Shown one piece after another: positions 1 through 64,000 of a DNA stretch of 64,000 bases. Position numbers and translations under genes: made by a program. The notes below the pieces were generated by a model that was given only the letters and a program-made list of their open reading frames with translations, was not told the origin of the DNA and searched no databases. This stretch comes from Gluconacetobacter johannae (GTDB lineage Bacteria; Pseudomonadota; Alphaproteobacteria; Acetobacterales; Acetobacteraceae): positions 1 to 64,000 of the forward strand of contig NZ_JABEQH010000018.1 of the NCBI RefSeq assembly GCF_014174305.1, in the 5' to 3' direction. Positions within the stretch are counted from its first letter, which is position 1. Every line of letters begins with the position of its first letter.

Positions 1-1
1 A

Positions 2-91
2 GTCGCCATTACCGCCATCATGCGAAAACTCATCGTTCTCGCCAACGCGCTGTTGCGGGACAACCGCCTCTGGACGCCAAAAGCCGCTTGA
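2..91 (+). mobile_element. IS110-family transposase, C-terminal end (partial)
   Basis: The window opens inside a reading frame that ends at a TGA at 89-91. Its last 29 residues include AITAIMRKLIVLANALLRD, which closely matches the conserved C-terminus of IS110/IS1111-type transposases (family pattern: a 'MRKLL...NALLRD' tail). IS110 enzymes use a DEDD active site and usually leave no terminal inverted repeats; the catalytic part lies outside the window, so I cannot say whether the element is intact. About 15 bases separate the stop from the next, convergent gene, so the element's right end must lie close to position 100. Confidence 0.75.
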
Positions 92-106
92 TCACAACGG
101 ATACTC

Positions 107-988
107 TCAGGCGGGGTGCGCCGCCGCGCCGGAGAACAGGGTGACGATGGCCGGGCAGAACAGCTTCAGGTCGCCCGGATCGCGCGCGGTGACCAGTGTG
201 CCGTCGGTCACGACCGATTGGTCGACCCAGTGCGCGCCGGCATTGGTCAGGTCGGCCCGCAGCGACCGCCACGAGGTCATGACATGGCCGTTCACGCCGC
301 CGGCGTCGATCAGGGTCCAGGGGCCGTGGCAGATCGCGGCGATGGGTTTGCCGGCCTGCACGAATTCCCGCACGAAGCGCACGGCGTCGTCATCCATCCG
401 CAGATGGTCGGGGCTGGTCGTGCCGCCGGGCAGGACCAGCCCGTCGAATTCCGCCGCCGCCGCCTGTGCGACCGGCAGGTCGACGTCGTACCGCCTGGTC
501 GGCGTGACATCGGATTTCATGGCCTGGATCTGGCCGGAATGCAGCGACACCAGCACCGTGCGCGCCCCCGCGTCGCGCAGGGCCTTGACGGGTTCGGTCA
601 GTTCCACCTCCTCGACGCCGTCGGTGGCGAGGATCGCGATCGTCCTGCCGTCCAGCGCGCCCATGATGCTGCCCTCGTCCCGGCCGGCCATGTGCGCCTG
701 GTGTCGTGTGGGGAAGGGCACAAGGCGGTCGTCGCCCTGATCGGTCAGCCGGCCGGGAAATTCGCCCAGGTTCTCCTGCAGGAAGGCATCTTCCACCCCG
801 TCCTGTTCGTCGGACGGGCGGATCTGTCCGGCCCCGGCGCTGTCCGCGATGCCGACCAGGGCGCGGGCGGCCTCCAGATAGGCGGCGTCGCCGCCCTCGG
901 GGCATCCGTCCTCCTGCCACAGCAGCCGGGCCTTCGCGCGGATGCGGGCCTCGCGGAGCGGGGAAAAATCGAGGGGATTGTCGGTCAT
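107..988 (-). CDS. DUF2934 / PfpI-type (DJ-1 superfamily) fusion protein
   Basis: 293 residues. The N-terminal ~45 residues (ARIRAKARLLWQEDGCPEG) match the small DUF2934 domain, normally a stand-alone or N-terminal stress-associated helix pair. From about residue 110 there is a DJ-1/PfpI domain: GRTIAILATDGVEEVEL at its start, the nucleophile elbow AAICHGPW with the cysteine followed by histidine, and the TSWRSLRADLTNAGA region typical of YhbO/PfpI proteins, which act as glyoxalase/deglycase-like or chaperone stress proteins. The ~60 residues between the domains are acidic and look like a linker. The start is supported by GGAGA a few bases upstream of the ATG at 988. Whether it hydrolyses peptides or detoxifies carbonyls cannot be told from sequence. 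Confidence 0.85.
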   Translation of the reverse strand: MTDNPLDFSPLREARIRAKARLLWQEDGCPEGGDAAYLEAARALVGIADSAGAGQIRPSDEQDGVEDAFLQENLGEFPGRLTDQGDDRLVPFPTRHQAHMAGRDEGSIMGALDGRTIAILATDGVEEVELTEPVKALRDAGARTVLVSLHSGQIQAMKSDVTPTRRYDVDLPVAQAAAAEFDGLVLPGGTTSPDHLRMDDDAVRFVREFVQAGKPIAAICHGPWTLIDAGGVNGHVMTSWRSLRADLTNAGAHWVDQSVVTDGTLVTARDPGDLKLFCPAIVTLFSGAAAHPA

Positions 989-1073
989 CGTCGTTCTCCG
1001 TCTGCCGGCCCTGTCCGTGGGCAGCGCGGGGGATGCCGGCCCGTTCCCTCACATGACGGGGAGGCGCGCCACG

Positions 1074-2156
1074 TCAGGCCATCAGGCGCGTCAGCGGAAT
1101 GCACAGGGTGATGACGACGCCGGCCGGCAGCCATTCGCGGTGCACCTGCCCGTGCAGCGCGCCCTGGACGGTGGCCCGTTCCAGCCGGCTGCCGAACCCG
1201 TTCTCGGGCGTGGGCGGCGTGACCGGGGGGCCGCCGATTTCGGTCCAGGTCAGTTCCATCATGTCGCCCGTCCGGGCGAGGGCGACGTTCAGCCGTCCGT
1301 CCGGGCACGAGAGCGCACCGTATTTCGCGGCATTCGTCGTGAATTCATGCAGCAGCAGGGCCAGGGAGGTCAGCATTGTGCCGGGCAGCACGATATCCGG
1401 CCCCGAGATCGCAAGGCGGCTGCCGTCGTCGTTGTCCAGCGGGGCCACGATCGCCGCAAGCAGGGCATGCAGCGAGGTTTCCGAAGGCGCGGGCAGGGCC
1501 TGGGACAGGTCGGGCATGGTCAGTTCATGGGCGCGTGCCAGGGCCATGACCCGCTGGGACAATGCGGCGGCAAAAGCGTCCGCGTCATCGGCCGACCGGG
1601 CGCTGAGGGCGATCAGGCCATTGACCAGCGCGAACAGGTTTTTCACCCGGTGGTTCATCTCGTGCAGCAGCAGGTCGCGCCGCGCGTCGGCGCGCTTGCG
1701 GTCGCTGATGTCGCGGGCGACCTTCGAGGCGCCGACGACGCGTCCGGCCTGGTCGCGCACCGGCGAGACCGTCAGCGAAATGTCGATCAGCGCGCCATCC
1801 TTGCGGCGGCGCACGGTTTCGTAATGATCGACGCCCTCGCCCGCCTGGATGCGGGCCAGGATGATCGCGTCCTCCCGCCGCCGGCTTTCGGGGATCAGCA
1901 TGGTGATGGGGCGGCCGATCGTCTCGGCGGCGGTATATCCGAAAATACGCTCGGCCCCCGCGTTCCAGCTGAGGATGATCCCGTCCAGCGTCTTGCTGAG
2001 GATGGCGTCGTCGGAACTGGCGACGACCGCCGCCAGCCAGGCGTTGGCCGTGGGAAATGGCGGTTCCGGGAGCGGGGTTTCGGGGGCGGGGGGCGCGTCA
2101 CCGGCAGGCTGTCGCGTTTGGTCGGCGGAAGATGACAACGGGCCGGATATCGGCAT
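1074..2156 (-). CDS. PAS-HWE sensor histidine kinase
   Basis: About 360 residues from the ATG at 2156; an in-frame ATG at 2216 has no ribosome binding site and precedes a low-complexity stretch. After a proline-rich head (1-35), residues ~38-155 form a PAS domain with SWNAGAERIFGYTAAE and the PAC tail VVGASKVARDISDRK. The H-box HEMNHRVKN is at about 165-173 and the N-box HEFTTNAAKYGAL at about 258-270, both diagnostic of the HWE kinase family. There is no transmembrane segment, so it is a cytosolic sensor, often light-, redox- or general-stress-linked in alphaproteobacteria. No response regulator is adjacent, so it is an orphan kinase and its signal is unknown. Confidence 0.88.
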   Translation of the reverse strand: MPISGPLSSSADQTRQPAGDAPPAPETPLPEPPFPTANAWLAAVVASSDDAILSKTLDGIILSWNAGAERIFGYTAAETIGRPITMLIPESRRREDAIILARIQAGEGVDHYETVRRRKDGALIDISLTVSPVRDQAGRVVGASKVARDISDRKRADARRDLLLHEMNHRVKNLFALVNGLIALSARSADDADAFAAALSQRVMALARAHELTMPDLSQALPAPSETSLHALLAAIVAPLDNDDGSRLAISGPDIVLPGTMLTSLALLLHEFTTNAAKYGALSCPDGRLNVALARTGDMMELTWTEIGGPPVTPPTPENGFGSRLERATVQGALHGQVHREWLPAGVVITLCIPLTRLMA

Positions 2157-2269
2157 CAAACTGATGATTCCCCCTGGCTGGCCGATTTTCTCGGCTGGAC
2201 CAGGGGAGCATGGCATTGTCCGGTGCGCGGCAGAAGCAAAAAAGCGGCCCCTGCCGGCCGGCGGGCGTG

Positions 2270-2650
2270 CTAGGCCGGTAATCCGTAGCGGCTCAGGGCC
2301 TGGTCGAGCATCGGATTGCGGATGTCCGAAATCGCCCGCAGGACGCCGTCGCGCCGGCAGTCGGACCGTTCGATGGCGCGCCGGATTTCCGCCGCGAGCG
2401 CGGTGTCGTCGCCGCAGGCCACCAGGGCCGCCCTGTCCAGCCGGGCGATGAACTGCCGCGCATGCGGCACGTCCTGAAGGTCGCGGGCAAAGTAGACGAC
2501 CCTGACGTGATGCGTCGCCTCGACGGTGACCTGTTCCGATTCATTGGTGATCTGATCGGTGGATTGCGCGTGGACGGCGCCGGGTACCGCCAGCATCGGG
2601 GCCACGCCCAGGACGGCCGCAAGGGCAAGCGTCCGGAACACTGTCGTCAT
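2270..2650 (-). CDS. UrcA family secreted protein
   Basis: 126 residues with a clear signal peptide (residues 1-28, ending AVPGAVHAQS) followed by a ~95-residue domain. The pattern VRVVYFARDLQDVPHARQFIARLDRAA and a cysteine in LVACGDD fit the UrcA family, small exported proteins common in sphingomonads and Acetobacteraceae with no established function. Two cysteines in the mature protein (VACGDD and SDCRRDG) could form a disulfide. A promoter-like sequence lies about 105 bases upstream. Function is not inferred. Confidence 0.75.
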   Translation of the reverse strand: MTTVFRTLALAAVLGVAPMLAVPGAVHAQSTDQITNESEQVTVEATHHVRVVYFARDLQDVPHARQFIARLDRAALVACGDDTALAAEIRRAIERSDCRRDGVLRAISDIRNPMLDQALSRYGLPA

Positions 2651-2755
2651 GGCGTATCCTCCTTCCTTGAATCCCGGGAGGGCTCATTCATTTCGGGGGC
2701 AGGTCTTGCGGCTGTCATGATTCGCATCGTGACGGCTCGGAAATTCCTTCGTATT

Positions 2756-2784
2756 TTTGTAGTCCAGAAAACGAAAAAAATCAA
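2756..2784 (-). promoter_or_regulatory. sigma70-like promoter for the UrcA gene
   Basis: Read on the minus strand, TTGATT (2784-2779) and TACAAA (2761-2756) are separated by 17 bases in a locally AT-rich stretch that stands out from the GC-rich surroundings. It is oriented toward the UrcA gene, leaving a leader of about 100 bases. This is a consensus match only. Confidence 0.45.
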
Positions 2785-2855
2785 GAAAGGCCGGGTCGTG
2801 GGCCATGGCGCCGGCGCATGGATGCCCGGCCGGACCCTCGGAATCCGCCGTGCGG

Positions 2856-3566
2856 TCAGTCGCACAGTCCGAAGCCGGTCGCCTGGAGATGGAGATGACC
2901 GGCATGCAGTCCGTTATAATCGGGGGACAGTACGACGCCGAAGATCGCGCAGGCGCCGTCGCGGACGCGGCGCAGGAAGACGATGCGCGGGTCCGGTCCG
3001 TGGGTGGGCGCGCGCCATGCGCTGACGGGGATTTCGCGCCCGTCCTCCAGCACGAAGGCGGAGACGTCGATCGCGTCGGCGGTGGCGTGGCTGCTGATCG
3101 CGCCGGGGCGGTCGCGGATATCGCGACAGGCGAAGCTGCCGGCCTGACGGATGCCACGCAGGCCCATGCCGAACACCGCGCGGGCGGCCGGTTCCGCCAC
3201 GTCGGTCTGGAACATCGACCAGCGCACCGCCAGACGGCAGGACGCCAGGAAACCGGCCGGCAGGGACGGCGCCGGCCCACCATCCACCCGTTCGCCATCC
3301 GTCACCGGGCAGGCCGCCGTTCCCCCTGCCGGCACGGGGCGAAGGCGCAGCGCCGACGTCGCCAGCGCCGCCCGGCACATCGCCCGGTCCGAGGACAGCA
3401 CCCGCAGCTTGACCGGCGTCATGAAGGTGCGCGGCGCCCCCAGGTTCAGCGGCCGGGTCGGGTCGTAGGCGGGCGGCAGCCAGGCCCGATGGGTCGCGAT
3501 CGCCATGCCGGCCGCGACAACCAGGGACCACAGCACGATCCGGCCCATCATTCGGCGTGATGGCAT
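2856..3566 (-). CDS. extensin-like C-terminal domain protein
   Basis: 236 residues. An N-terminal hydrophobic segment (IVLWSLVVAAGMAIA) anchors or exports the protein. The C-terminal half has the extensin-like bacterial domain: SSHATADAIDVSAFVLEDG, FLRRVRDGACAIFGVVLSP and DYNGLHAGHLHL, where the H...D and H.H residues resemble the metal-binding set of D-Ala-D-Ala carboxypeptidase-like (LAS) peptidases. Known members are periplasmic and presumed to act on cell-wall peptides. Conserved cysteines (FACRD, DGACAIF) suggest a disulfide. The substrate is unproven. Confidence 0.82.
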   Translation of the reverse strand: MPSRRMMGRIVLWSLVVAAGMAIATHRAWLPPAYDPTRPLNLGAPRTFMTPVKLRVLSSDRAMCRAALATSALRLRPVPAGGTAACPVTDGERVDGGPAPSLPAGFLASCRLAVRWSMFQTDVAEPAARAVFGMGLRGIRQAGSFACRDIRDRPGAISSHATADAIDVSAFVLEDGREIPVSAWRAPTHGPDPRIVFLRRVRDGACAIFGVVLSPDYNGLHAGHLHLQATGFGLCD

Positions 3567-3769
3567 GACGGTACCCCTGCGGCAACGATGCGTCGTGGAA
3601 ATCCTGGCCGCCCCATGGAAAAACGCAACCTTCGTCGCGATATATCCGTTCGACGCCCAGGCCGGGCGACCGGTGGCCGGACAATGCCCTGGTCGAAAAT
3701 CCCGGGCCGTGCCGGCGCCGTTTCATAATGCGCCGGCGGCGGAAGAATCGGACAGGGAAGGAACGCGAC

Positions 3770-4018
3770 ATGATTGATGCGGACGAAGTGCGGCCCGGCA
3801 TGCCCGTCGTCGGGTGCGATGGCCTTCAGGTGGGTGTCGTCCGGGCGGTGGAAGGCCGGGCCCGCCTGCAACTGACGGGCGCCGACGGCGCCTATCATTT
3901 CCTGCCGCTCACCGACGCGGTCCGGATCGCCGGACAGTCGATCGTCCTGGGCCGGCATGCCGCCGACGCCATCGGATCGTTCGACGAGGATATTCCCGCC
4001 GGCGAGGACACCACCTGA
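3770..4018 (+). CDS. DUF2171 family protein
   Basis: 82 residues starting at the ATG at 3770, preceded by AGGGAAGGAA. The sequence MIDADEVRPGMPVVGCDGLQ and the later YHFLPLTDAV follow the DUF2171 pattern (a short PRC-barrel-like beta fold often induced by stress). It is soluble and acidic at its C-terminus. The gene is divergent from the extensin-like gene and convergent with the CBS gene. No function is assigned to the family. Confidence 0.78.
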   Translation: MIDADEVRPGMPVVGCDGLQVGVVRAVEGRARLQLTGADGAYHFLPLTDAVRIAGQSIVLGRHAADAIGSFDEDIPAGEDTT

Positions 4019-4111
4019 CCGACACGGGACGCCCGGACCGGGTTCTCTCCCGGTCCGGGCTGTCGTTCATGAAAGGGGTCTATACCAACCCGCCTTGTGA
4101 TTGACGTATAG

Positions 4112-4225
4112 CCAGGGCTCTGCCCTGGACCCGGCAGGGCCTGAGGCCCTGCACCCCAATCATTTGATAACGAATGGGTTTCCAAAGGGCGACTGCCCTT
4201 TGGTGGGTCAAGGGCAACGCCCTTG
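4112..4225. repeat. modular hairpin repeat, copy A (four hairpins)
   Basis: Four perfect short palindromes lie in series: CCAGGGC-TCT-GCCCTGG (4112-4128), GCAGGGCC-TGA-GGCCCTGC (4134-4152), CCAAAGGGC-GACT-GCCCTTTGG (4182-4203) and CAAGGGC-AAC-GCCCTTG (4209-4225). The same modules recur, in different combinations, in six other intergenic spaces of this window. Copy A sits between two convergent genes, where it could end transcription from both sides. Confidence 0.85.
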
Positions 4226-4279
4226 GCGGGGACATCTCATGCGCCTGGCGTCAGCAGCGCGGCCGGCATGAAGGGGCGG

Positions 4280-4804
4280 TTATCGGGCGTATCCCGGTGT
4301 CCGCGCCGGTCGCGCGCGATGGGCGTCGGCGTCGCGGTGGTTGGTTCGGGGGTCGGCCGTGGTGTGGTTGCTGTCGCGGATATAGGCGCTGAGTTCGTGG
4401 GTCACGTGTTCCGCTTCTTCCAGCCGGGCCTTGACGATATCGCCGATGCTGACCAGGCCGATGACGGCGCCGTCGTCGAGGACCGGCAGATGGCGGGTGC
4501 GGCGCTCGGTCATCCGGCGGCCGATTTCCATGATGCTTTCATCCAGCGTGGCGGTCGGCACGTCGCGCATCATGATGTCGCGCGCGGCCAGCCGGCCGAA
4601 ATGCGCGCCGTGGGTGGACAGGGCCGTGACCAGCGTTCGTTCCGACACCAGCCCGGCCAGCCGTCCGGCCATGTCCATGACCGGAACCGCGCCGATGCGA
4701 TGACGCACCATCGCGTCGGCGATCTGCCCCACCGGCATGTCCTCGCGGACGGTGAAGACGTGATGGCCCTTGTGGTCGAGCACCTGAAGAACGGTGGCGG
4801 TCAT
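4280..4804 (-). CDS. tandem CBS-domain protein
   Basis: 174 residues. The start at 4804 is chosen because GGGAGG lies 8 bases upstream; an in-frame ATG 51 bases further up lacks this. Two CBS motifs are visible: VGQIADAMVRHRIGAVPVMD (first) and IMEIGRRMTERRTRHLPVLD (second), each followed by the G-L-V-S strand. Stand-alone CBS pairs bind adenosine nucleotides and regulate partner proteins. The C-terminal ~35 residues are polar and low complexity. It lies just downstream of the nuo operon and is flanked by hairpin repeats on both sides; a functional link to NADH oxidation is only positional. Confidence 0.85.
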   Translation of the reverse strand: MTATVLQVLDHKGHHVFTVREDMPVGQIADAMVRHRIGAVPVMDMAGRLAGLVSERTLVTALSTHGAHFGRLAARDIMMRDVPTATLDESIMEIGRRMTERRTRHLPVLDDGAVIGLVSIGDIVKARLEEAEHVTHELSAYIRDSNHTTADPRTNHRDADAHRARPARTPGYAR

Positions 4805-4879
4805 GGCAGCAGCCTCCCGCATCGCGTGGTGGAATGGAGTGCCCATCCGCGTCATGACTGACGTGTCGGCGGCATGCCT

Positions 4880-4930
4880 CAGGGCCTCAGGCCCTGGCGG
4901 GTTCGGGCAGAGCCCGACCTGTCCTGCCAG
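4880..4930. repeat. modular hairpin repeat, copy B
   Basis: Contains CAGGGCC-TCA-GGCCCTG (4880-4896) and TCGGGC-AGA-GCCCGA (4903-4917), followed by CCTGTCCTGCCAG (shared with copy F). It lies between the end of nuoN and the start of the CBS gene, so it is the first structure met by transcripts leaving the nuo operon. The decamer TATACCAACC near copy A (4081-4090) recurs inverted beside this copy (4950-4959). Confidence 0.82.
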
Positions 4931-4983
4931 ATGCGTCCTTGCTTTCGGCGGTTGGTATAAAGGGAAAATGGGACAGGCCGGGG

Positions 4984-6495
4984 CTACCGCAAGAGGCGCT
5001 GCCTCGGCGGCGGGGTGCTAGCGTACAGAATGTCGTGAGAGGCCGCGAGTGTTGCCCCGCCCGGCCCGGCGGACCGGAACAGCGCCGTGGTGCGCTGGAC
5101 CAGCGGCCCGGGAAACAGGCCGAGCAGCACGGTCGCCAGCGCCAGCGCCGTCAGCAGGACGGTCGTCCCGGAGGCGGCGGCCCCGGCCGGGGCGGCGGTG
5201 TCGGGGGCGGGCGTCATCATGACCCGGGCGACGTTCAGGTAGTAGCACAGCCCGATGATGCTGCTGACGATCAGCGCGGCCAGAAGCAGCATCCGGTGGG
5301 CCGACATGCCGGCCGCGACGATATAGGCCTTGGCGAAGAAGCCGACGGCCGGCGGAATGCCCGCCAGCGACGCCAGCATGATCGACAGGGCCAGCGCCAC
5401 GGCGGGCCGGCGGTGGAACATGCCGCGCCACGCGGCCAGGTCCGGCTGGTCGGGCGCCGCGCCGAGGGCGGCGAACGCGCCCAGGGTGGCCGCCGCATAG
5501 GCCGCCAGGTAGAACGCGGCGCTGCCCGCGCCCAACGGCCCCGCCGACAGCAGCGCCACCAGCAGATAGCCGATATGGGCGATGGACGAGCCGGCCAGCA
5601 GGCGCTTCAGCTTCGTCTGTCCGAACGCCAGCAGGTTGCCGCCGACCATGCTCAGCACCGCGACGATTGCAAGATCCTGGGCGGGCCAGGCCGTGCCGGT
5701 CAGGTCGGTCATCGCGAAATAGCGGGCCAGCGCCACGAACAGCGCGATCTTCGAAACCACGGCGATGAAGGCCGCGACCGGTGTGGGCGCGCCGTCCAGC
5801 ACGTCGGCCAGCCACAGGTGGAAGGGGGCGGCCGACAGCTTGAAGAACAGGCCCGTCAGCACCAGCAGCGTCGCCGCCATGGCCAGCGCCGGTTCGGCCG
5901 GGTTGGCCGCCAGCGGGACGGTGAAGCGCAGGTCGCCGGTTTCGGCATAGGCCAGCGCCAGGCCGAACAGCAGGATCGCCGAGGAGGTGCCGGCCAGCAC
6001 CAGATATTTCATCGCGGCCTCGACGGCGTCGGGCAGGCGGGGGCGATAGGCGATCAGCCCCAGCAGCGACAGGCTGAGGGTTTCCAGCCCCACGAAGAAC
6101 GCGATGGCGTTGGCGCTGCCGGCGACGACGACCGCGCCCAGCGTGCCCAGCAGCAGCAGCAGATGGGCCTCGTCCGCGCGTTCGCCCGCCATCTGTCGCC
6201 AGGACATGGCCAGGATGCCGCCCGACGACAGCAGGATCAGCCCAGCGCCGTAGGCGAACCAGGCATCGGCCGCAAACAGCCGCGCCATATCGGCGGCGTG
6301 CGGCGGCGCGGGGGACCACAGGCCGGCGAAGGCGAGGCCGAGGGTGGCCGCCGCGATGATCGCCCCGGCCACCGTCCCGCTTTCCCGTCCCGGCCGGCGA
6401 CAGGCGATGGCCAGCAGCAGGACCAGGATGCCCGCCGCCAGGACCAGCACCGGCGCCGGCACGTCAGGCAGGGCGGCGATCAGGGTGGCCGTCAT
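4984..6495 (-). CDS. nuoN: NADH:quinone oxidoreductase subunit N
   Basis: 503 residues, about 14 predicted transmembrane helices. It is one of the three antiporter-like proton-pumping subunits of respiratory complex I. The pattern KLSAAPFHLWLADVLDGAP with its lysine and the following PTPVAAFIAVVSK is the broken-helix/lysine region of the family, and LETLSLSLLGLIAY holds the conserved glutamate. The start at 6495 overlaps the nuoM stop by four bases (ATGA), indicating translational coupling. It is the last gene of the operon; a hairpin repeat follows. Confidence 0.96.
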   Translation of the reverse strand: MTATLIAALPDVPAPVLVLAAGILVLLLAIACRRPGRESGTVAGAIIAAATLGLAFAGLWSPAPPHAADMARLFAADAWFAYGAGLILLSSGGILAMSWRQMAGERADEAHLLLLLGTLGAVVVAGSANAIAFFVGLETLSLSLLGLIAYRPRLPDAVEAAMKYLVLAGTSSAILLFGLALAYAETGDLRFTVPLAANPAEPALAMAATLLVLTGLFFKLSAAPFHLWLADVLDGAPTPVAAFIAVVSKIALFVALARYFAMTDLTGTAWPAQDLAIVAVLSMVGGNLLAFGQTKLKRLLAGSSIAHIGYLLVALLSAGPLGAGSAAFYLAAYAAATLGAFAALGAAPDQPDLAAWRGMFHRRPAVALALSIMLASLAGIPPAVGFFAKAYIVAAGMSAHRMLLLAALIVSSIIGLCYYLNVARVMMTPAPDTAAPAGAAASGTTVLLTALALATVLLGLFPGPLVQRTTALFRSAGPGGATLAASHDILYASTPPPRQRLLR

Positions 6496-7987
6496 GGGCG
6501 CGGCCCCCCGGTTAGGGCGGCGTGGGGTAGGGCGGAATGGAGCAGGGGCGCGGGCAGCGACAGGTCGAGCACCGGCTGCGGATACAGGCCCAGCGCCAGC
6601 AGCAGCGCCATCGCGGCCCCCAGCACCGCCATGTGTCGCGCCCCGAAATCCGGCAGGGCCGGCCAGCCGTCGCCGGGCGGGGGGCCGAGGAAGGCCCGGC
6701 CGACCATCGTCAGCGCATAGAGCGCCGACAGCACCAGCCCCGCCGCCCCCAGGATCGCGATGGGCGGGCTGATGCGCCAGGTGGCCAGCAGCACCAGGAA
6801 TTCGCCGACGAAATTGCCCAGCCCTGGCAGGCCCAGCGACGCAATGGCGAAGACCAGGCCCGTGGCGGACAGATGCGGCAGCGCCGGCCACAACCCGCCC
6901 ATGCGGCGCAGGTCGCGGGTGTGCAGCCGGTCCTGCAACGCGCCGGCGATGACGAACAGGGCCCCGGTGCTCAGTCCGTGGGCCACCATCTGCACCACCG
7001 CGCCGGCCACGCCCAGCGGCGAGGCCGAGAATACCCCCAGCAGGACGAAGCCCAGGTGGCTGACGCTGCTGTAGGCGATCAGCCGCTTGATGTCGTCCTG
7101 CACCAGCGACAGCCACGCGCCATACAGGATGCCCAGCGCGCCCAGCGCCAGCGCCACCGGGGCGAAGCGTATCGCCGCGTCGGGAAACAGCAGGACGACG
7201 AAGCGGATCAGCCCGTATCCCCCGGTCTTGAGCAGCACGCCCGCCAACAGCACGCTGCCCGCCGTGGGGGCCTGGGTGTGGGTGTCGGGCAGCCAGACAT
7301 GCAGCGGCACCACCGGCAGCTTCACCGCGAAGGCGACGAAGAAGCCCAGCATCAGCCCCATCGCCAGCACCGGCGACAGATGGGTCGTGGCCAGGGCGAA
7401 GTAATCGAAGGTCAGGATGCCGGTCTGCTGCTGGTGCACGAATGCCAGCCCCAGGATCGACAGCAGCATCAGCAGGCCGCTGCCCTGCGTGAACAGGAAG
7501 AATTTGAAGGCCGCGCGGGTCCTGTCCTCGTGCCCCCACACGGTAATCAGCACATACAGCGGCACCAGCATCAGTTCCCAGAAAAAGAAGAACAGGAACA
7601 GGTCGGTGGCGATGAACACGCCATCGACGCCGGCGATGGTCGCCAGCAGCAGGGCATGAAACGTGCCGGGTGTGTCCGTGATATCGCGCGACGCCAGCAG
7701 GACGCACGGAAAGGACAGGACCACCGTCAGCCACAGCAGCACCAGGCCCAGCCCGTCCATGTCGCAGCGCAGGGTGATGCCCAGCGCCGGAATCCACGGG
7801 GCGGAGGCATGCGCCAGCCACGGCCCGCCCCCCGCCGGCACGGCCCAGGTGATGTAGGCCAGCAGGGCCGCCAGCAGCACCAGGGTCGCGACCGCGACGG
7901 GCCAGGGCGCGCGCGGCGATGCCCGGCCGGCCAGCCAGGCGGCGGCGGCGCCCACCAGCGGCAGCAGCACCAGGGCATACAGCGCCA

Positions 7988-7991
<4 letters not shown>
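6492..7991 (-). CDS. nuoM: NADH:quinone oxidoreductase subunit M
   Basis: 499 residues starting at the first of two adjacent ATGs (7991; the other is 7988). Antiporter-like membrane subunit of complex I. Key segments: WELMLVPLYVLITVWG with the conserved glutamate, VKLPVVPLHVWLPDTHTQAP and the lysine-containing LLAGVLLKTGGYGLIR. Length matches the family (about 500). It overlaps nuoL upstream and nuoN downstream by four bases each. Confidence 0.96.
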
Positions 7992-9844
<1,853 letters not shown>

Positions 9845-9850
9845 GGTCCC

Positions 9851-10159
9851 TTATCCCTTCAGGCGGTTGCCGGTATCGGCGTCCAGCGTCGGGCGGCCGG
9901 CGGCATGCAGGCGCAGCAGAATCGCCAGCCCCACGGCGGCCTCGGCGGCGGCCAGCGCCAGGATCATCAGGAACATGACCTGGCCGTCGGCCGCGTGCCA
10001 GCGCATGCCGGCGGCGACGAAGGCCAGGGCGGCGGCGTTGAGCATGATTTCGATCGACATCAGCATGAACAGCAGGTTGCGCCGCACCAGCACCCCCAGC
10101 AGGCCCAGCGCGAACAGCATGCTGGCCAGCAGCAGGGCCTGGGCCGGCGCGGCGGTCAT
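9851..10159 (-). CDS. nuoK: NADH:quinone oxidoreductase subunit K
   Basis: 102 residues, three transmembrane helices. The conserved glutamates are present in [16 protein letters not shown] (helix 2) and [15 protein letters not shown] (helix 3), which form part of the complex I proton path. The start at 10159 overlaps the nuoJ stop by four bases. Confidence 0.96.
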
Positions 10160-10668
10160 GGCGCATCCTCGCCGCGGATATGCCGGCCGATGCGAAAGGC
10201 GCTGACCAGGCCGGCCAGCAGCAGGAACGACGCCAGCTCCACCATCAGGACATAAGGCCCGTACAGCGCCAGCCCCACCTGCCGCGTGTCGATGACGGCG
10301 ATCGGCCCGCCATCGGGGGCGGCCACCACCAGCGCATCGGCCAGCGCCGCCAGCAGCAGCGCGGCCAGCAGCCCCGGCCCGATCCAGCCGCGCGGCGCGA
10401 TCCAGCTGTTTTCGCGCAGGCGGTCCGGCCGGCCGAGATTGAGCATCATGACCACGAACACGAACAGCACCATGATGGCGCCGGCATAGACGATGACCTC
10501 GAGAATCGCGGCGAACGGCGCGCCCAGCACGTCGAAGACGCAGGCCAGCGCCAGCAGCGCCACCACCAGGTACAGCAGCGCGTGGATCGCGACCGCGCGC
10601 GTCACCACCATGAAGGTGGCCCAGACCGCCACCAGGGCGGACAGCAGGAAGGGCATGCTGGTGGTCAT
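10156..10668 (-). CDS. nuoJ: NADH:quinone oxidoreductase subunit J
   Basis: 170 residues with five predicted membrane helices. [21 protein letters not shown] is close to the third helix of NuoJ, which in structures undergoes the pi-bulge rotation during turnover. The start overlaps the nuoI stop by four bases and the end overlaps nuoK by four. Confidence 0.95.
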
Positions 10669-11177
10669 GGCAGCAGGCTGTGCAGATCGACGGGCGGCTG
10701 CTCGCGTTCGGCCTCACCCTTGTCCTTGCCGGGGATTTTCACGCCCGAGACGCGATAGAAGCTGTAGTCGGGATATTTCCCGGTGCCGCTGATGAGCAGG
10801 TCCTCCTTTTCATAGACCAGGTTCGGGCGGACATACTCGCTCATCTCGAAATCCGGGGTGAGCTGGATGGCGTAGGTCGGGCAGGCTTCCTCGCAGAATC
10901 CGCAGAAGATGCAGCGGGAAAAATTGATCCGGAAATAGTCCGGATACCAGCGCCCGTCCTGTTCGGCCTTCTGCAGGCTGATGCAGTCCACCGGGCAGGC
11001 CACCGCGCACAGGTTGCACGCGACGCAGCGTTCCAGCCCGTCGGGGTCGCGCGACAGGATGATGCGTCCGCGATAGCGGGGCGGCAGCGCGGGCCTGGTT
11101 TCCGGATAGCCGACGGTGACGCGCCGATGGCCCAGATGCAGGAACGTCAGCCACAGGGTACGCAGGATTCCGAACAT
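10665..11177 (-). CDS. nuoI: NADH:quinone oxidoreductase subunit I (2 x [4Fe-4S])
   Basis: 170 residues. Two ferredoxin motifs carry clusters N6a and N6b: [15 protein letters not shown] and [12 protein letters not shown]. The start at the ATG at 11177 gives the normal family length; the N-terminus ([15 protein letters not shown]) is the amphipathic membrane-associated helix. It lies 14 bases after nuoH and is coupled to nuoJ. Confidence 0.96.
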
Positions 11178-11191
11178 GGCATGTCCCCCCG

Positions 11192-12148
11192 TCAGCCCGG
11201 CGCGCGCAGCAGCAGCACCGCGCCGGTCGCGACGATGTTGAGCAGCGACAGCGGCAGCAGAACTTTCCAGCCCAGCGCCATCAACTGGTCGTAGCGTGGG
11301 CGCGGCAGGGCGGCCCGCAACAGGATGAACAGGCACACCAGCGCGCCGGTCTTGGCGGCGAACCACAGGGCCGGCGGCAGCACCGGCCCCTGCCAGCCCC
11401 CCAGGTACAACGTCGTCACCAGGGCCGAGACCAGGACGATGCCGGCATATTCGCTCAGGAAGAACATCCCGAACTTCATGCCTGAATATTCGGTGTGGAA
11501 GCCCGCGCCCAGTTCGTTCTCGCCTTCGGGCAAATCGAAGGGCAGGCGGTGGGTTTCCGCGATTCCGGCCAGCAGGAACACCACGCAGCCCAGGCATTGC
11601 GGAATGACGAACCACAGGCCCGCCTGCGCCTGCACGATGTCGCGCAGGCCGAACGATCCGGCCGTCATGACCACGCCCAGCGTCGACAGGCCCATGAACA
11701 CTTCGTAGCTCATCATCTGCGCCGCCGCCCGCATGCCGCCCAGCAGCGCGTATTTGCTGTTCGACGCCCAGCCCGCCAGCACCACGGAATAGACCCCCAG
11801 CCCCATGGTGGCGAACACGAACAGCAGGCCGATATTCAGGTCGCCGGCGATGCTCCACAGCGCGGTGACGGGAATGACCCCGAAGGCCAGCAGGACCGTC
11901 ATCATGCCGATGGCCGGCGCCAGGACGAAGACCGGCCGGTCGGCGAAGGGGGGAATCCAGTCCTGCTTGAACAGGATCTTGATGCCGTCGGCCACCGCCT
12001 GGAACAGGCCGCCCGGCCCGACGCGGTTGGGGCCGTAGCGATCCTGCCACAGGCCCAGCAGCCGGCGTTCGGCCCAGGTCAGCATCGTGGCCAGCCCCAG
12101 CAGCACGACCAGCGTGGTGGCGATGACAAGCAGCGGCGGGGGCGTCAT
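11192..12148 (-). CDS. nuoH: NADH:quinone oxidoreductase subunit H
   Basis: 318 residues, eight predicted membrane helices; forms the quinone chamber with NuoB and NuoD. Diagnostic segments are [18 protein letters not shown] and the acidic loop [19 protein letters not shown], which lines the quinone/E-channel. The start overlaps the nuoG stop by four bases. Confidence 0.96.
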
Positions 12149-14859
12149 GGCGTATCGTCCCCGTGAGGCTGGACGATCGCCCAGGCGGGGGCGGCGAAGG
12201 CGCGCAGGGCCATGTGCGGCGGGCACAAGGCGATGCCCGGCGGCAGGGCCGGATCGCGGATGACGGGCAGGACCACCCTTTGGCCATTGAGGCGCAATGC
12301 GATCGTGGGCGTGGCGCCGCCGTCATCGGCGATGCGTAGCGCGGCGGCTTCGACGCGGGCGGCGATGGGGGGCGACAGGGTGCTGAGCTCCTCGGTCCCG
12401 AACAGGCGGGGTTCGGGCAGCAGCAGGATTTCCCCCGCGCGGGGGACAAAGGGGGCGGGGATGGCGGTGGCGTAGGCGGAACGGGGGCGCGGGGTTTCGT
12501 CCTGGCGTGCGCCGTCCAGCAGGCGCACGCCGGCGTCGCCGCCGCGCATCGGCCCGCCGATTTCCTGCTGGAAGCGATTCAGGGACTGGACCGAATTCCA
12601 GCCCGGCGCCTGGTAATAGGGGACCAGCGCGCCGGGGATGGCGGGGCCGTACGCGCCCTCCATCGTGGGCGCCAGCGGGGTGTCCGGCGCCGCTGGAGGG
12701 GGACGGTCGCGGACGCTGATATTGGCCCGCACGGCGGTGCGGCCGCTGATGCGCGGCGGTTCGCTGCGGAGGCGCGCCCCGTCCAGGCGATAGGCGGCAT
12801 CGGGCGCGGCCCGGCCGATCGGGGCCAGGGACGGGATCTCGGCGGCGATGGCGGCGACGATATCGTCCAGATCCTGCCAGACGGGGGCCGTCCCCGGATC
12901 GGCTGCCTGCGCCAGGTCGCGCGCCCAGCGCCAGCCGGCCTGAAGGGGCGGGTCGGGGAACAGGACCTGCAGGAAGCGTTGCGCCCGCCCCTCGGTGCTG
13001 ACCAGGGTGCCGCCGCATTCGGCGAAGCTCGCCGACGGCAGGACCAGGTCGGCCCGGGCGGACAGCGGGGTCGCGGTGTGGTCGATGACCACCAGATGCG
13101 GCACGGCGGCCAGCAGGGCGTCGAGCGCCGCCGGGTCCAGCCGGCGGGTCAGATCGTTTTCCATCACCACCAGCGTGCCGATGCCGCCGTCCCGCGCCAG
13201 CGCGCGCACTGCGTCCAGCGACAGCCCGTCCATCAGCGCCAGCCCCATGCTGTCGCAGTCCGGCAGGATCAGCGACAGCGCGGCGGCGCTGTTGTGCGCC
13301 GCCAGCGCGGCGGCGATGGCGGCGGCGGCCTGCGGCAGCGCCGCCGTGCCGTACTGGGTGCCGGCGACGATCAGCGGACGGGCGGCGGCGCGCAGGGTCG
13401 CCGCGATGTCGGCGGCCAGCCGGGCCGCGTCTTCCGGCAGGTCCGGCACATCGGGGGCCGTGGGGTCGATGCCGTGCGCGATGGCGAAGCCCAGGCGGGC
13501 GATGTCGTCCGGCGCGGCGCGATAGGTGGCGCGCGCGATCGGGTCCAGATCGGTCGGGCCGGGGGTGGCGACGAACAGCGGCGAGCATGCCTCCGCCCCC
13601 AGGGTGCGGACGGCGGCGTCCATCCAGCGCGGGATGCGCGCGGCGTCGGCGATATCGAAGGCGGCCTGCCGCACCGCCTGCCGCAGGGCCAGGCCGGCGC
13701 GGGGGGCGGTGACGGTGACGTTCTCGCCCAGGATCAGCACGGCGTCGGCCGATTCCATGTCATGCAGGGTGGGGTTGCGCGCGGGACTCGCGCGCAGCAG
13801 GTCCGCGACCAGGCGCGCCAGCCCGTGCTCCGGCTCGGCCATGCCGGTCGAAAACCGCGCCGGCCCGGCCAGCGCGCGCAGCGCGAAATTGGATTCCAGC
13901 GATGCGCGGCTCGACCCGATGCCGACCACCGGTCCGTCCTGCGCCATCATCTGGAAGCGGCGCAGGGCGTCCTGCACCGGCACCGGCGTCGGGCGGCCGT
14001 CGATCCGGGCCAGGGGCGCGCGCAGGCGGGACGGCGCGGCGGTGAAGCCATGGCCGAAGCGCCCCCGGTCGCACAGGAAATAGCGGTTGACCGCGTCGTG
14101 ATAGCGGTTGAGCACCCGTCGCGTGCTGTCCTGCCGCGCATTGACGATGGTGTTGCAGCCCACGGCGCAATGCGTGCAGACCGAAGGCGCGCCCCGCAGG
14201 TCCCATTTGCGGCTGTAGACCGCCGAGAACGGCTTGTCGGTGAACACCCCGGTCGGGCAGATTTCCACCAGGTTGCCGCTGAAGCCGTTTTCCAGCGCGC
14301 CGTCGGCATGGCGGCCGAAATAGACGTCGTTATGGGTGGCGAAGGCCGCCAGGTCCTCGCCGCCCGCATAGTCGCGATAGAACCGCACGCAGCGATAGCA
14401 GGCGATGCAGCGATTCATCTCGTGATTGACGAAGGGGCCGAGATCCTGGTTGCGATGGGTGCGCTTGGTGAAGCGATAGCGGCGGACGGCGTGGCCGGTC
14501 ATCACCGTCATGTCCTGAAGATGGCATTCGCCGCCTTCCGCGCAGACCGGGCAGTCGTGCGGGTGGTTGGTCATCAGCCATTCCACGACGCTGGCGCGGA
14601 ATTCGCGGGCCTCGGCATCGTCGATGGACAGGATCGCGCCGTCGGTGGCCGGCGTCATGCAGGCCATGACGATGCGGCCGGTGCGGTCGTCGGGGCCGCT
14701 GTATTGCCGCACGGCGCATTGCCGGCACGCGCCGACCGACCCCAGTTCGGGGTGCCAGCAGAAATAGGGCAGGTCGGCCCCGGCCTCGAGACATGCCTGA
14801 AGCAGGTTCTCGCCCGGCCGGGCGGGGCAGGGGCGGCCGTCGATATGGATCGTCGCCAT
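12145..14859 (-). CDS. nuoG: NADH:quinone oxidoreductase subunit G (Fe-S, molybdopterin-like fold)
   Basis: 904 residues, close to the length of the E. coli protein rather than the ~690 of the usual alphaproteobacterial NuoG. Fe-S motifs in order: an N-terminal [2Fe-2S] set ([15 protein letters not shown]), [20 protein letters not shown], and CTHCAVGC followed by a cysteine 27 residues later (LCDRG). This last C-x2-C-x3-C-x27-C set binds the off-pathway N7 cluster. The C-terminal ~600 residues follow the molybdopterin oxidoreductase fold without an obvious cofactor role. It ends in a 4-base overlap with nuoH and starts 14 bases after nuoF. Confidence 0.96.
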
Positions 14860-14873
14860 TGCCCGGCGTCCCC

Positions 14874-16163
14874 CTATGCGGCCTGGCGCAGCGGGCAGCC
14901 GCGCTGGTGGATGTGGGCCTCGAAGTCCGCGCGGAACAGGCGCAGCCCGCTGGCCAGCGGCGCCATCGCGCCCGGCGCGTGCGCGCAGAAGGTGCGGCCC
15001 ATCGGCCCCAGCAGGCGGGCATGGTCGGCCAGGCGGTCCAGGTCCTCGGGCGCGCCGCTGCCGTCCTCGATCGCGGCCAGCAGCCGTTCGACCCACGGCA
15101 GCCCGTCGCGGCAGGGCGTGCACCAGCCGCAGGATTCCTGGGCGAAGAAATGTTCCAGGTTATGCAGCATGCCGATGGGGCAGGTCCGGTCGTCCAGCAG
15201 GATGGCCTGGCCGGTGCCCAGCCGGCTGCCGGCCTTTTCCACCGCGCCGTACTCCATCGCCACATCGACCTGCCCGGCATCGAGGAAGGCGGTGGACGCC
15301 CCGCCCGGCAGCAGCGCGCGCAAGGCGTAACCGTCGCGCATGCCGCCGGCATGCTGTTCGATGATCTCGCGCAGGGGGGTGCCCATCGGCAGTTCCCAGG
15401 TGCCGGGGCGACGGACGCGCCCGCTGATGCCGTACAGCTTGGTCCCGCCGTCGGGGCCGAGGCCCAGCGCGCGGAACCACTCCGCGCCGTTGGCGACGAT
15501 GTGCGGCACGTTGCACAGGGTCTCGACATTGTTGACGACGCTGGGCGCGCCCCACAGCCCGCCGACCTGGGGGAAGGGCGGCTTGCTGCGCGGCTGGGCG
15601 CGCTTGCCTTCCAGTGCGGTCAGCAGCGCCGTTTCCTCGCCGCAGATATAGCGCCCGCCGCTGGTATGGACATGGATGTCGAACCCGAAGCCGGAGCCCA
15701 GGATGTCCGCGCCCAGCCAGCCGGTGGCGCGGGCATCGGCGATGGCGCGGGTCAGGCGGTCCAGCGCCACATGATATTCGCCGCGCAGGAAGATCACCCC
15801 GTGGCCGGCCTGGATGGCGTAGCCCGCGACGATCATGCCCTCGATCAGTTGCAGCGGGTTGCCTTCCATCAGCAGCCGGTCCTTGAAGGTGCCGGGCTCC
15901 ATCTCATCGGCGTTGGCGATCAGGTATTTGCGGCGGGTGGCGGCCGGCTCCTTGGGCACGAAGCTCCATTTCTGGCCGGTCCCGAACCCCGCCCCCCCGC
16001 GTCCGCGCAGGGTCGAGCGCGTCACGACGTCGATCACCGCGTCCGGCGTCATGTCCCGCAGGGCCGCGCGCGCGCCCCGCCAGCCGCCGGCCCTGCCGTA
16101 CGCGGCGCAGTCGGGCGGGCCGGCGGCGGGGTCGATCATGGCGGTCAGCGGCCGTTCGGTCAT
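14874..16163 (-). CDS. nuoF: NADH:quinone oxidoreductase subunit F (NADH/FMN site)
   Basis: 429 residues. GRGGAGFGTGQKWSF is the FMN/NADH-binding glycine-rich segment; NADEMEPGTFKDR and GRYICGEETALL are family signatures; and ESCGWCTPCRDG with a later cysteine binds cluster N3. NADH is oxidised here. The ATG at 16163 overlaps the nuoE stop by four bases. Confidence 0.97.
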   Translation of the reverse strand: MTERPLTAMIDPAAGPPDCAAYGRAGGWRGARAALRDMTPDAVIDVVTRSTLRGRGGAGFGTGQKWSFVPKEPAATRRKYLIANADEMEPGTFKDRLLMEGNPLQLIEGMIVAGYAIQAGHGVIFLRGEYHVALDRLTRAIADARATGWLGADILGSGFGFDIHVHTSGGRYICGEETALLTALEGKRAQPRSKPPFPQVGGLWGAPSVVNNVETLCNVPHIVANGAEWFRALGLGPDGGTKLYGISGRVRRPGTWELPMGTPLREIIEQHAGGMRDGYALRALLPGGASTAFLDAGQVDVAMEYGAVEKAGSRLGTGQAILLDDRTCPIGMLHNLEHFFAQESCGWCTPCRDGLPWVERLLAAIEDGSGAPEDLDRLADHARLLGPMGRTFCAHAPGAMAPLASGLRLFRADFEAHIHQRGCPLRQAA

Positions 16164-16669
16164 GTCGGCGGTCCCTCGGGCGTGTCCGCGGCCAGGGCGT
16201 TCGCGATCCGGTCGATGCCCGCTTCGTCCAGGTCGCCATGCAGCGTGCGATCGACCAGCATGGCGGGGGCGTGGTCGCAATGGCCCAGGCAGACGATGGG
16301 CAGCAGCGTGACCGCCCCGTCCGCCGTCGTCTGGCCCGGCCGGATGCCCAGCCGGTCGCACAGGCGCGCGCACAGGGCGTCGCGCCCCATGATCCAGCAC
16401 GACACGCTGTCGCACATCAGGATGACGTGGCGGCCCACCGGCCGGCGGAAGACCAGGTTGAAGAAGGTGGCGACCCCGTCGAGGTCGGCCGGCGACAGGC
16501 CGAGCAGGCCGGCGACGTCGGCCAGATGCGCGTCGCTGACCCAGCCCAGGCGGGCCTGCACCGCCATCAGGGCGGGGATGGCCGCCATGCGCGCATGGTG
16601 CTCGGCCGCCGCCATGGCCGCGATGTCGGCCCGCAGGTCCGGCGGCAGGGGGGCGTCAGCGGTCGACAT
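16160..16669 (-). CDS. nuoE: NADH:quinone oxidoreductase subunit E (thioredoxin-like, [2Fe-2S])
   Basis: 169 residues. The [2Fe-2S] ligands are CDSVSC and CLGHC, i.e. C-x4-C and C-x3-C, the usual spacing for cluster N1a. An N-terminal helical domain precedes the thioredoxin-like fold. The gene overlaps the upstream nuoCD by 14 bases and nuoF by four. Confidence 0.95.
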
Positions 16670-18434
16670 CGGCCATCACGAAATCAATGCTGCCGATGAT
16701 GGCGATCAGGTCCGCGATCATGGTGCCCCGGCTTATCAGCGGGATCATCTGAAGATGCGGGAAGGACGGCGTGCGGATGCGCGTGCGGTAGGACATCGTC
16801 CCGCCGTCGCTGACCAGATGGTAGCTGTTCAGCCCCTTGGTGGCCTCGACGCAGGCGCGGGCCTCGCCCGGCGGAATGACCGGCCCCCAGCTGACGTTCA
16901 GGAAATGATGGATCAGGGTTTCGATGTCATGCATCGTCCGCGCCCGGGGCGGCGGCGTGGTCAGGGGATGGTCGGCCTTGATGGGGCCGGCCGGCATGTT
17001 GTCCACGCACTGGCGGATGATGCGTAGGCTCTGGCGGATTTCCGCGATATGCACGACGACGCGGTCGTAGCAATCGCCGTTCGCAGCCGTCGGGATGTCG
17101 AATTCAAGCTGGTCGTAACAGGCATAGGGCGCCTGGCGGCGATAGTCCCATGCCAGCCCGCAGGCGCGCAGGCCGGGGCCGGTCACGCCCCATTCCACGG
17201 CCTCGCGCACCGTGTAGGCGCCCACGCCCCTGGTGCGCGCGCGAAAGATGCCGTTTCGCATCACCATCTTGTCGTATTCGTCCAGGCGGCGGGGCAGGTA
17301 GTCCAGGAAGGCGCGGACCAGGCCATCCCAGCCGCGCGGCAGGTCCATCGCCACGCCGCCGATACGAAACCACGCGGGATGCATGCGAAAACCGCAGATG
17401 GCCTCGATGATCTCGAACACCCGTTCGCGGTCGCTGAACATGTAGAACACGGGCGACAACTGCCCGACGTCCTGCGTCATGGTGCCGTAGAACACCAGGT
17501 GGCTGGCGATGCGGAACAGTTCGGCCAGCATCACGCGGATCATCTGCGCGCGGTCGGGCACGGTGATGCCGGCCAGCTTTTCCACCGCCATGACATAGGG
17601 AAAATTGTTCATCACCCCGCCCAGGTAATCGACGCGGTCGGTGTAGGGGATGAAGCTGTGCCAGGACTGGCGTTCGCCCATTTTCTCGGCGCCGCGATGG
17701 TGGAAGCCGATGTCGGGCACCGCGTCCACGATCCGTTCGCCGTCCAGTTGCAGGACGATGCGGAACACGCCATGCACGCTGGGGTGGTTGGGGCCGAGAT
17801 TGAGGAACATGAAGTCGCTGTTTGCGGAATGCCGTCGCATGCCCCATTGGGCGGGGTCGAAGCGCAGGGCCTCCTGCTCGGCGAATTCCTGGTCTTCGGT
17901 CAGGCTGTAGGGCGGCATCTCGGTGGCGCGGGCGTAATGGTCCTTACGCAAGGGATGGCCGGTCCAGGTCGGCGGCGTCAGGATGCGGCGCAGGAACGGG
18001 TGCCCGTCGAACACGATGCCGAACAGGTCCCAGACTTCGCGTTCGTACCAGTTCGCGTTCGGCCACAGGTCGGTGATGGTGGGGGCATGCGGACTGTCGG
18101 CCGGCAGCGGCACCTTCAGGCGCAATTCATCGCCCGGCCCGGCAAACGACATCAGGTGATAGACCAGCGTGAAGGCGCTGTCCGGCTGGTCCGCGCGATG
18201 CGTGCGCTGCCGTTCGTCGATCGCGGTCAGGTCGAACAGCATGCGTAGGCCGGCGTCCGGCTGCCGCAGCCGCGCCATTGCCCCGTGCAGGTGTTCCCGG
18301 GCGATCCAGACGGTCGGCACCTCGTCACGCGTGCGTTCGACGGCCAGCACGATGGGGGGAACGGTGTCCGAGATCTGCGCCAGCATCGTGGCGTCGCGCG
18401 CATCGGCGGGGCGGGGCGGGGCGGTGACGCTCAT
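16656..18434 (-). CDS. nuoCD: NADH:quinone oxidoreductase fused subunits C and D
   Basis: 592 residues. Residues 1-~190 are the NuoC (30 kDa) part, with [19 protein letters not shown] and the [16 protein letters not shown] motif; the rest is NuoD (49 kDa), with [33 protein letters not shown] and [17 protein letters not shown] and the [10 protein letters not shown] segment line the quinone pocket. Fusion of C and D is the gammaproteobacterial arrangement; in most alphaproteobacteria nuoC and nuoD are separate genes. Confidence 0.96.
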
Positions 18435-18446
18435 CGGCCCGGGCGC

Positions 18447-19100
18447 TCAGATCGTGTCGGGCGCGCGCAGGTCGCGCGCCGCCCGTCGTGCGTCGCGCTT
18501 CATGTCGCGCAGGCTGGGCGGGGTCACGCGCTCGACCCCCTGGGGGCCGATCATCCAGCTTAATGGCCGGCGCTGGGTGGCGATGGAGCGTTGCAGCAGC
18601 ATCAGCCCTTCCAGCAGCGCGTCGGGCCGGGGCGGGCAGCCGGGGACGTAGACATCGACGGGCAGGAAGCTGTCGACGCCCTGCACCACGCTGTAGATAT
18701 CGTACATCCCGCCGGAATTGGCGCAGGAACCCATCGAGATGACCCAGCGCGGTTCCAGCATCTGGTCGTACAGATATTTGATGATCGGGGCCATCTTCAC
18801 GAAGACGGTGCCGGAGATCACGATCAGGTCGGCCTCGCGCGGGGTGGCGCGCAGTACCTCGGACCCGAAGCGGGCGATGTCGTACTTGCTGGTGAAGGCC
18901 GTCGCCATTTCGACATAGCAGCAGGACAGGCCGAAATTGAACGGCCAGATCGAATTCTTCTGCCCCCAGGATACGAAATCCTGAAGTCGGCCCATGACCA
19001 GGTTGCGGCGTATGGTCTCGGTCACGCTATGGGGCGCGCCGCCCGTCTCCGGGCCGCCCGCTGCGGGTGTCCCCCCTGCCGGGGTCATGGTCCAGCGCAT
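18447..19100 (-). CDS. nuoB: NADH:quinone oxidoreductase subunit B (N2 cluster)
   Basis: 217 residues. The ligands of the terminal cluster N2 are present as the tandem pair in [12 protein letters not shown], then MGSCANSGG and VPGCPPRPD. It docks on NuoCD and NuoH and hands electrons to quinone. A ~25-residue Gly/Pro-rich N-terminal extension precedes the conserved part, so a start a little further in (M5) is possible. It lies 12 bases from nuoCD and 3 from nuoA. Confidence 0.96.
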
Positions 19101-19103
19101 GTC

Positions 19104-19514
19104 CTATCCCCTGTCCGGCCGTGCGCGGGGCGTCGGGCCCCAATCCAGCCCGCCGCCGCGCCACAGGTAGGCCAGCGCCGCCGCCAGGAAGAAGATGAAG
19201 ACGACGATCGCGCCGTATCCCCGCCATCCGGCCTCGGTCGCGACCGGCGCCCAGGAAAACAGGAAGACCGATTCCACGTCGAAGATGACGAAGAACATCG
19301 CGATCAGGTAGTATTGTATCGGCAGGCGCAATTGCGCCGAACCCACGGGCAGGATGCCGGATTCGAACGGCAGGTTCATGGACCGGCCCCGCGCCGGGCC
19401 GACGCGCCGCGTGCCCGTGATGGCCGACAGGGCCAGGATCACGACGAGAAGCCCGGCGATCGCCGCCGCATAGGCCGTCAGGGGGTGCAGAGACAGGAAG
19501 TCCGACAAGGCCAT
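19104..19514 (-). CDS. nuoA: NADH:quinone oxidoreductase subunit A
   Basis: 136 residues from the ATG at 19514, preceded by GGGGGTG; an in-frame ATG further upstream (19592) adds a polar stretch not seen in the family. Three membrane helices; PIQYYLIAMFFVIFDVESVF is the signature, with the conserved D and E between helices 2 and 3. It is the first gene of the nuo operon, so the operon promoter should lie between 19515 and the repeat element at 19623. Confidence 0.93.
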   Translation of the reverse strand: MALSDFLSLHPLTAYAAAIAGLLVVILALSAITGTRRVGPARGRSMNLPFESGILPVGSAQLRLPIQYYLIAMFFVIFDVESVFLFSWAPVATEAGWRGYGAIVVFIFFLAAALAYLWRGGGLDWGPTPRARPDRG

Positions 19515-19622
19515 CACCCCCGTGTCATCGTGACCGAGATTGCGGGACAGGCTGTGAGTGTCGCGTGGGACGACAACGTGGCCCCCCGGCAAAAGTTCGG
19601 GTCCGGGGGACGGGGTTTTTAA

Positions 19623-19784
19623 GAGCCTGTTTGAAAATGTGGGCTGGCGAGCGAGAGCGGAGCGCAGTGAAGCGCCCGGCGTGTGTTTTTGAGCACCGAA
19701 GCGGAGCGGCCTTATGGGCCGTGAGCATCGGAGCGCAGAAAACGCGCGTCGGATCGCCGCCAGCGCGCATTTTCAAACAGGCTC
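19623..19784 (+). repeat. 162 bp element with 17 bp terminal inverted repeats (copy 1)
   Basis: The ends are a perfect inverted repeat, GAGCCTGTTTGAAAATG / CATTTTCAAACAGGCTC. Inside are two near-direct repeats, GAGCACCGAAGCG and GAGCATCGGAGCG, flanking a small hairpin CGGCCTTATGGGCCG, and an inner pair TGGCG/CGCCA. Most of the element could fold into one long cruciform or RNA hairpin. A second, inverted copy about 80% similar lies at 53702-53865. Size and ends resemble a MITE or REPIN, or a structured RNA; neither a transposase nor a target duplication is evident. Confidence 0.8.
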
Positions 19785-19808
19785 CAAGGAATGGGCGCGC
19801 CGGCGCGA

Positions 19809-20249
19809 TTACCAGATCCAGCGGCCGACATGCGCCTTCAGTTCATGGTCGGGCACCTTGACCAGATCCTTGTCCAGCACGCCGATGACCCGGCAGCCGA
19901 CCTCGGGGACGAGATTCTGGGTAATGACGGCGCTGGTGCGCGCGGGCGCCACCACTACCAGCGCGTCGTCCAGTGTCTGGCGCGCGTTGATCTGCGCCGC
20001 CACCAGGCGGGCGAATTTCTGCTTTTCCAGACTGTGCAGGTCATGGCGCGGGGCCAGGGCGTGATGGGCGGTGGAATCGCTGTGGAAACTGGCCCCCGGC
20101 GCGTCGTCCCCCAGATCGGAGGACTGCTTGTGCGCCGCCGTCGAATCGAACGATGCGATGCTGTGCAGGGCGTGGTTGTCATCCGCCTGCACAAAGCGCG
20201 CGTGCTCGCCATCCGCGATGACGAAAAGAATATTCTGTTTCCTGTGCAT
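19809..20249 (-). CDS. host attachment protein family (baeRF-like)
   Basis: 146 residues. The opening KQNILFVIADGEHARFVQAD, the middle HDLHSLEKQKFARLVAAQIN and the later DALVVVAPARTSAVI follow the 'host attachment protein' family (named from plant-associated bacteria; structurally related to eukaryotic release factor domains). It has no signal peptide and no membrane segment, so it is cytosolic and a direct role in attachment is doubtful. Members are frequently near stress genes, as here beside a CBS-BON gene. Confidence 0.8.
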   Translation of the reverse strand: MHRKQNILFVIADGEHARFVQADDNHALHSIASFDSTAAHKQSSDLGDDAPGASFHSDSTAHHALAPRHDLHSLEKQKFARLVAAQINARQTLDDALVVVAPARTSAVITQNLVPEVGCRVIGVLDKDLVKVPDHELKAHVGRWIW

Positions 20250-20323
20250 GATGTCGTGTTCCGCCGCGATCCGAGGAAATGAACAACGCCGGGCGTGCCC
20301 GCCCGTTCTACATAGGCCCCCCT

Positions 20324-21025
20324 CTATATAGGCATCGTCGTGCCCGTCATCGGTTCGACGAAGACCAGGTGGTCGATGACGGATTCGACGCCTTTCACGT
20401 TTTCCGCCGCCACGCGGGCCGCCGTCCGCAATCGGGAATCGAAGATCGCGCCGCTGAGTTCCACCACCCCGTTATGGACCTGGACGTTGATGAAGCTGGG
20501 GCCGGCCCAGCGCGGCTCGTTACGGTATTCCTCGAGGATGGCGGCGCGGATGCTGTCGTCGTCGGTGGTGCTCTCCTGCGGCGTCAGGACCTGGAGCAGG
20601 GCGCGCAGGATGTCGGCGCGCGACAGGATGCCGACCAGCCGCGCGCCGTCGAGCACCGGCAGGCGCTTGACGTGATGATGGACCATCTCGTCCACCGCGT
20701 CCTCGACCGGGGACGTGGCGGCGATGGCGATCGGCTCCGCGGTCATGACGTCGCCGACCGTGCGCCCGTGGGTGCGGACATACTCGGCCGCCGCCCGGCC
20801 GGGGGATTGCAGCAGCGTCCCCAGCCACGAGCGCATGCCCTCGGTGCCCAGTTCGCTGCGGCGCAGCAGGTCGCCTTCGGTCAGGATGCCGACCAGTTGC
20901 CCCTGCGACGTCACCACCGGCACGCCGCTCATCTTGTTGGACAACATCAGACGCGCCGCTTTTTCGATGGTGTCGAACGGATCAATCGCGATGGCCGGCG
21001 ACGTCATGATGTCCCTGACCTGCAT
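20324..21025 (-). CDS. CBS-CBS-BON domain protein
   Basis: 233 residues from the ATG at 21025 (MQVRDIMTSPAIAIDP); the frame runs further upstream but that part is low complexity. Two CBS domains occupy residues ~8-65 and ~95-155 (VGDVMTAEPIAIAATSPVED, HVKRLPVLDGARLVGILS). The C-terminal ~80 residues form a BON domain (FINVQVHNGVVELSGAIFDS). CBS-BON proteins bind nucleotides and possibly lipid or small ligands; they are common in general stress regulons. An arrangement with the attachment-family gene 74 bases downstream suggests co-transcription. Confidence 0.85.
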   Translation of the reverse strand: MQVRDIMTSPAIAIDPFDTIEKAARLMLSNKMSGVPVVTSQGQLVGILTEGDLLRRSELGTEGMRSWLGTLLQSPGRAAAEYVRTHGRTVGDVMTAEPIAIAATSPVEDAVDEMVHHHVKRLPVLDGARLVGILSRADILRALLQVLTPQESTTDDDSIRAAILEEYRNEPRWAGPSFINVQVHNGVVELSGAIFDSRLRTAARVAAENVKGVESVIDHLVFVEPMTGTTMPI

Positions 21026-21153
21026 GACACGCGCCCTTTCCCGTGGTGTGGAACGGACATGCGTCCCGGCGGACGGGGGTGCAATCCTGCTCGTGGATTC
21101 GTGATCCTGGCCGATCGGCGCAGGGGGTGTGGATCGGCGGCCCGCACGCGATC

Positions 21154-21188
21154 TGTTCAAAAAAGGGGGCTGTTCAAAAAAAGGGGGC
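21154..21188 (+). repeat. tandem duplication of an A-tract/Shine-Dalgarno unit
   Basis: TGTTCAAAAAAGGGGGC (21154-21170) is followed directly by TGTTCAAAAAAAGGGGGC (21171-21188); the copies differ by one A (six versus seven). The G-run of the second copy is the ribosome binding site for the ATG at 21193. Homopolymer A and G runs plus a tandem repeat make this a slippage-prone translation start. Confidence 0.8.
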
Positions 21189-21192
21189 GGCG

Positions 21193-21474
21193 ATGACCGA
21201 TCTGATCGACGACACGGTGCGCCATCGCTTCGAGCTTCATGCCGAAGGCGGGGTGGCGTTCGTGGCTTACACCGTGGAGGGCGGGCGGCTGGTGCTGGGC
21301 CATACCTCGGTTCCGCCCGCGCTGGAGGGGCGCGGCATCGGGTCGGCGCTGGTGCGCGCGGTCCTCGATGAAGCGCGGGGGCGGGGGATGCGGGTGGTGT
21401 CGCGCTGTTCGTTCGTCACGGCCTATATCCGCCGCCACCCGGATTATGCCGATCTGCTGGTGCGCGGCGCCTGA
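21193..21474 (+). CDS. GNAT-like N-acetyltransferase (YjdJ type)
   Basis: 93 residues, the short GNAT subfamily. HRFELHAEGGVAFVAYTVEGG opens the domain; VPPALEGRGIGSALVRAVLD is the acetyl-CoA-binding motif A, and CSFVTAYIRRHPDYADL is the typical C-terminal end. The substrate is unknown for this small subfamily. Its last 31 bases overlap the 3' end of the convergent MFS gene. Confidence 0.88.
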   Translation: MTDLIDDTVRHRFELHAEGGVAFVAYTVEGGRLVLGHTSVPPALEGRGIGSALVRAVLDEARGRGMRVVSRCSFVTAYIRRHPDYADLLVRGA

Positions 21475-22958
21475 GGATCGGTGGTGGACTCCGGCGTCCG
21501 CCGCGTCGCCAGCGGGCGTTCGGGCAGGAACAGGATGGCGACCAGCGACAGGGCGATGATCGCGGCGCCGGCCAGGAAGGTCGTGGCGATGGCGTGGCGG
21601 TAGAGCGCGACCGTCGCGGCATGGTCCCGCGCTGAACCCGCGCCCGCCGGTACGCTCCGGGCCAGGATGACGCCGGCCCCGGCGACGCCGGCCAACCCGC
21701 CCAGCGACCGGAAGAACGCCAATGTCGCGGTGCCGACGCCGCGATGGGCGACGGGCAGCGCGTTCTGCACGGCGATGGTCATGTTCGGCGTGACCAGCCC
21801 GAGGCCGCATCCCAGGGCCGTCATCGCCGGTTCGATCACGCCCAGCCCGCGCGCGGTGGCGCTGGCCCAGCCGAGGATCGCGAAGGATGCCAGCGCCAGC
21901 GTCAGGCCGCCGATCTGCGCCGGCTTGTAGCGGCCCGAGCGCAGCAGCACCCGCCCGTTGAACACCGACGAGGCGACGACCCCGATCATCAGCGGTCCGG
22001 TCAGGAAGCCGGAATGCGACGGGCTGACCCCCATGACCAGCTGGAAGAACAGCGGAAAGAACAGGCCCGCCCCCATCAGCCCCATGAACGCCAGCGCCAG
22101 GACCAGGCTGGCCACGACGAACAGCCGGTCGTGGAACAGGCCGGGCGGCAGGACCGGTTCCGGCACGCGGCGGATATGCCGGACGAACAGGAACAGCAGC
22201 AGCGCCGCCGCCGCCGCCAGGCCCGCGGTCGGCGCGGACGCCCATGCCCATTCCGACCCCCCCAGGGTCAGGACCAGCAGGAAGGCGGTGGTGGCCCCGG
22301 TCATCAGCAGGGCGCCCGGATAGTCGATCCGCCGCGCGCGGACCGGGTGACGAAACCGCCGCAACGCCCGCGTGACGACCAGCAGCGCGGCGGCGCCGAT
22401 CGGCAGGTTGAGGTAGAAGATCCAGTGCCAGGACAGCAGGTCGGTGACGACCCCGCCCGCGACCGGCCCCAGGACGCTGCACACTGCGAATACGGACGCC
22501 ACCATGCCCTGCCGCCGGCCGCGCCGGGCGGCGGGCACCAGGTCGCCGATGATGATCTGGGTGAGCGGCAGCAGGCCCCCCGCCCCCAGCCCCTGGATCG
22601 CGCGGAACAGGATCATCTGAAAAAGGCTGTGCGCTGCGCCGCACAGTACCGACCCCAGCAGGAAGGCCAGCACGGCCCCGGTCAGGACCGGCTTGCGGCC
22701 GTACTGGTCGGCCAGCTTGCCGTAGAGCGGCATGACGCTGGTCGAGGCCAGGACGTAGGCCGACACGATCCACGACATATGGGTGACGCCGCCCAGGTCG
22801 CCGACGATGCGGGGCAGGGCGGTGGCCACGATGCTCTGGTCCAGCGCGCCCAGCGCCAGGACGATCATCAGGCCGCGCACCACCGCGCGGATTTCCGCCG
22901 GTGTCGGTGCGTCGGGATCGGGCGGGGCGTCGTCGGGCGGGAGGGGCACGGCCGTCAT
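21444..22958 (-). CDS. MFS drug efflux transporter (DHA2 family)
   Basis: 504 residues, about 14 membrane helices. Signatures: ALDQSIVATALPRIVGDLGG at helix 1 (motif D1 of DHA2 transporters), GKLADQYGRKPV (motif A) and FRAIQGLGAGG with motif C SVLGPVAGGVV. It exports lipophilic compounds by proton antiport. Its start overlaps the marR stop by four bases, so the regulator and pump form one unit. Confidence 0.92.
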   Translation of the reverse strand: MTAVPLPPDDAPPDPDAPTPAEIRAVVRGLMIVLALGALDQSIVATALPRIVGDLGGVTHMSWIVSAYVLASTSVMPLYGKLADQYGRKPVLTGAVLAFLLGSVLCGAAHSLFQMILFRAIQGLGAGGLLPLTQIIIGDLVPAARRGRRQGMVASVFAVCSVLGPVAGGVVTDLLSWHWIFYLNLPIGAAALLVVTRALRRFRHPVRARRIDYPGALLMTGATTAFLLVLTLGGSEWAWASAPTAGLAAAAALLLFLFVRHIRRVPEPVLPPGLFHDRLFVVASLVLALAFMGLMGAGLFFPLFFQLVMGVSPSHSGFLTGPLMIGVVASSVFNGRVLLRSGRYKPAQIGGLTLALASFAILGWASATARGLGVIEPAMTALGCGLGLVTPNMTIAVQNALPVAHRGVGTATLAFFRSLGGLAGVAGAGVILARSVPAGAGSARDHAATVALYRHAIATTFLAGAAIIALSLVAILFLPERPLATRRTPESTTDPQAPRTSRSA

Positions 22959-23410
22959 TGTCCGATCTCGGCCAGCGGTTCGATGGCCGCGCGGATCGCC
23001 TGTCGGGCGTCCGGCGACAGGCGGGCCAATGCGCCGGCCAGCCAGTCGGTGCGGCGCCGGCGCAGGGCGGCGATGGTCGCCTGCCCTTGCGAAGTGACGG
23101 CAAGGCCGGTCCGTCGCCGGTCGTGGGGCGAGGACGCGCGGTCCAGCAATCCGGCGGCGACCAGGGATTTGACATGGGCGCTGATCGTCGGGCCCCGCAC
23201 ATTCTCGCGGCGCGCCAGTTCGGCGACACCGATGCCCGGATGGTCCATGACGACGGTCAGCAGAAGGGTCTGCAAGGGGGAAAGGCCGGCTTCGCCGTCC
23301 TCGCGCCGCAGCCGGCGATAGAGGCGGTGCAGCGTCGGGCGCAGGGTTTCGGCCAGGTCGGCGGCGTCGTCCAGGGGGCCGGTGTCGGCGGGTAAGGTTG
23401 GGGACGGCAT
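22955..23410 (-). CDS. MarR family transcriptional regulator
   Basis: 151 residues. A winged helix-turn-helix is visible: GIGVAELARRENVRGPTISA (recognition helix) and the wing SSPHDRRRTGLAVTSQG, with the family's DRR motif. Members repress efflux or catabolic genes until a phenolic-type ligand binds. It probably represses itself and the downstream DHA2 pump through the palindrome at 23433-23447. Confidence 0.92.
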   Translation of the reverse strand: MPSPTLPADTGPLDDAADLAETLRPTLHRLYRRLRREDGEAGLSPLQTLLLTVVMDHPGIGVAELARRENVRGPTISAHVKSLVAAGLLDRASSPHDRRRTGLAVTSQGQATIAALRRRRTDWLAGALARLSPDARQAIRAAIEPLAEIGQ

Positions 23411-23432
23411 GGTCGAAGGACCCGTTGCTGCT

Positions 23433-23447
23433 TAGGTAGAAAACCTA
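23433..23447. promoter_or_regulatory. candidate MarR operator
   Basis: TAGGT-AGAAA-ACCTA is a perfect 5-base inverted repeat with a 5-base spacer, starting 22 bases upstream of the marR ATG, where it would overlap the promoter. The immediate flanks are AT-rich. MarR-family regulators bind palindromes of about this size beside their own genes; the match is by position and symmetry. Confidence 0.5.
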
Positions 23448-23602
23448 TCTATATGCATTGTTGGCGGCTGTGCAATATTGATGCGTGCAATTCCCCGCGC
23501 GACTCTATAGCATAGCGCGCGGCTGGACTTTTTGGCCTCGGCAGGATCGCACAAGAGCCGCTCGGCGAAGTTCTGGTCTCTCCATTTTAAAAAGTCTCGA
23601 TG

Positions 23603-23620
23603 CCACGCATGTTCGCGTGG
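23603..23620 (+). promoter_or_regulatory. hairpin in the cold-shock gene leader
   Basis: CCACGC-ATGTTC-GCGTGG forms a perfect 6-base stem in the 5' leader of the cold-shock gene, 13 bases before its AGGAG ribosome binding site (23634-23638). Cold-shock mRNAs are often controlled by leader structure that shifts with temperature. A second inverted repeat (CCGCGCG at 23495-23501, CGCGCGG at 23516-23522) lies upstream, in the likely promoter region. Confidence 0.4.
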
Positions 23621-23645
23621 AAGCCCGAATATCAGGAGACCTGCA

Positions 23646-23852
23646 ATGGCGACAGGTACCGTAAAGTGGTTCAACTCGGAGAAGGGTTACGGCTTTATCC
23701 AGCCGACCGACGGCTCCAGCGATGTGTTCGTGCATATCAGCGCGGTCGAGCAGGCCGGGCTGCGTAGCCTGAACGAGGGACAGAGCGTCAGCTACGAGCT
23801 GGAGAAGGGCCGTAACGGCAAGACCTCCGCCGTGGGTCTGAAGGCGGAGTAA
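23646..23852 (+). CDS. cspA: cold-shock protein, CspA family
   Basis: 68 residues, a single cold-shock domain. RNP1 is KGYGFIQP and RNP2 is VFVHISAV, with the aromatic residues that stack on single-stranded nucleic acid ([13 protein letters not shown]). It acts as an RNA chaperone. The start has an excellent ribosome binding site. Two hairpins follow the stop codon. Whether it is truly cold-induced, rather than one of several constitutive paralogues, cannot be told. Confidence 0.95.
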
Positions 23853-23858
23853 GTCCCA

Positions 23859-23894
23859 GGCCCGGTCGGACGGGGTGACCGGTCCGGCCGGGCC
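23859..23894 (+). terminator. strong hairpin 6 bases after the cold-shock gene
   Basis: GGCCCGGTCGGAC (23859-23871) pairs with GTCCGGCCGGGCC (23882-23894) with one G-U pair and a 10-base loop. It begins just after the stop codon. No T-run follows, so it may serve mRNA stability or Rho-assisted ending. Confidence 0.45.
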
Positions 23895-23927
23895 AGGCGA
23901 TCGTCCCGGTGACGGTGACGTATCCGG

Positions 23928-23964
23928 AAATGGCGGCGTTCCCTTTTTGGGGGCGCCGCCATTT
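23928..23964. terminator. second hairpin, possible terminator
   Basis: AAATGGCGGCG (23928-23938) and CGCCGCCATTT (23954-23964) form a perfect 11-base stem around a loop containing five T residues. The A-run/T-run ends make it look like a bidirectional intrinsic terminator separating the cold-shock gene from the cellulose region. Confidence 0.45.
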
Positions 23965-24117
23965 CTGCTTTCGGGGCGTCGTGCGGCGGCGGATTTTGGT
24001 GGGGACGCCGATTGAGGTAATGCTGATGGCCCAACCGTGTCACGGGGCGGCGCGCGACGGCGCCCGGCGGGTTTTTCGGGGCCTCGGCCCCCGGTCGTGA
24101 GGGGTAGCAGAGGTCCG

Positions 24118-25191
24118 ATGACAGCGTTTCTTGCTCGGCGTCATGTTCTGGCAGGGGTGGCCGGGGGGGCGATGGCGACCTTGCAGCCCGGGGGCCGCGC
24201 CGCGCGGGCCGCCGGCATGGATGACTGGACGTTCTATCGGCGGCATTTCGTTTCGCCCGACGGGCGTGTGATCGACAATGGCAACGGCAATGTCTCCCAT
24301 ACCGAGGGGCAGGGGTATGGCATGCTGTTCGCGCAGGCGTTCGACGACCGTGAAACGTTCGACAGCCTGTTTCGCTGGACGGAAAGGACGTTGCGTCACC
24401 AGGGCGATGCGCTGCACGCCTGGCATTACCTGCCCGATGCGCCGAACCACGTGCCGGAAAGCGAGAACGCGACGGACGGCGACCTGCTGATCGCGCTGGC
24501 GCTGACCCTGGCGGGCGACCGCTGGGGGCGGCAGGACCTGACCGCTGCCGCCTGCGCGATCTATGCCGCGCTGCGCGAAAAAATCGTGGTCCAGGCGGGG
24601 GCGTACACCGTGCTGCTGCCGGGCCTGTACGGGTTTGCCTTCCCGGACCGCGTGGTGCTGAACCCGTCCTATTACATCATGCCGTCCTTGCTGGCGGGGG
24701 CGCTGCTGGACGACGCCGGCCTGTGGATGCGGGTGGTGCGCGACGGGCGGCGCCTGTTGCATCAGGGGCGCTTCGGGCGGTGGAACCTGCCGCCGGACTG
24801 GCTGTCGCTGCCCAGGGTCGGCGGCGTGCCGGGAATCGCCCAGCCCTGGCCGCCCCGCTTTTCCTACGATGCCATCCGCGTGCCGCTGTACCTGCAATGG
24901 GCGGGGATGCTGGATGCGCCGATGCGGACGTCGCTGCGGCGATATTGGGGGGCATGGGGTGCGGACGGCCTGCCGGCCTGGGTGGATCTGAAGACCGGCG
25001 AACGTGCGCCCTATGGCGCCCCGCCCGGCTTCCACGCGCTGGGCGTCGCCTGCGGCCTGGCGGACCCGTCGGATTTTCCCGCGATGGAGGCCAACACCAA
25101 TTATTATTCCGCGTCGCTGACGCTGCTGTCGCGGCTGGTGCAGGAGGGGATGGCCGCCGGCATCATGCGCCAGGCGGCCTCGGGGGGGTGA
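24118..25191 (+). CDS. bcsZ: GH8 endo-beta-1,4-glucanase of the cellulose operon (CMCax/BcsZ)
   Basis: 357 residues from the ATG at 24118 (the frame is open upstream but is not coding-like). The leader has adjacent arginines (LARRHVLAGVAGGAMATL), consistent with an export signal that may use Tat. The GH8 general acid is in SHTEGQGYGM (about E63) and an acidic pair in ENATDGDLL (about 120-122); NPSYYIMPSLL and NTNYYSASLTLL are family patterns. The enzyme trims disordered glucan chains in the periplasm and is needed for normal cellulose in acetic acid bacteria. It lies 273 bases upstream of the ccp-like gene, as in Komagataeibacter. Confidence 0.93.
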   Translation: MTAFLARRHVLAGVAGGAMATLQPGGRAARAAGMDDWTFYRRHFVSPDGRVIDNGNGNVSHTEGQGYGMLFAQAFDDRETFDSLFRWTERTLRHQGDALHAWHYLPDAPNHVPESENATDGDLLIALALTLAGDRWGRQDLTAAACAIYAALREKIVVQAGAYTVLLPGLYGFAFPDRVVLNPSYYIMPSLLAGALLDDAGLWMRVVRDGRRLLHQGRFGRWNLPPDWLSLPRVGGVPGIAQPWPPRFSYDAIRVPLYLQWAGMLDAPMRTSLRRYWGAWGADGLPAWVDLKTGERAPYGAPPGFHALGVACGLADPSDFPAMEANTNYYSASLTLLSRLVQEGMAAGIMRQAASGG

Positions 25192-25226
25192 TGTTGCGGG
25201 CCGGAAAGCGTGCCGATCTGCCGTTC

Positions 25227-25254
25227 TTGCAGTGGATTGGTTCTATGTTATAAA
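25227..25254 (+). promoter_or_regulatory. sigma70-like promoter before the ccp-bcs genes
   Basis: TTGCAG (25227-25232) and TATAAA (25249-25254) are 16 bases apart in the only AT-rich patch between the endoglucanase and the ccp-like gene. A transcript from here would have a leader of about 200 bases before the ATG at 25465. I see no c-di-GMP riboswitch core in that leader. Confidence 0.5.
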
Positions 25255-25464
25255 AATTTCCCAATCATTTTACTCTGCCTCCGGACCGTCGTGGAAGCGG
25301 TGTTCGGGTTTCATGCGGCGAGGGTAAGGATATTTGGGATGATATCGGGACCGGTGGTGCCGGCCGGGCCGTGAAGAAGGGCTGGCATCCGCCCTGATGC
25401 GGCTAAGGCGGGGGCCGGGCCGCGATGCCTATTTCCCGATGGATGGTGTTTCAGGGGTGCCTTG

Positions 25465-26100
25465 ATGGCAAACGATACCGACGCCGATTTCCCGTTGTTG
25501 AACGCCGCATTGCCGTCGGCGGGTCCGGCCGGCGTGAATGATGCCGGCGCCACCGATGTCTCGGGCCTGCGGGTCGCGGTGGGCGAGCCGTCGTTTCCCT
25601 ATCGCGCCTTCGACAATCTCGACCGGATTCACCCCGGTTCCGTCGCATCGCGGGCCGCGCCCGCCGACCCTTCGCCCCTCCCGGCGGCGGTGGCGGCCCC
25701 GGCCACGCCGCTGTCGGGCCTGGCGGGGTTGGGCGGCATCGAACCGCCCGCCCCGTGCGATGGCGGCGTCTTGTCCGGCCTGGCCGCCGTGCCGGCTGCA
25801 GCGGCCCCGGCGTCTTCCTTCCCCGCGTCGGCGCGGCCGCCTTCGGCCCCTTCCGATGCGCCGCACGGCCTTGCGGGGCTGGCCGGCCTGGGTGGTCTTG
25901 GCGGCGTGCCGGCCGGCGGGATGTTCTCCGCTCCGGCGGCCCAATCCCCGGCGGCCCAGTCCCCGGCAGTGGAACGCGCGCCCGTGCGTTCGCCCGAGCC
26001 CGCGCGCGGCATCAGCCTGAGGGAGATGTTCTCGGTCCTGCGCCGGGCGGCCCCGCCTGCCGGGCCGTCGGACACCAGCCTTCGGGATATTTTCCGCTGA
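25465..26100 (+). CDS. bcsH: proline/alanine-rich cellulose-complementing protein, CcpAx (BcsH)/BcsP-like
   Basis: 211 residues, about half Ala, Pro, Gly and Ser, no signal peptide or membrane segment. Recurrent modules PLSGLAGLGG, VLSGLA and GLAGLAGLGGLGG are separated by Pro/Ala linkers, and the C-terminus has two similar short helices, ISLREMFSVLRR and TSLRDIFR. Position (between endoglucanase and bcsQ-bcsAB) and composition match the cellulose-complementing protein of acetic acid bacteria and the proline-rich BcsP of other cellulose operons, cytoplasmic scaffolds that bind BcsD and line up synthase complexes. Sequence identity to characterised CcpAx cannot be judged here; it is shorter. 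ATG is preceded by an in-frame TTG. Role is inferred mainly from context. Confidence 0.7.
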   Translation: MANDTDADFPLLNAALPSAGPAGVNDAGATDVSGLRVAVGEPSFPYRAFDNLDRIHPGSVASRAAPADPSPLPAAVAAPATPLSGLAGLGGIEPPAPCDGGVLSGLAAVPAAAAPASSFPASARPPSAPSDAPHGLAGLAGLGGLGGVPAGGMFSAPAAQSPAAQSPAVERAPVRSPEPARGISLREMFSVLRRAAPPAGPSDTSLRDIFR

Positions 26101-26170
26101 CCGCGCGGATGTCCTGCCATCGCGGCATGGGGCCTGGGACGATGACGGATGCGGCGGCGAAGGGTTTTCG

Positions 26171-26926
26171 ATGCCGTTGATCTGTTGTGTTTCTCCCAAA
26201 GGCGGTGTGGGCAAGAGCACGATGGCGGCGAACCTGGCGAGCGCGCTGGCATCGGACGCGACGCTGCGTGTCGTCGCCGTCGATCTGGACCCCCAGAACA
26301 TGCTGCGCCTGCATCTCGGCGTGCCGCTGCATCAGGTGCGGGGCTTCGCCCAGATGCTGGATCAGCCCCATCTTTGGCACCAGGTGGGGCAGCGCACGGT
26401 CGATGGGGTGACGGTTCTGCCGTACGGCGCGATGGACATGGGGGCGTCGGTGAACATATCGGCCCGGCTGGAACAGGCCCCCGCCCTGCTGGCCGAGCCG
26501 CTGCGGATTCTGGCCGCCGACCCCGCGACGATGGTGATCGTCGATACCGAACCCGGCCCGTCGGCCGCGTTGCGGGCGATCCTGCCGCATGCGGATGTGC
26601 TGCTGACGGTGCTGGCGGCCGATGCGGCCTCGGCCGCCCTGTTTGCGGACATCGAGTCCGGGCGGGCGTACGGCCATGGGCTGCCGGCGGCGCAGTATTT
26701 CATCATCAACCAGTTCGATCCGATGACGCGCCTGGGGCCGCGCATCGCCCGCAGCCTGGCCGCCCAGATGGGGCCGCGCCTGCTGGGGATGGTGCATCGC
26801 GACGAATACGTGCCCGAGGCGCTGGCGGCGCAGCAGAGCGTCGCCGCCTATGCCCCGCGCGCGCAGGCCAGCCACGACATCGCCGGCATCTGCCGGAAAT
26901 TGCTGATGGCGCTGGGGCGGCGATGA
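26171..26926 (+). CDS. bcsQ: BcsQ, MinD/ParA-like ATPase of cellulose synthesis
   Basis: 251 residues. Deviant Walker A SPKGGVGKSTMAANLASAL at residues 8-26, switch region AVDLDPQNMLRLHLG and IVDTEPGPSAALRA (Walker B-like), and the later INQFDPMTRLG all fit the BcsQ/YhjQ branch of SIMIBI ATPases. In E. coli, BcsQ with BcsR controls assembly and polar placement of the synthase. Its TGA overlaps the bcsAB ATG (ATGA), so they are coupled. No bcsR-like gene is visible; the ccp-like protein may take its place. Confidence 0.9.
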   Translation: MPLICCVSPKGGVGKSTMAANLASALASDATLRVVAVDLDPQNMLRLHLGVPLHQVRGFAQMLDQPHLWHQVGQRTVDGVTVLPYGAMDMGASVNISARLEQAPALLAEPLRILAADPATMVIVDTEPGPSAALRAILPHADVLLTVLAADAASAALFADIESGRAYGHGLPAAQYFIINQFDPMTRLGPRIARSLAAQMGPRLLGMVHRDEYVPEALAAQQSVAAYAPRAQASHDIAGICRKLLMALGRR

Positions 26927-29900
26927 AGGCGAAGACGATGGCCCGCCGCTCCTCCGGCCTGCTCGGCAATCGCCTGGTGAGGTGGCTGAGCTACCGTTGC
27001 GCCCGCCTGGCCGAGGGGCGGCACGGGTCGAAATTCCTGGCGGCGTGCGGGCTGGCGGGTTCGGCGACGGCGCTGATGGCGACGCTGGCGCTGCTGTCCG
27101 ACGACCAGCAACTGGTGGTGGCGGCGGCGGGCATCGTGCTGTTCTTCGTCGTCGACCGCCGGGAGGGTGGCGAGGCGACCCTGTTCCTCAAGATCCTGTC
27201 GCTGGTCGTGTCGTTCCGCTATGTCGCCTGGCGCCTGACCGAGACGGTGGAATGGCGATCCTGGCCGCAGGCGTTTCTGAGCACCGGCCTGCTGCTGGCC
27301 GAGGGCTACGCCCTGATGATGCTGGTGCTGAGTTATTTCCAGACGCTGCATCCGCTGGAGCGCAAGCCGGTGCCCCTGCCCGACGACGTGTCGGCCTGGC
27401 CCAGCGTGGATGTCTATGTCCCGACCTATAACGAGGACCTGGCTATCGTGCGCGGAACGGTGCTGGCGTGCATGAGCATGGACTGGCCCGCCGACCGGCT
27501 GAACGTCTATATCCTCGACGACGGCCATCGCGAGGAATTCCTGGAGTTCGCGCAGGCGTGCGGCGCGGGCTATATTTCGCGCCCGAACAATGCCCATGCC
27601 AAGGCGGGCAACCTGAACCACGCGATGTCGGTCACCCGGGGCGAGTACATCGCGATCTTCGATTGCGATCATGTGCCGACCCGCGCCTTCCTGCAGACCA
27701 CCATGGGCTGGTTCCTGGTCGATCCGGGCGTGGGGCTGGTGCAGACGCCGCATCATTTCTATTCTGCCGATCCGTTCCAGCGAAACCTGTCGGAAGGGCG
27801 CAATGTGCCGCCCGAAAGCAACGTATTCTATGGCCTGGTCCAGGACGGCAGCGATTTCTGGAACGCGTCCTTCTTTTGCGGTTCGTGCGCGGTGCTGCGG
27901 CGCCGGGCGCTGGACCAGGTGGGCGGGATCGCCACCGAGACCGTGACCGAGGACAGCCACACCGCCCTGAAGATGCAGCGCCTGGGGTGGTCCACCGCCT
28001 ATCTTCGCATGCCGCTGGCGGCCGGGCTGGCGACCGAGCGGCTGATCCTGCATATCGGCCAGCGCATCCGCTGGGCGCGCGGCATGATCCAGATCCTGCG
28101 CCTGGACAACCCGCTGCTGGGGCGTGGCCTGACATTGCCGCAGCGGCTGTGCTACTTCTCGGCCATGGCGGGGTTCCTGTTCGCCATCCCGCGTCTGGTG
28201 TTCCTGAGCGCGCCGCTGTCGTACCTGCTGTTCAACCAGACCCTGATCGCGGCCTCGCCCGTCGCGCTGCTGGCCTATGCCGCGCCCCATTTCTTTCACT
28301 GCATCGCCACCTCGTCGCGCGTGCAGAAGAACTGGCGCTATTCGTTCTGGAGCGAGATCTACGAAACCGTGCTGGCGCTGTTCCTGGTGCGGATCACGAT
28401 CGTTACCCTGCTAATGCCCCGGCTGGGGAAATTCAACGTGACGGACAAGGGCGGCATCCTCGATCGTTCCTATACCGACTGGCGGGCCATCTATCCCAAC
28501 CTCGTTTTTCTGAGCGTGCTGGCCTGCGGGGCCGGCTGGGGGGTGTGGCGGCTGCTGGCGGTCCACAACGACCGGCTGACTATCGATGCATTGTGGACGA
28601 ACCTGGCCTGGATCGGCGTCAGCATGCTGATCGTGCTGGTGGCCATCACCGTGGGGCACGAGACGCGGCAGGTGCGGCGCGACGCGCGGATTGCCGCCAC
28701 GCTGCCGGTGACCCTGCGTACCGCTGACGGCCGCCTGTGCCGGGGCACGACCATCGACGTGTCGCGCGGCGGCTGCCGCGTGCAACTGGACCTGGCGGCG
28801 GGCGAGACGTTCGTTTCCGGCGCCTCGGTGCATATGTTGCTGGAGCCGCACGATCCGCCGGTCAGCGCCCGTGCGCTGGCCCTGCGGGACGGCGTGGTGA
28901 ACCTGCAATGGACCCCGGCCACCCTGCAGGATGAGGCGCGCTTGATCCGTTTCGTGTTCGGCCGTGCCGATGCATGGGTTTCGTGGGCGGACTACCCGCC
29001 CGATCGTCCGCTGCGTAGCCTGTGGATGATCGTCTCCAGCCTGCGTAGCCTGGCGACGCGCGGCGACCGTCCGGCCAGCGCCAGCCGCGATGCCCACGCG
29101 GCCAAGGCCGCGCGGCGCGCGCGGCAAAGCGTCAGCGTCAATCGCCGCCGCTCGGTCACGGTGGAACCCCGCAAGACCGGCGCCCCCCTGATGCTGGCGG
29201 GAATGCTGGCGCTGTCGTCGGCGCTGCTGTTCCCGGGCGTGGTGCGGGCGGAGACAAGCCCGGCTGGCCCGATTCCGCCGCCGGTGGATCCGGCCGCGCT
29301 GACGCCCGCATCGGTTGACCCGGCCGCGCCGATTCCGTCCGGGCCGCCCCCCTCCACCAGTGCGCCGTCCGGAGGCGATGACGCCGTTCTGCTGCCCGAG
29401 CATGCCGGCGCGTCGCAGGGTGGCGATGCCGTGCCGGCCGCGCCGCCGGCTGCCCAGCCCGCCCAGCCCGCCGACGCCCCGGCCGGCGATTTGCCGGGCA
29501 CCTCCACCCGGACGCGCACGCTGCGTCAGTTCGGCGCGCCGCAATCCCTGCGGATGACGCCCTTCGGGGCGATCCAGGGGCTGAATTTCGGCATTCCCGG
29601 CAGCCAGGTCGTCACCGCCGCGCACCTGACCCTGAGCGGGGCGATATCGCCGGCCCTGCTGCCGTCGGCCAGCAGCGTGACCGTCCGGCTGAACGACCAG
29701 TATATCGGCACCATTCCCGCCGATCGCGACCATCCGACTTTCGGGCCGGTGACGTTCCAGATCAACCCGGTGTTCTTCCTGGGGCAAAACACGATCAATT
29801 TCACCTTCGCCGGGCAGGAGGACGCGGTCGGAACGGGGGGGCAGGGGTGCAGCAATCCGTACAGCGGCATGTTGTGGGCCGAGGTGTCGGGCCAGTCGAC

Positions 29901-31686
29901 GCTGGCGCTGACCACCGCCCCGCTGCCGCCCCGGCGGATCCTGTCGCACCTGCCGGCCCCGTTCCTCGACCCCACGGTCGCCGAACCCGCGGTGGTGCCG
30001 TTCGTGCTGCCCGCGGGGGCGGAGGCCGCGACGCTGAAGCCGGCGGCGGTCGTCGCGTCGTGGTTCGGCCGGCTGGCGGACTTCCACAGGGTCGGCTTCC
30101 CGGTGTCCGAGACCGCGCCGGCGTCGGGCAATGCGGTGGCCGTGGGCGTGCTGTCGCGCCTGCCGCCCGCCATCACGAAGGGGGTCGCGGTCGGTGGGCC
30201 GACACTGGCGGAAATCGCCAATCCGAACGATCCATTCGGCACCATCCTGCTGGTGACCGGCCGCACCGAGGACGAGGTGGCCGCCGCCGCCCGCACCCTG
30301 GTGTTCATGCCCGAATCCCTGGCCAGCGCGCCCAGCCAGACGGTCGTGCCCGTCAGCGTGCCGGCGCGCCGGCCTTATGACGCCCCGGCCTTTATCCCGA
30401 CCGACCGGGTGGTCCGCTTCGGGGAGCTGGTCAGCGTCGGCGCGCTTCAGGGTTATGGCTATGTGCCCGGCACGCTGGCGGTGCCGTTCCGCATTTCGCC
30501 GGACCTGTACACCTGGCGCGACCGGCCCTTCATTGCCGATTTCCGCATCCATACCCCGTTGGCCAGCAATTTCGACCTGCAGCAGACGCGGGTGGATGTC
30601 AGCCTGAACGGGCTGTACCTGCACAGCTATGCCTGGCGTCCGCCACGGAAACTGCCGGGCTGGATCGCGCAATATCTGCCGCTCGATTCGGCGCTGGAGG
30701 CGGACCGGCTGGCGCTGCCGCCATGGGGCGTCTACGGCCAGAACGAATTGCAGTTCTATTTCGACGGCCGCCCGATGGCCCGGCGGGATTGCAGCGTGGT
30801 GGCGCAGGACATGGCCGTCAGCGTCGATCCGGATTCGACCCTCGATTTCCGTCGCGCGCATCATTTCACCACCCTGCCCAACCTCGCCTATTTCGCGAAC
30901 AGCGGCTTTCCGTTCACGCGGATGGCGGATCTGTCGGACACGGTCGTGGTCCTGCCGGACCAGCCCGGACCGGCGGTGGCGACGGCGTTCCTGGATTTGA
31001 TGGGGGTGCTGGGCTCCTATACCTGGTTTCCGGCGGAACGGGTGACGATCGTGGGCGCCGGCGGCATCGGCGCCGTCGCTGACCGCGACCTGCTGGTCAT
31101 GGGCATGGTGCAGAACAGCGGCCCGATCGCCACGTTGCTTGGCCAGACCCCGTACCGGATCGAAAACGGACGCCTGCGCGTGGCCGAGCGCAGCATCCTG
31201 AACGGCATCCGCTATGCCTTTGCCGACGCGGCGCCGGACGCATTGCGGACGGTGACGGTGAACGGCTCTCTGGGGCTGGAATCCGGCGGGGCGCTGATCG
31301 GCGCGCGCTCGCCGTTCGCGGCGCACCGTTCGATGGTGATGATGCTGGCGGGCACGCCGCAGGGGCTGGACGAACTGGTCCATGCCCTGCAGGTTCCCAC
31401 GCGGCAGCGCGGCATTCAGGGTGACCTGACGGTCATCAACGGCGACAAGATCGTGGCGTCGCGCAACGGGCCGACCTACACGGTGGGAACCCTGCCCTGG
31501 TGGCTGTGGTTCGACTGGTTCCTGCGCGGCCATCCGGTCCGCGTGACGCTGTTCGCCGCACTCGGCGCATTGGTCGCCGGCCTGGCGCTGCACAAGGAGA
31601 TGTCGCGGCGGGCGGCGCGGCGCAAGGCCTATCTCGACCCGCGTGACGCGCCTGGCCCCGGCAACGGGGATGGGCGGGCGCAGTGA
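26923..31686 (+). CDS. bcsAB: fused cellulose synthase catalytic and periplasmic subunits BcsA-BcsB
   Basis: 1587 residues. BcsA part (1-~750): membrane helices, then GT2 with TYNED (~169), LDDGH (~199), the DxD in FDCDH (247-249), TED (342-344) and QRIRW (380-384), which make beta-1,4-glucan from UDP-glucose and thread it through the membrane. A PilZ domain follows with RQVRR (582-586) and DVSRGG (612-617), the c-di-GMP-binding pair that releases autoinhibition. A hydrophobic signal-like segment (~754-776) and a Pro-rich linker lead into BcsB (~860-1587), which has carbohydrate-binding/flavodoxin-like modules and a C-terminal membrane anchor. Fusion is typical of many acetic acid bacteria. 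It is coupled to bcsQ and bcsC by 4-base overlaps. Confidence 0.97.
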   Translation: MKAKTMARRSSGLLGNRLVRWLSYRCARLAEGRHGSKFLAACGLAGSATALMATLALLSDDQQLVVAAAGIVLFFVVDRREGGEATLFLKILSLVVSFRYVAWRLTETVEWRSWPQAFLSTGLLLAEGYALMMLVLSYFQTLHPLERKPVPLPDDVSAWPSVDVYVPTYNEDLAIVRGTVLACMSMDWPADRLNVYILDDGHREEFLEFAQACGAGYISRPNNAHAKAGNLNHAMSVTRGEYIAIFDCDHVPTRAFLQTTMGWFLVDPGVGLVQTPHHFYSADPFQRNLSEGRNVPPESNVFYGLVQDGSDFWNASFFCGSCAVLRRRALDQVGGIATETVTEDSHTALKMQRLGWSTAYLRMPLAAGLATERLILHIGQRIRWARGMIQILRLDNPLLGRGLTLPQRLCYFSAMAGFLFAIPRLVFLSAPLSYLLFNQTLIAASPVALLAYAAPHFFHCIATSSRVQKNWRYSFWSEIYETVLALFLVRITIVTLLMPRLGKFNVTDKGGILDRSYTDWRAIYPNLVFLSVLACGAGWGVWRLLAVHNDRLTIDALWTNLAWIGVSMLIVLVAITVGHETRQVRRDARIAATLPVTLRTADGRLCRGTTIDVSRGGCRVQLDLAAGETFVSGASVHMLLEPHDPPVSARALALRDGVVNLQWTPATLQDEARLIRFVFGRADAWVSWADYPPDRPLRSLWMIVSSLRSLATRGDRPASASRDAHAAKAARRARQSVSVNRRRSVTVEPRKTGAPLMLAGMLALSSALLFPGVVRAETSPAGPIPPPVDPAALTPASVDPAAPIPSGPPPSTSAPSGGDDAVLLPEHAGASQGGDAVPAAPPAAQPAQPADAPAGDLPGTSTRTRTLRQFGAPQSLRMTPFGAIQGLNFGIPGSQVVTAAHLTLSGAISPALLPSASSVTVRLNDQYIGTIPADRDHPTFGPVTFQINPVFFLGQNTINFTFAGQEDAVGTGGQGCSNPYSGMLWAEVSGQSTLALTTAPLPPRRILSHLPAPFLDPTVAEPAVVPFVLPAGAEAATLKPAAVVASWFGRLADFHRVGFPVSETAPASGNAVAVGVLSRLPPAITKGVAVGGPTLAEIANPNDPFGTILLVTGRTEDEVAAAARTLVFMPESLASAPSQTVVPVSVPARRPYDAPAFIPTDRVVRFGELVSVGALQGYGYVPGTLAVPFRISPDLYTWRDRPFIADFRIHTPLASNFDLQQTRVDVSLNGLYLHSYAWRPPRKLPGWIAQYLPLDSALEADRLALPPWGVYGQNELQFYFDGRPMARRDCSVVAQDMAVSVDPDSTLDFRRAHHFTTLPNLAYFANSGFPFTRMADLSDTVVVLPDQPGPAVATAFLDLMGVLGSYTWFPAERVTIVGAGGIGAVADRDLLVMGMVQNSGPIATLLGQTPYRIENGRLRVAERSILNGIRYAFADAAPDALRTVTVNGSLGLESGGALIGARSPFAAHRSMVMMLAGTPQGLDELVHALQVPTRQRGIQGDLTVINGDKIVASRNGPTYTVGTLPWWLWFDWFLRGHPVRVTLFAALGALVAGLALHKEMSRRAARRKAYLDPRDAPGPGNGDGRAQ

Positions 31687-34600
31687 CGAGGGCGCTGGCG
31701 GGAACCGGTATCGGATTGCTGCTGCTGGGGGCGTCACCGCTGGGGCTGTCGACAATCGCGCGCGCCCAGGTCGCGGCCCCGGCCGCGGACCAGAATGCGG
31801 GGCTGGTCGCGATCCTGCTGGAGCGGGCGCGATATTGGTACGATCACGGCCAGATGGACCACGCACAGCAGGCCCTGGCGCAGGCGCGGCAGATTGCGCC
31901 GGGCGATACGCGGGTCATGGCGCTGTCGGGCGAATGGGCGTTGCATTCCGGTGACCTGGAGGGCGCGCGCAAGGTGGCGCAGTCCCTGACCGCCATCGCG
32001 CCGACGGCGCCGGAGACCCTGAGGCTGAACCAGGTGCTCCAGGCGCAGGCCGTGCCCGACTCCAGCATCGCGCAGGTTCGCCAACTGGCGCGGGAGGGCC
32101 ACACGGGCGCCGCCGCCGCCGGATATCGCCGGTTGTTTCCCAACGGGCCGCCGCCGCAATACGCGGTGGAATATTACGAGACCCTGGCCGGTGCGATAGG
32201 CTATCGCGAGGAGGGACGCGAGGGGCTGAAGAAACTGGTCCAGGCCGATCGCAACAACATGGCCGCGCAGATCGCCTATGCCCAGGTGCTGACCTGGCGC
32301 GTGCAGACCCGGACGGACGGGCTTGCACGCCTGCAGCAGATGGCGGGGCTGCCGAACCTGCAGCCCCAGGACCGTGACGCGATCCGCCAGGCGTGGCGCG
32401 CGGCGCTGAACTGGCTGCAGGAAGCACCGGAGAGCGTGCCGTACTTCGACGCCTGGCTGGCGATCAACCCGGGCGATGCGGATGTCCAGGCCCTGCGGTC
32501 CAAGGCTCAGGCGGGGGTGTCCGAGCAGGCGGTGCTGGAGCGCACGCAGGGCTTTCAGGCGTTGGGCAGCAACGATATCGAAGGGGCCGGGACGCATTTC
32601 GCCGCCGCGCTGGCGCGTGCGCCCAATGACGGTGCGACGTTGGGCGGCCTGGGGTTGGTCCGCGCGCGGCAGGGCCGGCCGCAGGAGGCGCGCGACCTGC
32701 TGGAAAAGGCCATGCAGGCCGACCCCGAGAACGCGGCGCAATGGCGCGACGCCCTGAACGGGCTGAAGGTTTCGCAGGCCTATTCCCAGGTGCGGGCCTT
32801 GCTGGAGCAGGGACATCTCGACGAGGCGCGGCGGCTGGCGGATGACATGCTGGCGCTGGACCCGTCACAGACCGGGTTGCTGGCGCTGAAGGCGGATATC
32901 GAACACCGGCAGGGTCATCAGGCCAGCGCCGAGGATTTGTACCGGCAGGTCCTCCGCAAGGAGCCGAACAACCAGACCGCGTTGCAGGGGCTGTATCACC
33001 TGCTGGCAGGCTCGGGGCGCGCGCAGGAGGCGGCGGCGCTGATGGATCGCCTGCGCCGGCTCTCGCCGGCGTTCGAGCGGCAGGTCCAGGCGAGTGACCT
33101 GGTGGCGCGGGCCGAACGCACGACGAACCTGGATGAAAAGATCTCGTTGCTGCGGCAGGGGCTGGATACGCAGGGCGGCGATCCGTGGGTTCGGCTGCAT
33201 CTGGCGCAGGCGCTGGTGCAGGCCGGCAACCGCGATGAGGCCCGAGAGGTGATGGCCCCGCTGCTGGCGGACGATCGGCACCCCAGTGTTGCGGCATTGC
33301 AAGCCAGTATCTATTTCGCCAACCAGAACAACGATATGCGGACCGTGCGCCTGCTGCTGGCGCGCCTGCCGCGTGCCGGCATGACCGCCGATATCCGCCG
33401 CATCGCCGATCGGGCGCAGGACCAGGAACTGGTCGAGAACGCGCCCGTCGATCTGTCGGAGGCCCGGCTGTATTTCCTGCAGATTGCCCGCAAGGGGCAT
33501 GACCCGGACGGCGCGCGGGGGCGGTTGATCGCCAATGCGATGATCGACCGGCACGATCCGGCCGGCGCGGCGCGGGTGTTGCAGGCGTTTCTCGACGCCA
33601 CGCCGTCGCCGCCGGTGGCGCAGCGCCTGGCCTATGCCGGGACGTTCCTGCGGATGCAGCAAGCGCAGAAAGTCCGCGACATGCTGGAGCACGTCGATGA
33701 CGCCAGCCTGGACGACCAGCAGCAACAGGTCCGTCGCGACCTGCAGACCGGCCTGGCCGTCATGACGTCGGACCGCCTGAACGCGCAGGGCCGGCAGGCC
33801 GACGCCTTCGACGTGTTGCAGCCCGCGCTGTCCGGCAGCCAGCCCAGTCCGGCGGCCCGCCTGGCGCTGGCGCGGCTGTACCAGTCCAGTTCCCGGCCCG
33901 CGATGGCATTGTCGATCAGCAAGGCGGTGGTGGCGCACGACCCGACCGACCTGGACGCCCGCCTGTCGGTCGTGCGGCTGGCGCTTCAGACCGACGATCC
34001 GGACGAGGCCGACAACCAGCTGCGCGAGATGACCGAGCAGGCGCCGGCCGACCCGCGCACCTGGCTGGCCTCGGCCGCCATCCACAGGGCCGGCGGCAAC
34101 TGGGTCGCCAGTCTGGACGACCTGTCGCGCGCCCGCGCGCTGCGCCGCCAGCAGATCGGCGCCGACCGGGCCGGGGAGGGTGTCGACGGCCCGGCCGAAA
34201 ACCCGTTCCGCGCCTTGGCCGCGGACGCGCATGCCGCACAGCCGGGCGAGCAGGACCCGATCCTGGCCCTTATCGACAACGACGTGACCAGCACGGCGCG
34301 GGAATTCGCCCCGTTCGTGGAGATCAACCCGGTGTTCAGGGGGCGCTCGGGCATCGGGTCGAGCAAGCTGACCGAGGGCGACCTGGCGATGACGGGTTCG
34401 CTCGCCGTCGGGCCGGGCCGGGTGTCGCTGGGCCTCACGCCGACGGTGCTTGCGTCTGGCGCCGACGACATGATGGAGGCCACCGAGGGCAGTGCGGTCG
34501 GCGTTGCGACGGACGCCGCCTATACGTGGAAGTGGCTGAAGGCCGATGTCGGGTCGTCCCCTCTGGGCTTCCGCATCATGAATGTGCTGGGCGGTGTGGA

Positions 34601-35297
34601 ACTGAGCCCGCAGGTGGCGAACCGCCTGCGCCTGCGGGTCACGGCCGAACGCCGCGCGGTGACGGACAGCCTCCTGGCCTATGGCGGGTGGCGCGATGCG
34701 TCTGGCGTGAACTGGGGCGGGGTCGTGCGCGATCGTGCCCACGGGCAGCTTGAATATGGCGACGAGATGATGTCGTTCTATGCCGGGGGTGGATTTTCCT
34801 ACCTTCAGGGCAAGCGCACCCAGGACAACGAGGAATACGAGGCCGGGGCCGGCGGCAGCGTCTCGGTCTTTCATGACGCGGTGCATGACGTGCGGCTGGG
34901 CATTGACATGAACTGGTTCAAATACAACAACAACCAGTACCTGTTTACCTTGGGGCATGGCGGATATTTCTCGCCGCAATCCTATTTCGCGCTTCTGGTG
35001 CCGGTACGGTACGCGGGTCATCAGGGCAACTGGACCTGGCAGATCGGCGGATCGGCGGGCTATCAGTCCTATTCCCAGCGGGATGCCGAGCGCGATCTTA
35101 CGGCAGAACAGGACCCGAATTACCTGGCGCGCGCGCGGTCGGCTTCGGGCCTGGTGGGCGGTGCGGACGCGCTGCTGTCCTATCAGGTCACGCCGACGCT
35201 GCGCGTGGGCGGCAATTTCATCTATCAGAAGGCCGGGCCGTGGAGCGAGACGACGGCCGGCCTGTCCGTCCATTACGATTTCATGGGTATGCCCTGA
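31683..35297 (+). CDS. bcsC: BcsC, cellulose export TPR-porin
   Basis: 1204 residues from a GTG that overlaps the bcsAB stop (GTGA). A signal peptide (1-~28, ending STIARAQ) is followed by about 750 residues of TPR repeats (for example GLVRARQGRPQEARDLLEKA and LEQGHLDEARRLADDML). The last ~330 residues form an outer-membrane beta-barrel ending SVHYDFMGMP, with alternating aromatic strands (RLRLRVTAERRAV). It carries the glucan chain across the periplasm and outer membrane. It is somewhat shorter than the ~1300-residue Komagataeibacter protein. bcsD follows after one base. Confidence 0.95.
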   Translation: MTRALAGTGIGLLLLGASPLGLSTIARAQVAAPAADQNAGLVAILLERARYWYDHGQMDHAQQALAQARQIAPGDTRVMALSGEWALHSGDLEGARKVAQSLTAIAPTAPETLRLNQVLQAQAVPDSSIAQVRQLAREGHTGAAAAGYRRLFPNGPPPQYAVEYYETLAGAIGYREEGREGLKKLVQADRNNMAAQIAYAQVLTWRVQTRTDGLARLQQMAGLPNLQPQDRDAIRQAWRAALNWLQEAPESVPYFDAWLAINPGDADVQALRSKAQAGVSEQAVLERTQGFQALGSNDIEGAGTHFAAALARAPNDGATLGGLGLVRARQGRPQEARDLLEKAMQADPENAAQWRDALNGLKVSQAYSQVRALLEQGHLDEARRLADDMLALDPSQTGLLALKADIEHRQGHQASAEDLYRQVLRKEPNNQTALQGLYHLLAGSGRAQEAAALMDRLRRLSPAFERQVQASDLVARAERTTNLDEKISLLRQGLDTQGGDPWVRLHLAQALVQAGNRDEAREVMAPLLADDRHPSVAALQASIYFANQNNDMRTVRLLLARLPRAGMTADIRRIADRAQDQELVENAPVDLSEARLYFLQIARKGHDPDGARGRLIANAMIDRHDPAGAARVLQAFLDATPSPPVAQRLAYAGTFLRMQQAQKVRDMLEHVDDASLDDQQQQVRRDLQTGLAVMTSDRLNAQGRQADAFDVLQPALSGSQPSPAARLALARLYQSSSRPAMALSISKAVVAHDPTDLDARLSVVRLALQTDDPDEADNQLREMTEQAPADPRTWLASAAIHRAGGNWVASLDDLSRARALRRQQIGADRAGEGVDGPAENPFRALAADAHAAQPGEQDPILALIDNDVTSTAREFAPFVEINPVFRGRSGIGSSKLTEGDLAMTGSLAVGPGRVSLGLTPTVLASGADDMMEATEGSAVGVATDAAYTWKWLKADVGSSPLGFRIMNVLGGVELSPQVANRLRLRVTAERRAVTDSLLAYGGWRDASGVNWGGVVRDRAHGQLEYGDEMMSFYAGGGFSYLQGKRTQDNEEYEAGAGGSVSVFHDAVHDVRLGIDMNWFKYNNNQYLFTLGHGGYFSPQSYFALLVPVRYAGHQGNWTWQIGGSAGYQSYSQRDAERDLTAEQDPNYLARARSASGLVGGADALLSYQVTPTLRVGGNFIYQKAGPWSETTAGLSVHYDFMGMP

Positions 35298-35298
35298 C

Positions 35299-35730
35299 AT
35301 GTCTGCTGACCTGACGCTTTTCCTGCGCGAATTCGCCCGCGCGTTCGACGAACAGGCGGGCGCGCCGGCGCGGGATCGCTTCCTGCGCGGGGTCGGCGCA
35401 CGCATGGCCGAGCGGCTGGTGCTGCCGCCCTGTGCGACGATCGAGGCGATGGAGCACGAGATGAACGCCCTGCTGGCGCTGGTCGGCTGGGGGCGGGTCG
35501 GCCTGTCGCTGGATCGGGGGCGGCAGGTCCTGCAGATCCGCCATGCCGGGCTGCCTACGCTGGGCGGTATGGGCGTGCCTTCGGGATACTGGCTGGCCGC
35601 GTGCCTCGCGGGGGTATACGAAACATGGATCGGCCGGCAGCCGGATGCGGTGGGCGGCTGCGCGATCACCTGGCGGCCGGATCAGCCGCGCGAGGGTGAC
35701 GCGTTCGTCATGGAATATGGAAGCGTCTGA
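35299..35730 (+). CDS. bcsD: BcsD, cellulose crystallisation subunit
   Basis: 143 residues, soluble, no signal. FLREFARAFDEQAGAPARDRF and MEHEMNALLALVGWGRV match BcsD (AxCesD), which forms octameric rings arranged by Ccp/BcsH along the synthase array so that glucan chains co-crystallise. Presence of BcsD defines a type I cellulose operon. Length is close to the 156 residues of the Komagataeibacter protein. Start is the ATG at 35299, one base after the bcsC stop. Confidence 0.93.
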   Translation: MSADLTLFLREFARAFDEQAGAPARDRFLRGVGARMAERLVLPPCATIEAMEHEMNALLALVGWGRVGLSLDRGRQVLQIRHAGLPTLGGMGVPSGYWLAACLAGVYETWIGRQPDAVGGCAITWRPDQPREGDAFVMEYGSV

Positions 35731-35763
35731 CGCTTTTGGTCTGGAAAAAGGAATGAGGGCGGA

Positions 35764-36411
35764 ATGCACCCGTTACTGGTCGGTCTGACCGTGCTGTTGA
35801 TTGGCGATAGTCACATCACTTTCAAGAACTCGCTGCTGGCGACGCTGCCCGACGAACTGGCGCGGCAGGGGGCGAAAGTCGTCACCTATGGCCTGTGTTC
35901 GTCGAAACCCGAGGATTGGGTGGATGAAAAGCCCGCGAACGCGTGCGGCTATACGATGCGCGTGGGGGTCGAGCCGATCAAGCTGTTCATGGGCAAGGAC
36001 CAGGCCCCGCCGAACATGACGGCGCTGGTGGCCCAGTGGCATCCCAACGCGGTGATTACGGTGTTCGGCGACGCGATGGCCGGATATGGGCAGAAGACGC
36101 TGCCCCGCGACTGGATCGACGAGCAGGTGCACGCCCTGGTGGGGCAGATCGGGTCCGCGACCTGCATCTGGGTCGGGCCGACCTGGGGGCAGTACAACCC
36201 CCGCTACGGCAAGACCGACCAGCGTGTGACGGAACTGGCGGCCCTGCTGAAGCAGGACGTGGCGCCCTGCCATTACATTGATTCGACCACCCTGTTCCAG
36301 CCGGGCAAGGTCGAGACCGAGGACGGCGTCCACCTGACCGCCCCGTTTTACCAGAGCTGGGGCAACGACCTGGCGAAGGCGATCATTCCCCTGCTGGCGC
36401 AGAAGCAATAG
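35764..36411 (+). CDS. SGNH/GDSL-type hydrolase downstream of bcsD
   Basis: 215 residues. LTVLLIGDSHITFKN carries block I (GDS, with the nucleophile serine), VFGDAMAGYG is a candidate for the Gly block, and ETEDGVHLT contains the D-x-x-H pair of block V, so the SGNH triad is complete. The hydrophobic start (LLVGLTVLLIG) is short and overlaps block I, so export is uncertain. Such enzymes remove or transfer acyl groups from polysaccharides; in the second cellulose operon of Komagataeibacter, bcsX is an SGNH-type gene. Here it is 33 bases after bcsD and probably co-transcribed. Cellulose (de)acylation is a guess from context. Confidence 0.8.
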   Translation: MHPLLVGLTVLLIGDSHITFKNSLLATLPDELARQGAKVVTYGLCSSKPEDWVDEKPANACGYTMRVGVEPIKLFMGKDQAPPNMTALVAQWHPNAVITVFGDAMAGYGQKTLPRDWIDEQVHALVGQIGSATCIWVGPTWGQYNPRYGKTDQRVTELAALLKQDVAPCHYIDSTTLFQPGKVETEDGVHLTAPFYQSWGNDLAKAIIPLLAQKQ

Positions 36412-36448
36412 CGGCGTGGGCGGACTGGGGGTCGGGCGCCCCAAGCCC

Positions 36449-36527
36449 GCCCCTGCTGCGCGCCGTTCGTCAGCAGCCGTTCGGGGGCGGCGTCCATCCC
36501 CAGGCCGGACAGCCAGCGCGCCATCAT
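36449..36527 (-). pseudogene. short relic of a PLP-dependent (MocR/aminotransferase-like) gene
   Basis: On the minus strand the peptide ARWLSGLGMDAAPERLLT followed by NGAQQG strongly recalls the segment of class I aminotransferases and MocR/PdxR regulators just before the PLP-binding core (family pattern: '..D.ERVLVTNGAQQAL'). Nothing recognisable continues on either side: the frame runs into the end of the SGNH gene one way and a low-complexity stretch the other. I read it as a leftover of a deleted gene. Only about 26 residues support this. Confidence 0.4.
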
Positions 36528-36611
36528 CCTTGGATATGTAACAAGTGTCACGTCGCCTATCCTGCCGCGATACGGATGACATCCGGGCCGATGACGGCAA
36601 TGACACAGGCG

Positions 36612-36660
36612 GGACAGGTCGGGCGTTGCCCGAACCCACCGGGGCCTGAGGCCCTGGACG
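36612..36660. repeat. modular hairpin repeat, copy C
   Basis: Contains TCGGGC-GTT-GCCCGA (36619-36633) and GGGCC-TGA-GGCCC (36642-36654), with GGGACAGGT on the left, the reverse of the CCTGTCC flank in copies B and F. It lies 200 bases after the SGNH gene and just before the next gene; TCATGAATGAAA at 36664 also occurs beside copy G, so the two ATGs there may be repeat sequence and not a start. Confidence 0.8.
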
Positions 36661-36695
36661 TGGTCATGAATGAAATGAAACCCAGGTTCCGCACG

Positions 36696-37820
36696 ATGCC
36701 GATCATTTCCCGCCTGTCCCGTGCGCTGTGCGGCGTCCTTCTGGCCGCCGGACTGGTCCGGCCCGCGGATGGCGCGGACAGCGTGGACCATGGCGCGGCG
36801 CTTTCGGGCAATGTCGATGTCGTGGGGCGGTTCGCGCAGGCCGAGCCGTCGGGGATCGCCCTGCTGCCCGACGGGCGGCTGGTGCTGTCCTTTCCCACCA
36901 GCGCCCAGGATCATCCGGGGCCGCGCCTGGCGACATGGATGGATGGCCGCCTTCTGCCGTTTCCCAGCGCGGCCGCGCAAAGGACGTTCCTGTCGCCGCT
37001 GGGCATGACGCGTGACGCCAGGGGGCGCCTGTGGGTGGTGGACGAAGGGATGGTGGCCGGCGTCCGGGCCGCGCCGCGGCCCGCCCTGATCGGGATCGAC
37101 CCCGCGTCGGGCGCGCTGTTCGCCCGCATCGCCCTGCACGCGCCGGCCGTCCGGCCGGATTCCCATGTAAACGACGTGCGGGTCGATCTGACGCATGGGG
37201 CCGCGGGGACGGCCTATCTGTCGGACACGTCGCAGGCCGGCCATCCGGCGTTGATCGTCGTCGATCTGGCGCGCGGGCAGGCGCGGCGCGTGCTGGCCGA
37301 CCGGCCCTGTGTCAGCGCCGAACCCGGCTTCGCGATGGAGGTGGACGGCCGGATGGCCCGCTACGACCTTGCCCATCCCGCCATGGGGCAGGGGGGCGTG
37401 AACGGCATCGCCCTGGACCGGGACGCCAGCCGCCTCTACTGGGCGCCGCTGTCCTCGCGCCGCCTGTACAGCGCGCCCACGGCGCTGCTGGCGGACCCGG
37501 CGGTCACGGACGACGCACTGGAACGGGCGGTGCGTGACGAAGGGGAGGCCGGCGTCGCGGACGGCATGGCCACGGCGCGGGACGGCAGCCTCTACATCAC
37601 CGATATCGAACGCCACGGCGTCCTGCGGCGCACGCCGGACGGGCGGCTGTTCATGGTCGTCCACGATCCGCGCCTGATCGCCCCGGACAGCCTGGCGCTG
37701 GACGGGGACGTGCTGTGGATGACGGTGGGGCAATGGTCGCGCCTGCCCGTCTTCCACGGGGGGCGGGACATGCAGGAACGTCCCTATCTGCTGGTCCGCA
37801 TCGCGCCCGTTGCGCCCTGA
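36696..37820 (+). CDS. secreted major royal jelly/yellow-family protein
   Basis: 374 residues from the ATG at 36696, which gives a normal signal peptide (IISRLSRALCGVLLAAGL, cleavage after ADGA). ATGs at 36666 and 36675 are possible but lie in repeat-like sequence. The body follows the MRJP/yellow beta-propeller: GRLWVVDEGM, VNDVRVDLTHGAAGTAYLSD, GGVNGIALDRDASRLYWAPL and DGSLYITDIERHGVL. Bacterial members are periplasmic or secreted propellers, likely ligand-binding or lactonase-like, with no settled reaction. The ABC-F gene is convergent 6 bases downstream. Confidence 0.83.
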   Translation: MPIISRLSRALCGVLLAAGLVRPADGADSVDHGAALSGNVDVVGRFAQAEPSGIALLPDGRLVLSFPTSAQDHPGPRLATWMDGRLLPFPSAAAQRTFLSPLGMTRDARGRLWVVDEGMVAGVRAAPRPALIGIDPASGALFARIALHAPAVRPDSHVNDVRVDLTHGAAGTAYLSDTSQAGHPALIVVDLARGQARRVLADRPCVSAEPGFAMEVDGRMARYDLAHPAMGQGGVNGIALDRDASRLYWAPLSSRRLYSAPTALLADPAVTDDALERAVRDEGEAGVADGMATARDGSLYITDIERHGVLRRTPDGRLFMVVHDPRLIAPDSLALDGDVLWMTVGQWSRLPVFHGGRDMQERPYLLVRIAPVAP

Positions 37821-37826
37821 TCGGCG

Positions 37827-39455
37827 TCAGCGCTTGCCCTTGCGCCGCTTCTCCTTCGCGGCGGCCTGCGACGGGGCGGAGGCGCCGCCGCGCGCGCGGT
37901 CCAGGACGAAGCGCGCGTAATCGTCCATGTCGCCGTCGAAGGGCGCCACCGTATTGTCGGCGGCGAGCCAGAGCCGGTCGGCCACCAGTTCCATCAGCGA
38001 CCGGTCGTGGGTAATCAGGATCACCGCGCCCTCGTAATCGTTCAGCGCGTCCAGCAGGGCGCGGCGGCTGTCGATGTCCAGATGGTTCGTCGGTTCGTCC
38101 AGGATCAGCAGGTGCGGGGCGGCCATCGCCACCATGTTCAGCAGCAGGCGCGCGCGTTCGCCGCCCGACAGGGCCTCGACCGTCGTGCCCTGTTTCTCGA
38201 AATGGATGCCGAACTGCGCCAGGCGCGAGCGATGGGACTGGTCGCTGTCGGTCGGGCGGGCGGCACGGATGATGTCCAGCGGCGTATCGGAGGGATTCAG
38301 GGCCTCGATCTGGTGCTGGTGGAACCAGCCGACCTCCATCCGCCCGGATCGCGTCACCCGTCCGGACCGGGCGGCCAGCGCGCCGGCGGCCATCTTGGCG
38401 AAGGTCGATTTGCCGGCGCCGTTCACCCCCAGCAGCCCGATCCGGTCGTCCACATCCAGCCGCAGGTCCAGCCCCGCCAGGACGGGCGCGTCGTCGCCAT
38501 AGCCGATCTCGACCCCCTCCAGCCGCATCAGCGGCGGGGCCAGCGGGCGCGGCGGCGAGGGCAGGATGAAGGGGGAAACCCGGGCCTCGATCGTGGTGGC
38601 GACGGGTTCCAGCTTGGCCAGGCGCTTCATGCGGCTTTGCGCCTGCGCGGCCTTGCTGGCCTTGGCCTTGAAGCGGTCGACGAAGGATTGCAGGTGGGCG
38701 CGCTCGGCCTCCTGCTTGGCGCGGGTGGCGCTTTGCAGGCGGATCTTCTCGGCGCGCTGGTGCTCGAACGAATCATAGCCGCCGCTGTACAGTTCCAGCT
38801 TGCCTTCGGTGACGTGCAGGGTGAAATCGACCGAATTGTTCAGCAGCTCCCGGTCGTGGCTGATGATGAGCGCGGAATGCGGATAGCGCGCCAGCCGGGC
38901 CTCGAGCCACAATGCGCCTTCCAGGTCCAGATAGTTCGTCGGCTCGTCCAGCAGCAGCAGGTCGGGCTGTGAAAACAGGGCGGCGGCCAGCGCCACGCGC
39001 ATCCGCCATCCGCCCGAGAACTCGGCCATCGGCCGGTCGAGGTCGGCGGTGGAGAAGCCCAGCCCGTTCAGGATCTCGGCGGCGCGGGCGGGCGCGCTGT
39101 CGGCGTCGATCTCGATCAGGCGCGACCAGATGTCGCCCATGCGTTCGGGTTCGGCGGTCTCCAGTTCCGCCATCAGCGCCGCGCGTTCGGTGTCGGCGGC
39201 CAGGATCGTATCGATCACGCTGGTGGGCGTCGCGGGATGTTCCTGGTCCACGGCGGCGACCCGGGCGGCCTTGGGGATCGCGATCTCGCCGGAATCCGGC
39301 TGCAACTCGCCCATGATAAGCTTGAACAGGGTCGATTTGCCGACCCCGTTGCGTCCGACCAGGCTGACTTTCGACGGGTTCGGCAAGGTCACCGAGGCAC
39401 GGTCAAAGAAGCGCCGCCCCCAGGCGTTGAAGACGAGAGAGTCGATCTGAAGCAT
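37827..39455 (-). CDS. ABC-F family ATPase (Uup/YheS-like)
   Basis: About 542 residues from the ATG at 39455 (MLQIDSLVFNAWG); an ATG 12 bases upstream is also in frame. Two ABC domains without membrane segments: Walker A VGRNGVGKSTLF and LLGVNGAGKSTFA, signature FSGGWRMRV and LSGGERARL, Walker B LLLLDEPTNYLD and LLILDEPTNHLD. The ~80-residue linker between them is rich in Lys, Arg, Ala and Glu, the P-site tRNA interaction motif of ABC-F factors, which act on stalled or initiating ribosomes. The C-terminus is Lys/Arg rich (KEKRRKGKR). Which paralogue it is cannot be settled by eye. Confidence 0.93.
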   Translation of the reverse strand: MLQIDSLVFNAWGRRFFDRASVTLPNPSKVSLVGRNGVGKSTLFKLIMGELQPDSGEIAIPKAARVAAVDQEHPATPTSVIDTILAADTERAALMAELETAEPERMGDIWSRLIEIDADSAPARAAEILNGLGFSTADLDRPMAEFSGGWRMRVALAAALFSQPDLLLLDEPTNYLDLEGALWLEARLARYPHSALIISHDRELLNNSVDFTLHVTEGKLELYSGGYDSFEHQRAEKIRLQSATRAKQEAERAHLQSFVDRFKAKASKAAQAQSRMKRLAKLEPVATTIEARVSPFILPSPPRPLAPPLMRLEGVEIGYGDDAPVLAGLDLRLDVDDRIGLLGVNGAGKSTFAKMAAGALAARSGRVTRSGRMEVGWFHQHQIEALNPSDTPLDIIRAARPTDSDQSHRSRLAQFGIHFEKQGTTVEALSGGERARLLLNMVAMAAPHLLILDEPTNHLDIDSRRALLDALNDYEGAVILITHDRSLMELVADRLWLAADNTVAPFDGDMDDYARFVLDRARGGASAPSQAAAKEKRRKGKR

Positions 39456-39583
39456 GAGGCAGGCCACACCGTTCGGGACAAAAGGACGGGACAGGACAGG
39501 GCGCGCGTTGCCGCGCCCCGTGGGTCTGATGCCCCGGTGTTCTAGGGTATGGTCGGGGAATTGGCGAGGCGCTTTCTCCGGAT

Positions 39584-39709
39584 CGGGCGTTGCCCGAACC
39601 CACCCGTTACCCAGGATCCGGGGCCTGAGGCCCTGGACCCCGATCAGGGAAAAACGACTGGGTTTCCAAAGGGCCGAGCCCTTTGGCGGGTTTCAGGGCA
39701 GCGCCCTGA
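39584..39709. repeat. modular hairpin repeat, copy D (four hairpins)
   Basis: Contains TCGGGC-GTT-GCCCGA (39584-39598), GGGCC-TGA-GGCCC (39622-39634), CCAAAGGGC-CGA-GCCCTTTGG (39667-39687) and CAGGGC-AGC-GCCCTG (39695-39709). It lies just downstream of the chemoreceptor gene and upstream of the ABC-F gene. The stretch ACGACTGGGTTTCCAAAGGG is identical to copy G over 20 bases. Confidence 0.83.
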
Positions 39710-39739
39710 GCCGTGCCGCCGAGGCGCGCGCGTCGATAT

Positions 39740-41980
39740 TCAGCGGCTCTTGGCGGAATTGACGAGTTTTGAAGTTTTCTCCTGAGGCTGGGGCGTCGCA
39801 CGAAGCGTCTCCGGCTCGCCGATATGGAACTCCCCGACCAGGCGGGACAGTACGGTTGCCTCCTTGTTCAAGGAATGGGAGGCCGCGCTCGACTGTTCGG
39901 ACATCGCGGCATTCTGCTGGGTCACGCGATCCATCTGGCTCATGGTGGCATTGACCTCGCTCAGTCCGCTTGCCTGGTCCCGCGCCGCCAGTGAGATCCG
40001 GGAAATGAATTCGCTGAGCCGCCCGACCTGGCTGACGATGCGGTCCAGCGCAGTGCCCGTTTCGCCAACCAGCTTCACGCCGCGACCGATTTGCTCGCTG
40101 GACGTGGAGATCAGGGCTTTTATCTGCTTGGAGGCCTCGGACGACCGTTCGGACAGCGCCCGCACCTCGGTGGCGACGATGGCGAAGCTGCGGCCGGCGT
40201 TGCCCGCCCGGGCGGCCTCGACCGCCGCGTTGACCGCCAGAAGATTGGTCTGGAACGCTATTTCATCAATCAGCCCGAGAATGTGCCGGATTTCACCGAC
40301 CGCGTCCTTTATTCCGGCCATTGCCGCGACAGTCTGCTTCACCACCACGCCGGAGTGCTCGGCGTCGGCCGAGGCGCTGCTGACAAGCGTATCGGCGACA
40401 CTTGCCCCCTCGGCGGTCTTCCGGACGGTGGCCGTGATCTGGTTCAGGGCGGCGGTGGTTTCTTCCAGGCTGGCGGCCTGCTGTTCGTTCCGTCGGGACA
40501 GATCCTCCGAGGCCACGGCGATCTGCGATGAACCGGCCGTCACGCTCCGTGCCGAGAACGCAATGGATGTTATGACCTCCTGCAGCTTGTCCATTGCGAT
40601 ATTGAAATCTTCACGAAGCACCTCGTATTCGGGCGCGAAGCGTGCACGCAGGCGAAACAGCAGGTCGCCACCGGCGAGACGCTCCAGCCCGTTTCCCAAC
40701 GCCTTGACGACGTCTTGCAATTCGGCGGCTCGGGCGGCCTGCGTGGCCTGGGCTTCGGCGCGCAGCACCTCGGCCTGGCGACGGCTCTCGGCAGCCGCCT
40801 CCTCGTTGCGCCGGCCCGTGGCCAGGGCAACGCGGAAACCGTCGAGGGCGACCGCGATGGTGCCGGTTTCATCGCGTCGGTGCTGGCCCATGACGGGCCG
40901 GGCGTAATCGCCGCGGCTGAGCGTCTCGACCGAAGCCAGCAGGGATTCCATCGGGCGGCGGACCAGCACGACGACCATCAGATAGAGCGTCCCCAGGACA
41001 AGGAGCGCGGTGACGATCCCCCCCAGGATCATCATCCTGACGTCCTGCCAGACCGGCGTCGCAAACACGTCTTCGGGGATATCGACGATGATGGCCCACG
41101 TCGTCTTGAGATTCGGGATGGCGAACGGATAGATCACGCGTTCGATGGTCCTGCCGTGGATTTCGTGCAGGATACGGGAGCGACCGTCGGCGAGGGCCGC
41201 GGCGAGTTCCCTGGCGCCGTCCCCCGCATAGGCCGTCATCAGAAGATGCGCGTCCGGATTGGTCACCCAGGTGCCGTTTCCGGACACCAGCATGACATGA
41301 CCGCTGCCGAAGGGCCGCATGGTGCCCAGCATGCGCGAAAGCCGGTCGAGGGGCGCGTCGATCCCGGTGACGCCGATCGCCTTGCCGCCGAATTTCACCG
41401 GATAGGCAAAGGAAACCATCTCGATGTTGCTGCCTTCATCGACATAGGGTTCGGTAATGATGCCCTTGCCCTGCGACATCGGCAGTGTGTACCACGACTG
41501 CGAATAATGGGCCGGCAATGCCGAGAATTCGAGCTTGCCGTCGCTTCCGCGCAGCCAGTAGGGATTGAAGATCCCGGACGTGTTGTCCCCTGGCGCCTTT
41601 GGATCGCTCGTTCCGTCGAAGCCGAGCGGGGCCTCTTCCATCCACGAGCCATAGAGATCGGGGAACCGGCGTTCGTTCATCCGGAGCATGGCCACGATGA
41701 GGCCACGGTCATGCAACCCGGCCTCATGCGCGGCTTCCACGGCGCCGCTCATCAGGTTTGCCGCCGAATTCTGCTCGGCCAGCTTTGTCGCGACTTCATT
41801 GGCGGCGATCTGCGCCTCGGCCTCGGCCTGGGCATATACGAAACCTTCGACGCGTGTCTTGGTGGTCCAGGCCAGCAATGCGATCGCGCAGCAAAGAATG
41901 ACGGCGAATGCGGCCCCGGCGGTGCCTATCAACTTATGGGAAAGGGATTCAAAAAACCGTCTCTGCGGGACAGGCGTCAT
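39740..41980 (-). CDS. methyl-accepting chemotaxis protein
   Basis: 746 residues from the ATG at 41980 (GAGAAG upstream); an ATG at 41998 is an alternative. An N-terminal membrane helix (AAFAVILCCAIALLAW), a ~300-residue periplasmic dCache-like sensor (SWYTLPMSQGKGIITEPYVD, MVSFAYPVKFGGKAIGVTGID), a second helix (ILGGIVTALLVLGTLYLMVVV), HAMP, and the signalling domain with hairpin tip EIAFQTNLLAVNAAVEAARA. The dCache motif pattern suggests an amino acid or amine-type ligand, but the ligand is not identifiable. No che genes are in the window. Confidence 0.93.
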   Translation of the reverse strand: MTPVPQRRFFESLSHKLIGTAGAAFAVILCCAIALLAWTTKTRVEGFVYAQAEAEAQIAANEVATKLAEQNSAANLMSGAVEAAHEAGLHDRGLIVAMLRMNERRFPDLYGSWMEEAPLGFDGTSDPKAPGDNTSGIFNPYWLRGSDGKLEFSALPAHYSQSWYTLPMSQGKGIITEPYVDEGSNIEMVSFAYPVKFGGKAIGVTGIDAPLDRLSRMLGTMRPFGSGHVMLVSGNGTWVTNPDAHLLMTAYAGDGARELAAALADGRSRILHEIHGRTIERVIYPFAIPNLKTTWAIIVDIPEDVFATPVWQDVRMMILGGIVTALLVLGTLYLMVVVLVRRPMESLLASVETLSRGDYARPVMGQHRRDETGTIAVALDGFRVALATGRRNEEAAAESRRQAEVLRAEAQATQAARAAELQDVVKALGNGLERLAGGDLLFRLRARFAPEYEVLREDFNIAMDKLQEVITSIAFSARSVTAGSSQIAVASEDLSRRNEQQAASLEETTAALNQITATVRKTAEGASVADTLVSSASADAEHSGVVVKQTVAAMAGIKDAVGEIRHILGLIDEIAFQTNLLAVNAAVEAARAGNAGRSFAIVATEVRALSERSSEASKQIKALISTSSEQIGRGVKLVGETGTALDRIVSQVGRLSEFISRISLAARDQASGLSEVNATMSQMDRVTQQNAAMSEQSSAASHSLNKEATVLSRLVGEFHIGEPETLRATPQPQEKTSKLVNSAKSR

Positions 41981-42085
41981 GTAGCTGGCTTCTCTCATGC
42001 GAAGAAGGTTTAAGGATTTATTTCTGGATAATTCACTTTTGTAAGTCAATGCGACTCCGCAAGGACATGTCTGCCGTCCGCACCG

Positions 42086-42140
42086 TGCATCCCAGGGGCG
42101 CATCCCAGGGGGCGCGTCCCAGTGGGTGCGTCCTGGTGCG
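42086..42140. repeat. four tandem copies of a ~13-base unit
   Basis: GTGCATCCCAGGG, GCGCATCCCAGGG, GGCGCGTCCCAGTG and GTGCGTCCTGGTG follow each other with little or no gap, becoming more divergent left to right. They lie between the divergent chemoreceptor and catalase genes. They could be slippage-born or bind a regulator; I cannot tell. Confidence 0.6.
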
Positions 42141-42263
42141 ATCGCACAAAACGGTGAGGCGTCGCGCGGCGTTGCCGATACGGGATTCACCGGACGGATG
42201 AACGATCGGCGGCAGGGGCGCGTTGTCTGGCCTCCAGAAGCCGGGCAGGTCGGAGAAGGCGCG

Positions 42264-43382
42264 ATGACAGAGCCGCGAAGCGGGCCGCGAAAGGAGGGCG
42301 GGGCGTCCGGACCCGCGTCCCTGTTCGATCCGGGGACGCTGCTGCGCCTGGGGGCGATCGGCCTGGTCATGATGGGGGTCGTGACCGCCTTCGCCTGGAG
42401 CGCCGGGTGGCTGTCGCCGCGCCGGCTGACGCAGGCGCGGATGATGGACGCCCTGGCGGCGGTGGACGGCGTCCATCCCGGCTTCCGGCGCAACCACGCC
42501 AAGGGGGTGTGCGTCGCCGGCTGGTTCGAGAGCAGCGGCCAGGCCGCGTCGCTGTCGAAGGCGGCCGTGTTCCGGCCCGTCCGCTCGGCGGTGATCGGGC
42601 GCTTCGCGCTGGCGGGCGGCATGCCGTTCCAGGCCGACGCCCCGGCCAAGGTGCGGAGCATGGCGTTACGCATCATGCCCCCCGACGGGGCGGAATGGCG
42701 CATGGGGATCAACGACATTCCGGTGTTCGTCGCGCGGACGGCGCGGGAATTCCGCGACCTGCTGCTGGCGACCCGCCCCGACCCCGCGACGGGCAAGCCC
42801 GATCCGGCGCGGGTGGGGCCGTTCCTGGCCGGCCATCCGGACGTCGCGCGTGCGCTGGCCCTGGTGGGCGCGCGCCCCATCTCCCCGGGCTTTGGCGACG
42901 ACACCTATCGCAGTCTCGACGCCTTCCGCTTCATCAACGCGGATGGCGTCTCCACCCCGGTACGCTGGGAGATGGCGCCGATGCAGCCGGGAGGACCCGC
43001 AGGCGCCGTGACCGGCCAGGATTATCTGTTCGACGACCTGCTCACCGCCCTGGGCCGGCATCCGCTGTCCTGGCGGCTGATGGTGACAATCGGCGCGCCG
43101 TCCGACCCGACGGCCGATCCGACCCTGCCGTGGCCTGCCGACCGCCGGCAGGTCGAGGCCGGAACCCTGACCCTGGACGTCGCGCAGAGCGAGGATGGCG
43201 GGCTGTGCACCGGCATCACCTACGACCCGCTGGTGCTGCCGCCCGGCATCGCACCGTCGGACGACCCGATCCCGGCCGCGCGATCGGCGGCCTATATGCG
43301 CTCGTTCACCCTGCGCGCGGGCGAGGTCAAGCTGCCCAGCGCCATTACCCCCGCGATGATCGCGGCGAAGGAAAGGCCATGA
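42264..43382 (+). CDS. catalase-family peroxidase (SrpA-like), membrane-anchored or exported
   Basis: 372 residues, start supported by GGAGAAGG just upstream of the ATG at 42264. A hydrophobic segment at ~32-50 (LGAIGLVMMGVVTAFAWSAG) precedes the catalase fold, so the enzyme faces the periplasm. The distal haem histidine is in RRNHAKGVCVAGWFESSG, and DDTYRSLDAFRFINADG and TPVRWEM are typical of the minimal catalase/SrpA group, which mostly act as haem peroxidases. It is coupled by a 4-base overlap to a cytochrome b561, which may supply electrons from quinol. Confidence 0.88.
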   Translation: MTEPRSGPRKEGGASGPASLFDPGTLLRLGAIGLVMMGVVTAFAWSAGWLSPRRLTQARMMDALAAVDGVHPGFRRNHAKGVCVAGWFESSGQAASLSKAAVFRPVRSAVIGRFALAGGMPFQADAPAKVRSMALRIMPPDGAEWRMGINDIPVFVARTAREFRDLLLATRPDPATGKPDPARVGPFLAGHPDVARALALVGARPISPGFGDDTYRSLDAFRFINADGVSTPVRWEMAPMQPGGPAGAVTGQDYLFDDLLTALGRHPLSWRLMVTIGAPSDPTADPTLPWPADRRQVEAGTLTLDVAQSEDGGLCTGITYDPLVLPPGIAPSDDPIPAARSAAYMRSFTLRAGEVKLPSAITPAMIAAKERP

Positions 43383-43933
43383 ACCCCGTTGTCCGCTTTT
43401 CCGCCCTGGCGCGGGTGCTGCACTGGCTGATGGCGGCGATGGTCCTGGGCATGCTGTTCGTCGGCGTGTTCATGGCCGCGACCGAAGGGCCGGCCTATGC
43501 CAGGCTGGTCGCCCTGCACCGCCCGATGGGCGTCGCGATCCTGCTGCTGGCCTGCGTGCGGCTGGCCAACCGCCTGCTGGTGCCGCCGCCGCCGCTGCCG
43601 GCCGGCATGCCGCGGGTCCAGCGGATCGCCGCCCTCGGTTCGCACATCATGCTCTACGCGCTGATGTTCGCCATGCCGCTGGTCGGCTGGGGGATGCTGT
43701 CGGCGGGGGCCTATCCGGTCGTGCTGTGGGGGCCGGTGCGGCTGCCGCCGATCCTGCCGCACGATCCGGCGTTGTTCGCGGCGCTGCGCCACCTGCATGG
43801 CTGGCTGGCCTTTACCCTGTTCGGCGTGATCGTCATCCATCTGGGCGCGGCGCTGTTGCATGGGCTGATCCTGCGGGACGGAGTCTTTGCGGCGATGGCC
43901 TCGTGGCGGCGCGGCCGGCGGGACGGCATCTGA
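43379..43933 (+). CDS. cytochrome b561 family protein
   Basis: 184 residues, four membrane helices. Haem-ligand histidines are in ARVLHWLMAA, ARLVALHRPMG, RHLHGWLAF and VIVIHLGAALLHG, the pattern of bacterial cytochrome b561/YodB proteins that move electrons between quinol and periplasmic partners. Its ATG overlaps the catalase stop (ATGA), pointing to a two-component quinol peroxidase. Confidence 0.92.
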   Translation: MNPVVRFSALARVLHWLMAAMVLGMLFVGVFMAATEGPAYARLVALHRPMGVAILLLACVRLANRLLVPPPPLPAGMPRVQRIAALGSHIMLYALMFAMPLVGWGMLSAGAYPVVLWGPVRLPPILPHDPALFAALRHLHGWLAFTLFGVIVIHLGAALLHGLILRDGVFAAMASWRRGRRDGI

Positions 43934-43957
43934 CAGGGACGGGTGGGCGAGACCGGC

Positions 43958-44344
43958 ATGATTGCCCATTTTTCCGATCACGCCGCCAACGAGCGGACCT
44001 TCCTGGCCTGGATCCGCACCGCGCTGGCCGTCATGGCGTTCGGGTTTCTTGTCGAACGGTTCGACCTGTTCCTCCAGGTTGCGGCGGCGTCGCTGGGCGG
44101 CCACCGCGTCTTCGTCGGCCGGCACCTGTTCGGCGATATCGTCGGCCTGCTGCTGTTGCTGCTGGGCGGGGCGATGATGGTGGTCGCGACCCTGCGGTAC
44201 CGGCGGATCCGTCGCGGGATCGAGGCACAGGACATGCAGGCGGGCGGCGGTGGCCGGACCGACCTTGTCCTGATCGGGATCCTGCTGTTGCTGGGCGGCG
44301 CGCTGTTTGTCTATCTGGCCTACAATGTCCTGGCGTCGCCGTAA
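43958..44344 (+). CDS. DUF202/YidH family membrane protein
   Basis: 128 residues from the ATG at 43958 (a GTG at 43943 is possible). DHAANERTFLAWIRTALAVMAFG is the DUF202 signature, followed by two more helices (IVGLLLLLLGGAMMVVATLRY and LVLIGILLLLGGALFVYLAY). Small inner-membrane protein of unknown role. It follows the cytochrome b561 by 24 bases and probably shares its transcript. Confidence 0.88.
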   Translation: MIAHFSDHAANERTFLAWIRTALAVMAFGFLVERFDLFLQVAAASLGGHRVFVGRHLFGDIVGLLLLLLGGAMMVVATLRYRRIRRGIEAQDMQAGGGGRTDLVLIGILLLLGGALFVYLAYNVLASP

Positions 44345-44500
44345 GGACATGCCATTGCCCGATCAGATTAAAAGAAAAATTAAAATATAGTTGCGCGGCG
44401 GCAAACTGCCTTAGGCTGTCGCCGTGGCCGGGTGTCCGCGTTGCGCGCGTGCCGGTCTGAGGACACGGGCATAACGCTTGCGCGCGGCGGTGGTGGGTCG

Positions 44501-45571
44501 ATGAGGCATGCGGGGCCGGGATCGGGAATGTGGCATCCTGTCTGGCTGCTGGCCGGCCTGCTGGCCCTTTTGTACATCCCCCCGGCGCGCGCCGTGTCGC
44601 TGAACCTGCTGATCTGGGAGTGGGACCTCGATCCCGGCCTGGTGAAGGCATGGACCGGCACGACCGGAACCGAACTGAACCAGATCATCTTCGACAATGG
44701 GGAGCGGCGCGACCTGCTGATTGCCAGTGCCGACGCGCCGATCGACATGGCGGTCATCGACAGCGCCCATATCGACGCGCTGGGCCAACGCGGGCTGCTG
44801 GTCGATCAGGACCGGTATCCCCTGCCCCCCGAGGCACGGAGCGAGGCACGGTGGCGGTCGATGTGCGGCCGGTACGGCATTCCCTATATCTGGGGGGGCA
44901 CCGGCATCGTCTATCGCGCCGACCGGGTGAGCACCCCCCCGGAATCATGGGCCGACCTGCTGCGCCCCGCGCCCGCCCTGGCGGGCCATGTCGCGATGAC
45001 CGACGACCAGGAGGAGATTCTGGCTGCGGCCCTGGGGTTTCTGGGCCGGCCGATGTACAGCGGCGACCCCGAGGAGCTGAAGCAGGCGTTTGCGATCCTG
45101 AAGGCGCAGGTTCCGGCCGTGCTGACCTACAGCCTGCCGGTCACCGCGCAGCAGGAGAAAAGCTTTCGCGACCGGATCTTCATCGGGCTGGGCAATTCGG
45201 GGGACCAGAGAACCCTGAACATGACCAGCGGCGGGTCGCGGTCATGGCGATTCGTAACCCCCCGGGATGGCGCCATACTGTGGGTGGACTGCCTGGCCGT
45301 CCTGGCCCGGTCCCCCCATCCGGATCTGGCGGAGCGCTTCATCGCCTTCCTCGCCCGTCCGGACAATGCCGCCCGGAACGCGATTTTCCTGCAACAGCCG
45401 ACGACGAACCTTCATGCCGCCGCCCTGCTGCCGCAGACGATGCGGGACGACCCGCAGATCTATCCGCCGGCGGGGATTCCGGTCACGTATCGCCGGTCCG
45501 CGCCGACGGACAGCCTGCCGCTCCGTCGTCGGATCCTGAGCGCCCTGATCGCCATTCATGACGCTCAATAA
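44501..45571 (+). CDS. PotD-like periplasmic (polyamine-type) binding protein
   Basis: 356 residues with a signal peptide (about 1-31, ending YIPPARAVS). The mature start LNLLIWEWDLDPGLVKAW, then MAVIDSAHIDALGQRGLL and GIPYIWGGTGIVYRAD follow the spermidine/putrescine-binding PotD fold (ABC substrate-binding type 2). No ABC permease or ATPase is nearby. Instead its last 14 bases overlap a membrane diguanylate cyclase, as in the NspS-MbaA pair of Vibrio where a PotD-like protein without transport function signals polyamine levels. AT-rich DNA at 44365-44395 likely holds the promoter. Confidence 0.85.
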   Translation: MRHAGPGSGMWHPVWLLAGLLALLYIPPARAVSLNLLIWEWDLDPGLVKAWTGTTGTELNQIIFDNGERRDLLIASADAPIDMAVIDSAHIDALGQRGLLVDQDRYPLPPEARSEARWRSMCGRYGIPYIWGGTGIVYRADRVSTPPESWADLLRPAPALAGHVAMTDDQEEILAAALGFLGRPMYSGDPEELKQAFAILKAQVPAVLTYSLPVTAQQEKSFRDRIFIGLGNSGDQRTLNMTSGGSRSWRFVTPRDGAILWVDCLAVLARSPHPDLAERFIAFLARPDNAARNAIFLQQPTTNLHAAALLPQTMRDDPQIYPPAGIPVTYRRSAPTDSLPLRRRILSALIAIHDAQ

Positions 45572-47126
45572 ACGCGCGCTTGCCCTGATTTTCCCGATCG
45601 TGCTGCTGGGATACGCCCTGGCGGGGGGACTGGCCTGTTACGGCTACCGGACGGCGCTGATCGGCTTGCAGAAGGCGCGGCTGGACCAGGAGGTCTTCCA
45701 GCTCAAATCCTCCTATGCCGATTATGTGTCCCTCGGGTCCCGGCTGTTGTACGTTGTGCGTAACAGCAACGCCTTCCTGCTGTTTCTCAACGAAACCGAC
45801 GAGGCGTACCGGACGCGCGCGCTGGCCGTCGGCATCCAGGACAGTCTCCAGTCCCTGGATCCGCGGGACGATACGTTCGTGTCGTGCAGTATCTTTCAAC
45901 CCGATGGCCGGCTGGTCTTCCATTCCGACAATGGCCAGGATCCGTTCAGCACGGCAGGCGAGCGCCAGCGGGCTTTCGCACGGGCGGCGATCGCGGACGA
46001 GGCGCCGACGCGCTCGGCGCTGATCGTCGAGGATGACGGCCTGCCCTATCTGCTGATGTCCAGCCTGGTGCAGGCGCGGACCGCCCGCCAGCCCGTCCTG
46101 TCGCAACGGGAGCAGGCGGTGCTGTTGCAGATCGCGATCCGCCCGGTTCATTTCCAGGCCCTTCGGAGCGCGCTGGAGGCCGAGTACAGGACCCGGATCG
46201 AACTGTCCGCGACGCCCCTGGCGCCGAACGGCGAACTGTCGGCCGTCACCCGCCTGGCGCCGGACCTGTATGCCCGCCTGACGCCGCCCGATTCCTACCT
46301 GCATGGCCGGTTCCGCAGGATCGCCACCATCTCGGTCGTGATGAGCCTGAGCCTGAGCCTGGTGTCGATCGGCGTGCTGATGGTGCTGGTGCGGCGTTTC
46401 GTCACCGGCCCGGTGGAGGAACTGGACCGGCAGGTGAGCGGCATCATGGCGCAGCAGCGCGAGACCATCGACCTGCCCGGCACCGGCGAGGTCGGACGGC
46501 TGGCGGCGAATGTCAGGCGCCTGCATTGGGAACTGGACCAGGCGCTGAAGCGGACGCAACGCCTTTACGAGACGGATTCGGTGACGGGGATCGGCAACCG
46601 GATCTATTTCAATGAAATGCTGGAGCGTTTTTTCCACGAGGAAAGGACCACCGGGCAGCCGGTCACCATGCTGTTCATCGACCTCGATAATTTCAAGATG
46701 GTCAATGACGGGTACGGTCATCGCGCCGGCGACGCGCTGCTGGAGGCCGTGGCCCATGCCCTGGTCCAGGCCCTGAGCGAGACCGCCCGCGCCTGCGATG
46801 CGGCGCCCGGCATCGCCGCCCGGTTCGCGGGGGACGAATTCGCCGTCCTGGTGCAGGCCGGCCCGCGGACTGCTTATGTGCAGGACCTGGTCCGTTCCAT
46901 CCTTGCGCTGTTCCAGGGGGGATTCAGTGTCGATGGGGTTCGCCATCCGGTCACCGCCAGCATCGGCGTGGCCTCGGCGCCGGAAGACGCCCTCACGACG
47001 ACTCTGCTGATATCGTGCGCCGACCATGCCATGTACCACGCCAAGGCCAGCGGCCGGAACACCGCCGCCTTCCATGGCGACCTGCCCACCGTTGCCCTGA
47101 CCGGGAAATCTCCGCGGAACCGGTAG
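45558..47126 (+). CDS. membrane diguanylate cyclase (periplasmic sensor-HAMP-GGDEF)
   Basis: 522 residues. Two membrane helices (ALALIFPIVLLGYALAGGL and ISVVMSLSLSLVSIGVLMVLV, ~256-276) enclose a ~230-residue periplasmic domain; a HAMP-like segment and the GGDEF domain follow. The active-site loop reads RFAGDEFAVL, an AGDEF variant seen in active enzymes, with TDSVTGIGNRIYF and the metal-binding FIDLDNFKMVND intact. No RxxD inhibitory site precedes the loop, so product inhibition may be absent. No EAL domain. It is translationally coupled to the PotD-like protein, probably its ligand-binding partner, and could raise c-di-GMP for the PilZ-bearing cellulose synthase. Confidence 0.9.
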   Translation: MTLNKRALALIFPIVLLGYALAGGLACYGYRTALIGLQKARLDQEVFQLKSSYADYVSLGSRLLYVVRNSNAFLLFLNETDEAYRTRALAVGIQDSLQSLDPRDDTFVSCSIFQPDGRLVFHSDNGQDPFSTAGERQRAFARAAIADEAPTRSALIVEDDGLPYLLMSSLVQARTARQPVLSQREQAVLLQIAIRPVHFQALRSALEAEYRTRIELSATPLAPNGELSAVTRLAPDLYARLTPPDSYLHGRFRRIATISVVMSLSLSLVSIGVLMVLVRRFVTGPVEELDRQVSGIMAQQRETIDLPGTGEVGRLAANVRRLHWELDQALKRTQRLYETDSVTGIGNRIYFNEMLERFFHEERTTGQPVTMLFIDLDNFKMVNDGYGHRAGDALLEAVAHALVQALSETARACDAAPGIAARFAGDEFAVLVQAGPRTAYVQDLVRSILALFQGGFSVDGVRHPVTASIGVASAPEDALTTTLLISCADHAMYHAKASGRNTAAFHGDLPTVALTGKSPRNR

Positions 47127-47143
47127 GGAGGGAGGCTGGTTCA

Positions 47144-48136
47144 TCAGATGCGGGTATCGGGACGGATGCCCGTCCGGGGCGAGAGATGCAGGATATAGGT
47201 CGGGTTGCGGATCAGCCGGCCCGGCCCGGTGGCGACGGTGCGGACCGTATGGCTGAGTTCGATCTCGTCGTGATGTTCCAGCGCGACCGAAAAGACGTGC
47301 TGCCGCCACGACAGCGCGGCCTCGAACTCGGACGCTTCCTGCCCGTAGCGCAGGCTCATCCCGTCCTGCCGGACGATCTGCCCGCCGGCCAGGGTCAGCA
47401 TCGCGACACCGGCGGCCACCGTCGCGGCATGGCCGATATGGCGGAACAGATGGTCGTGCAGGCGCGGCAGGATGTGGCGCATCAGCACCGAAGACAGGAT
47501 CGCCGCCATCGCCACCGCCAGCCCGACGGTCATCGCCCGGGTCGTCAGCAGCCCGAAGCCGGCGTACAGGCCCAGCTTCATCAGATGCAGCAGGATCTCG
47601 TTCGCGGCCCGGGTCGCGACGATTTCCTCCTTGCACAGGCCCAGGCGGCGATAGAACCCGTTGAAGACCAGCCCCACCGCCCCGGTAAAGCCCGACAGGA
47701 ACCCGGCCGCCGCCCCCGTCGCGACCAGCCACCCCAGCCGGACCGGCCGGTCGGAAACCGGGCGCGGCGCGCGGAACAGAAGCGGCAGGTTGCCCATCAG
47801 GAACAGGCCCAGCAACACATCCAGATAGGCCGGGTTCATGCGGCTCAACCCCCAGGCGCCCAGCGCCGCGAAGGGCAGGGCGGCGGGGGCGAAGCGCCAG
47901 ACCACCGCCCAGCGGATGGACCGGCGGAACGTGGCGATGCGGGCCAGCGAACTGGCCGCCGTGCCGATCGACAGGGCGGCGGGCACCTGCGCCGCCGGGA
48001 CGACCAGCCCCAGCAGAGGCATCAGGATCAGCCCCGCGCCGCCGCCCGAGACGGTGCTGAGGCCGAAGGCGAAAACCGAAGCGACCAGGATCAGGCACCA
48101 GACGAGCATGCGTCGCAATTTCCGTGATCGGGGCAC
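47144..48136 (-). CDS. TauE/SafE-like permease
   Basis: 330 residues (an ATG at 48109 is an alternative start). Eight or so membrane helices. GLSTVSGGGAGLILMPLLGL and the second half-repeat TGAAAGFLSGFTGAVGLVFN match the TauE/SafE family, proposed exporters of sulfite, sulfoacetate or other organosulfur anions. The C-terminal ~60 residues are soluble and not typical of the family. Substrate unknown. It is convergent with the diguanylate cyclase and divergent from the response regulator. Confidence 0.82.
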   Translation of the reverse strand: MPRSRKLRRMLVWCLILVASVFAFGLSTVSGGGAGLILMPLLGLVVPAAQVPAALSIGTAASSLARIATFRRSIRWAVVWRFAPAALPFAALGAWGLSRMNPAYLDVLLGLFLMGNLPLLFRAPRPVSDRPVRLGWLVATGAAAGFLSGFTGAVGLVFNGFYRRLGLCKEEIVATRAANEILLHLMKLGLYAGFGLLTTRAMTVGLAVAMAAILSSVLMRHILPRLHDHLFRHIGHAATVAAGVAMLTLAGGQIVRQDGMSLRYGQEASEFEAALSWRQHVFSVALEHHDEIELSHTVRTVATGPGRLIRNPTYILHLSPRTGIRPDTRI

Positions 48137-48300
48137 ATGTCGCGGGGGCGACGGCGGGCCGTTGACGGCATCATCATGACGTCCGGCCCTGCTGAAATCA
48201 GGTTAAAACCTCCCAATCTGCCGCACCTGCCCTTTCGTGGGGGGCGGGCGGCTTCTATCGTCGGCGTCGCTGTCGTGGTCCGTCGGCCGGACCCTGTGGA

Positions 48301-49050
48301 ATGGAGAACCCCGATCGTGTCGGGCATGAGATCGTGACGGGGATCGGTGCGACGACCCGCCTGCTGCTGGTTGAGGACGACCCCGATACCGCCGCCTATG
48401 TCCGCAACGGCCTGGCGCATGAGGGGATCGCCGTCACGATCGCCGACAACGGGATCGACGGCCTGTCCACGGCCTTGGGCCGGGAATGGGATGCGATCGT
48501 GTTGGACCGGATGCTGCCGGGCATGGACGGCCTGTCCATCCTGACCCGCCTGCGCGAGGCCGGCAGCCATATTCCGGTCATCTTCCTGACGACCATGGAC
48601 GGGGTCAGCAGCCGCGTCGGCGGATTGCGCGGCGGGGCCGACGATTATCTGGTCAAGCCGTTCGCCGTGCGCGAACTGGCGGCGCGCATCGCCGTCCTGC
48701 TGCGCCGGGTCGGCCCGACGCGGCATGTGACCGCCCTGCGGGTGGCGGGGATCGTGCTCGACCTTCTGACGCGGGAGGTCACCCGCCATGGCCGGAAGAT
48801 CCTGCTTCAACCGCAGGAAGTGAAGATCCTTGAATATTTCATGCGAAATCCCGAGACGATCCTTTCGCGCCAGATGCTGCTGCATTATGCCTGGAACGTG
48901 GATTTCCCGGTCCGCACGAATATCGTCGAAACCCATATCAGCCGCCTGCGCGACAAGCTGGGACATGACGGCCGGCAACTGATCCAGACCATCCGGGGTG
49001 TGGGCTATGTCATGAGGGACAGCGATCTTGGCAGCATTCCCCCCGGCTAG
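48301..49050 (+). CDS. OmpR-family response regulator
   Basis: 249 residues from the ATG at 48301; a GTG at 48334 closer to the receiver domain is possible. Receiver: LLLVEDDPDT (acidic pocket), VLDRMLPGMDG (phosphoacceptor ~D69), DYLVKPFAVREL (lysine). The C-terminal winged helix shows RQMLLHYAWNVDFPVRTNIVETHISRLRDKLG-type order, as in the QseB/PmrA group. Its 3' end overlaps the kinase start by 23 bases. Confidence 0.92.
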   Translation: MENPDRVGHEIVTGIGATTRLLLVEDDPDTAAYVRNGLAHEGIAVTIADNGIDGLSTALGREWDAIVLDRMLPGMDGLSILTRLREAGSHIPVIFLTTMDGVSSRVGGLRGGADDYLVKPFAVRELAARIAVLLRRVGPTRHVTALRVAGIVLDLLTREVTRHGRKILLQPQEVKILEYFMRNPETILSRQMLLHYAWNVDFPVRTNIVETHISRLRDKLGHDGRQLIQTIRGVGYVMRDSDLGSIPPG

Positions 49051-50476
49051 GGGCCGGATCGCCGCGATCGTCAGGGTCGTTTCCAGTCTCTCGTTCCGGA
49101 TCGTCATTCTGTTCGCGGGTTTCCTGATGCTGTCGGGCATGCTGGTCATCCTGCTGTCGGGCCTGCACAGCCAGCGCTCGCTGCAAGGCCAGATCCGCCA
49201 TGCCGTGGCGACCGAGCGGGCGGAGGTGCTGTCGGCGGCGGGGGGGCAGGATCTGGGGCACATGCTGCCCGTGGTCCGGAACCTGGTCCGGAACGAACCC
49301 GCGTTCTTCTATCTGCTGCAAGATGCGTCCGGCGCGGTCCTGGCCGGCAACATGCTGCATCTTCGCCCGGTTTCCGGCAGCCGCTGGCTGTCCTGGGCGC
49401 ACCGGCTGCCCTTTGGGCTGAACGATATCCCGGTCTATGGCGAAGGGGTCGTGCTGGCGGATGGCGGCTATTTCTTCGTGGGCATCGATGCCTCCCCGCT
49501 GAGCCGGCTGCGGCGCGACATCGGGGCGATCGTGATCTGGAGCCTGTGCGGATTCTGCGTGCTGGGCATCGGCGGCGGCCTGATCCTGAGCGCCGTGATC
49601 CTGCGGCGGATCGAGACGATCAGCGTGACCGCCCGCCGGATCATGAGCGGCGATATCTCGCAGCGGATTCCCTATCAGGGGACGGACGACGAATTCGACC
49701 ATCTCGCCCACAGCCTGAATGCGATGCTGGAACAGAACGAAAGGCTGATCGCCAGCCTGCGGCAGGTGTCCAACGATATCGCGCATGACATGCGCCGTCC
49801 GCTGTCGCACCTGCGCCAGCGGCTGGAGACCGCGTCCCTTGCCGAGCATACGCCCGCCGGGTTCCGGGCGGCGATCGACGATGCGGTCATCGACCTCGAT
49901 CTGGCACTGGAGATCTTTTCCTCGCTTCTGCGCCTGTCGCGGATCGAGGGCGGGATCGCGACCGACACGATGATGCCGGTCGCCCTCGACACCGTGACGG
50001 CGCAGGTCGCCGAACTCTATCGCCCGGCGGCCGAGGACCGGCATCAGGCCCTGCTCGTCGCGTCCCCGGTGTCCGGGACGGTCGCCGGCGATCCGGTCCT
50101 GCTGATGCAGATGCTGTCCAACCTGGTGGAAAACGCCCTCAACCACACGCCGGACGGCAGCCGGATCACCATCAGCGGCGTGGCGGACGGCGAGCGGGTG
50201 ACGCTGGTCGTGGCCGATGACGGGGCCGGCATTCCCACGGGCAGCCGCGAGCGTGTCTTCGACCGTTTCGTGCGCCTCGACAGCAGCCGCTCGGTGCCGG
50301 GCAGCGGCCTGGGGCTGAGCCTGGTGCGCGCGATCGTGCGCCTGCATGGCGGGAGCATCACCCTGTCGGACAACCGGCCCGGTTTGCGCTGTACGATCGT
50401 TCTGCCGCATATCGCCTTATTCAACCCTGTGCGGGATGCGGGCCCGGCCAGGGAACAGCCAGGAAACATGATGTGA
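49028..50476 (+). CDS. membrane sensor histidine kinase
   Basis: 482 residues from a TTG at 49028 that overlaps the response regulator; a later start is possible. Two membrane helices (IVILFAGFLMLSGMLVILLSG and IVIWSLCGFCVLGIGGGLIL) bound a ~115-residue periplasmic sensor. HAMP is followed by the H-box NDIAHDMRRPLSHLRQRLE, N-box LLMQMLSNLVENALNHT, and GSGLGLSLVRAIVRLHGG. HDMRRPL is unusual for the HDLRTPL consensus. Its stimulus is unknown. Confidence 0.92.
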   Translation: MAAFPPARGRIAAIVRVVSSLSFRIVILFAGFLMLSGMLVILLSGLHSQRSLQGQIRHAVATERAEVLSAAGGQDLGHMLPVVRNLVRNEPAFFYLLQDASGAVLAGNMLHLRPVSGSRWLSWAHRLPFGLNDIPVYGEGVVLADGGYFFVGIDASPLSRLRRDIGAIVIWSLCGFCVLGIGGGLILSAVILRRIETISVTARRIMSGDISQRIPYQGTDDEFDHLAHSLNAMLEQNERLIASLRQVSNDIAHDMRRPLSHLRQRLETASLAEHTPAGFRAAIDDAVIDLDLALEIFSSLLRLSRIEGGIATDTMMPVALDTVTAQVAELYRPAAEDRHQALLVASPVSGTVAGDPVLLMQMLSNLVENALNHTPDGSRITISGVADGERVTLVVADDGAGIPTGSRERVFDRFVRLDSSRSVPGSGLGLSLVRAIVRLHGGSITLSDNRPGLRCTIVLPHIALFNPVRDAGPAREQPGNMM

Positions 50477-51315
50477 GCACCACGTCCGAACGACCGGAAT
50501 CGCGCCCTCTGGCTGTCGTGACCGGGGCGACCGGTGGAATCGGGCGGGAAATCGTCGCCCTGCTGGTCGGTTCCGGCTATCGCGTGACGATCCTGGCGCG
50601 CGGGGGCGCGGCTTCGCCGGGCGTTGCGTCCGGCGGCCCCGCGTGGGGGGCGCATGTCGCGGCGGTGTCCTGCGACCTGGCCCGGGTGGAGTCCATCGCC
50701 CAGGCGGCGGCCGCCATCGTGGCGGCGGGCGATCCGGTCATGCTGCTGGTTCATTGCGCGGGGGTCATCAGCCCGGGGCAGGGCGATGGCCTGTGCGGCG
50801 ACGGCGTGGCGCGGCAGGTTGCCGTCAATCTGACGGCCCCGATGCTGTTGACCTCGCGGTTGCTGGAATGCATGCCGCGGGGCGGCCATGTCGTGTTCGT
50901 CAATTCCATGGCCGGCGTGATGCCCCTGCAGGGCAGCGGGGTCTATGCCGCGACCAAGTTCGGGCTGCGCGGCTATGCCCTGTCGCTGGCGCTGGACCTG
51001 CGCCCGCGCGGCATCCGCGTGTCGTCCGTCTTCCCCGGGGCGGTCGATACGCCGATGCTGTGGCGGGAAATGGCGGAAGGCGGGTCCGTCCTCAATTTCG
51101 TCAGCCCGCCCGCCGCCCCCGCGGACGTGGCGCGGCGGATCGTCGCGGTCTGCCGCCGGCCGCGGCGCGAGGTGTTCCTGCCCCCGCTGGACGGAATGTT
51201 CGCCAATCTCTGCCTGCTGCTGCCCGGCGTGTTGCGCCTGTCCCTGCCGCTGCTGACCTTCAGTGGCCGCCGGGGCTATCGCCGGTTCCAGAAGCGTTGC
51301 GGGCCTGTGGAATAG
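50473..51315 (+). CDS. short-chain dehydrogenase/reductase
   Basis: 280 residues from a GTG that overlaps the kinase stop (GTGA). NAD(P)-binding VVTGATGGIGREIVALL, HCAG motif, catalytic serine in FVNSMAGVMP and the YAATK pair (Y-x3-K). PGAVDTPM follows as in classical SDRs. The C-terminal ~50 residues contain a hydrophobic stretch (LCLLLPGVLRLSLPLL), possibly for membrane association or a lipid-like substrate. Its place in a two-component operon suggests that the system adjusts lipid or envelope metabolism, but this is inference. Confidence 0.88.
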   Translation: MSTTSERPESRPLAVVTGATGGIGREIVALLVGSGYRVTILARGGAASPGVASGGPAWGAHVAAVSCDLARVESIAQAAAAIVAAGDPVMLLVHCAGVISPGQGDGLCGDGVARQVAVNLTAPMLLTSRLLECMPRGGHVVFVNSMAGVMPLQGSGVYAATKFGLRGYALSLALDLRPRGIRVSSVFPGAVDTPMLWREMAEGGSVLNFVSPPAAPADVARRIVAVCRRPRREVFLPPLDGMFANLCLLLPGVLRLSLPLLTFSGRRGYRRFQKRCGPVE

Positions 51316-51324
51316 GCATGAAGG

Positions 51325-51394
51325 CAAGGGCTTCGCCCTTGACTCACCAAAGGGCGCAGCCCTTTGGAAACCCAGGACTTTAATAAACGAATGG
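51325..51394. repeat. modular hairpin repeat, copy E
   Basis: Contains CAAGGGC-TTC-GCCCTTG (51325-51341) and CCAAAGGGC-GCA-GCCCTTTGG (51347-51367), followed by GGAAACCCAGG and ACGAATGGG, which copy A also has near its third hairpin, in the other order. It starts 10 bases after the SDR stop codon, between it and the imuA promoter. Confidence 0.83.
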
Positions 51395-51446
51395 GATGCA
51401 TGGGCCGCGGATCTGGCGCGGGATTCCGCTTTCCTTTCGCTTATTT

Positions 51447-51461
51447 GTTCTCTATATGTTC
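51447..51461 (+). promoter_or_regulatory. LexA (SOS) box upstream of imuA
   Basis: GTTC-TCTATAT-GTTC is an exact match to the alphaproteobacterial LexA box GTTC-N7-GTTC. It ends 17 bases before the imuA ATG, so LexA bound here would block transcription of the mutasome genes until DNA damage. The TCTATAT spacer may also form the -10 element. Confidence 0.85.
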
Positions 51462-51478
51462 CAATCCCGGAGGGGGAC

Positions 51479-52288
51479 ATGACGAGAACGGACCGAACCG
51501 ACATGCTGGCCCGCCTGCGCGGGCAGATCGCCCGGATGGAGCGGAATGCCGCCCGCGTCGCGCCGGATGCGGGATGGGGCGATGGTCCGGCGCCCTGGGG
51601 GCTGGCGGTGCCCGAGATCGACCGGCATCTGCACGGCGGTCTGCTGCGCGGTGCGGTGCATGAGGTGATCGGCCAGGGCGGGGACATGACGCTGGCGGTC
51701 CTGCCGGCGCGGTTCGTCGCCCATGTCCTGGGGGTGGGCGACGGCCCTGTGGTCTGGATCGGGGGCGGCCTGTTCGACCTGCATGCGGACGGGCTGGTCC
51801 GGGCGGGGGTCGATCCCGGCCGCCTGCTGGGTGTCGCGGCGGGGCGGGACGACATGCTGGCGGTCTGCGAGGATTCGGTGCGGGCCTGCGGCGTCGCCGC
51901 GGTGGTGGCGGAACTGGACGGCGCGCTGTCGCTGACGGCGTCGCGCCGCCTGCAACTGGCGGCCGAGGGCTCGGGCGCCACCTGTTTCCTGATCCGCCGG
52001 TCGCGGCGGCCGGACGATCGCACCCTGTTCCAGCCGACGGCCAGCGCGACCCGCTGGCGCATCGCCGCCCTGCCGTCGCCCGCCCCCATCGCGGGGGTGC
52101 GGGGCGTCGGCGCGGCGCGCTGGTCGGTGGATCTGCTGCGGTGCCGGGGCGGGCGGCCGGGCTCATGGATCGTGGAGGTGGGGGATGCGCCGGATCGTCT
52201 CGTTATGGCTGCCGTTCCTGCCGGTCGAGCGACTGCGGCGGCGGCATGCCCTGTCGCCGGACCGGCCGCTTGTCACGCGGTCGCATGA
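51479..52288 (+). CDS. imuA: ImuA, RecA-like protein of the SOS mutasome
   Basis: 269 residues from the ATG at 51479 with AGGGGG just upstream. DRHLHGGLLRGAVHEVIGQGG aligns with the start of the ImuA/SulA-like RecA fold, though the canonical Walker A lysine is missing. It ends in an Ala-rich tail (AGRATAAAACPVAGPAACHA) that lies in the 104-base overlap with imuB. ImuA helps bring ImuB and DnaE2 to damaged DNA for error-prone translesion synthesis. Confidence 0.9.
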   Translation: MTRTDRTDMLARLRGQIARMERNAARVAPDAGWGDGPAPWGLAVPEIDRHLHGGLLRGAVHEVIGQGGDMTLAVLPARFVAHVLGVGDGPVVWIGGGLFDLHADGLVRAGVDPGRLLGVAAGRDDMLAVCEDSVRACGVAAVVAELDGALSLTASRRLQLAAEGSGATCFLIRRSRRPDDRTLFQPTASATRWRIAALPSPAPIAGVRGVGAARWSVDLLRCRGGRPGSWIVEVGDAPDRLVMAAVPAGRATAAAACPVAGPAACHAVA

Positions 52289-53702
52289 CGGGCGCCGGCA
52301 GGTGATCGCCGCCGCCGACCCGGCCGCCCGCGCCCAGGGGGTCGTGCCCGGCCAGCCCCTGGCCCAGGCGCAGGCGCTGGTCCCCGACCTCCAGGTCCTG
52401 GCGGCGGACCCGGATCGCGATGCCGCCGATCTGGCGCGGCTGGCCGGCAGGTGCCTGTGGATGTCGCCGCTGACCGCGCCGGACGGGGTGGACGGGATCT
52501 GGATCGACGCGTCCGGCTGCGCGCACCTGCATGGGGGCGAGCCTGCGATGCTGGGCCGGTTGCTGGACGACCTGGGGCGGCTGGGCCTGTCCGGCCGGGT
52601 TGCGATCGCCGACACGCCGGGGGCGGCCCATGCGCTGGCCCGGCATGGCCGGTCGCGGCTGGCGGTGCTGCCGGCGGGCGCGCCGGAGACCCTGTTCGAT
52701 TCCCTGCCGGTCGAAGCCCTGCGGATTGCCGGCGACACCGCCGACATGCTGCACCGGCTGGGCCTGGGGCGGATCGGCGCGGTGCGCGCAGCGCCGCGCG
52801 CGCCGCTGGCCCGCCGCTTCGGGCCGCTGCTGCTGACGCGGCTGGACCAGATGCTGGGGCGGGTGGCGGAACCGATCCGGCCGGTCCTGGCGCCGGAGAT
52901 CGTCCAGGCCCGGCGCGGCTTCGTCGAACCGATTTCCACGCCAGACGCCTTTCGCGTCGTGATCGACGCTCTGGTCGCCGAGGCCTGCACGGCGCTACGC
53001 CGGCGGGGCGAGGGCGCGCGGCGGCTGGATCTGGTCTTCGAACGGGTGGACGGGACGGCGCGCGCGGTCCGGGTGGGCACGGCGCGGGCGGTGCACGATC
53101 CGGCGCATCTCGGCCATCTGCTGGCGGAACGGATCGAAAGCGTGGAACCCGGTTTCGGGGTCGAGGCGATGCGCCTGCTGGTCACGGCGGCCGAACGATG
53201 CGCGCCGGTCCAGGATGGCGGAGGCCGGAGGGGGATCGGGGATGAGGCGGACCTGTCGGTGCTGGTCGATCGGCTGTCCAATCGCCTGGGGCCGGAGCGG
53301 GTCTTTCGCCTGGCCCCCGTGGCCACCCATGTGCCCGAGCGCCGCCAGCGCCGGGTGCCGGCCGACCGTGCCGGCGGGGGCGGGACCTGGTCGGCCGACT
53401 GGCCGCGCCCGATCCGCCTGTTGCCGGCGCCGGAACCGGTGCGGGTGACCGCGCTGCTGCCCGATCATCCGCCGCGCGCCTTCATCTGGCGCCGCTCCCG
53501 GCACGAGGTCGTGCGGGCCGACGGGCCGGAACGGATCCTGGGCGAATGGTGGCGACCCGCGACCGATGCCGACAACGACCGGGTGCGCGAGTACTGGACC
53601 GTCGAGGACCGCGACGGCCGGCGCTTCTGGCTGTTCCGCCGGGGGGACGGGCAGCATGTCTGGTCGGGCGATCAGGGATGGTTCCTGCATGGCTTTTTCT
53701 GA
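52185..53702 (+). CDS. imuB: ImuB, inactive Y-family polymerase homologue
   Basis: 505 residues. RRIVSLWLPFLPVERLRRRH stands where active Y-family polymerases have the catalytic D-x-D-x-F-Y start, so the acidic residues are absent, as in all ImuB. It acts as the hub binding the beta clamp, ImuA and DnaE2. RPVLAPEIVQARRGFVEPI and the C-terminal VREYWTVEDRDGRRFWLFR are ImuB-specific. The stop codon coincides with the first base of the terminal-repeat element at 53702. Confidence 0.93.
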   Translation: MRRIVSLWLPFLPVERLRRRHALSPDRPLVTRSHDGRRQVIAAADPAARAQGVVPGQPLAQAQALVPDLQVLAADPDRDAADLARLAGRCLWMSPLTAPDGVDGIWIDASGCAHLHGGEPAMLGRLLDDLGRLGLSGRVAIADTPGAAHALARHGRSRLAVLPAGAPETLFDSLPVEALRIAGDTADMLHRLGLGRIGAVRAAPRAPLARRFGPLLLTRLDQMLGRVAEPIRPVLAPEIVQARRGFVEPISTPDAFRVVIDALVAEACTALRRRGEGARRLDLVFERVDGTARAVRVGTARAVHDPAHLGHLLAERIESVEPGFGVEAMRLLVTAAERCAPVQDGGGRRGIGDEADLSVLVDRLSNRLGPERVFRLAPVATHVPERRQRRVPADRAGGGGTWSADWPRPIRLLPAPEPVRVTALLPDHPPRAFIWRRSRHEVVRADGPERILGEWWRPATDADNDRVREYWTVEDRDGRRFWLFRRGDGQHVWSGDQGWFLHGFF

Positions 53703-53865
53703 AAGCCCGCTTGAAAACGCATTTTGCCGGCGATCCGACGCGCGTTTCCTGCGCTTCGGTGCTCACGGCCCTCAAGGCCGCTCCGCTCCGATGCTCGCAA
53801 ACCCACGCCGGGCGTGCCGCTGCGCGACACTCTCGCTCGGCAAAAAGCGTTTTCAAACGGGCTTT
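53702..53865 (-). repeat. 164 bp element with terminal inverted repeats (copy 2, inverted)
   Basis: The ends AAAGCCCGCTTGAAAACGC and GCGTTTTCAAACGGGCTTT are inverted repeats with one mismatch in 19. Read on the minus strand it aligns along its length with copy 1 (19623-19784), including CGCCCGGCGTG, GAGCATCGGAGCGGAGCGGCC, GGGCCGTGAGCACCGAAGCG and ACGCGCGTCGGATCGCCG-like blocks. The ends differ between copies but stay complementary within each copy, so pairing has been kept. It fills most of the imuB-dnaE2 gap. Confidence 0.8.
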
Positions 53866-53903
53866 GAGAAATCGCTTGAGCACGCCTGCCACGGGGGCCG
53901 GTC

Positions 53904-56900
53904 GTGACAGGCTATGTCGAATTGCAGGCGATCACGAATTATTCGTTCCTGCGCGGGGCCAGCCATCCGGATGAACTGTTCGCCCGGGCGAAGGCGTTGG
54001 GGTACGCGGCGCTGGGGGTCGTGGACCATAACAGCGTGGCCGGCATGGTGCAGGCCTGGACGGCCGCCGAAAAACATGGGGTGCGTCTGGTCGCGGGATG
54101 CCGGCTGGATCTGGTGGACGGGCCGCCGCTGCTGGCCTACCCGACCGATCGCGCCGCCTGGGGACGGCTGTGCCGCCTGCTGACCGAGGCGAAGCGGCAA
54201 CGCGACGATCGCGATCCGGGCCTGCGGCGCGTGGATCTGGCCCAGGGAAGCGACGGGCTGATTCTGGTTCTGCTGCCCGACCGGCCGGACGACGCCCTGG
54301 CGCGGGACCTGGCCTGGCTGCGCGGCCTCTGCGGCGCCGAGGGGACCGATCGGGGCTACATGGCCCTGACCCTGCGCCGGCGGCCGGGCGATGCCGTGCG
54401 GCTGCATCGTCTGGCGGACATGGCGCGGGCGGCCGGCGTGCCCGACGTGGTGACGGGGGATGTGCTGTACCACGTGGCCGAACGGTCGGTGTTGCAGGAT
54501 GTCCTGACCTGCATCCGCGTGGGCTGCACGGTCGATCTGCTGGGCGACCGGCGCGAAGCCTATGCCGACCGGCACCTGAAATCGCCGGCCGAGATGGCGC
54601 GGCTGTATGCCGATCATCCCGCCGCACTGGCTCGCACGGCCGAGATCGCGGCCCGCTGCGGGTTCTCGCCGGCCGATCTGCGCTACCAGTATCCGGCGGA
54701 AAGCGACGACCCCGCCGAGGCCCCGCAGGACCGGCTGGACCGTCTGGCCCGCGCCGCCCTGCGCGACCGCTACCCCGCCGGCGTGCCGGACGGGGTGCGC
54801 GCGCAGGTGGAATACGAACTCGACCTGATCCGCCGGTTGGACTACGCGCCCTATTTCCTGACGGTGCACACCATCGTCCGCCAGGCGCGCGCGCAGGGCA
54901 TCGTCTGCCAGGGGCGCGGATCGGCCGCCAATTCGGCCGTCTGCTACGCGCTGGGCATTACCGAGATCGACCCCGCGACGTCGAACCTGCTGTTCGAACG
55001 CTTCCTGTCGGCCGAACGGCGGGAACCGCCCGATATCGACGTCGATTTCGAAAGCGATCGGCGCGAGGAGGTCATCCAGTGGATCTACCGGCGGTATGGC
55101 CGCGACCGCGCGGCGCTGTGCGCCACCGTGATGCGCTATCGGGCGCGCGGCGCGCTGCGCGACGTGGGCAAGGTGATGGGCCTGCCCGCCGATGTCACCG
55201 GCCTGCTGTCGACGCATCTGGGCGGCATGTCCTTCGACGAGGGCGCGTTTCATGAGCGGGCGCGGGAACTCGGCCTCAACCTGCACGATCGCCGTCTGCT
55301 GCTGACCTTGCAACTGGCGGGCGAACTGATCGGCTTTCCCCGCCAGTTGGGCACCCATCCGGGCGGTTTCGTGCTGACCCGCGACCGATTGGACGATCTG
55401 GTGCCCATCCAGCCGGCGGCGATGGAAGACCGGCAGATCATCGTATGGGACAAGGACGATATCGACGCGTTGCGCTTCATGAAGGTCGATGTGCTGGGCC
55501 TGGGCATGCTGGGCTGCATGCGCCGCGCGTTCGAGCTGCTGGAGGACCATCACGGTTTGCGCCTGAGCCTGGCCGGCATTCCCCATGATGACGCGCCCAC
55601 TTATGCGATGATCCGCCGCGCCGACACCATCGGCACCTTCCAGATCGAAAGCCGGGCGCAGATGGCCATGCTGCCGCGCCTCAGGCCCCGGGAATTCTAC
55701 GATCTGGTGGTGCAGGTCGCCATCGTGCGCCCCGGCCCGATCCAGGGGGACATGGTCCACCCCTACCTGCTGCGGCGCGAGGGGAAGGAGAAGGTGCACT
55801 ACCCGACCCCGGAGATGGAGAAGATCCTGAAAAAGACGTTGGGCGTCCCGCTGTTCCAGGAACAGGCGATGCAGATCGCCATCGACTGCGCCGGCTTCAC
55901 CCCCGGCGAGGCCGACGAACTGCGCCGCGCCATGGGCACCTTCCGGGGCGAGGGCACGGTGTCCTATTTCCGCGAGCGGCTGATTGCCGGCATGACGGCG
56001 CGGCATTATCCGGCGGAGTTCGCCGAACGTATCTTTCGCCAACTGGAAGGATTCGGATCGTACGGCTTTCCGGAAAGCCATGCGGCATCCTTCGCCCTGG
56101 TCGCCTATGCCTCATCGTGGATGAAATGCCATTATCCGGACGTGTTCTGCGCGGCCCTGCTGAACAGCCAGCCGATGGGCTTCTACCGCCCGGCGCAGAT
56201 CGTGCGCGACGCGCGGGCGCATGGCGTGTGCATCCGTCCGGTCTGCGTCAATGCGTCGCGCTGGGAGTGTACGCTGGAACGACGGGAAGGCGCGGGGCTG
56301 GCCGTGCGCCTGGGCCTGCGGATGGTCAAGGGCCTGTCCAATCGGGACGCGGCCGATCTGGTGGCCCACCGCATGCCGCCGTACGAGAGCCTCGACGATG
56401 TGTGGCGTCGCGCGGGCCTGCGGCCCGATGCGCTGGAATGCCTGGCCCAGGCCGACGCCTTCCAGGCCCTGGGCCGGGACCGGCGCGCCGCCCTGTGGGA
56501 TATCAGGGGGCTGGCGGACACACCCCTGCCGCTGTTCGCGGCGGCGGACAAGGGCCGCAACCGTCCGCTGCCCGAATTCGTCGAGCCTGATGTCGCGCTG
56601 GCGCCGATGACCGAGGGACAGGACGTCGTCGAGGATTATCACGCCACCGGCCTGACTCTGCGCCGCCATCCCGTCGCGTTCCTGCGCGATGCGTTGCAGG
56701 CGCGCGGCATGGTGGCCTGCGCCGACCTGCGCCGGCTGCGCGACGGATGCCGCGTCGTCGTGGCCGGGCTGGTGCTGATGCGCCAGCGGCCCGGCACCGC
56801 CCGGGGCGTGATGTTCATGACGATCGAGGACGAAACCGCGATGGCCAACCTGATCCTGTGGCAGGATCGCATCGCCGCGCAACGCCAGCTTGTGCTGTCG

Positions 56901-57062
56901 GCCCGCCTGGTGGCCTGCCATGGCAGGCTGCAACGCGAAGGGGAGGTGACGCACATCGTCACCGACCGGTTGGAAGACCTGACGCCGCTGCTGCGCGATA
57001 TCGGCCGCGCGGATCTGCGGCCGGGTACGCCGCTGGTCATCCCGTCGCGGGATTTCCGATGA
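53904..57062 (+). CDS. dnaE2: DnaE2, error-prone DNA polymerase III alpha subunit
   Basis: 1052 residues, the usual DnaE2 length, from a GTG at 53904. N-terminal PHP domain ([34 protein letters not shown]), palm with the catalytic aspartates in [16 protein letters not shown], and a C-terminal OB-fold ([20 protein letters not shown]). It carries out damage-induced mutagenic synthesis with ImuA/ImuB. It normally follows imuB closely; here 200 bases containing the repeat element separate them, which may affect read-through or translation. Confidence 0.96.
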
Positions 57063-57068
57063 TCGGGG

Positions 57069-57096
57069 TCGGGCAACGCCCGACCTGTCCTGCCAG
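57069..57096. repeat. modular hairpin repeat, copy F
   Basis: A single module TCGGGC-AAC-GCCCGA (57069-57083) followed by CCTGTCCTGCCAG, as in copy B. It fills the 46 bases between the convergent stops of dnaE2 and the beta-lactamase gene, an ideal site for a shared terminator. Confidence 0.8.
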
Positions 57097-57108
57097 TCGA
57101 TACGGCGC

Positions 57109-57969
57109 TTACCGCGCCCACGCGACGATCGCCGCGCCGACCTCCTGTAGAACGGTTTCCTGCTGCGCCTGGCTCAGGCCCGGCGCATCGTAATAGCAGG
57201 CCATCAGCAGGGGCGCGTGTCCGGCGCGCCGCACGATCGCATAGTCATTGCACGCGCCGTTGCCCGTGCCGGTCTTGTCACCGGCGATCCAGCCTGGCGG
57301 AAATGCCGCGCGCAGGCGCGCCGAGCCGGTCCGGCAGGCGACCATCCAGCCTTCGAGCGTCGCTTGCGATCGGGGGCTGAGGACATGGCCCAGCAAAATC
57401 GTCCGGGCGGTTTCCACGATCGCGCGGGGCGTGGTGGTATCGAGATCGCCCGATTTACGGCTGGCCGCCACTTCATAGCGATCGAACCGCGTCGTCCCGT
57501 CGCCCAGCTTCCGCACATAGGCGGTCAACGCCTGCGGCCCGCCGACCCGCGCCAGCAACAGATTCGCCGCACCGTTGTCACTGTACAGCACAATGGACGC
57601 GCAGAGTGTTCCGACGGACAAGGCGCCCTGCGCCACATGGGCCGCGGAGACCGGGGAATAGCCGACGATATCCTTTTCGCCATACCGAACGAGGTCCGAC
57701 AGGCTGTCGCGGCCGGCATCGACACGGGACAATATCAGGGCGGCAAGCACGCCCTTGAACGTGCTGCACATGAGAAAACGCTCGTCGGCCCGATGGGCCA
57801 GAGATCGCCCCGAGCCGGTATCGACGGCCCATACCCCCAGCCTTCCGCCATGTCGCCGTTCGATGGCCGCCACGGTGTCGTCCGCGACGTCATGCGCATG
57901 CGCGGTCCCTGTCGCAATCAGGGCAGGAACGCACAGACCCAGGCTGCGACGTGTAAGTGCAGAGCGCAT
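57109..57969 (-). CDS. class A beta-lactamase
   Basis: 286 residues with a signal peptide (1-~25, ALIATGTAHAH; the start RSALTRRSLGLCV has paired arginines, possibly Tat). All class A motifs are present: CSTFK with the nucleophile at S69, SDN at 130-132, E166 in RFDRYEVA, and DKTGTG at 231-236. A cysteine precedes the active serine (C68) and another follows KTG (GAC), so a stabilising disulfide is possible. It hydrolyses beta-lactams in the periplasm; the spectrum cannot be read from sequence. No ampR-type regulator is adjacent, so it may be constitutive. Confidence 0.93.
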   Translation of the reverse strand: MRSALTRRSLGLCVPALIATGTAHAHDVADDTVAAIERRHGGRLGVWAVDTGSGRSLAHRADERFLMCSTFKGVLAALILSRVDAGRDSLSDLVRYGEKDIVGYSPVSAAHVAQGALSVGTLCASIVLYSDNGAANLLLARVGGPQALTAYVRKLGDGTTRFDRYEVAASRKSGDLDTTTPRAIVETARTILLGHVLSPRSQATLEGWMVACRTGSARLRAAFPPGWIAGDKTGTGNGACNDYAIVRRAGHAPLLMACYYDAPGLSQAQQETVLQEVGAAIVAWAR

Positions 57970-58082
57970 GTTTTCAGAGTGCCTTTACGCAACGGAGAGG
58001 CTGGAGGGGCAATATGGGAAGCAGACAGAAAGAACATGGTCGTTTTATGGTTGCGTCGATCATGAATGAAACGACTGGGTTT

Positions 58083-58125
58083 CCAAAGGGCAATGCCCGT
58101 TGGCGGGTTTCAGGGCAGCGCCCTG
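58083..58125. repeat. modular hairpin repeat, copy G
   Basis: Contains CCAAAGGGC-AAT-GCCCGTTGG (58083-58103, one mismatch) and CAGGGC-AGC-GCCCTG (58111-58125). The right flank read on the minus strand, GCGGCATGCCTCAGGGC, is identical to the left of copy B. It lies between the end of the enoyl-CoA hydratase gene and the start of the beta-lactamase gene. Confidence 0.82.
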
Positions 58126-58159
58126 AGGCATGCCGCGAAGCGCCATTCGCAATGCCTTT

Positions 58160-58963
58160 TCACCTTCCCTCCCACCGGGCGGGGGCGCCGGTTCCGAACG
58201 CGGCGACGCCGCGATGGAAATCGTCGCTGCCGTAGCAGCGCCGGATCAGGTCGGAAATGTCCGGCGTCGCCTCGTCGCCCAGCCGGCGCAGCGTTTCGCG
58301 CGTGACGTCGATGGTGATCGGCGCATGTTCGCGTACCCGCCGGCAGAGTCTGGCGATGCTGTCATCCAGGCCCTCGGGGGGGACGATGGCGTGGAGATAA
58401 CCGGTGCCGGCCAGGTCTTCGGCTGTCGGCAGTTCGGCCAGCAGCGTCATGCGCTTGACCCAACTGAGTCCCAGCGTGCGTTCCAGCCGACCGAGATTGG
58501 CCGCCGACAGGCAGTTCCCCAGGGTCCGGGCGATCGGCACGCCGAAGCGCGCGCCCGTCGCCGCGATGCGAAAATCGCAGCTATTGGCGATGGCCAGGCC
58601 GCCGCCGACCGCCCAGCCCTCGACCACCGCGAGGGTGGAGATCCTGATCCGCTCCAGCCGGGCGATGCACTGGTCGATTCCGCGTTCGTACGCCACCCCG
58701 TCCTCGCCCGAACGGAAATCGCGGAACTGCGCGATATCGGTGCCGGCGACGAAGGCCTGGCCTCCGGCGCCGCGCAGGACCGCGATCCGGACGGTCGGGG
58801 TGGCGTCGATCTGTTCGATCGCGGCCCCGAGGTCGCGATACATCTGCCAGGTCATGGCGTTGCGGGCCTGGGGCCGGTCGAAGACGATGAAGGCCACGTC
58901 TCCGTCGATCGCAAGGCGCACCTGTCCGGCGGCGGGGTCCTGCTGTGATGACGGGGGGCTCAT
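58160..58963 (-). CDS. enoyl-CoA hydratase/isomerase family protein
   Basis: 267 residues, crotonase fold. VAFIVFDRPQARNAMTWQM, the oxyanion-hole loop AFVAGTDIAQFRD and the GWAVGGGLAIANSCDFRIA segment are typical. The usual second catalytic glutamate position after helix 3 (around GNCLSAANLGRL) is not obviously acidic, so the reaction may differ from simple hydration. Coupled by a 4-base overlap to the CoA-transferase upstream, it probably acts on the CoA ester made by that enzyme. Confidence 0.87.
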   Translation of the reverse strand: MSPPSSQQDPAAGQVRLAIDGDVAFIVFDRPQARNAMTWQMYRDLGAAIEQIDATPTVRIAVLRGAGGQAFVAGTDIAQFRDFRSGEDGVAYERGIDQCIARLERIRISTLAVVEGWAVGGGLAIANSCDFRIAATGARFGVPIARTLGNCLSAANLGRLERTLGLSWVKRMTLLAELPTAEDLAGTGYLHAIVPPEGLDDSIARLCRRVREHAPITIDVTRETLRRLGDEATPDISDLIRRCYGSDDFHRGVAAFGTGAPARWEGR

Positions 58964-60252
58964 GACGCGAACGCTCCATCGGCCGCGAGGCCGGCGATCG
59001 CATCGTCGGACAGGCCGCGTTCGGCCAGGATCTCATGCGTGTGTTCGCCCAGCAGCGGCGGCGGGCGGCGCACAGTCTGCGGCGTGCCGCGCAGCTTTAC
59101 CGGGAAACCGATATTGGGGATCGTGCCTTCGACCGGATGGGGAATATCCATCTTCATCTCGCGGAATGTGCCGTGGTCGCTTTCAAACGCCTCGGGATAG
59201 GTGTTCATGCGCCCGGCGGGTATGCCCTTGGCCAGCAGGGTTGCCACCCATTCCTCGGACGGGCGGGTCATGAAGGTCTTTTCCAGTTCCTCGATCAGCA
59301 CGACCCGGTTGGCCAGCCGGTCGGAAATCGTGGCGAATCGCGGGTCGTCCAGCAGGTCGCGCCGGTCCAGCTCGCTGCAGAGCAGGACCCATAATTTCTG
59401 GTTCGTCGCCCCCATTACGAAATAGCCGTCCGACGAGCGCACCGCCTGGTAGGGCGCGCTCATGCGGTTGGCGGTTCCCAGCGGTTCGGGAATCGTGCCC
59501 TTTCCCCAATATTCCGAGATGTCCCATATGGAAAATGCAAGAGCCGAATCGAACAGCGACGCGTCGATGAACTGGCCGCGTCCGCTCTTCTCGCAACCGA
59601 TATAGGCCGCCAGGATCGCATAGGTCGCGAACAGGGCGCAGCCGATATCCGCCACCGGTACGCCGGCCTTGACCGGCGGGCCGCCGGGATGCCCGGTCAC
59701 GCTCATCACGCCCGACATGGCCTGCGCCATCAGGTCGAAGCCCGGTCGCGCGGCCCACGGTCCGGTCTGGCCGAAGCCTGATATGCTGGCATAGACCAGG
59801 CGCGGGTTGATCCGCGACAGTGTCTCGTAATCGATGCCCAGCTTGCGGACCACGCCGGGGCGGTAATTTTCCACGACGATATCGGCGGTTTTCACAAGAT
59901 CGAGGAAGATTTTCCGCCCCGCCGGGTTCTTGAGGTTCAGCGCGATGCTGCGTTTGTTCCTGTTCATGTTCAGGAACCCCATGCTGTCATCACCCTTCAT
60001 GCGAAACCCCATGGCGCCGCGCGTCTGGTCGCCGGTGCCCGGCGGTTCGATCTTGATGATGTCGGCGCCCAGGTCGCCCAGTAGCATGGTGCAGACCGGC
60101 CCGGCCATGACCTGCGTGATGTCCAGAACCCGGATGCCGGCCAGCGGCAGCGGGCGGGCGGCGGCCGGGGCGGGCCCTGTCCCGTCCTTCAGCCGGTCGT
60201 CTTTTCCATCGTGAGGAACAGATGTGTTTTCGGACTGGAGCATGCTGTCCAT
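58960..60252 (-). CDS. class III CoA-transferase (CaiB/BaiF family)
   Basis: 430 residues from the ATG at 60252, chosen because GGAGG lies about 9 bases upstream; an ATG at 60324 is also in frame. RVLDITQVMAGPVCTMLLGDLGAD and IKIEPPGTGDQTRG are family signatures, and the catalytic aspartate lies in RPGFDLMAQAMSG. It moves CoA between carboxylic acids. With the hydratase it forms the core of an acyl-CoA pathway; the substrate is unknown. Confidence 0.92.
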   Translation of the reverse strand: MDSMLQSENTSVPHDGKDDRLKDGTGPAPAAARPLPLAGIRVLDITQVMAGPVCTMLLGDLGADIIKIEPPGTGDQTRGAMGFRMKGDDSMGFLNMNRNKRSIALNLKNPAGRKIFLDLVKTADIVVENYRPGVVRKLGIDYETLSRINPRLVYASISGFGQTGPWAARPGFDLMAQAMSGVMSVTGHPGGPPVKAGVPVADIGCALFATYAILAAYIGCEKSGRGQFIDASLFDSALAFSIWDISEYWGKGTIPEPLGTANRMSAPYQAVRSSDGYFVMGATNQKLWVLLCSELDRRDLLDDPRFATISDRLANRVVLIEELEKTFMTRPSEEWVATLLAKGIPAGRMNTYPEAFESDHGTFREMKMDIPHPVEGTIPNIGFPVKLRGTPQTVRRPPPLLGEHTHEILAERGLSDDAIAGLAADGAFAS

Positions 60253-60469
60253 CGTCGCGAACCCTCCGTGTTTATCCCGTTTTCGTGATTGAACGGGTAT
60301 CGGTATTTTGCATTCATAATTCATAATTCCGATGTGCTACAAGCATTCCGACAGGGCCGGGGCGAGAGTACTCCGTTCTGTGAGAGGCCAGGAACCGCCC
60401 CGCCGGTCCATGCTGCCAGTCGGGACCGACGACGGCGAACTCAAAAAAAAACAAGAAACGAGGCCGACA

Positions 60470-61818
60470 ATGTTCCAGGGCAAGACGATGACGCCGACCG
60501 CCTATCTTCGTCACACCTTCACGACCGCGCCGGGCCGGGTCTTCGGCCTGGTCTGCGTCATGTATTTCATCACCTATGTCGATCGCGTGAACATCTCGAC
60601 CCTGGCGCCCGTGATGGCGCGCGATCTTCACCTGTCGAACGTGCAATTGGGGCTGGCGCTATCCGCCTTCGGCTACCCCTACGCGCTGCTGCAGATCGCG
60701 GGCGGCAGCCTGGCCGACAGCCTGGGGCCACGCCGGACGCTGGTGTTCAGCGGCATCATCTGGGGGGCGGCGACCATCCTCACCGGCCTGGTGGGGGGCC
60801 TGTTCTCGCTGATCGCGATCCGGGTCCTGCTGGGCATCGGCGAGGGCGCCACCTTCCCCGCCGCCACGCGTGCGGTGGCCGCGTGGGTTCCGTCCACCCG
60901 GCGCGGCTATGCCCAGGGCATGATGCATTCCTCGTCGCGCCTGGCGAACGCCCTGACGCCGCCCCTGACCGTGATGGTCGCCTTGTGGCTGGGCTGGCGG
61001 GGGGCCTTCATGGTGCTGGGCTGCGTCAGCCTGTTCTGGACGCTGGCCTGGGCGTTCATGTTCCGCGACCGGCCCGCCGAACATCCCGCCGTGACCGCCG
61101 GCGAGTTGGCCGAGCTTCCGGTCATCGAACCGCACCGGGCGGGTGCGCGGGCGGGCGACATTCCCTGGCGCGCGCTGGTGCGCGCGATGATGCCGGCGAC
61201 GCTGATCTATTTCTGCTATAATTGGACGTTGTGGCTGTACATCACGTGGCTTCCCAGCTTCTTCGTGCAGGCGTACGGGCTGGACCTGAAACATACCGCC
61301 GTCTTTTCCTTCGGCGTGTTCGCCGCCGGCGTGGTCGGCGACACCTGCGGCGGCCTGTTCACCGATTATCTGTATCGCCGCCATGGCAACCTGCCGCAGG
61401 CCCGGCGCCAGGTCATCATCACCAGCATGATCGGTTCCATGCTCTGTCTGGTACCGGCGCTGTTCATCCATAATCTGACGGCCATCGGAATCGCGCTGGC
61501 ATCGGCCTTCTTCTTCCTGGAATTGACTGTGGGGCCGATCTGGGCGATCCCGATGGACATGGCCCCCCGATACGCAGGCACCAGCAGCGGAATCATGAAT
61601 ACGGGCTCGGCGATCGCCGGCATCCTGTCGCCGTTCGCCTTCGGCCTGATTATCCAGCTGTCACATAGCTACAGCCTGCCGTTCCGGTCGTCCTGCTGCT
61701 GCTGGGGGCCGCGCTGGCGTTCCACTACCTGCCTTCGGGACCGGATGCGGCCCCCGCGTCGTCGAACCCTGCGTCGCCCCGGCCGGTGCATACGATCGGC
61801 AATGCCCATGGCCGCTGA
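60470..61818 (+). pseudogene. MFS anion:cation symporter, frameshifted near the C-terminus
   Basis: From the ATG at 60470 the protein reads as a 12-helix ACS-family MFS carrier (VMYFITYVDRVNISTLAPVM, YPYALLQIAGGSLADSLGPR, WAIPMDMAPRYAGTSSGIMN), the group that takes up sugar acids, dicarboxylates and aromatic acids. At about 61683-61690 the open frame turns into an Arg/Cys-rich tail (RSSCCCWGPRWRSTTC) that runs to 61876 and into the regulator gene. The other frame continues perfectly as VVLLLLGAALAFHYLPSG and stops at 61816-61818. One missing base in the C-run explains it. The last helix is lost unless this is a sequencing error. Confidence 0.8.
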
Positions 61819-61872
61819 TATCCCCGGCGTGGCACGTCCGCGCCCCCTGATCGGCCGGAGGACCCAGGCGTC

Positions 61873-62556
61873 ATGACCGCCCCCACGATCGTTCCACGCC
61901 TGAACCTTCACGACACGGTCACCACCGCGTTGCGCGGCATGATCCTCGACGGCGTGCTGGCGCCGGGCGAGAAGATCGCCGAGCGCGCCCTGTGCGAACG
62001 GTTCGGCATTTCGCGGACTCCGTTGCGCGAGGCGCTGAAGGTCCTGGCGTCCGAGGGGCTGATCGACCTGCTGCCCCGGCGCGGCGCGACCGTCGCGCAG
62101 ATTACCGAGGCCGACATCCGGGACCTGTTCCCGATCATGGGCGCGCTGGAGGGCCTGGCGGGCGAGCTGGCCTGCGCGCGGGTCGATGCGCGCGACATCC
62201 GGCATCTGCGCGCGTTGCACGACCAGATGATGGACAGCTACGCACGGCGTGACGAGCATCGCTACCTGCGCCAGAACAGGAAGATCCACGAGACCATCTT
62301 CGCGCTGGCCCGCAATCCGGCCCTGTCCGAGATGTACCAGCAGATCCTGACGCGCATCCATGCCTGCCGCTTCATCCTGAAGAAATGTGACCGCGACTGG
62401 GCCGCCGCGGTCGCGGAACATGCCGAAATCATGGACGCCCTGGCGCAGCGCGACGGGGCGCGCCTGTCGCGGTTGATGCGCGATCACATCGCCGGGACCA
62501 GCGCGCGGATCGCGCTGGCCTCGCTGGACGGGAATGAGGAACGAGATGCTGTTTGA
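61873..62556 (+). CDS. GntR-family regulator (FadR/FCD subgroup)
   Basis: 227 residues. Winged helix-turn-helix at the N-terminus (ERALCERFGISRTPLREALK, SEGLIDLLPRRGATVA) and an FCD ligand domain with metal-type residues (NRKIHETIFALARNPALSEM, VAEHAEIMDAL). FCD regulators respond to organic acids or acyl-CoA esters. It very likely controls the adjacent transporter and the divergent CoA-transferase/hydratase genes. An AT-rich spot with a repeated ATTCATA at 60312-60326 in the divergent promoter is a candidate target region. Confidence 0.92.
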   Translation: MTAPTIVPRLNLHDTVTTALRGMILDGVLAPGEKIAERALCERFGISRTPLREALKVLASEGLIDLLPRRGATVAQITEADIRDLFPIMGALEGLAGELACARVDARDIRHLRALHDQMMDSYARRDEHRYLRQNRKIHETIFALARNPALSEMYQQILTRIHACRFILKKCDRDWAAAVAEHAEIMDALAQRDGARLSRLMRDHIAGTSARIALASLDGNEERDAV

Positions 62557-63067
62557 ATTCGACGGCCAGACACCCGACCTGTCGGCCGAAACCGGCTATG
62601 TGGCGCCGAACGCCACCCTGATCGGCGCGATTACGGTTGGGGCGGACGCCAGCGTCTGGTTCGGCGCCGTCCTGCGCGGCGATTCCGAACGCATCGCCAT
62701 CGGCGCCGGCAGCAATGTGCAGGACAATTCCGTCCTGCATACCGACCCGGGATTTCCGCTGGAGGTCGGCGAGGACGTGACCATCGGGCACATGGTTGTC
62801 CTGCATGGCTGCCGGATCGGCGCCGGATCGCTGATCGGCATGGGGTCGGTCATCATGAATGGCGCGCGGATCGGTCGAAACTGCCTGGTCGCGGCGGGCA
62901 GCCTGATCCCGGAGGGCAAGATATTTCCGGACGGCTCGGTGATACGCGGCCGCCCGGGCACGATCGTCGGACCCGTCACCCCGGCGCACGAGGCCATGAT
63001 GCGGCGCGCCAGCCTGGCCTATCGGGATCGTGCGCGCCGCTATCGCGACGCGCTGCGCCCGGTGTGA
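62546..63067 (+). CDS. gamma-carbonic-anhydrase-like hexapeptide protein (CaiE/PaaY-like)
   Basis: 173 residues from the ATG at 62546 (GAGGAACGAG upstream), overlapping the regulator by 11 bases. Left-handed beta-helix repeats run through NATLIGAITVGADASVWFGA and CRIGAGSLIGMGSVIMNGA. Candidate metal-binding histidines are in NSVLHTD and TIGHMVVLHGC. Besides carbonic anhydrases the family includes CaiE and PaaY, which accompany CoA-ester pathways (PaaY is a thioesterase). Beside a CaiB-like and a CaiD-like gene, a CoA-recycling role is the better guess. Confidence 0.88.
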   Translation: MLFEFDGQTPDLSAETGYVAPNATLIGAITVGADASVWFGAVLRGDSERIAIGAGSNVQDNSVLHTDPGFPLEVGEDVTIGHMVVLHGCRIGAGSLIGMGSVIMNGARIGRNCLVAAGSLIPEGKIFPDGSVIRGRPGTIVGPVTPAHEAMMRRASLAYRDRARRYRDALRPV

Positions 63068-63168
63068 AGGTCACGGCCCCGACCCCGATAATATCCCCCG
63101 ATTCCAGGACGGACCATGGAACCTGATGCGGCGGCATCGCTTACCCTCATGCCCGAGGGAGAGCGCCG

Positions 63169-63351
63169 ATGAGCCCGTCCGATCCTTCCGATTCCCCCAA
63201 GCCGGCCGAGCCACCCGTGCCCGACCGGGTGCCGCCGGGCGTCGATCCGCACAAGCCGGCCGGACCATCCCCGCCGCCGCACGAACACGAACCGCCCCTT
63301 GAGCCGGATCCCTACACCCGGACGGAGGTCCGTCCGGAACGGGGCGGATAA
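63169..63351 (+). CDS. small proline-rich protein, unknown
   Basis: 60 residues, about 20 of them proline, no hydrophobic segment: PSDSPKPAEPPVPDRVPPG at the start, HEHEPPLEPD in the middle. GAGGGAGA 8 bases upstream of the ATG is a very good ribosome binding site. An 18-codon frame (63116-63172) ends with ATGA on this start, which may be a leader peptide. I do not recognise a family. The repeated Pro with charged residues suggests a disordered protein. Confidence 0.5.
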   Translation: MSPSDPSDSPKPAEPPVPDRVPPGVDPHKPAGPSPPPHEHEPPLEPDPYTRTEVRPERGG

Positions 63352-63452
63352 GCATCGGGCGGATGTCGATTTTTCCGCCCTCCCCCTACCAACGGGCCGG
63401 ATATTCGCCATGTGCCTGGAGTAACCGAAGTACCTGACGGGAGGGAGATGCG

Positions 63453-63638
63453 ATGTCGCAAGTCCCGGCGTTTCAAGATGGCCCACGCCCAGAACCTCCG
63501 GTTCCGGTGCCGCCATGGCCCGTGCCGCCCCCAGGCGACGTCCCCGTCCCGCGTCCGGACGAGGAGGATGAGGAGGACGAGGAAGATGAAGAGGACGAGG
63601 CCGATGACGCGGCCCGGCGCAGGCCGCTGAACCGGTAG
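63453..63638 (+). CDS. small proline-rich acidic protein, unknown
   Basis: 61 residues in three parts: a Pro-rich head (PEPPVPVPPWPVPPPGDVP), a run of about 20 almost purely Asp/Glu residues (EEDEEDEEDEEDEADD), and a short basic tail (ARRRPLNR). GGAGGGAG precedes the ATG by 5 bases. No relative is recognised. It resembles its neighbour at 63169 in composition, and the pair may come from duplication. The acidic run could bind metal or basic proteins. Confidence 0.5.
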   Translation: MSQVPAFQDGPRPEPPVPVPPWPVPPPGDVPVPRPDEEDEEDEEDEEDEADDAARRRPLNR

Positions 63639-63800
63639 CCTGACGGGCGATGGCGGCAAGCGGGGGCCGATTGACGTCGAAAAGGCATGACATGGGGCGC
63701 GCGTTGGCCGGCCCGAGGGCGAGTCCCTGACGCAACCGCGCATTCGCACTTGCGTCCGGCAGCAGCATTCCGCCGTCCAACACATTGATATCAAGAAAGA

Positions 63801-63875
<75 letters not shown>

Positions 63876-63967
63876 CGGCCGATGAGGGCTATATCCGACC
63901 CGTGGCATGGCTGCAATATGCTGAATGACTATCCATCCCCCGAAATTGAATTATATGTGGGGGGGTG

Positions 63968-64000
63968 ATGAGCGAGACGATCTCTGCCCGGACCACCCGC
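63968..64000 (+). CDS. possible start of a gene cut by the window end
   Basis: An ATG at 63968 opens eleven codons (SETISARTTR) to the window edge, preceded by GGGGGGGTG in an otherwise AT-rich stretch (AATTATATG). The G-run could be a ribosome binding site. Too little is visible to name it. Confidence 0.3.
   Translation, partial: MSETISARTTR

Follow-up and report, generated by a model that had tools for sequence, protein, structure and literature searches.

The 64,000-nucleotide stretch of Gluconacetobacter johannae DNA analysed here (the window) carries two copies of a short palindromic element in opposite orientation, the terminal repeats of which, as the initial annotation had noted, differ between the copies while remaining complementary within each. 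This raises the question of whether the element is a mobile unit or a structured RNA, and of what keeps its arms paired. The copies are 79% identical across 160 aligned bases, close to the roughly 80% whole-length match first reported; copy 1 had been placed exactly (19623-19784, plus strand), and copy 2 on the correct strand with one base too many at each end (53702-53865; Table 1). The internal direct repeat described there, GAGCAYCGRAGCG, was located twice in each copy, and it is self-complementary (GC-A-YCGR-A-GC), so that the two repeats pair with one another. Folding of 149-nt pieces of both copies beats that of dinucleotide shuffles, with z scores of -5.7 and -7.6 and none of 200 shuffles equal.

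Table 1. Coordinates of the two element copies and their parts in the window.
Feature	Position	Strand	Remarks
Copy 1, full-length 162-bp element	19623..19784	+	young GAGCCTGTTTGAAAATG subfamily; covariance model 173 bits
Copy 1 left arm (terminal inverted repeat and P1 inner stem)	19623..19649	+	
Copy 1 right arm	19758..19784	+	
Copy 1 direct repeat 1, GAGCACCGAAGCG (5' side of helix P4)	19691..19703	+	
Copy 1 direct repeat 2, GAGCATCGGAGCG (3' side of helix P4)	19723..19735	+	
Copy 1 left target duplication, TAA	19620..19622	+	empty site in G009: ...GTTTTTAAGGAATGG
Copy 1 right target duplication, CAA	19785..19787	+	one change from TAA
Copy 2, full-length 162-bp element	53703..53864	-	imuB-dnaE2 interval; covariance model 173 bits
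imuB stop codon, TGA	53700..53702	+	on the minus strand, TCA target duplication at copy 2 right arm
Copy 2 left target duplication, TCA	53865..53867	-	
Copy 2 direct repeat 2, GAGCACCGAAGCG	53752..53764	-	
Copy 2 direct repeat 1, GAGCATCGGAGCG	53784..53796	-	
Copy 2 side hairpin P2 (GTGTCGC-GCA-GCGGCAC)	53814..53830	-	

Distribution and insertion sites

The family is multicopy: a model of the hairpin element matched all 14 same-genus genomes searched (7-143 matches each), and model matches also occur in 15 of the 65 genera that were sampled across the order. The original count of two copies holds for the window and not for the G. johannae genome, which has 28 places (34 model matches minus six reverse-strand echoes of other matches). 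Plasmid collections yielded one 59-bp match to copy 1, in Phyllobacterium, and copy 2 was without a match in phage collections.

Copies are flanked by 3-bp TNA target duplications (target consensus C-TNA-G), and precise empty sites are found at nuoA in G009 and behind ychF in relatives. The family includes near-identical young copies, and a 57-bp deletion derivative also carries a target duplication. Multiple copies, terminal repeats, TNA duplications and the exact empty site in G009 bear out the MITE-like mobile unit proposed initially as one option. At 162 bp with arms of approximately 28 bp, the element has the short length and terminal inverted repeats of a MITE, while its full copies (G+C 0.56-0.74) do not have the AT-richness that is usual in this class but not required, according to the cited part of one account (PMC2229807). 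On sequence grounds, the family is a GC-rich, non-autonomous palindromic MITE of Acetobacteraceae. A REPIN in the strict sense is not supported, as a 162-bp unit with TNA duplications and IS5-like ends is not a 20-40 bp GTAG/CGTC palindrome, and a preference for palindromic targets was discarded (3.02 versus 3.08 of 10 complementary, n = 96).

IS5-family elements with similar ends are present in G001, namely L216 (897 bp, ends GAGTCCGTTTGAGAATGG/GAGCCTGTTTGAGAATGT, TAA duplications) and L201 (883 bp, TTA duplications), and encode 274-aa transposases that match NF033580; no autonomous IS with the element's ends was found in the G. johannae genome. We infer that an IS5-type transposase moves the family. 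The IS1031 group of IS5 elements also uses a TNA target, and the element shares with it terminal repeats and 3-bp TNA duplications like those of L216, L201 and L199; unlike the element, IS1031-group members are autonomous, 0.9 kb long and transposase-encoding.

Arrays of copies occur as [A]GTA[B] in G002 and [A]GCA[B] in G007, with [A] only in G004 and G001. These were first read as duplications of the upstream flank, and are better explained by a fresh insertion 3 bp behind an older copy, which unequal exchange would then have followed. The imuB-dnaE2 copy is lost or truncated in G009 and G008, and at the ychF locus the element is absent from 7 of 14 genomes and doubtful in two; given such losses and truncations in some species, a need for the element is shown at no locus.

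Fold, covariation and arm rewriting

The fold of the plus strand is a three-way junction composed of a long terminal stem (P1, 30 pairs), a side hairpin (P2) and a long arm (P3-P5). Changes on both sides were observed in 49 of 62 pairs in the covariation analysis, with 96.2% of cells paired in the alignment against 79.6% in shuffles and a covariation score of 0.467 against 0.149; on each of the five measures, none of 500 shuffles was equal, the shuffling being of a kind that ignores relatedness. Covariation thus extends over several helices and beyond column composition. The 68-row alignment (A2) derives from 98 arm-statistics candidates, reduced to 72 by a 92% identity filter and then by the manual removal of L012, the array or odd-armed L229:423 and L244:187, and L045 from another genus. 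The arm statistics leave out 11 of 110 candidates, namely those with fewer than 17 matches among the 28 arm positions, a choice that favours P1 pairing. Two G.U pairs are conserved, at columns 86-103 (63 of 68 rows) and 62-127 (55 of 68 rows).

The fold has a strand. Among changes mapped on the tree, those from Watson-Crick to G.U outnumber those to A.C on the plus strand by 162 to 81, and restorations to Watson-Crick number 107 from GU and 9 from AC. Since unpaired sites have no such excess, but the opposite tendency, it is the plus-strand fold that is kept. Orthologs give a G.U:A.C ratio of 64:21 (52:15 without three false array pairs). In 174 of 175 copies the plus strand has the lower minimum free energy, by a mean of -17.1 compared with -5.1 in 60 composition shuffles. 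Strand-biased repair, by an unknown process, could be a partial source of the wobble asymmetry. The very strong covariation and the strand-specific wobble tolerance argue for the structured RNA family that had been the other option of the initial annotation, and its alternatives of selection on structure or paired mutation both found evidence. Rfam 15 returned no element match at gathering score (its sole match in the window is a tRNA), and the two matches around copy 2 at E ≤ 10 lie far below gathering scores.

Paired mutation is illustrated by one site in G004 and G011, where the flanks are 97-99% identical and the left arm is the same, with differences at 10 of 20 positions of the right arm. 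The right arm complements the left in only one of the two genomes, and all change lies in the right arm, towards the complement of the left. This pattern is what one would expect from arm-to-arm template switching, a replication step that would rewrite one arm to match the other.

At least one stop-free reading frame is present in 173 of 175 copies (most commonly minus frame 0, in 142 copies), so stop codons leave room for a coding role, such as a small peptide. The element is too short for a transposase, stop-free frames are common in short GC-rich DNA, and the coding reading was set aside because of the covariation.

Position at stop codons

A feature on which the initial annotation was silent is that most copies adjoin stop codons in a fixed orientation. 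In a set of 125 copies, chosen mostly by best model score, 84 have a stop no more than 3 bp from the right end and 2 show the mirror arrangement, with about a third (41) away from a stop. The corresponding counts are 17 versus 1 for the best 28 of 38 places in G003 (the ten weakest left out), 10 versus 0 for 20 of 28 places in the G. johannae genome (one with edges extended by hand) and 11 versus 1 for 16 copies from other genera; some copies are common to several of these overlapping sets. Gene calls come from a home-made codon scorer, for which seven genes of the window were the training set. That the stops arose by gene truncation is not supported for the five right-hand genes checked that adjoin the element via their stop, as YchF, Lpd, LpxC, CysE and a CNNM/CorC protein reach the end, or nearly the end, of their last Pfam profile; the ychF stop is also unmoved in 14 of 14 genomes, whether the element is present or absent. 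In most copies the strand that folds runs antisense to the upstream gene, and a simple hairpin at the mRNA 3' end therefore does not fit. An intrinsic-terminator role was rejected, since few of the 179 copies have TTTT no more than 12 nt from the end (4 on the plus strand and 6 on the minus strand).

Young copies differ from the whole. The right flank reads TCA:TGA at 5:6 among 21 young copies and 83:7 among all copies, young ones included (Fisher p = 0.0004), four of the six young TGA cases lying where a contig ends next to a foreign repeat. Since most copies are oriented at stops, while young ones use both target orientations about equally, copies would be preferentially retained by place and orientation. 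Against retention, gene context is available for 14 young copies, and the five of these that can be placed at a stop (L005, L009, L017, L088 and L089) all face in the retained direction, as insertion bias would give.

Retention, rival readings and known repeats

Whether the palindromic repeats of bacteria function through their structure is widely debated and can seldom be tested. In the present family, orthologous copies whose flanks can be compared number in the dozens, the same stop codon occurs with and without an insertion, one arm is caught in the course of being rewritten from the other, and the wobble signal depends on the strand. It can therefore be tested directly whether a MITE turns into a gene-end element of its host, and in what way compensatory changes come about. 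The overall pattern suggests a DNA parasite put to use at gene ends. Our main reading, to which we assign a probability of roughly 0.55, is of a palindromic MITE family that is kept at gene 3' ends, where it has probably been exapted. The element has transposed into TNA sites (consensus C-TNA-G), presumably with an IS5-type transposase; after insertion, its fold is long maintained through compensatory change, G.U tolerance on the plus strand and, as the sequence patterns indicate, arm-to-arm template switching; and stop-adjoining copies with the right arm towards the gene would be preferentially retained, probably as gene-end elements. As the folded strand is mostly antisense to the upstream gene, the likeliest action, put forward tentatively, is on transcripts that run opposite to the gene, whether they come from a convergent neighbour or are divergent promoter noise, with the hairpin serving as a barrier or as a processing site. 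Less likely than not is a wholesale domestication, in which tens of genes in some genomes would end directly in a 162-nt structured element, the antisense strand of which is the functional fold and guards their 3' ends against opposing transcription, with stems renewed by arm rewriting while the fold persists.

The target duplications, empty sites, near-identical young copies, deletion derivative and losses in some species would suit a purely selfish MITE, the fold of which serves mobility only or results incidentally from the palindromic ends, and which is seen at stops since insertions elsewhere were harmful and lost. We consider this unlikely, because, once inserted, copies at orthologous sites keep their stems paired (185 compensated versus 119 single pair changes, including three false array pairs), because DDE transposition needs, to our knowledge, no covariation of interior helices, and because two-thirds of the 125 copies lie within 3 bp of a stop rather than anywhere outside genes. 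Pairing could instead be purely mutational, with template switching between arms homogenising an unselected palindrome. Consistent with this are the rewritten right arm of G004/G011 and the 94 of the 185 compensated changes (the same three pairs included) that are transversions unable to pass via G.U, and the mechanism is known from RNA genes, as the cited part of PMC8794818 describes. Such a process, however, predicts equal G.U and A.C intermediates, at odds with the twofold G.U excess, its reversal at unpaired sites and the skewed restorations, and it leaves the conserved G.U pairs and the stop-codon pattern unexplained; we regard it as very improbable. Aimed insertion, in which a transposase complex would recognise an asymmetric site and target stops in a fixed orientation, gains from the C-TNA-G consensus, from the uniform facing of the five young stop-placed copies and from the ychF stop, at which insertions of the G003/G012/G009 type and of G002, probably independent, hit the identical codon in the same orientation. 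It is nonetheless an improbable account, given the even right flanks of young copies and the 14 of 51 comparable non-coding sites that are stops by chance.

Among described repeats, the enterobacterial ERIC/IRU (127 bp) are, in the cited part of PMC2229807, intergenic and MITE-like, with a stable transcript fold and an orientation-dependent effect on neighbouring mRNA. Compared by description rather than by sequence, the element is likewise MITE-like and folded; unlike ERIC, which has a 7-bp terminal repeat and 5'-TA-3' termini there, it has 3-bp TNA duplications, a 30-pair P1, a three-way junction and stop-adjoining copies. The Correia/NEMIS elements of Neisseria (107-155 bp, 24-bp terminal repeats), with a fold proposed in the same part to act at the RNA level via RNase III, are set apart by description through their TA termini and another host. 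Template switching that yields multibase compensatory stem changes in one step is shown mainly in rRNA and microRNA genes in the cited part of PMC8794818, whereas the present case is a dispersed bacterial mobile element.

REPs are, like the element, palindromes next to stop codons, but are shorter and RAYT-linked, and we know of none with target duplications. Lichenicola cladoniae, for its part, belongs to Acetobacteraceae. REPs measure 20-40 bp (PMC3733652), and, in the cited part of PMC12306157, those up to 15 nt from a stop reduce translation and amount to only about 11% in E. coli, while 1,369 REPs were counted in L. cladoniae.

Distribution and mobility of the element

Positions of the two element copies and neighbouring features
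Feature	Position	Strand	Remark
Copy 1	19623-19784	+	162 nt
Copy 2	53703-53864	-	162 nt; first base directly after imuB stop
imuB stop (TGA)	53700-53702	+	Copy 2 begins at 53703
imuA-imuB-dnaE2 mutagenesis cassette	51263-57062	+	Copy 2 between imuB and dnaE2

The two copies in the window, put at roughly 80% alike in the initial annotation, are 79% identical, with fold z-scores of -5.7 (copy 1) and -7.6 (copy 2). Had they been the only two genome-wide, a functional or mobile family would have been unlikely, but there are more: the 34 model matches in the assembly containing the window (own genome), 6 of them the reverse strand of another match, represent 28 places. Across 14 same-genus genomes including this one, matches at E<=0.001 number 34, 77, 143, 37, 40, 40, 82, 77, 7, 98, 112, 73, 8 and 32, with up to 150 candidates scored per genome; echoes on the reverse strand and partial copies are among them. 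In an order-wide sample, 37/299 genomes and 15/65 genera match at E<=1e-4, all matching genera belonging to the same family, a result limited by the share of the 299 genomes from other families not being given. With copy 2 as the BLAST query, 25/100 relatives match; of the 40 genomes from other families, one has a weak match (G069, E 7e-5). Named relatives of dnaE2, from Komagataeibacter, Acetobacter, Asaia and Gluconobacter, put the window in Acetobacteraceae, with Gluconacetobacter as the probable genus. Outside this family, a 59-bp stretch of a Phyllobacterium plasmid (NZ_CP104971.1, 545545-545604) shows 83% identity to the element core.

Intact copies are flanked by 3-bp TNA target-site duplications, the mobility signature that the initial annotation had proposed to look for. 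Of the 178 copies whose flanks are available, a set that counts in orthologs and array members, 25 carry the same TNA on either side at the best offset and 109 have TNA on the right; the target consensus is C-TNA-G. In the relative G009 the nuoA locus is uninterrupted (...GTTTTTAAGGAATGG), and the window there reads TTTTTAA-element-CAAGGAATGG; a 57-bp deletion derivative (locus L091) has TGA on either side. As candidate partners, relatives carry IS5-family insertion sequences of 883-930 bp with ends resembling those of the element and TAA/TTA duplications, and two IS5-family transposases, 274 aa each, match NF033580 (E 1.8e-67 and 3.1e-70); in the own genome, PF01609 gave three matches, and similar ends were absent at both loci checked.

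At six own-genome copies near contig ends (L002, L006, L008, L015, L024, L025), a foreign sequence, ...CAGGCT-TGTCTTATGCATTCCG..., adjoins the exact element end; it is probably an insertion sequence that targets the terminal repeat and was collapsed in assembly. In relative G003 (L084, C1:546700), a transposase-bearing insertion, which we take to be IS1182-like, lies directly after the first ~34 bases of the element's left end.

The fold and the strand on which it is kept

The consensus fold of 68 diverse copies comprises 62 pairs in three parts: the terminal stem P1 (30 pairs, formed by the arms plus GCGA/UCGC with a bulged A), the side hairpin P2 and the long arm P3-P5, in which P4 is the direct repeat paired with itself. 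Both sides have changed at 49/62 pairs. The covariation that the initial annotation proposed to test is evident, with 96.2% of cells paired versus 79.6% in shuffles and a score of 0.467 versus 0.149; 0/500 shuffles attain any one of five measures, although these shuffles break relatedness among copies and P1 rows were chosen for matching arms. Sliding the structure along the alignment as a control gives 34-42% pairing. Over their first 20 nt, arms are only 55% identical between copies, while within a copy the left arm agrees with the right at 88% (99 of 110 copies kept, giving 94 distinct arm pairs); 81/99 copies are exactly 162 nt long.

The plus-strand fold is what is kept, as RNA or single-stranded DNA: on that strand G.U exceeds A.C, and the predicted energy is the lower of the two. 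Traced on a tree built from 175 elements, Watson-Crick pairs that underwent a single change became G.U on the plus strand in 162 cases (C>T 111, A>G 51), A.C in 81 (G>A 55, T>C 26) and some other mismatch in 108 (binomial p 2e-7 for the strand asymmetry); these events, like the restorations below, were counted by parsimony, and the tree of such short sequences is noisy. No such skew is seen at unpaired sites (C>T 22/1551, G>A 90/4514, A>G 46/5206, T>C 33/1884), and restorations started from G.U in 107 cases, from A.C in 9 and from other mismatches in 23. Helix P4 by itself has a G.U:A.C ratio of 7:10; across 38 independent ortholog pairs it is 64:21, and 52:15 once three false array pairs are removed. 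The plus strand has the lower predicted energy in 174/175 copies, with a mean of -17.1 kcal/mol versus -5.1 in 60 composition shuffles.

In many diverged copies a U.G wobble, followed two positions on by a mismatch (often G.G), recurs mid-arm at P1 columns 18 and 20 of the 68-copy alignment, the arms being otherwise well paired. Some old copies (L290, L475 and L482 by the model, L477 by eye) have lost inner fold parts and kept both arms.

Compensation and apparent rewriting of the arms

Over 2353 cells compared between orthologs, 185 differences are compensated (83 transitions, 94 transversions, 8 via G.U), an upper figure because some "orthologs" are array neighbours, with an extra copy in one species, versus 119 single changes (64 to GU, 21 to AC, 34 to other mismatches); 26 more fall in neither class (15 became unpaired through double changes, 11 other). 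One locus, recognised in four species via its common downstream flank (L249, L364, L321, L425), has flanks 96-99% identical between G002 and G007, where 8 arm pairs differ and 8/8 are compensated; between G010 and G005 (flanks 97% identical) there are 3 compensated pairs and one G.U.

The clearest snapshot of arm rewriting is the locus L250/L267/L256/L258/L259, at which G004 and G011 have 97-99% identical flanks and the same left arm. In G011 the right arm still has the outer sequence seen in G010/G005 and agrees with the left arm at 11/20 positions; the right arm of G004 differs from that of G011 at 10/20 positions and agrees with the left at 19/20 (all counted by eye). Ten changes at 3% divergence have a chance of about 1e-9, and the pattern is the trace expected from template switching between inverted-repeat arms (PMC8794818).

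Same-orientation tandem arrays also occur (L229, L231, L232, L230, L401, L383, L241, L381, L247), often with gaps of 3-5 bp; in most, only the last copy has good left-right arm pairing, and upstream copies resemble old/new chimeras. Insertion has repeatedly hit the edge of the element itself: second copies lie 3 bp behind existing ones in G007 and G002, versus none in G004 and G001 (loci compared: L037, L237 versus L399, L385).

Placement beside stop codons

Genes around 125 copies were called with a simple codon-based method. In 111/125 the right-hand neighbour is encoded on the minus strand, and in 84/125 the stop of that gene falls no more than 3 bp from the right end of the element; the mirror placement, beside a left-hand plus-strand gene, is seen in 2/125. 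Stop-adjacent and mirror copies number 17 and 1 among the 28 best-scoring of 38 places in G003, 10 and 0 among 20 of the 28 own-genome places, and 11 and 1 among 16 loci in other genera, one from each of 16 genomes, sets that partly overlap the 125 copies and were counted from listed distances. The right flank at the best offset is TCA (the reverse complement of TGA) in 83 copies and TGA in 7; on the left, only 34 copies have TCA as the duplication. The stop-adjacent genes checked are intact.

The cassette that houses copy 2 is presumably imuA-imuB-dnaE2, a naming based in part on an IMS domain match; G009 seems to have lost this copy in a deletion bounded by short CG[CT]TTGA repeats. Copy 1 is not stop-adjacent, lying 24 bp from a host-attachment gene, and is missing from G009 at the corresponding site. 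The ychF stop position is identical in 14/14 genomes. The element adjoins it in G003, G012, G009 and G002 (model) and G008 (by eye), with TGA in 5/5; G011 and G013 (TGA) have a doubtful relic only, and the seven genomes without the element use TAA (four), TAG (two) and TGA (one). The G002 copy has different arms and a TGA duplication of its own, so it probably inserted independently of the others, at the same base and facing the same way.

Our reading of this stop-codon and orientation pattern is that copies so placed are selectively retained. A less likely alternative is a preference at insertion, under which new copies would already arrive in place: among 14 young copies (the near-identical subfamily with GAGCCTGTTTGAAAATG arms) with gene context, five have a right-hand stop within 3 bp (L005, L009, L017, L088, L089), all in one orientation, and 0/14 show the mirror placement. 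However, the 21 young copies are balanced in right flank, with TCA 5 and TGA 6 (4/6 of the latter beside the foreign repeat at contig ends), unlike the overall 83:7 (p 0.0004, the overall set containing the young copies). Moreover, 14/51 CT[CG]AG sites outside genes are stops, fewer than the 27/48 stop-adjacent copies of G003 plus the own genome (Fisher p 0.004).

The best fit is that the element, its folded plus strand being antisense to the right-hand gene in those same 111/125 copies, may act as a barrier or processing site against opposing transcripts. A 3'-UTR hairpin of the right-hand gene's mRNA would need minus-strand folding and is disfavoured because it is the plus strand, antisense to the gene, that tolerates wobbles. 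An intrinsic terminator is unlikely, with TTTT next to the element end in 4 and 6 of 179 copies. Judged by title and the start of the abstract, nothing in the literature searched, mainly outside subscription journals, describes this family or stop-codon-abutting MITEs; the nearest precedents are REPs near stops (PMC12306157) and ERIC/NEMIS (PMC2229807), and other background literature is PMC3733652, PMC2765452, PMC10969869 and PMC2674063. Minus-strand frame 0, which continues the upstream gene past its stop, is stop-free in 142/175 copies; a read-through peptide is conceivable, as is merely GC-rich DNA.
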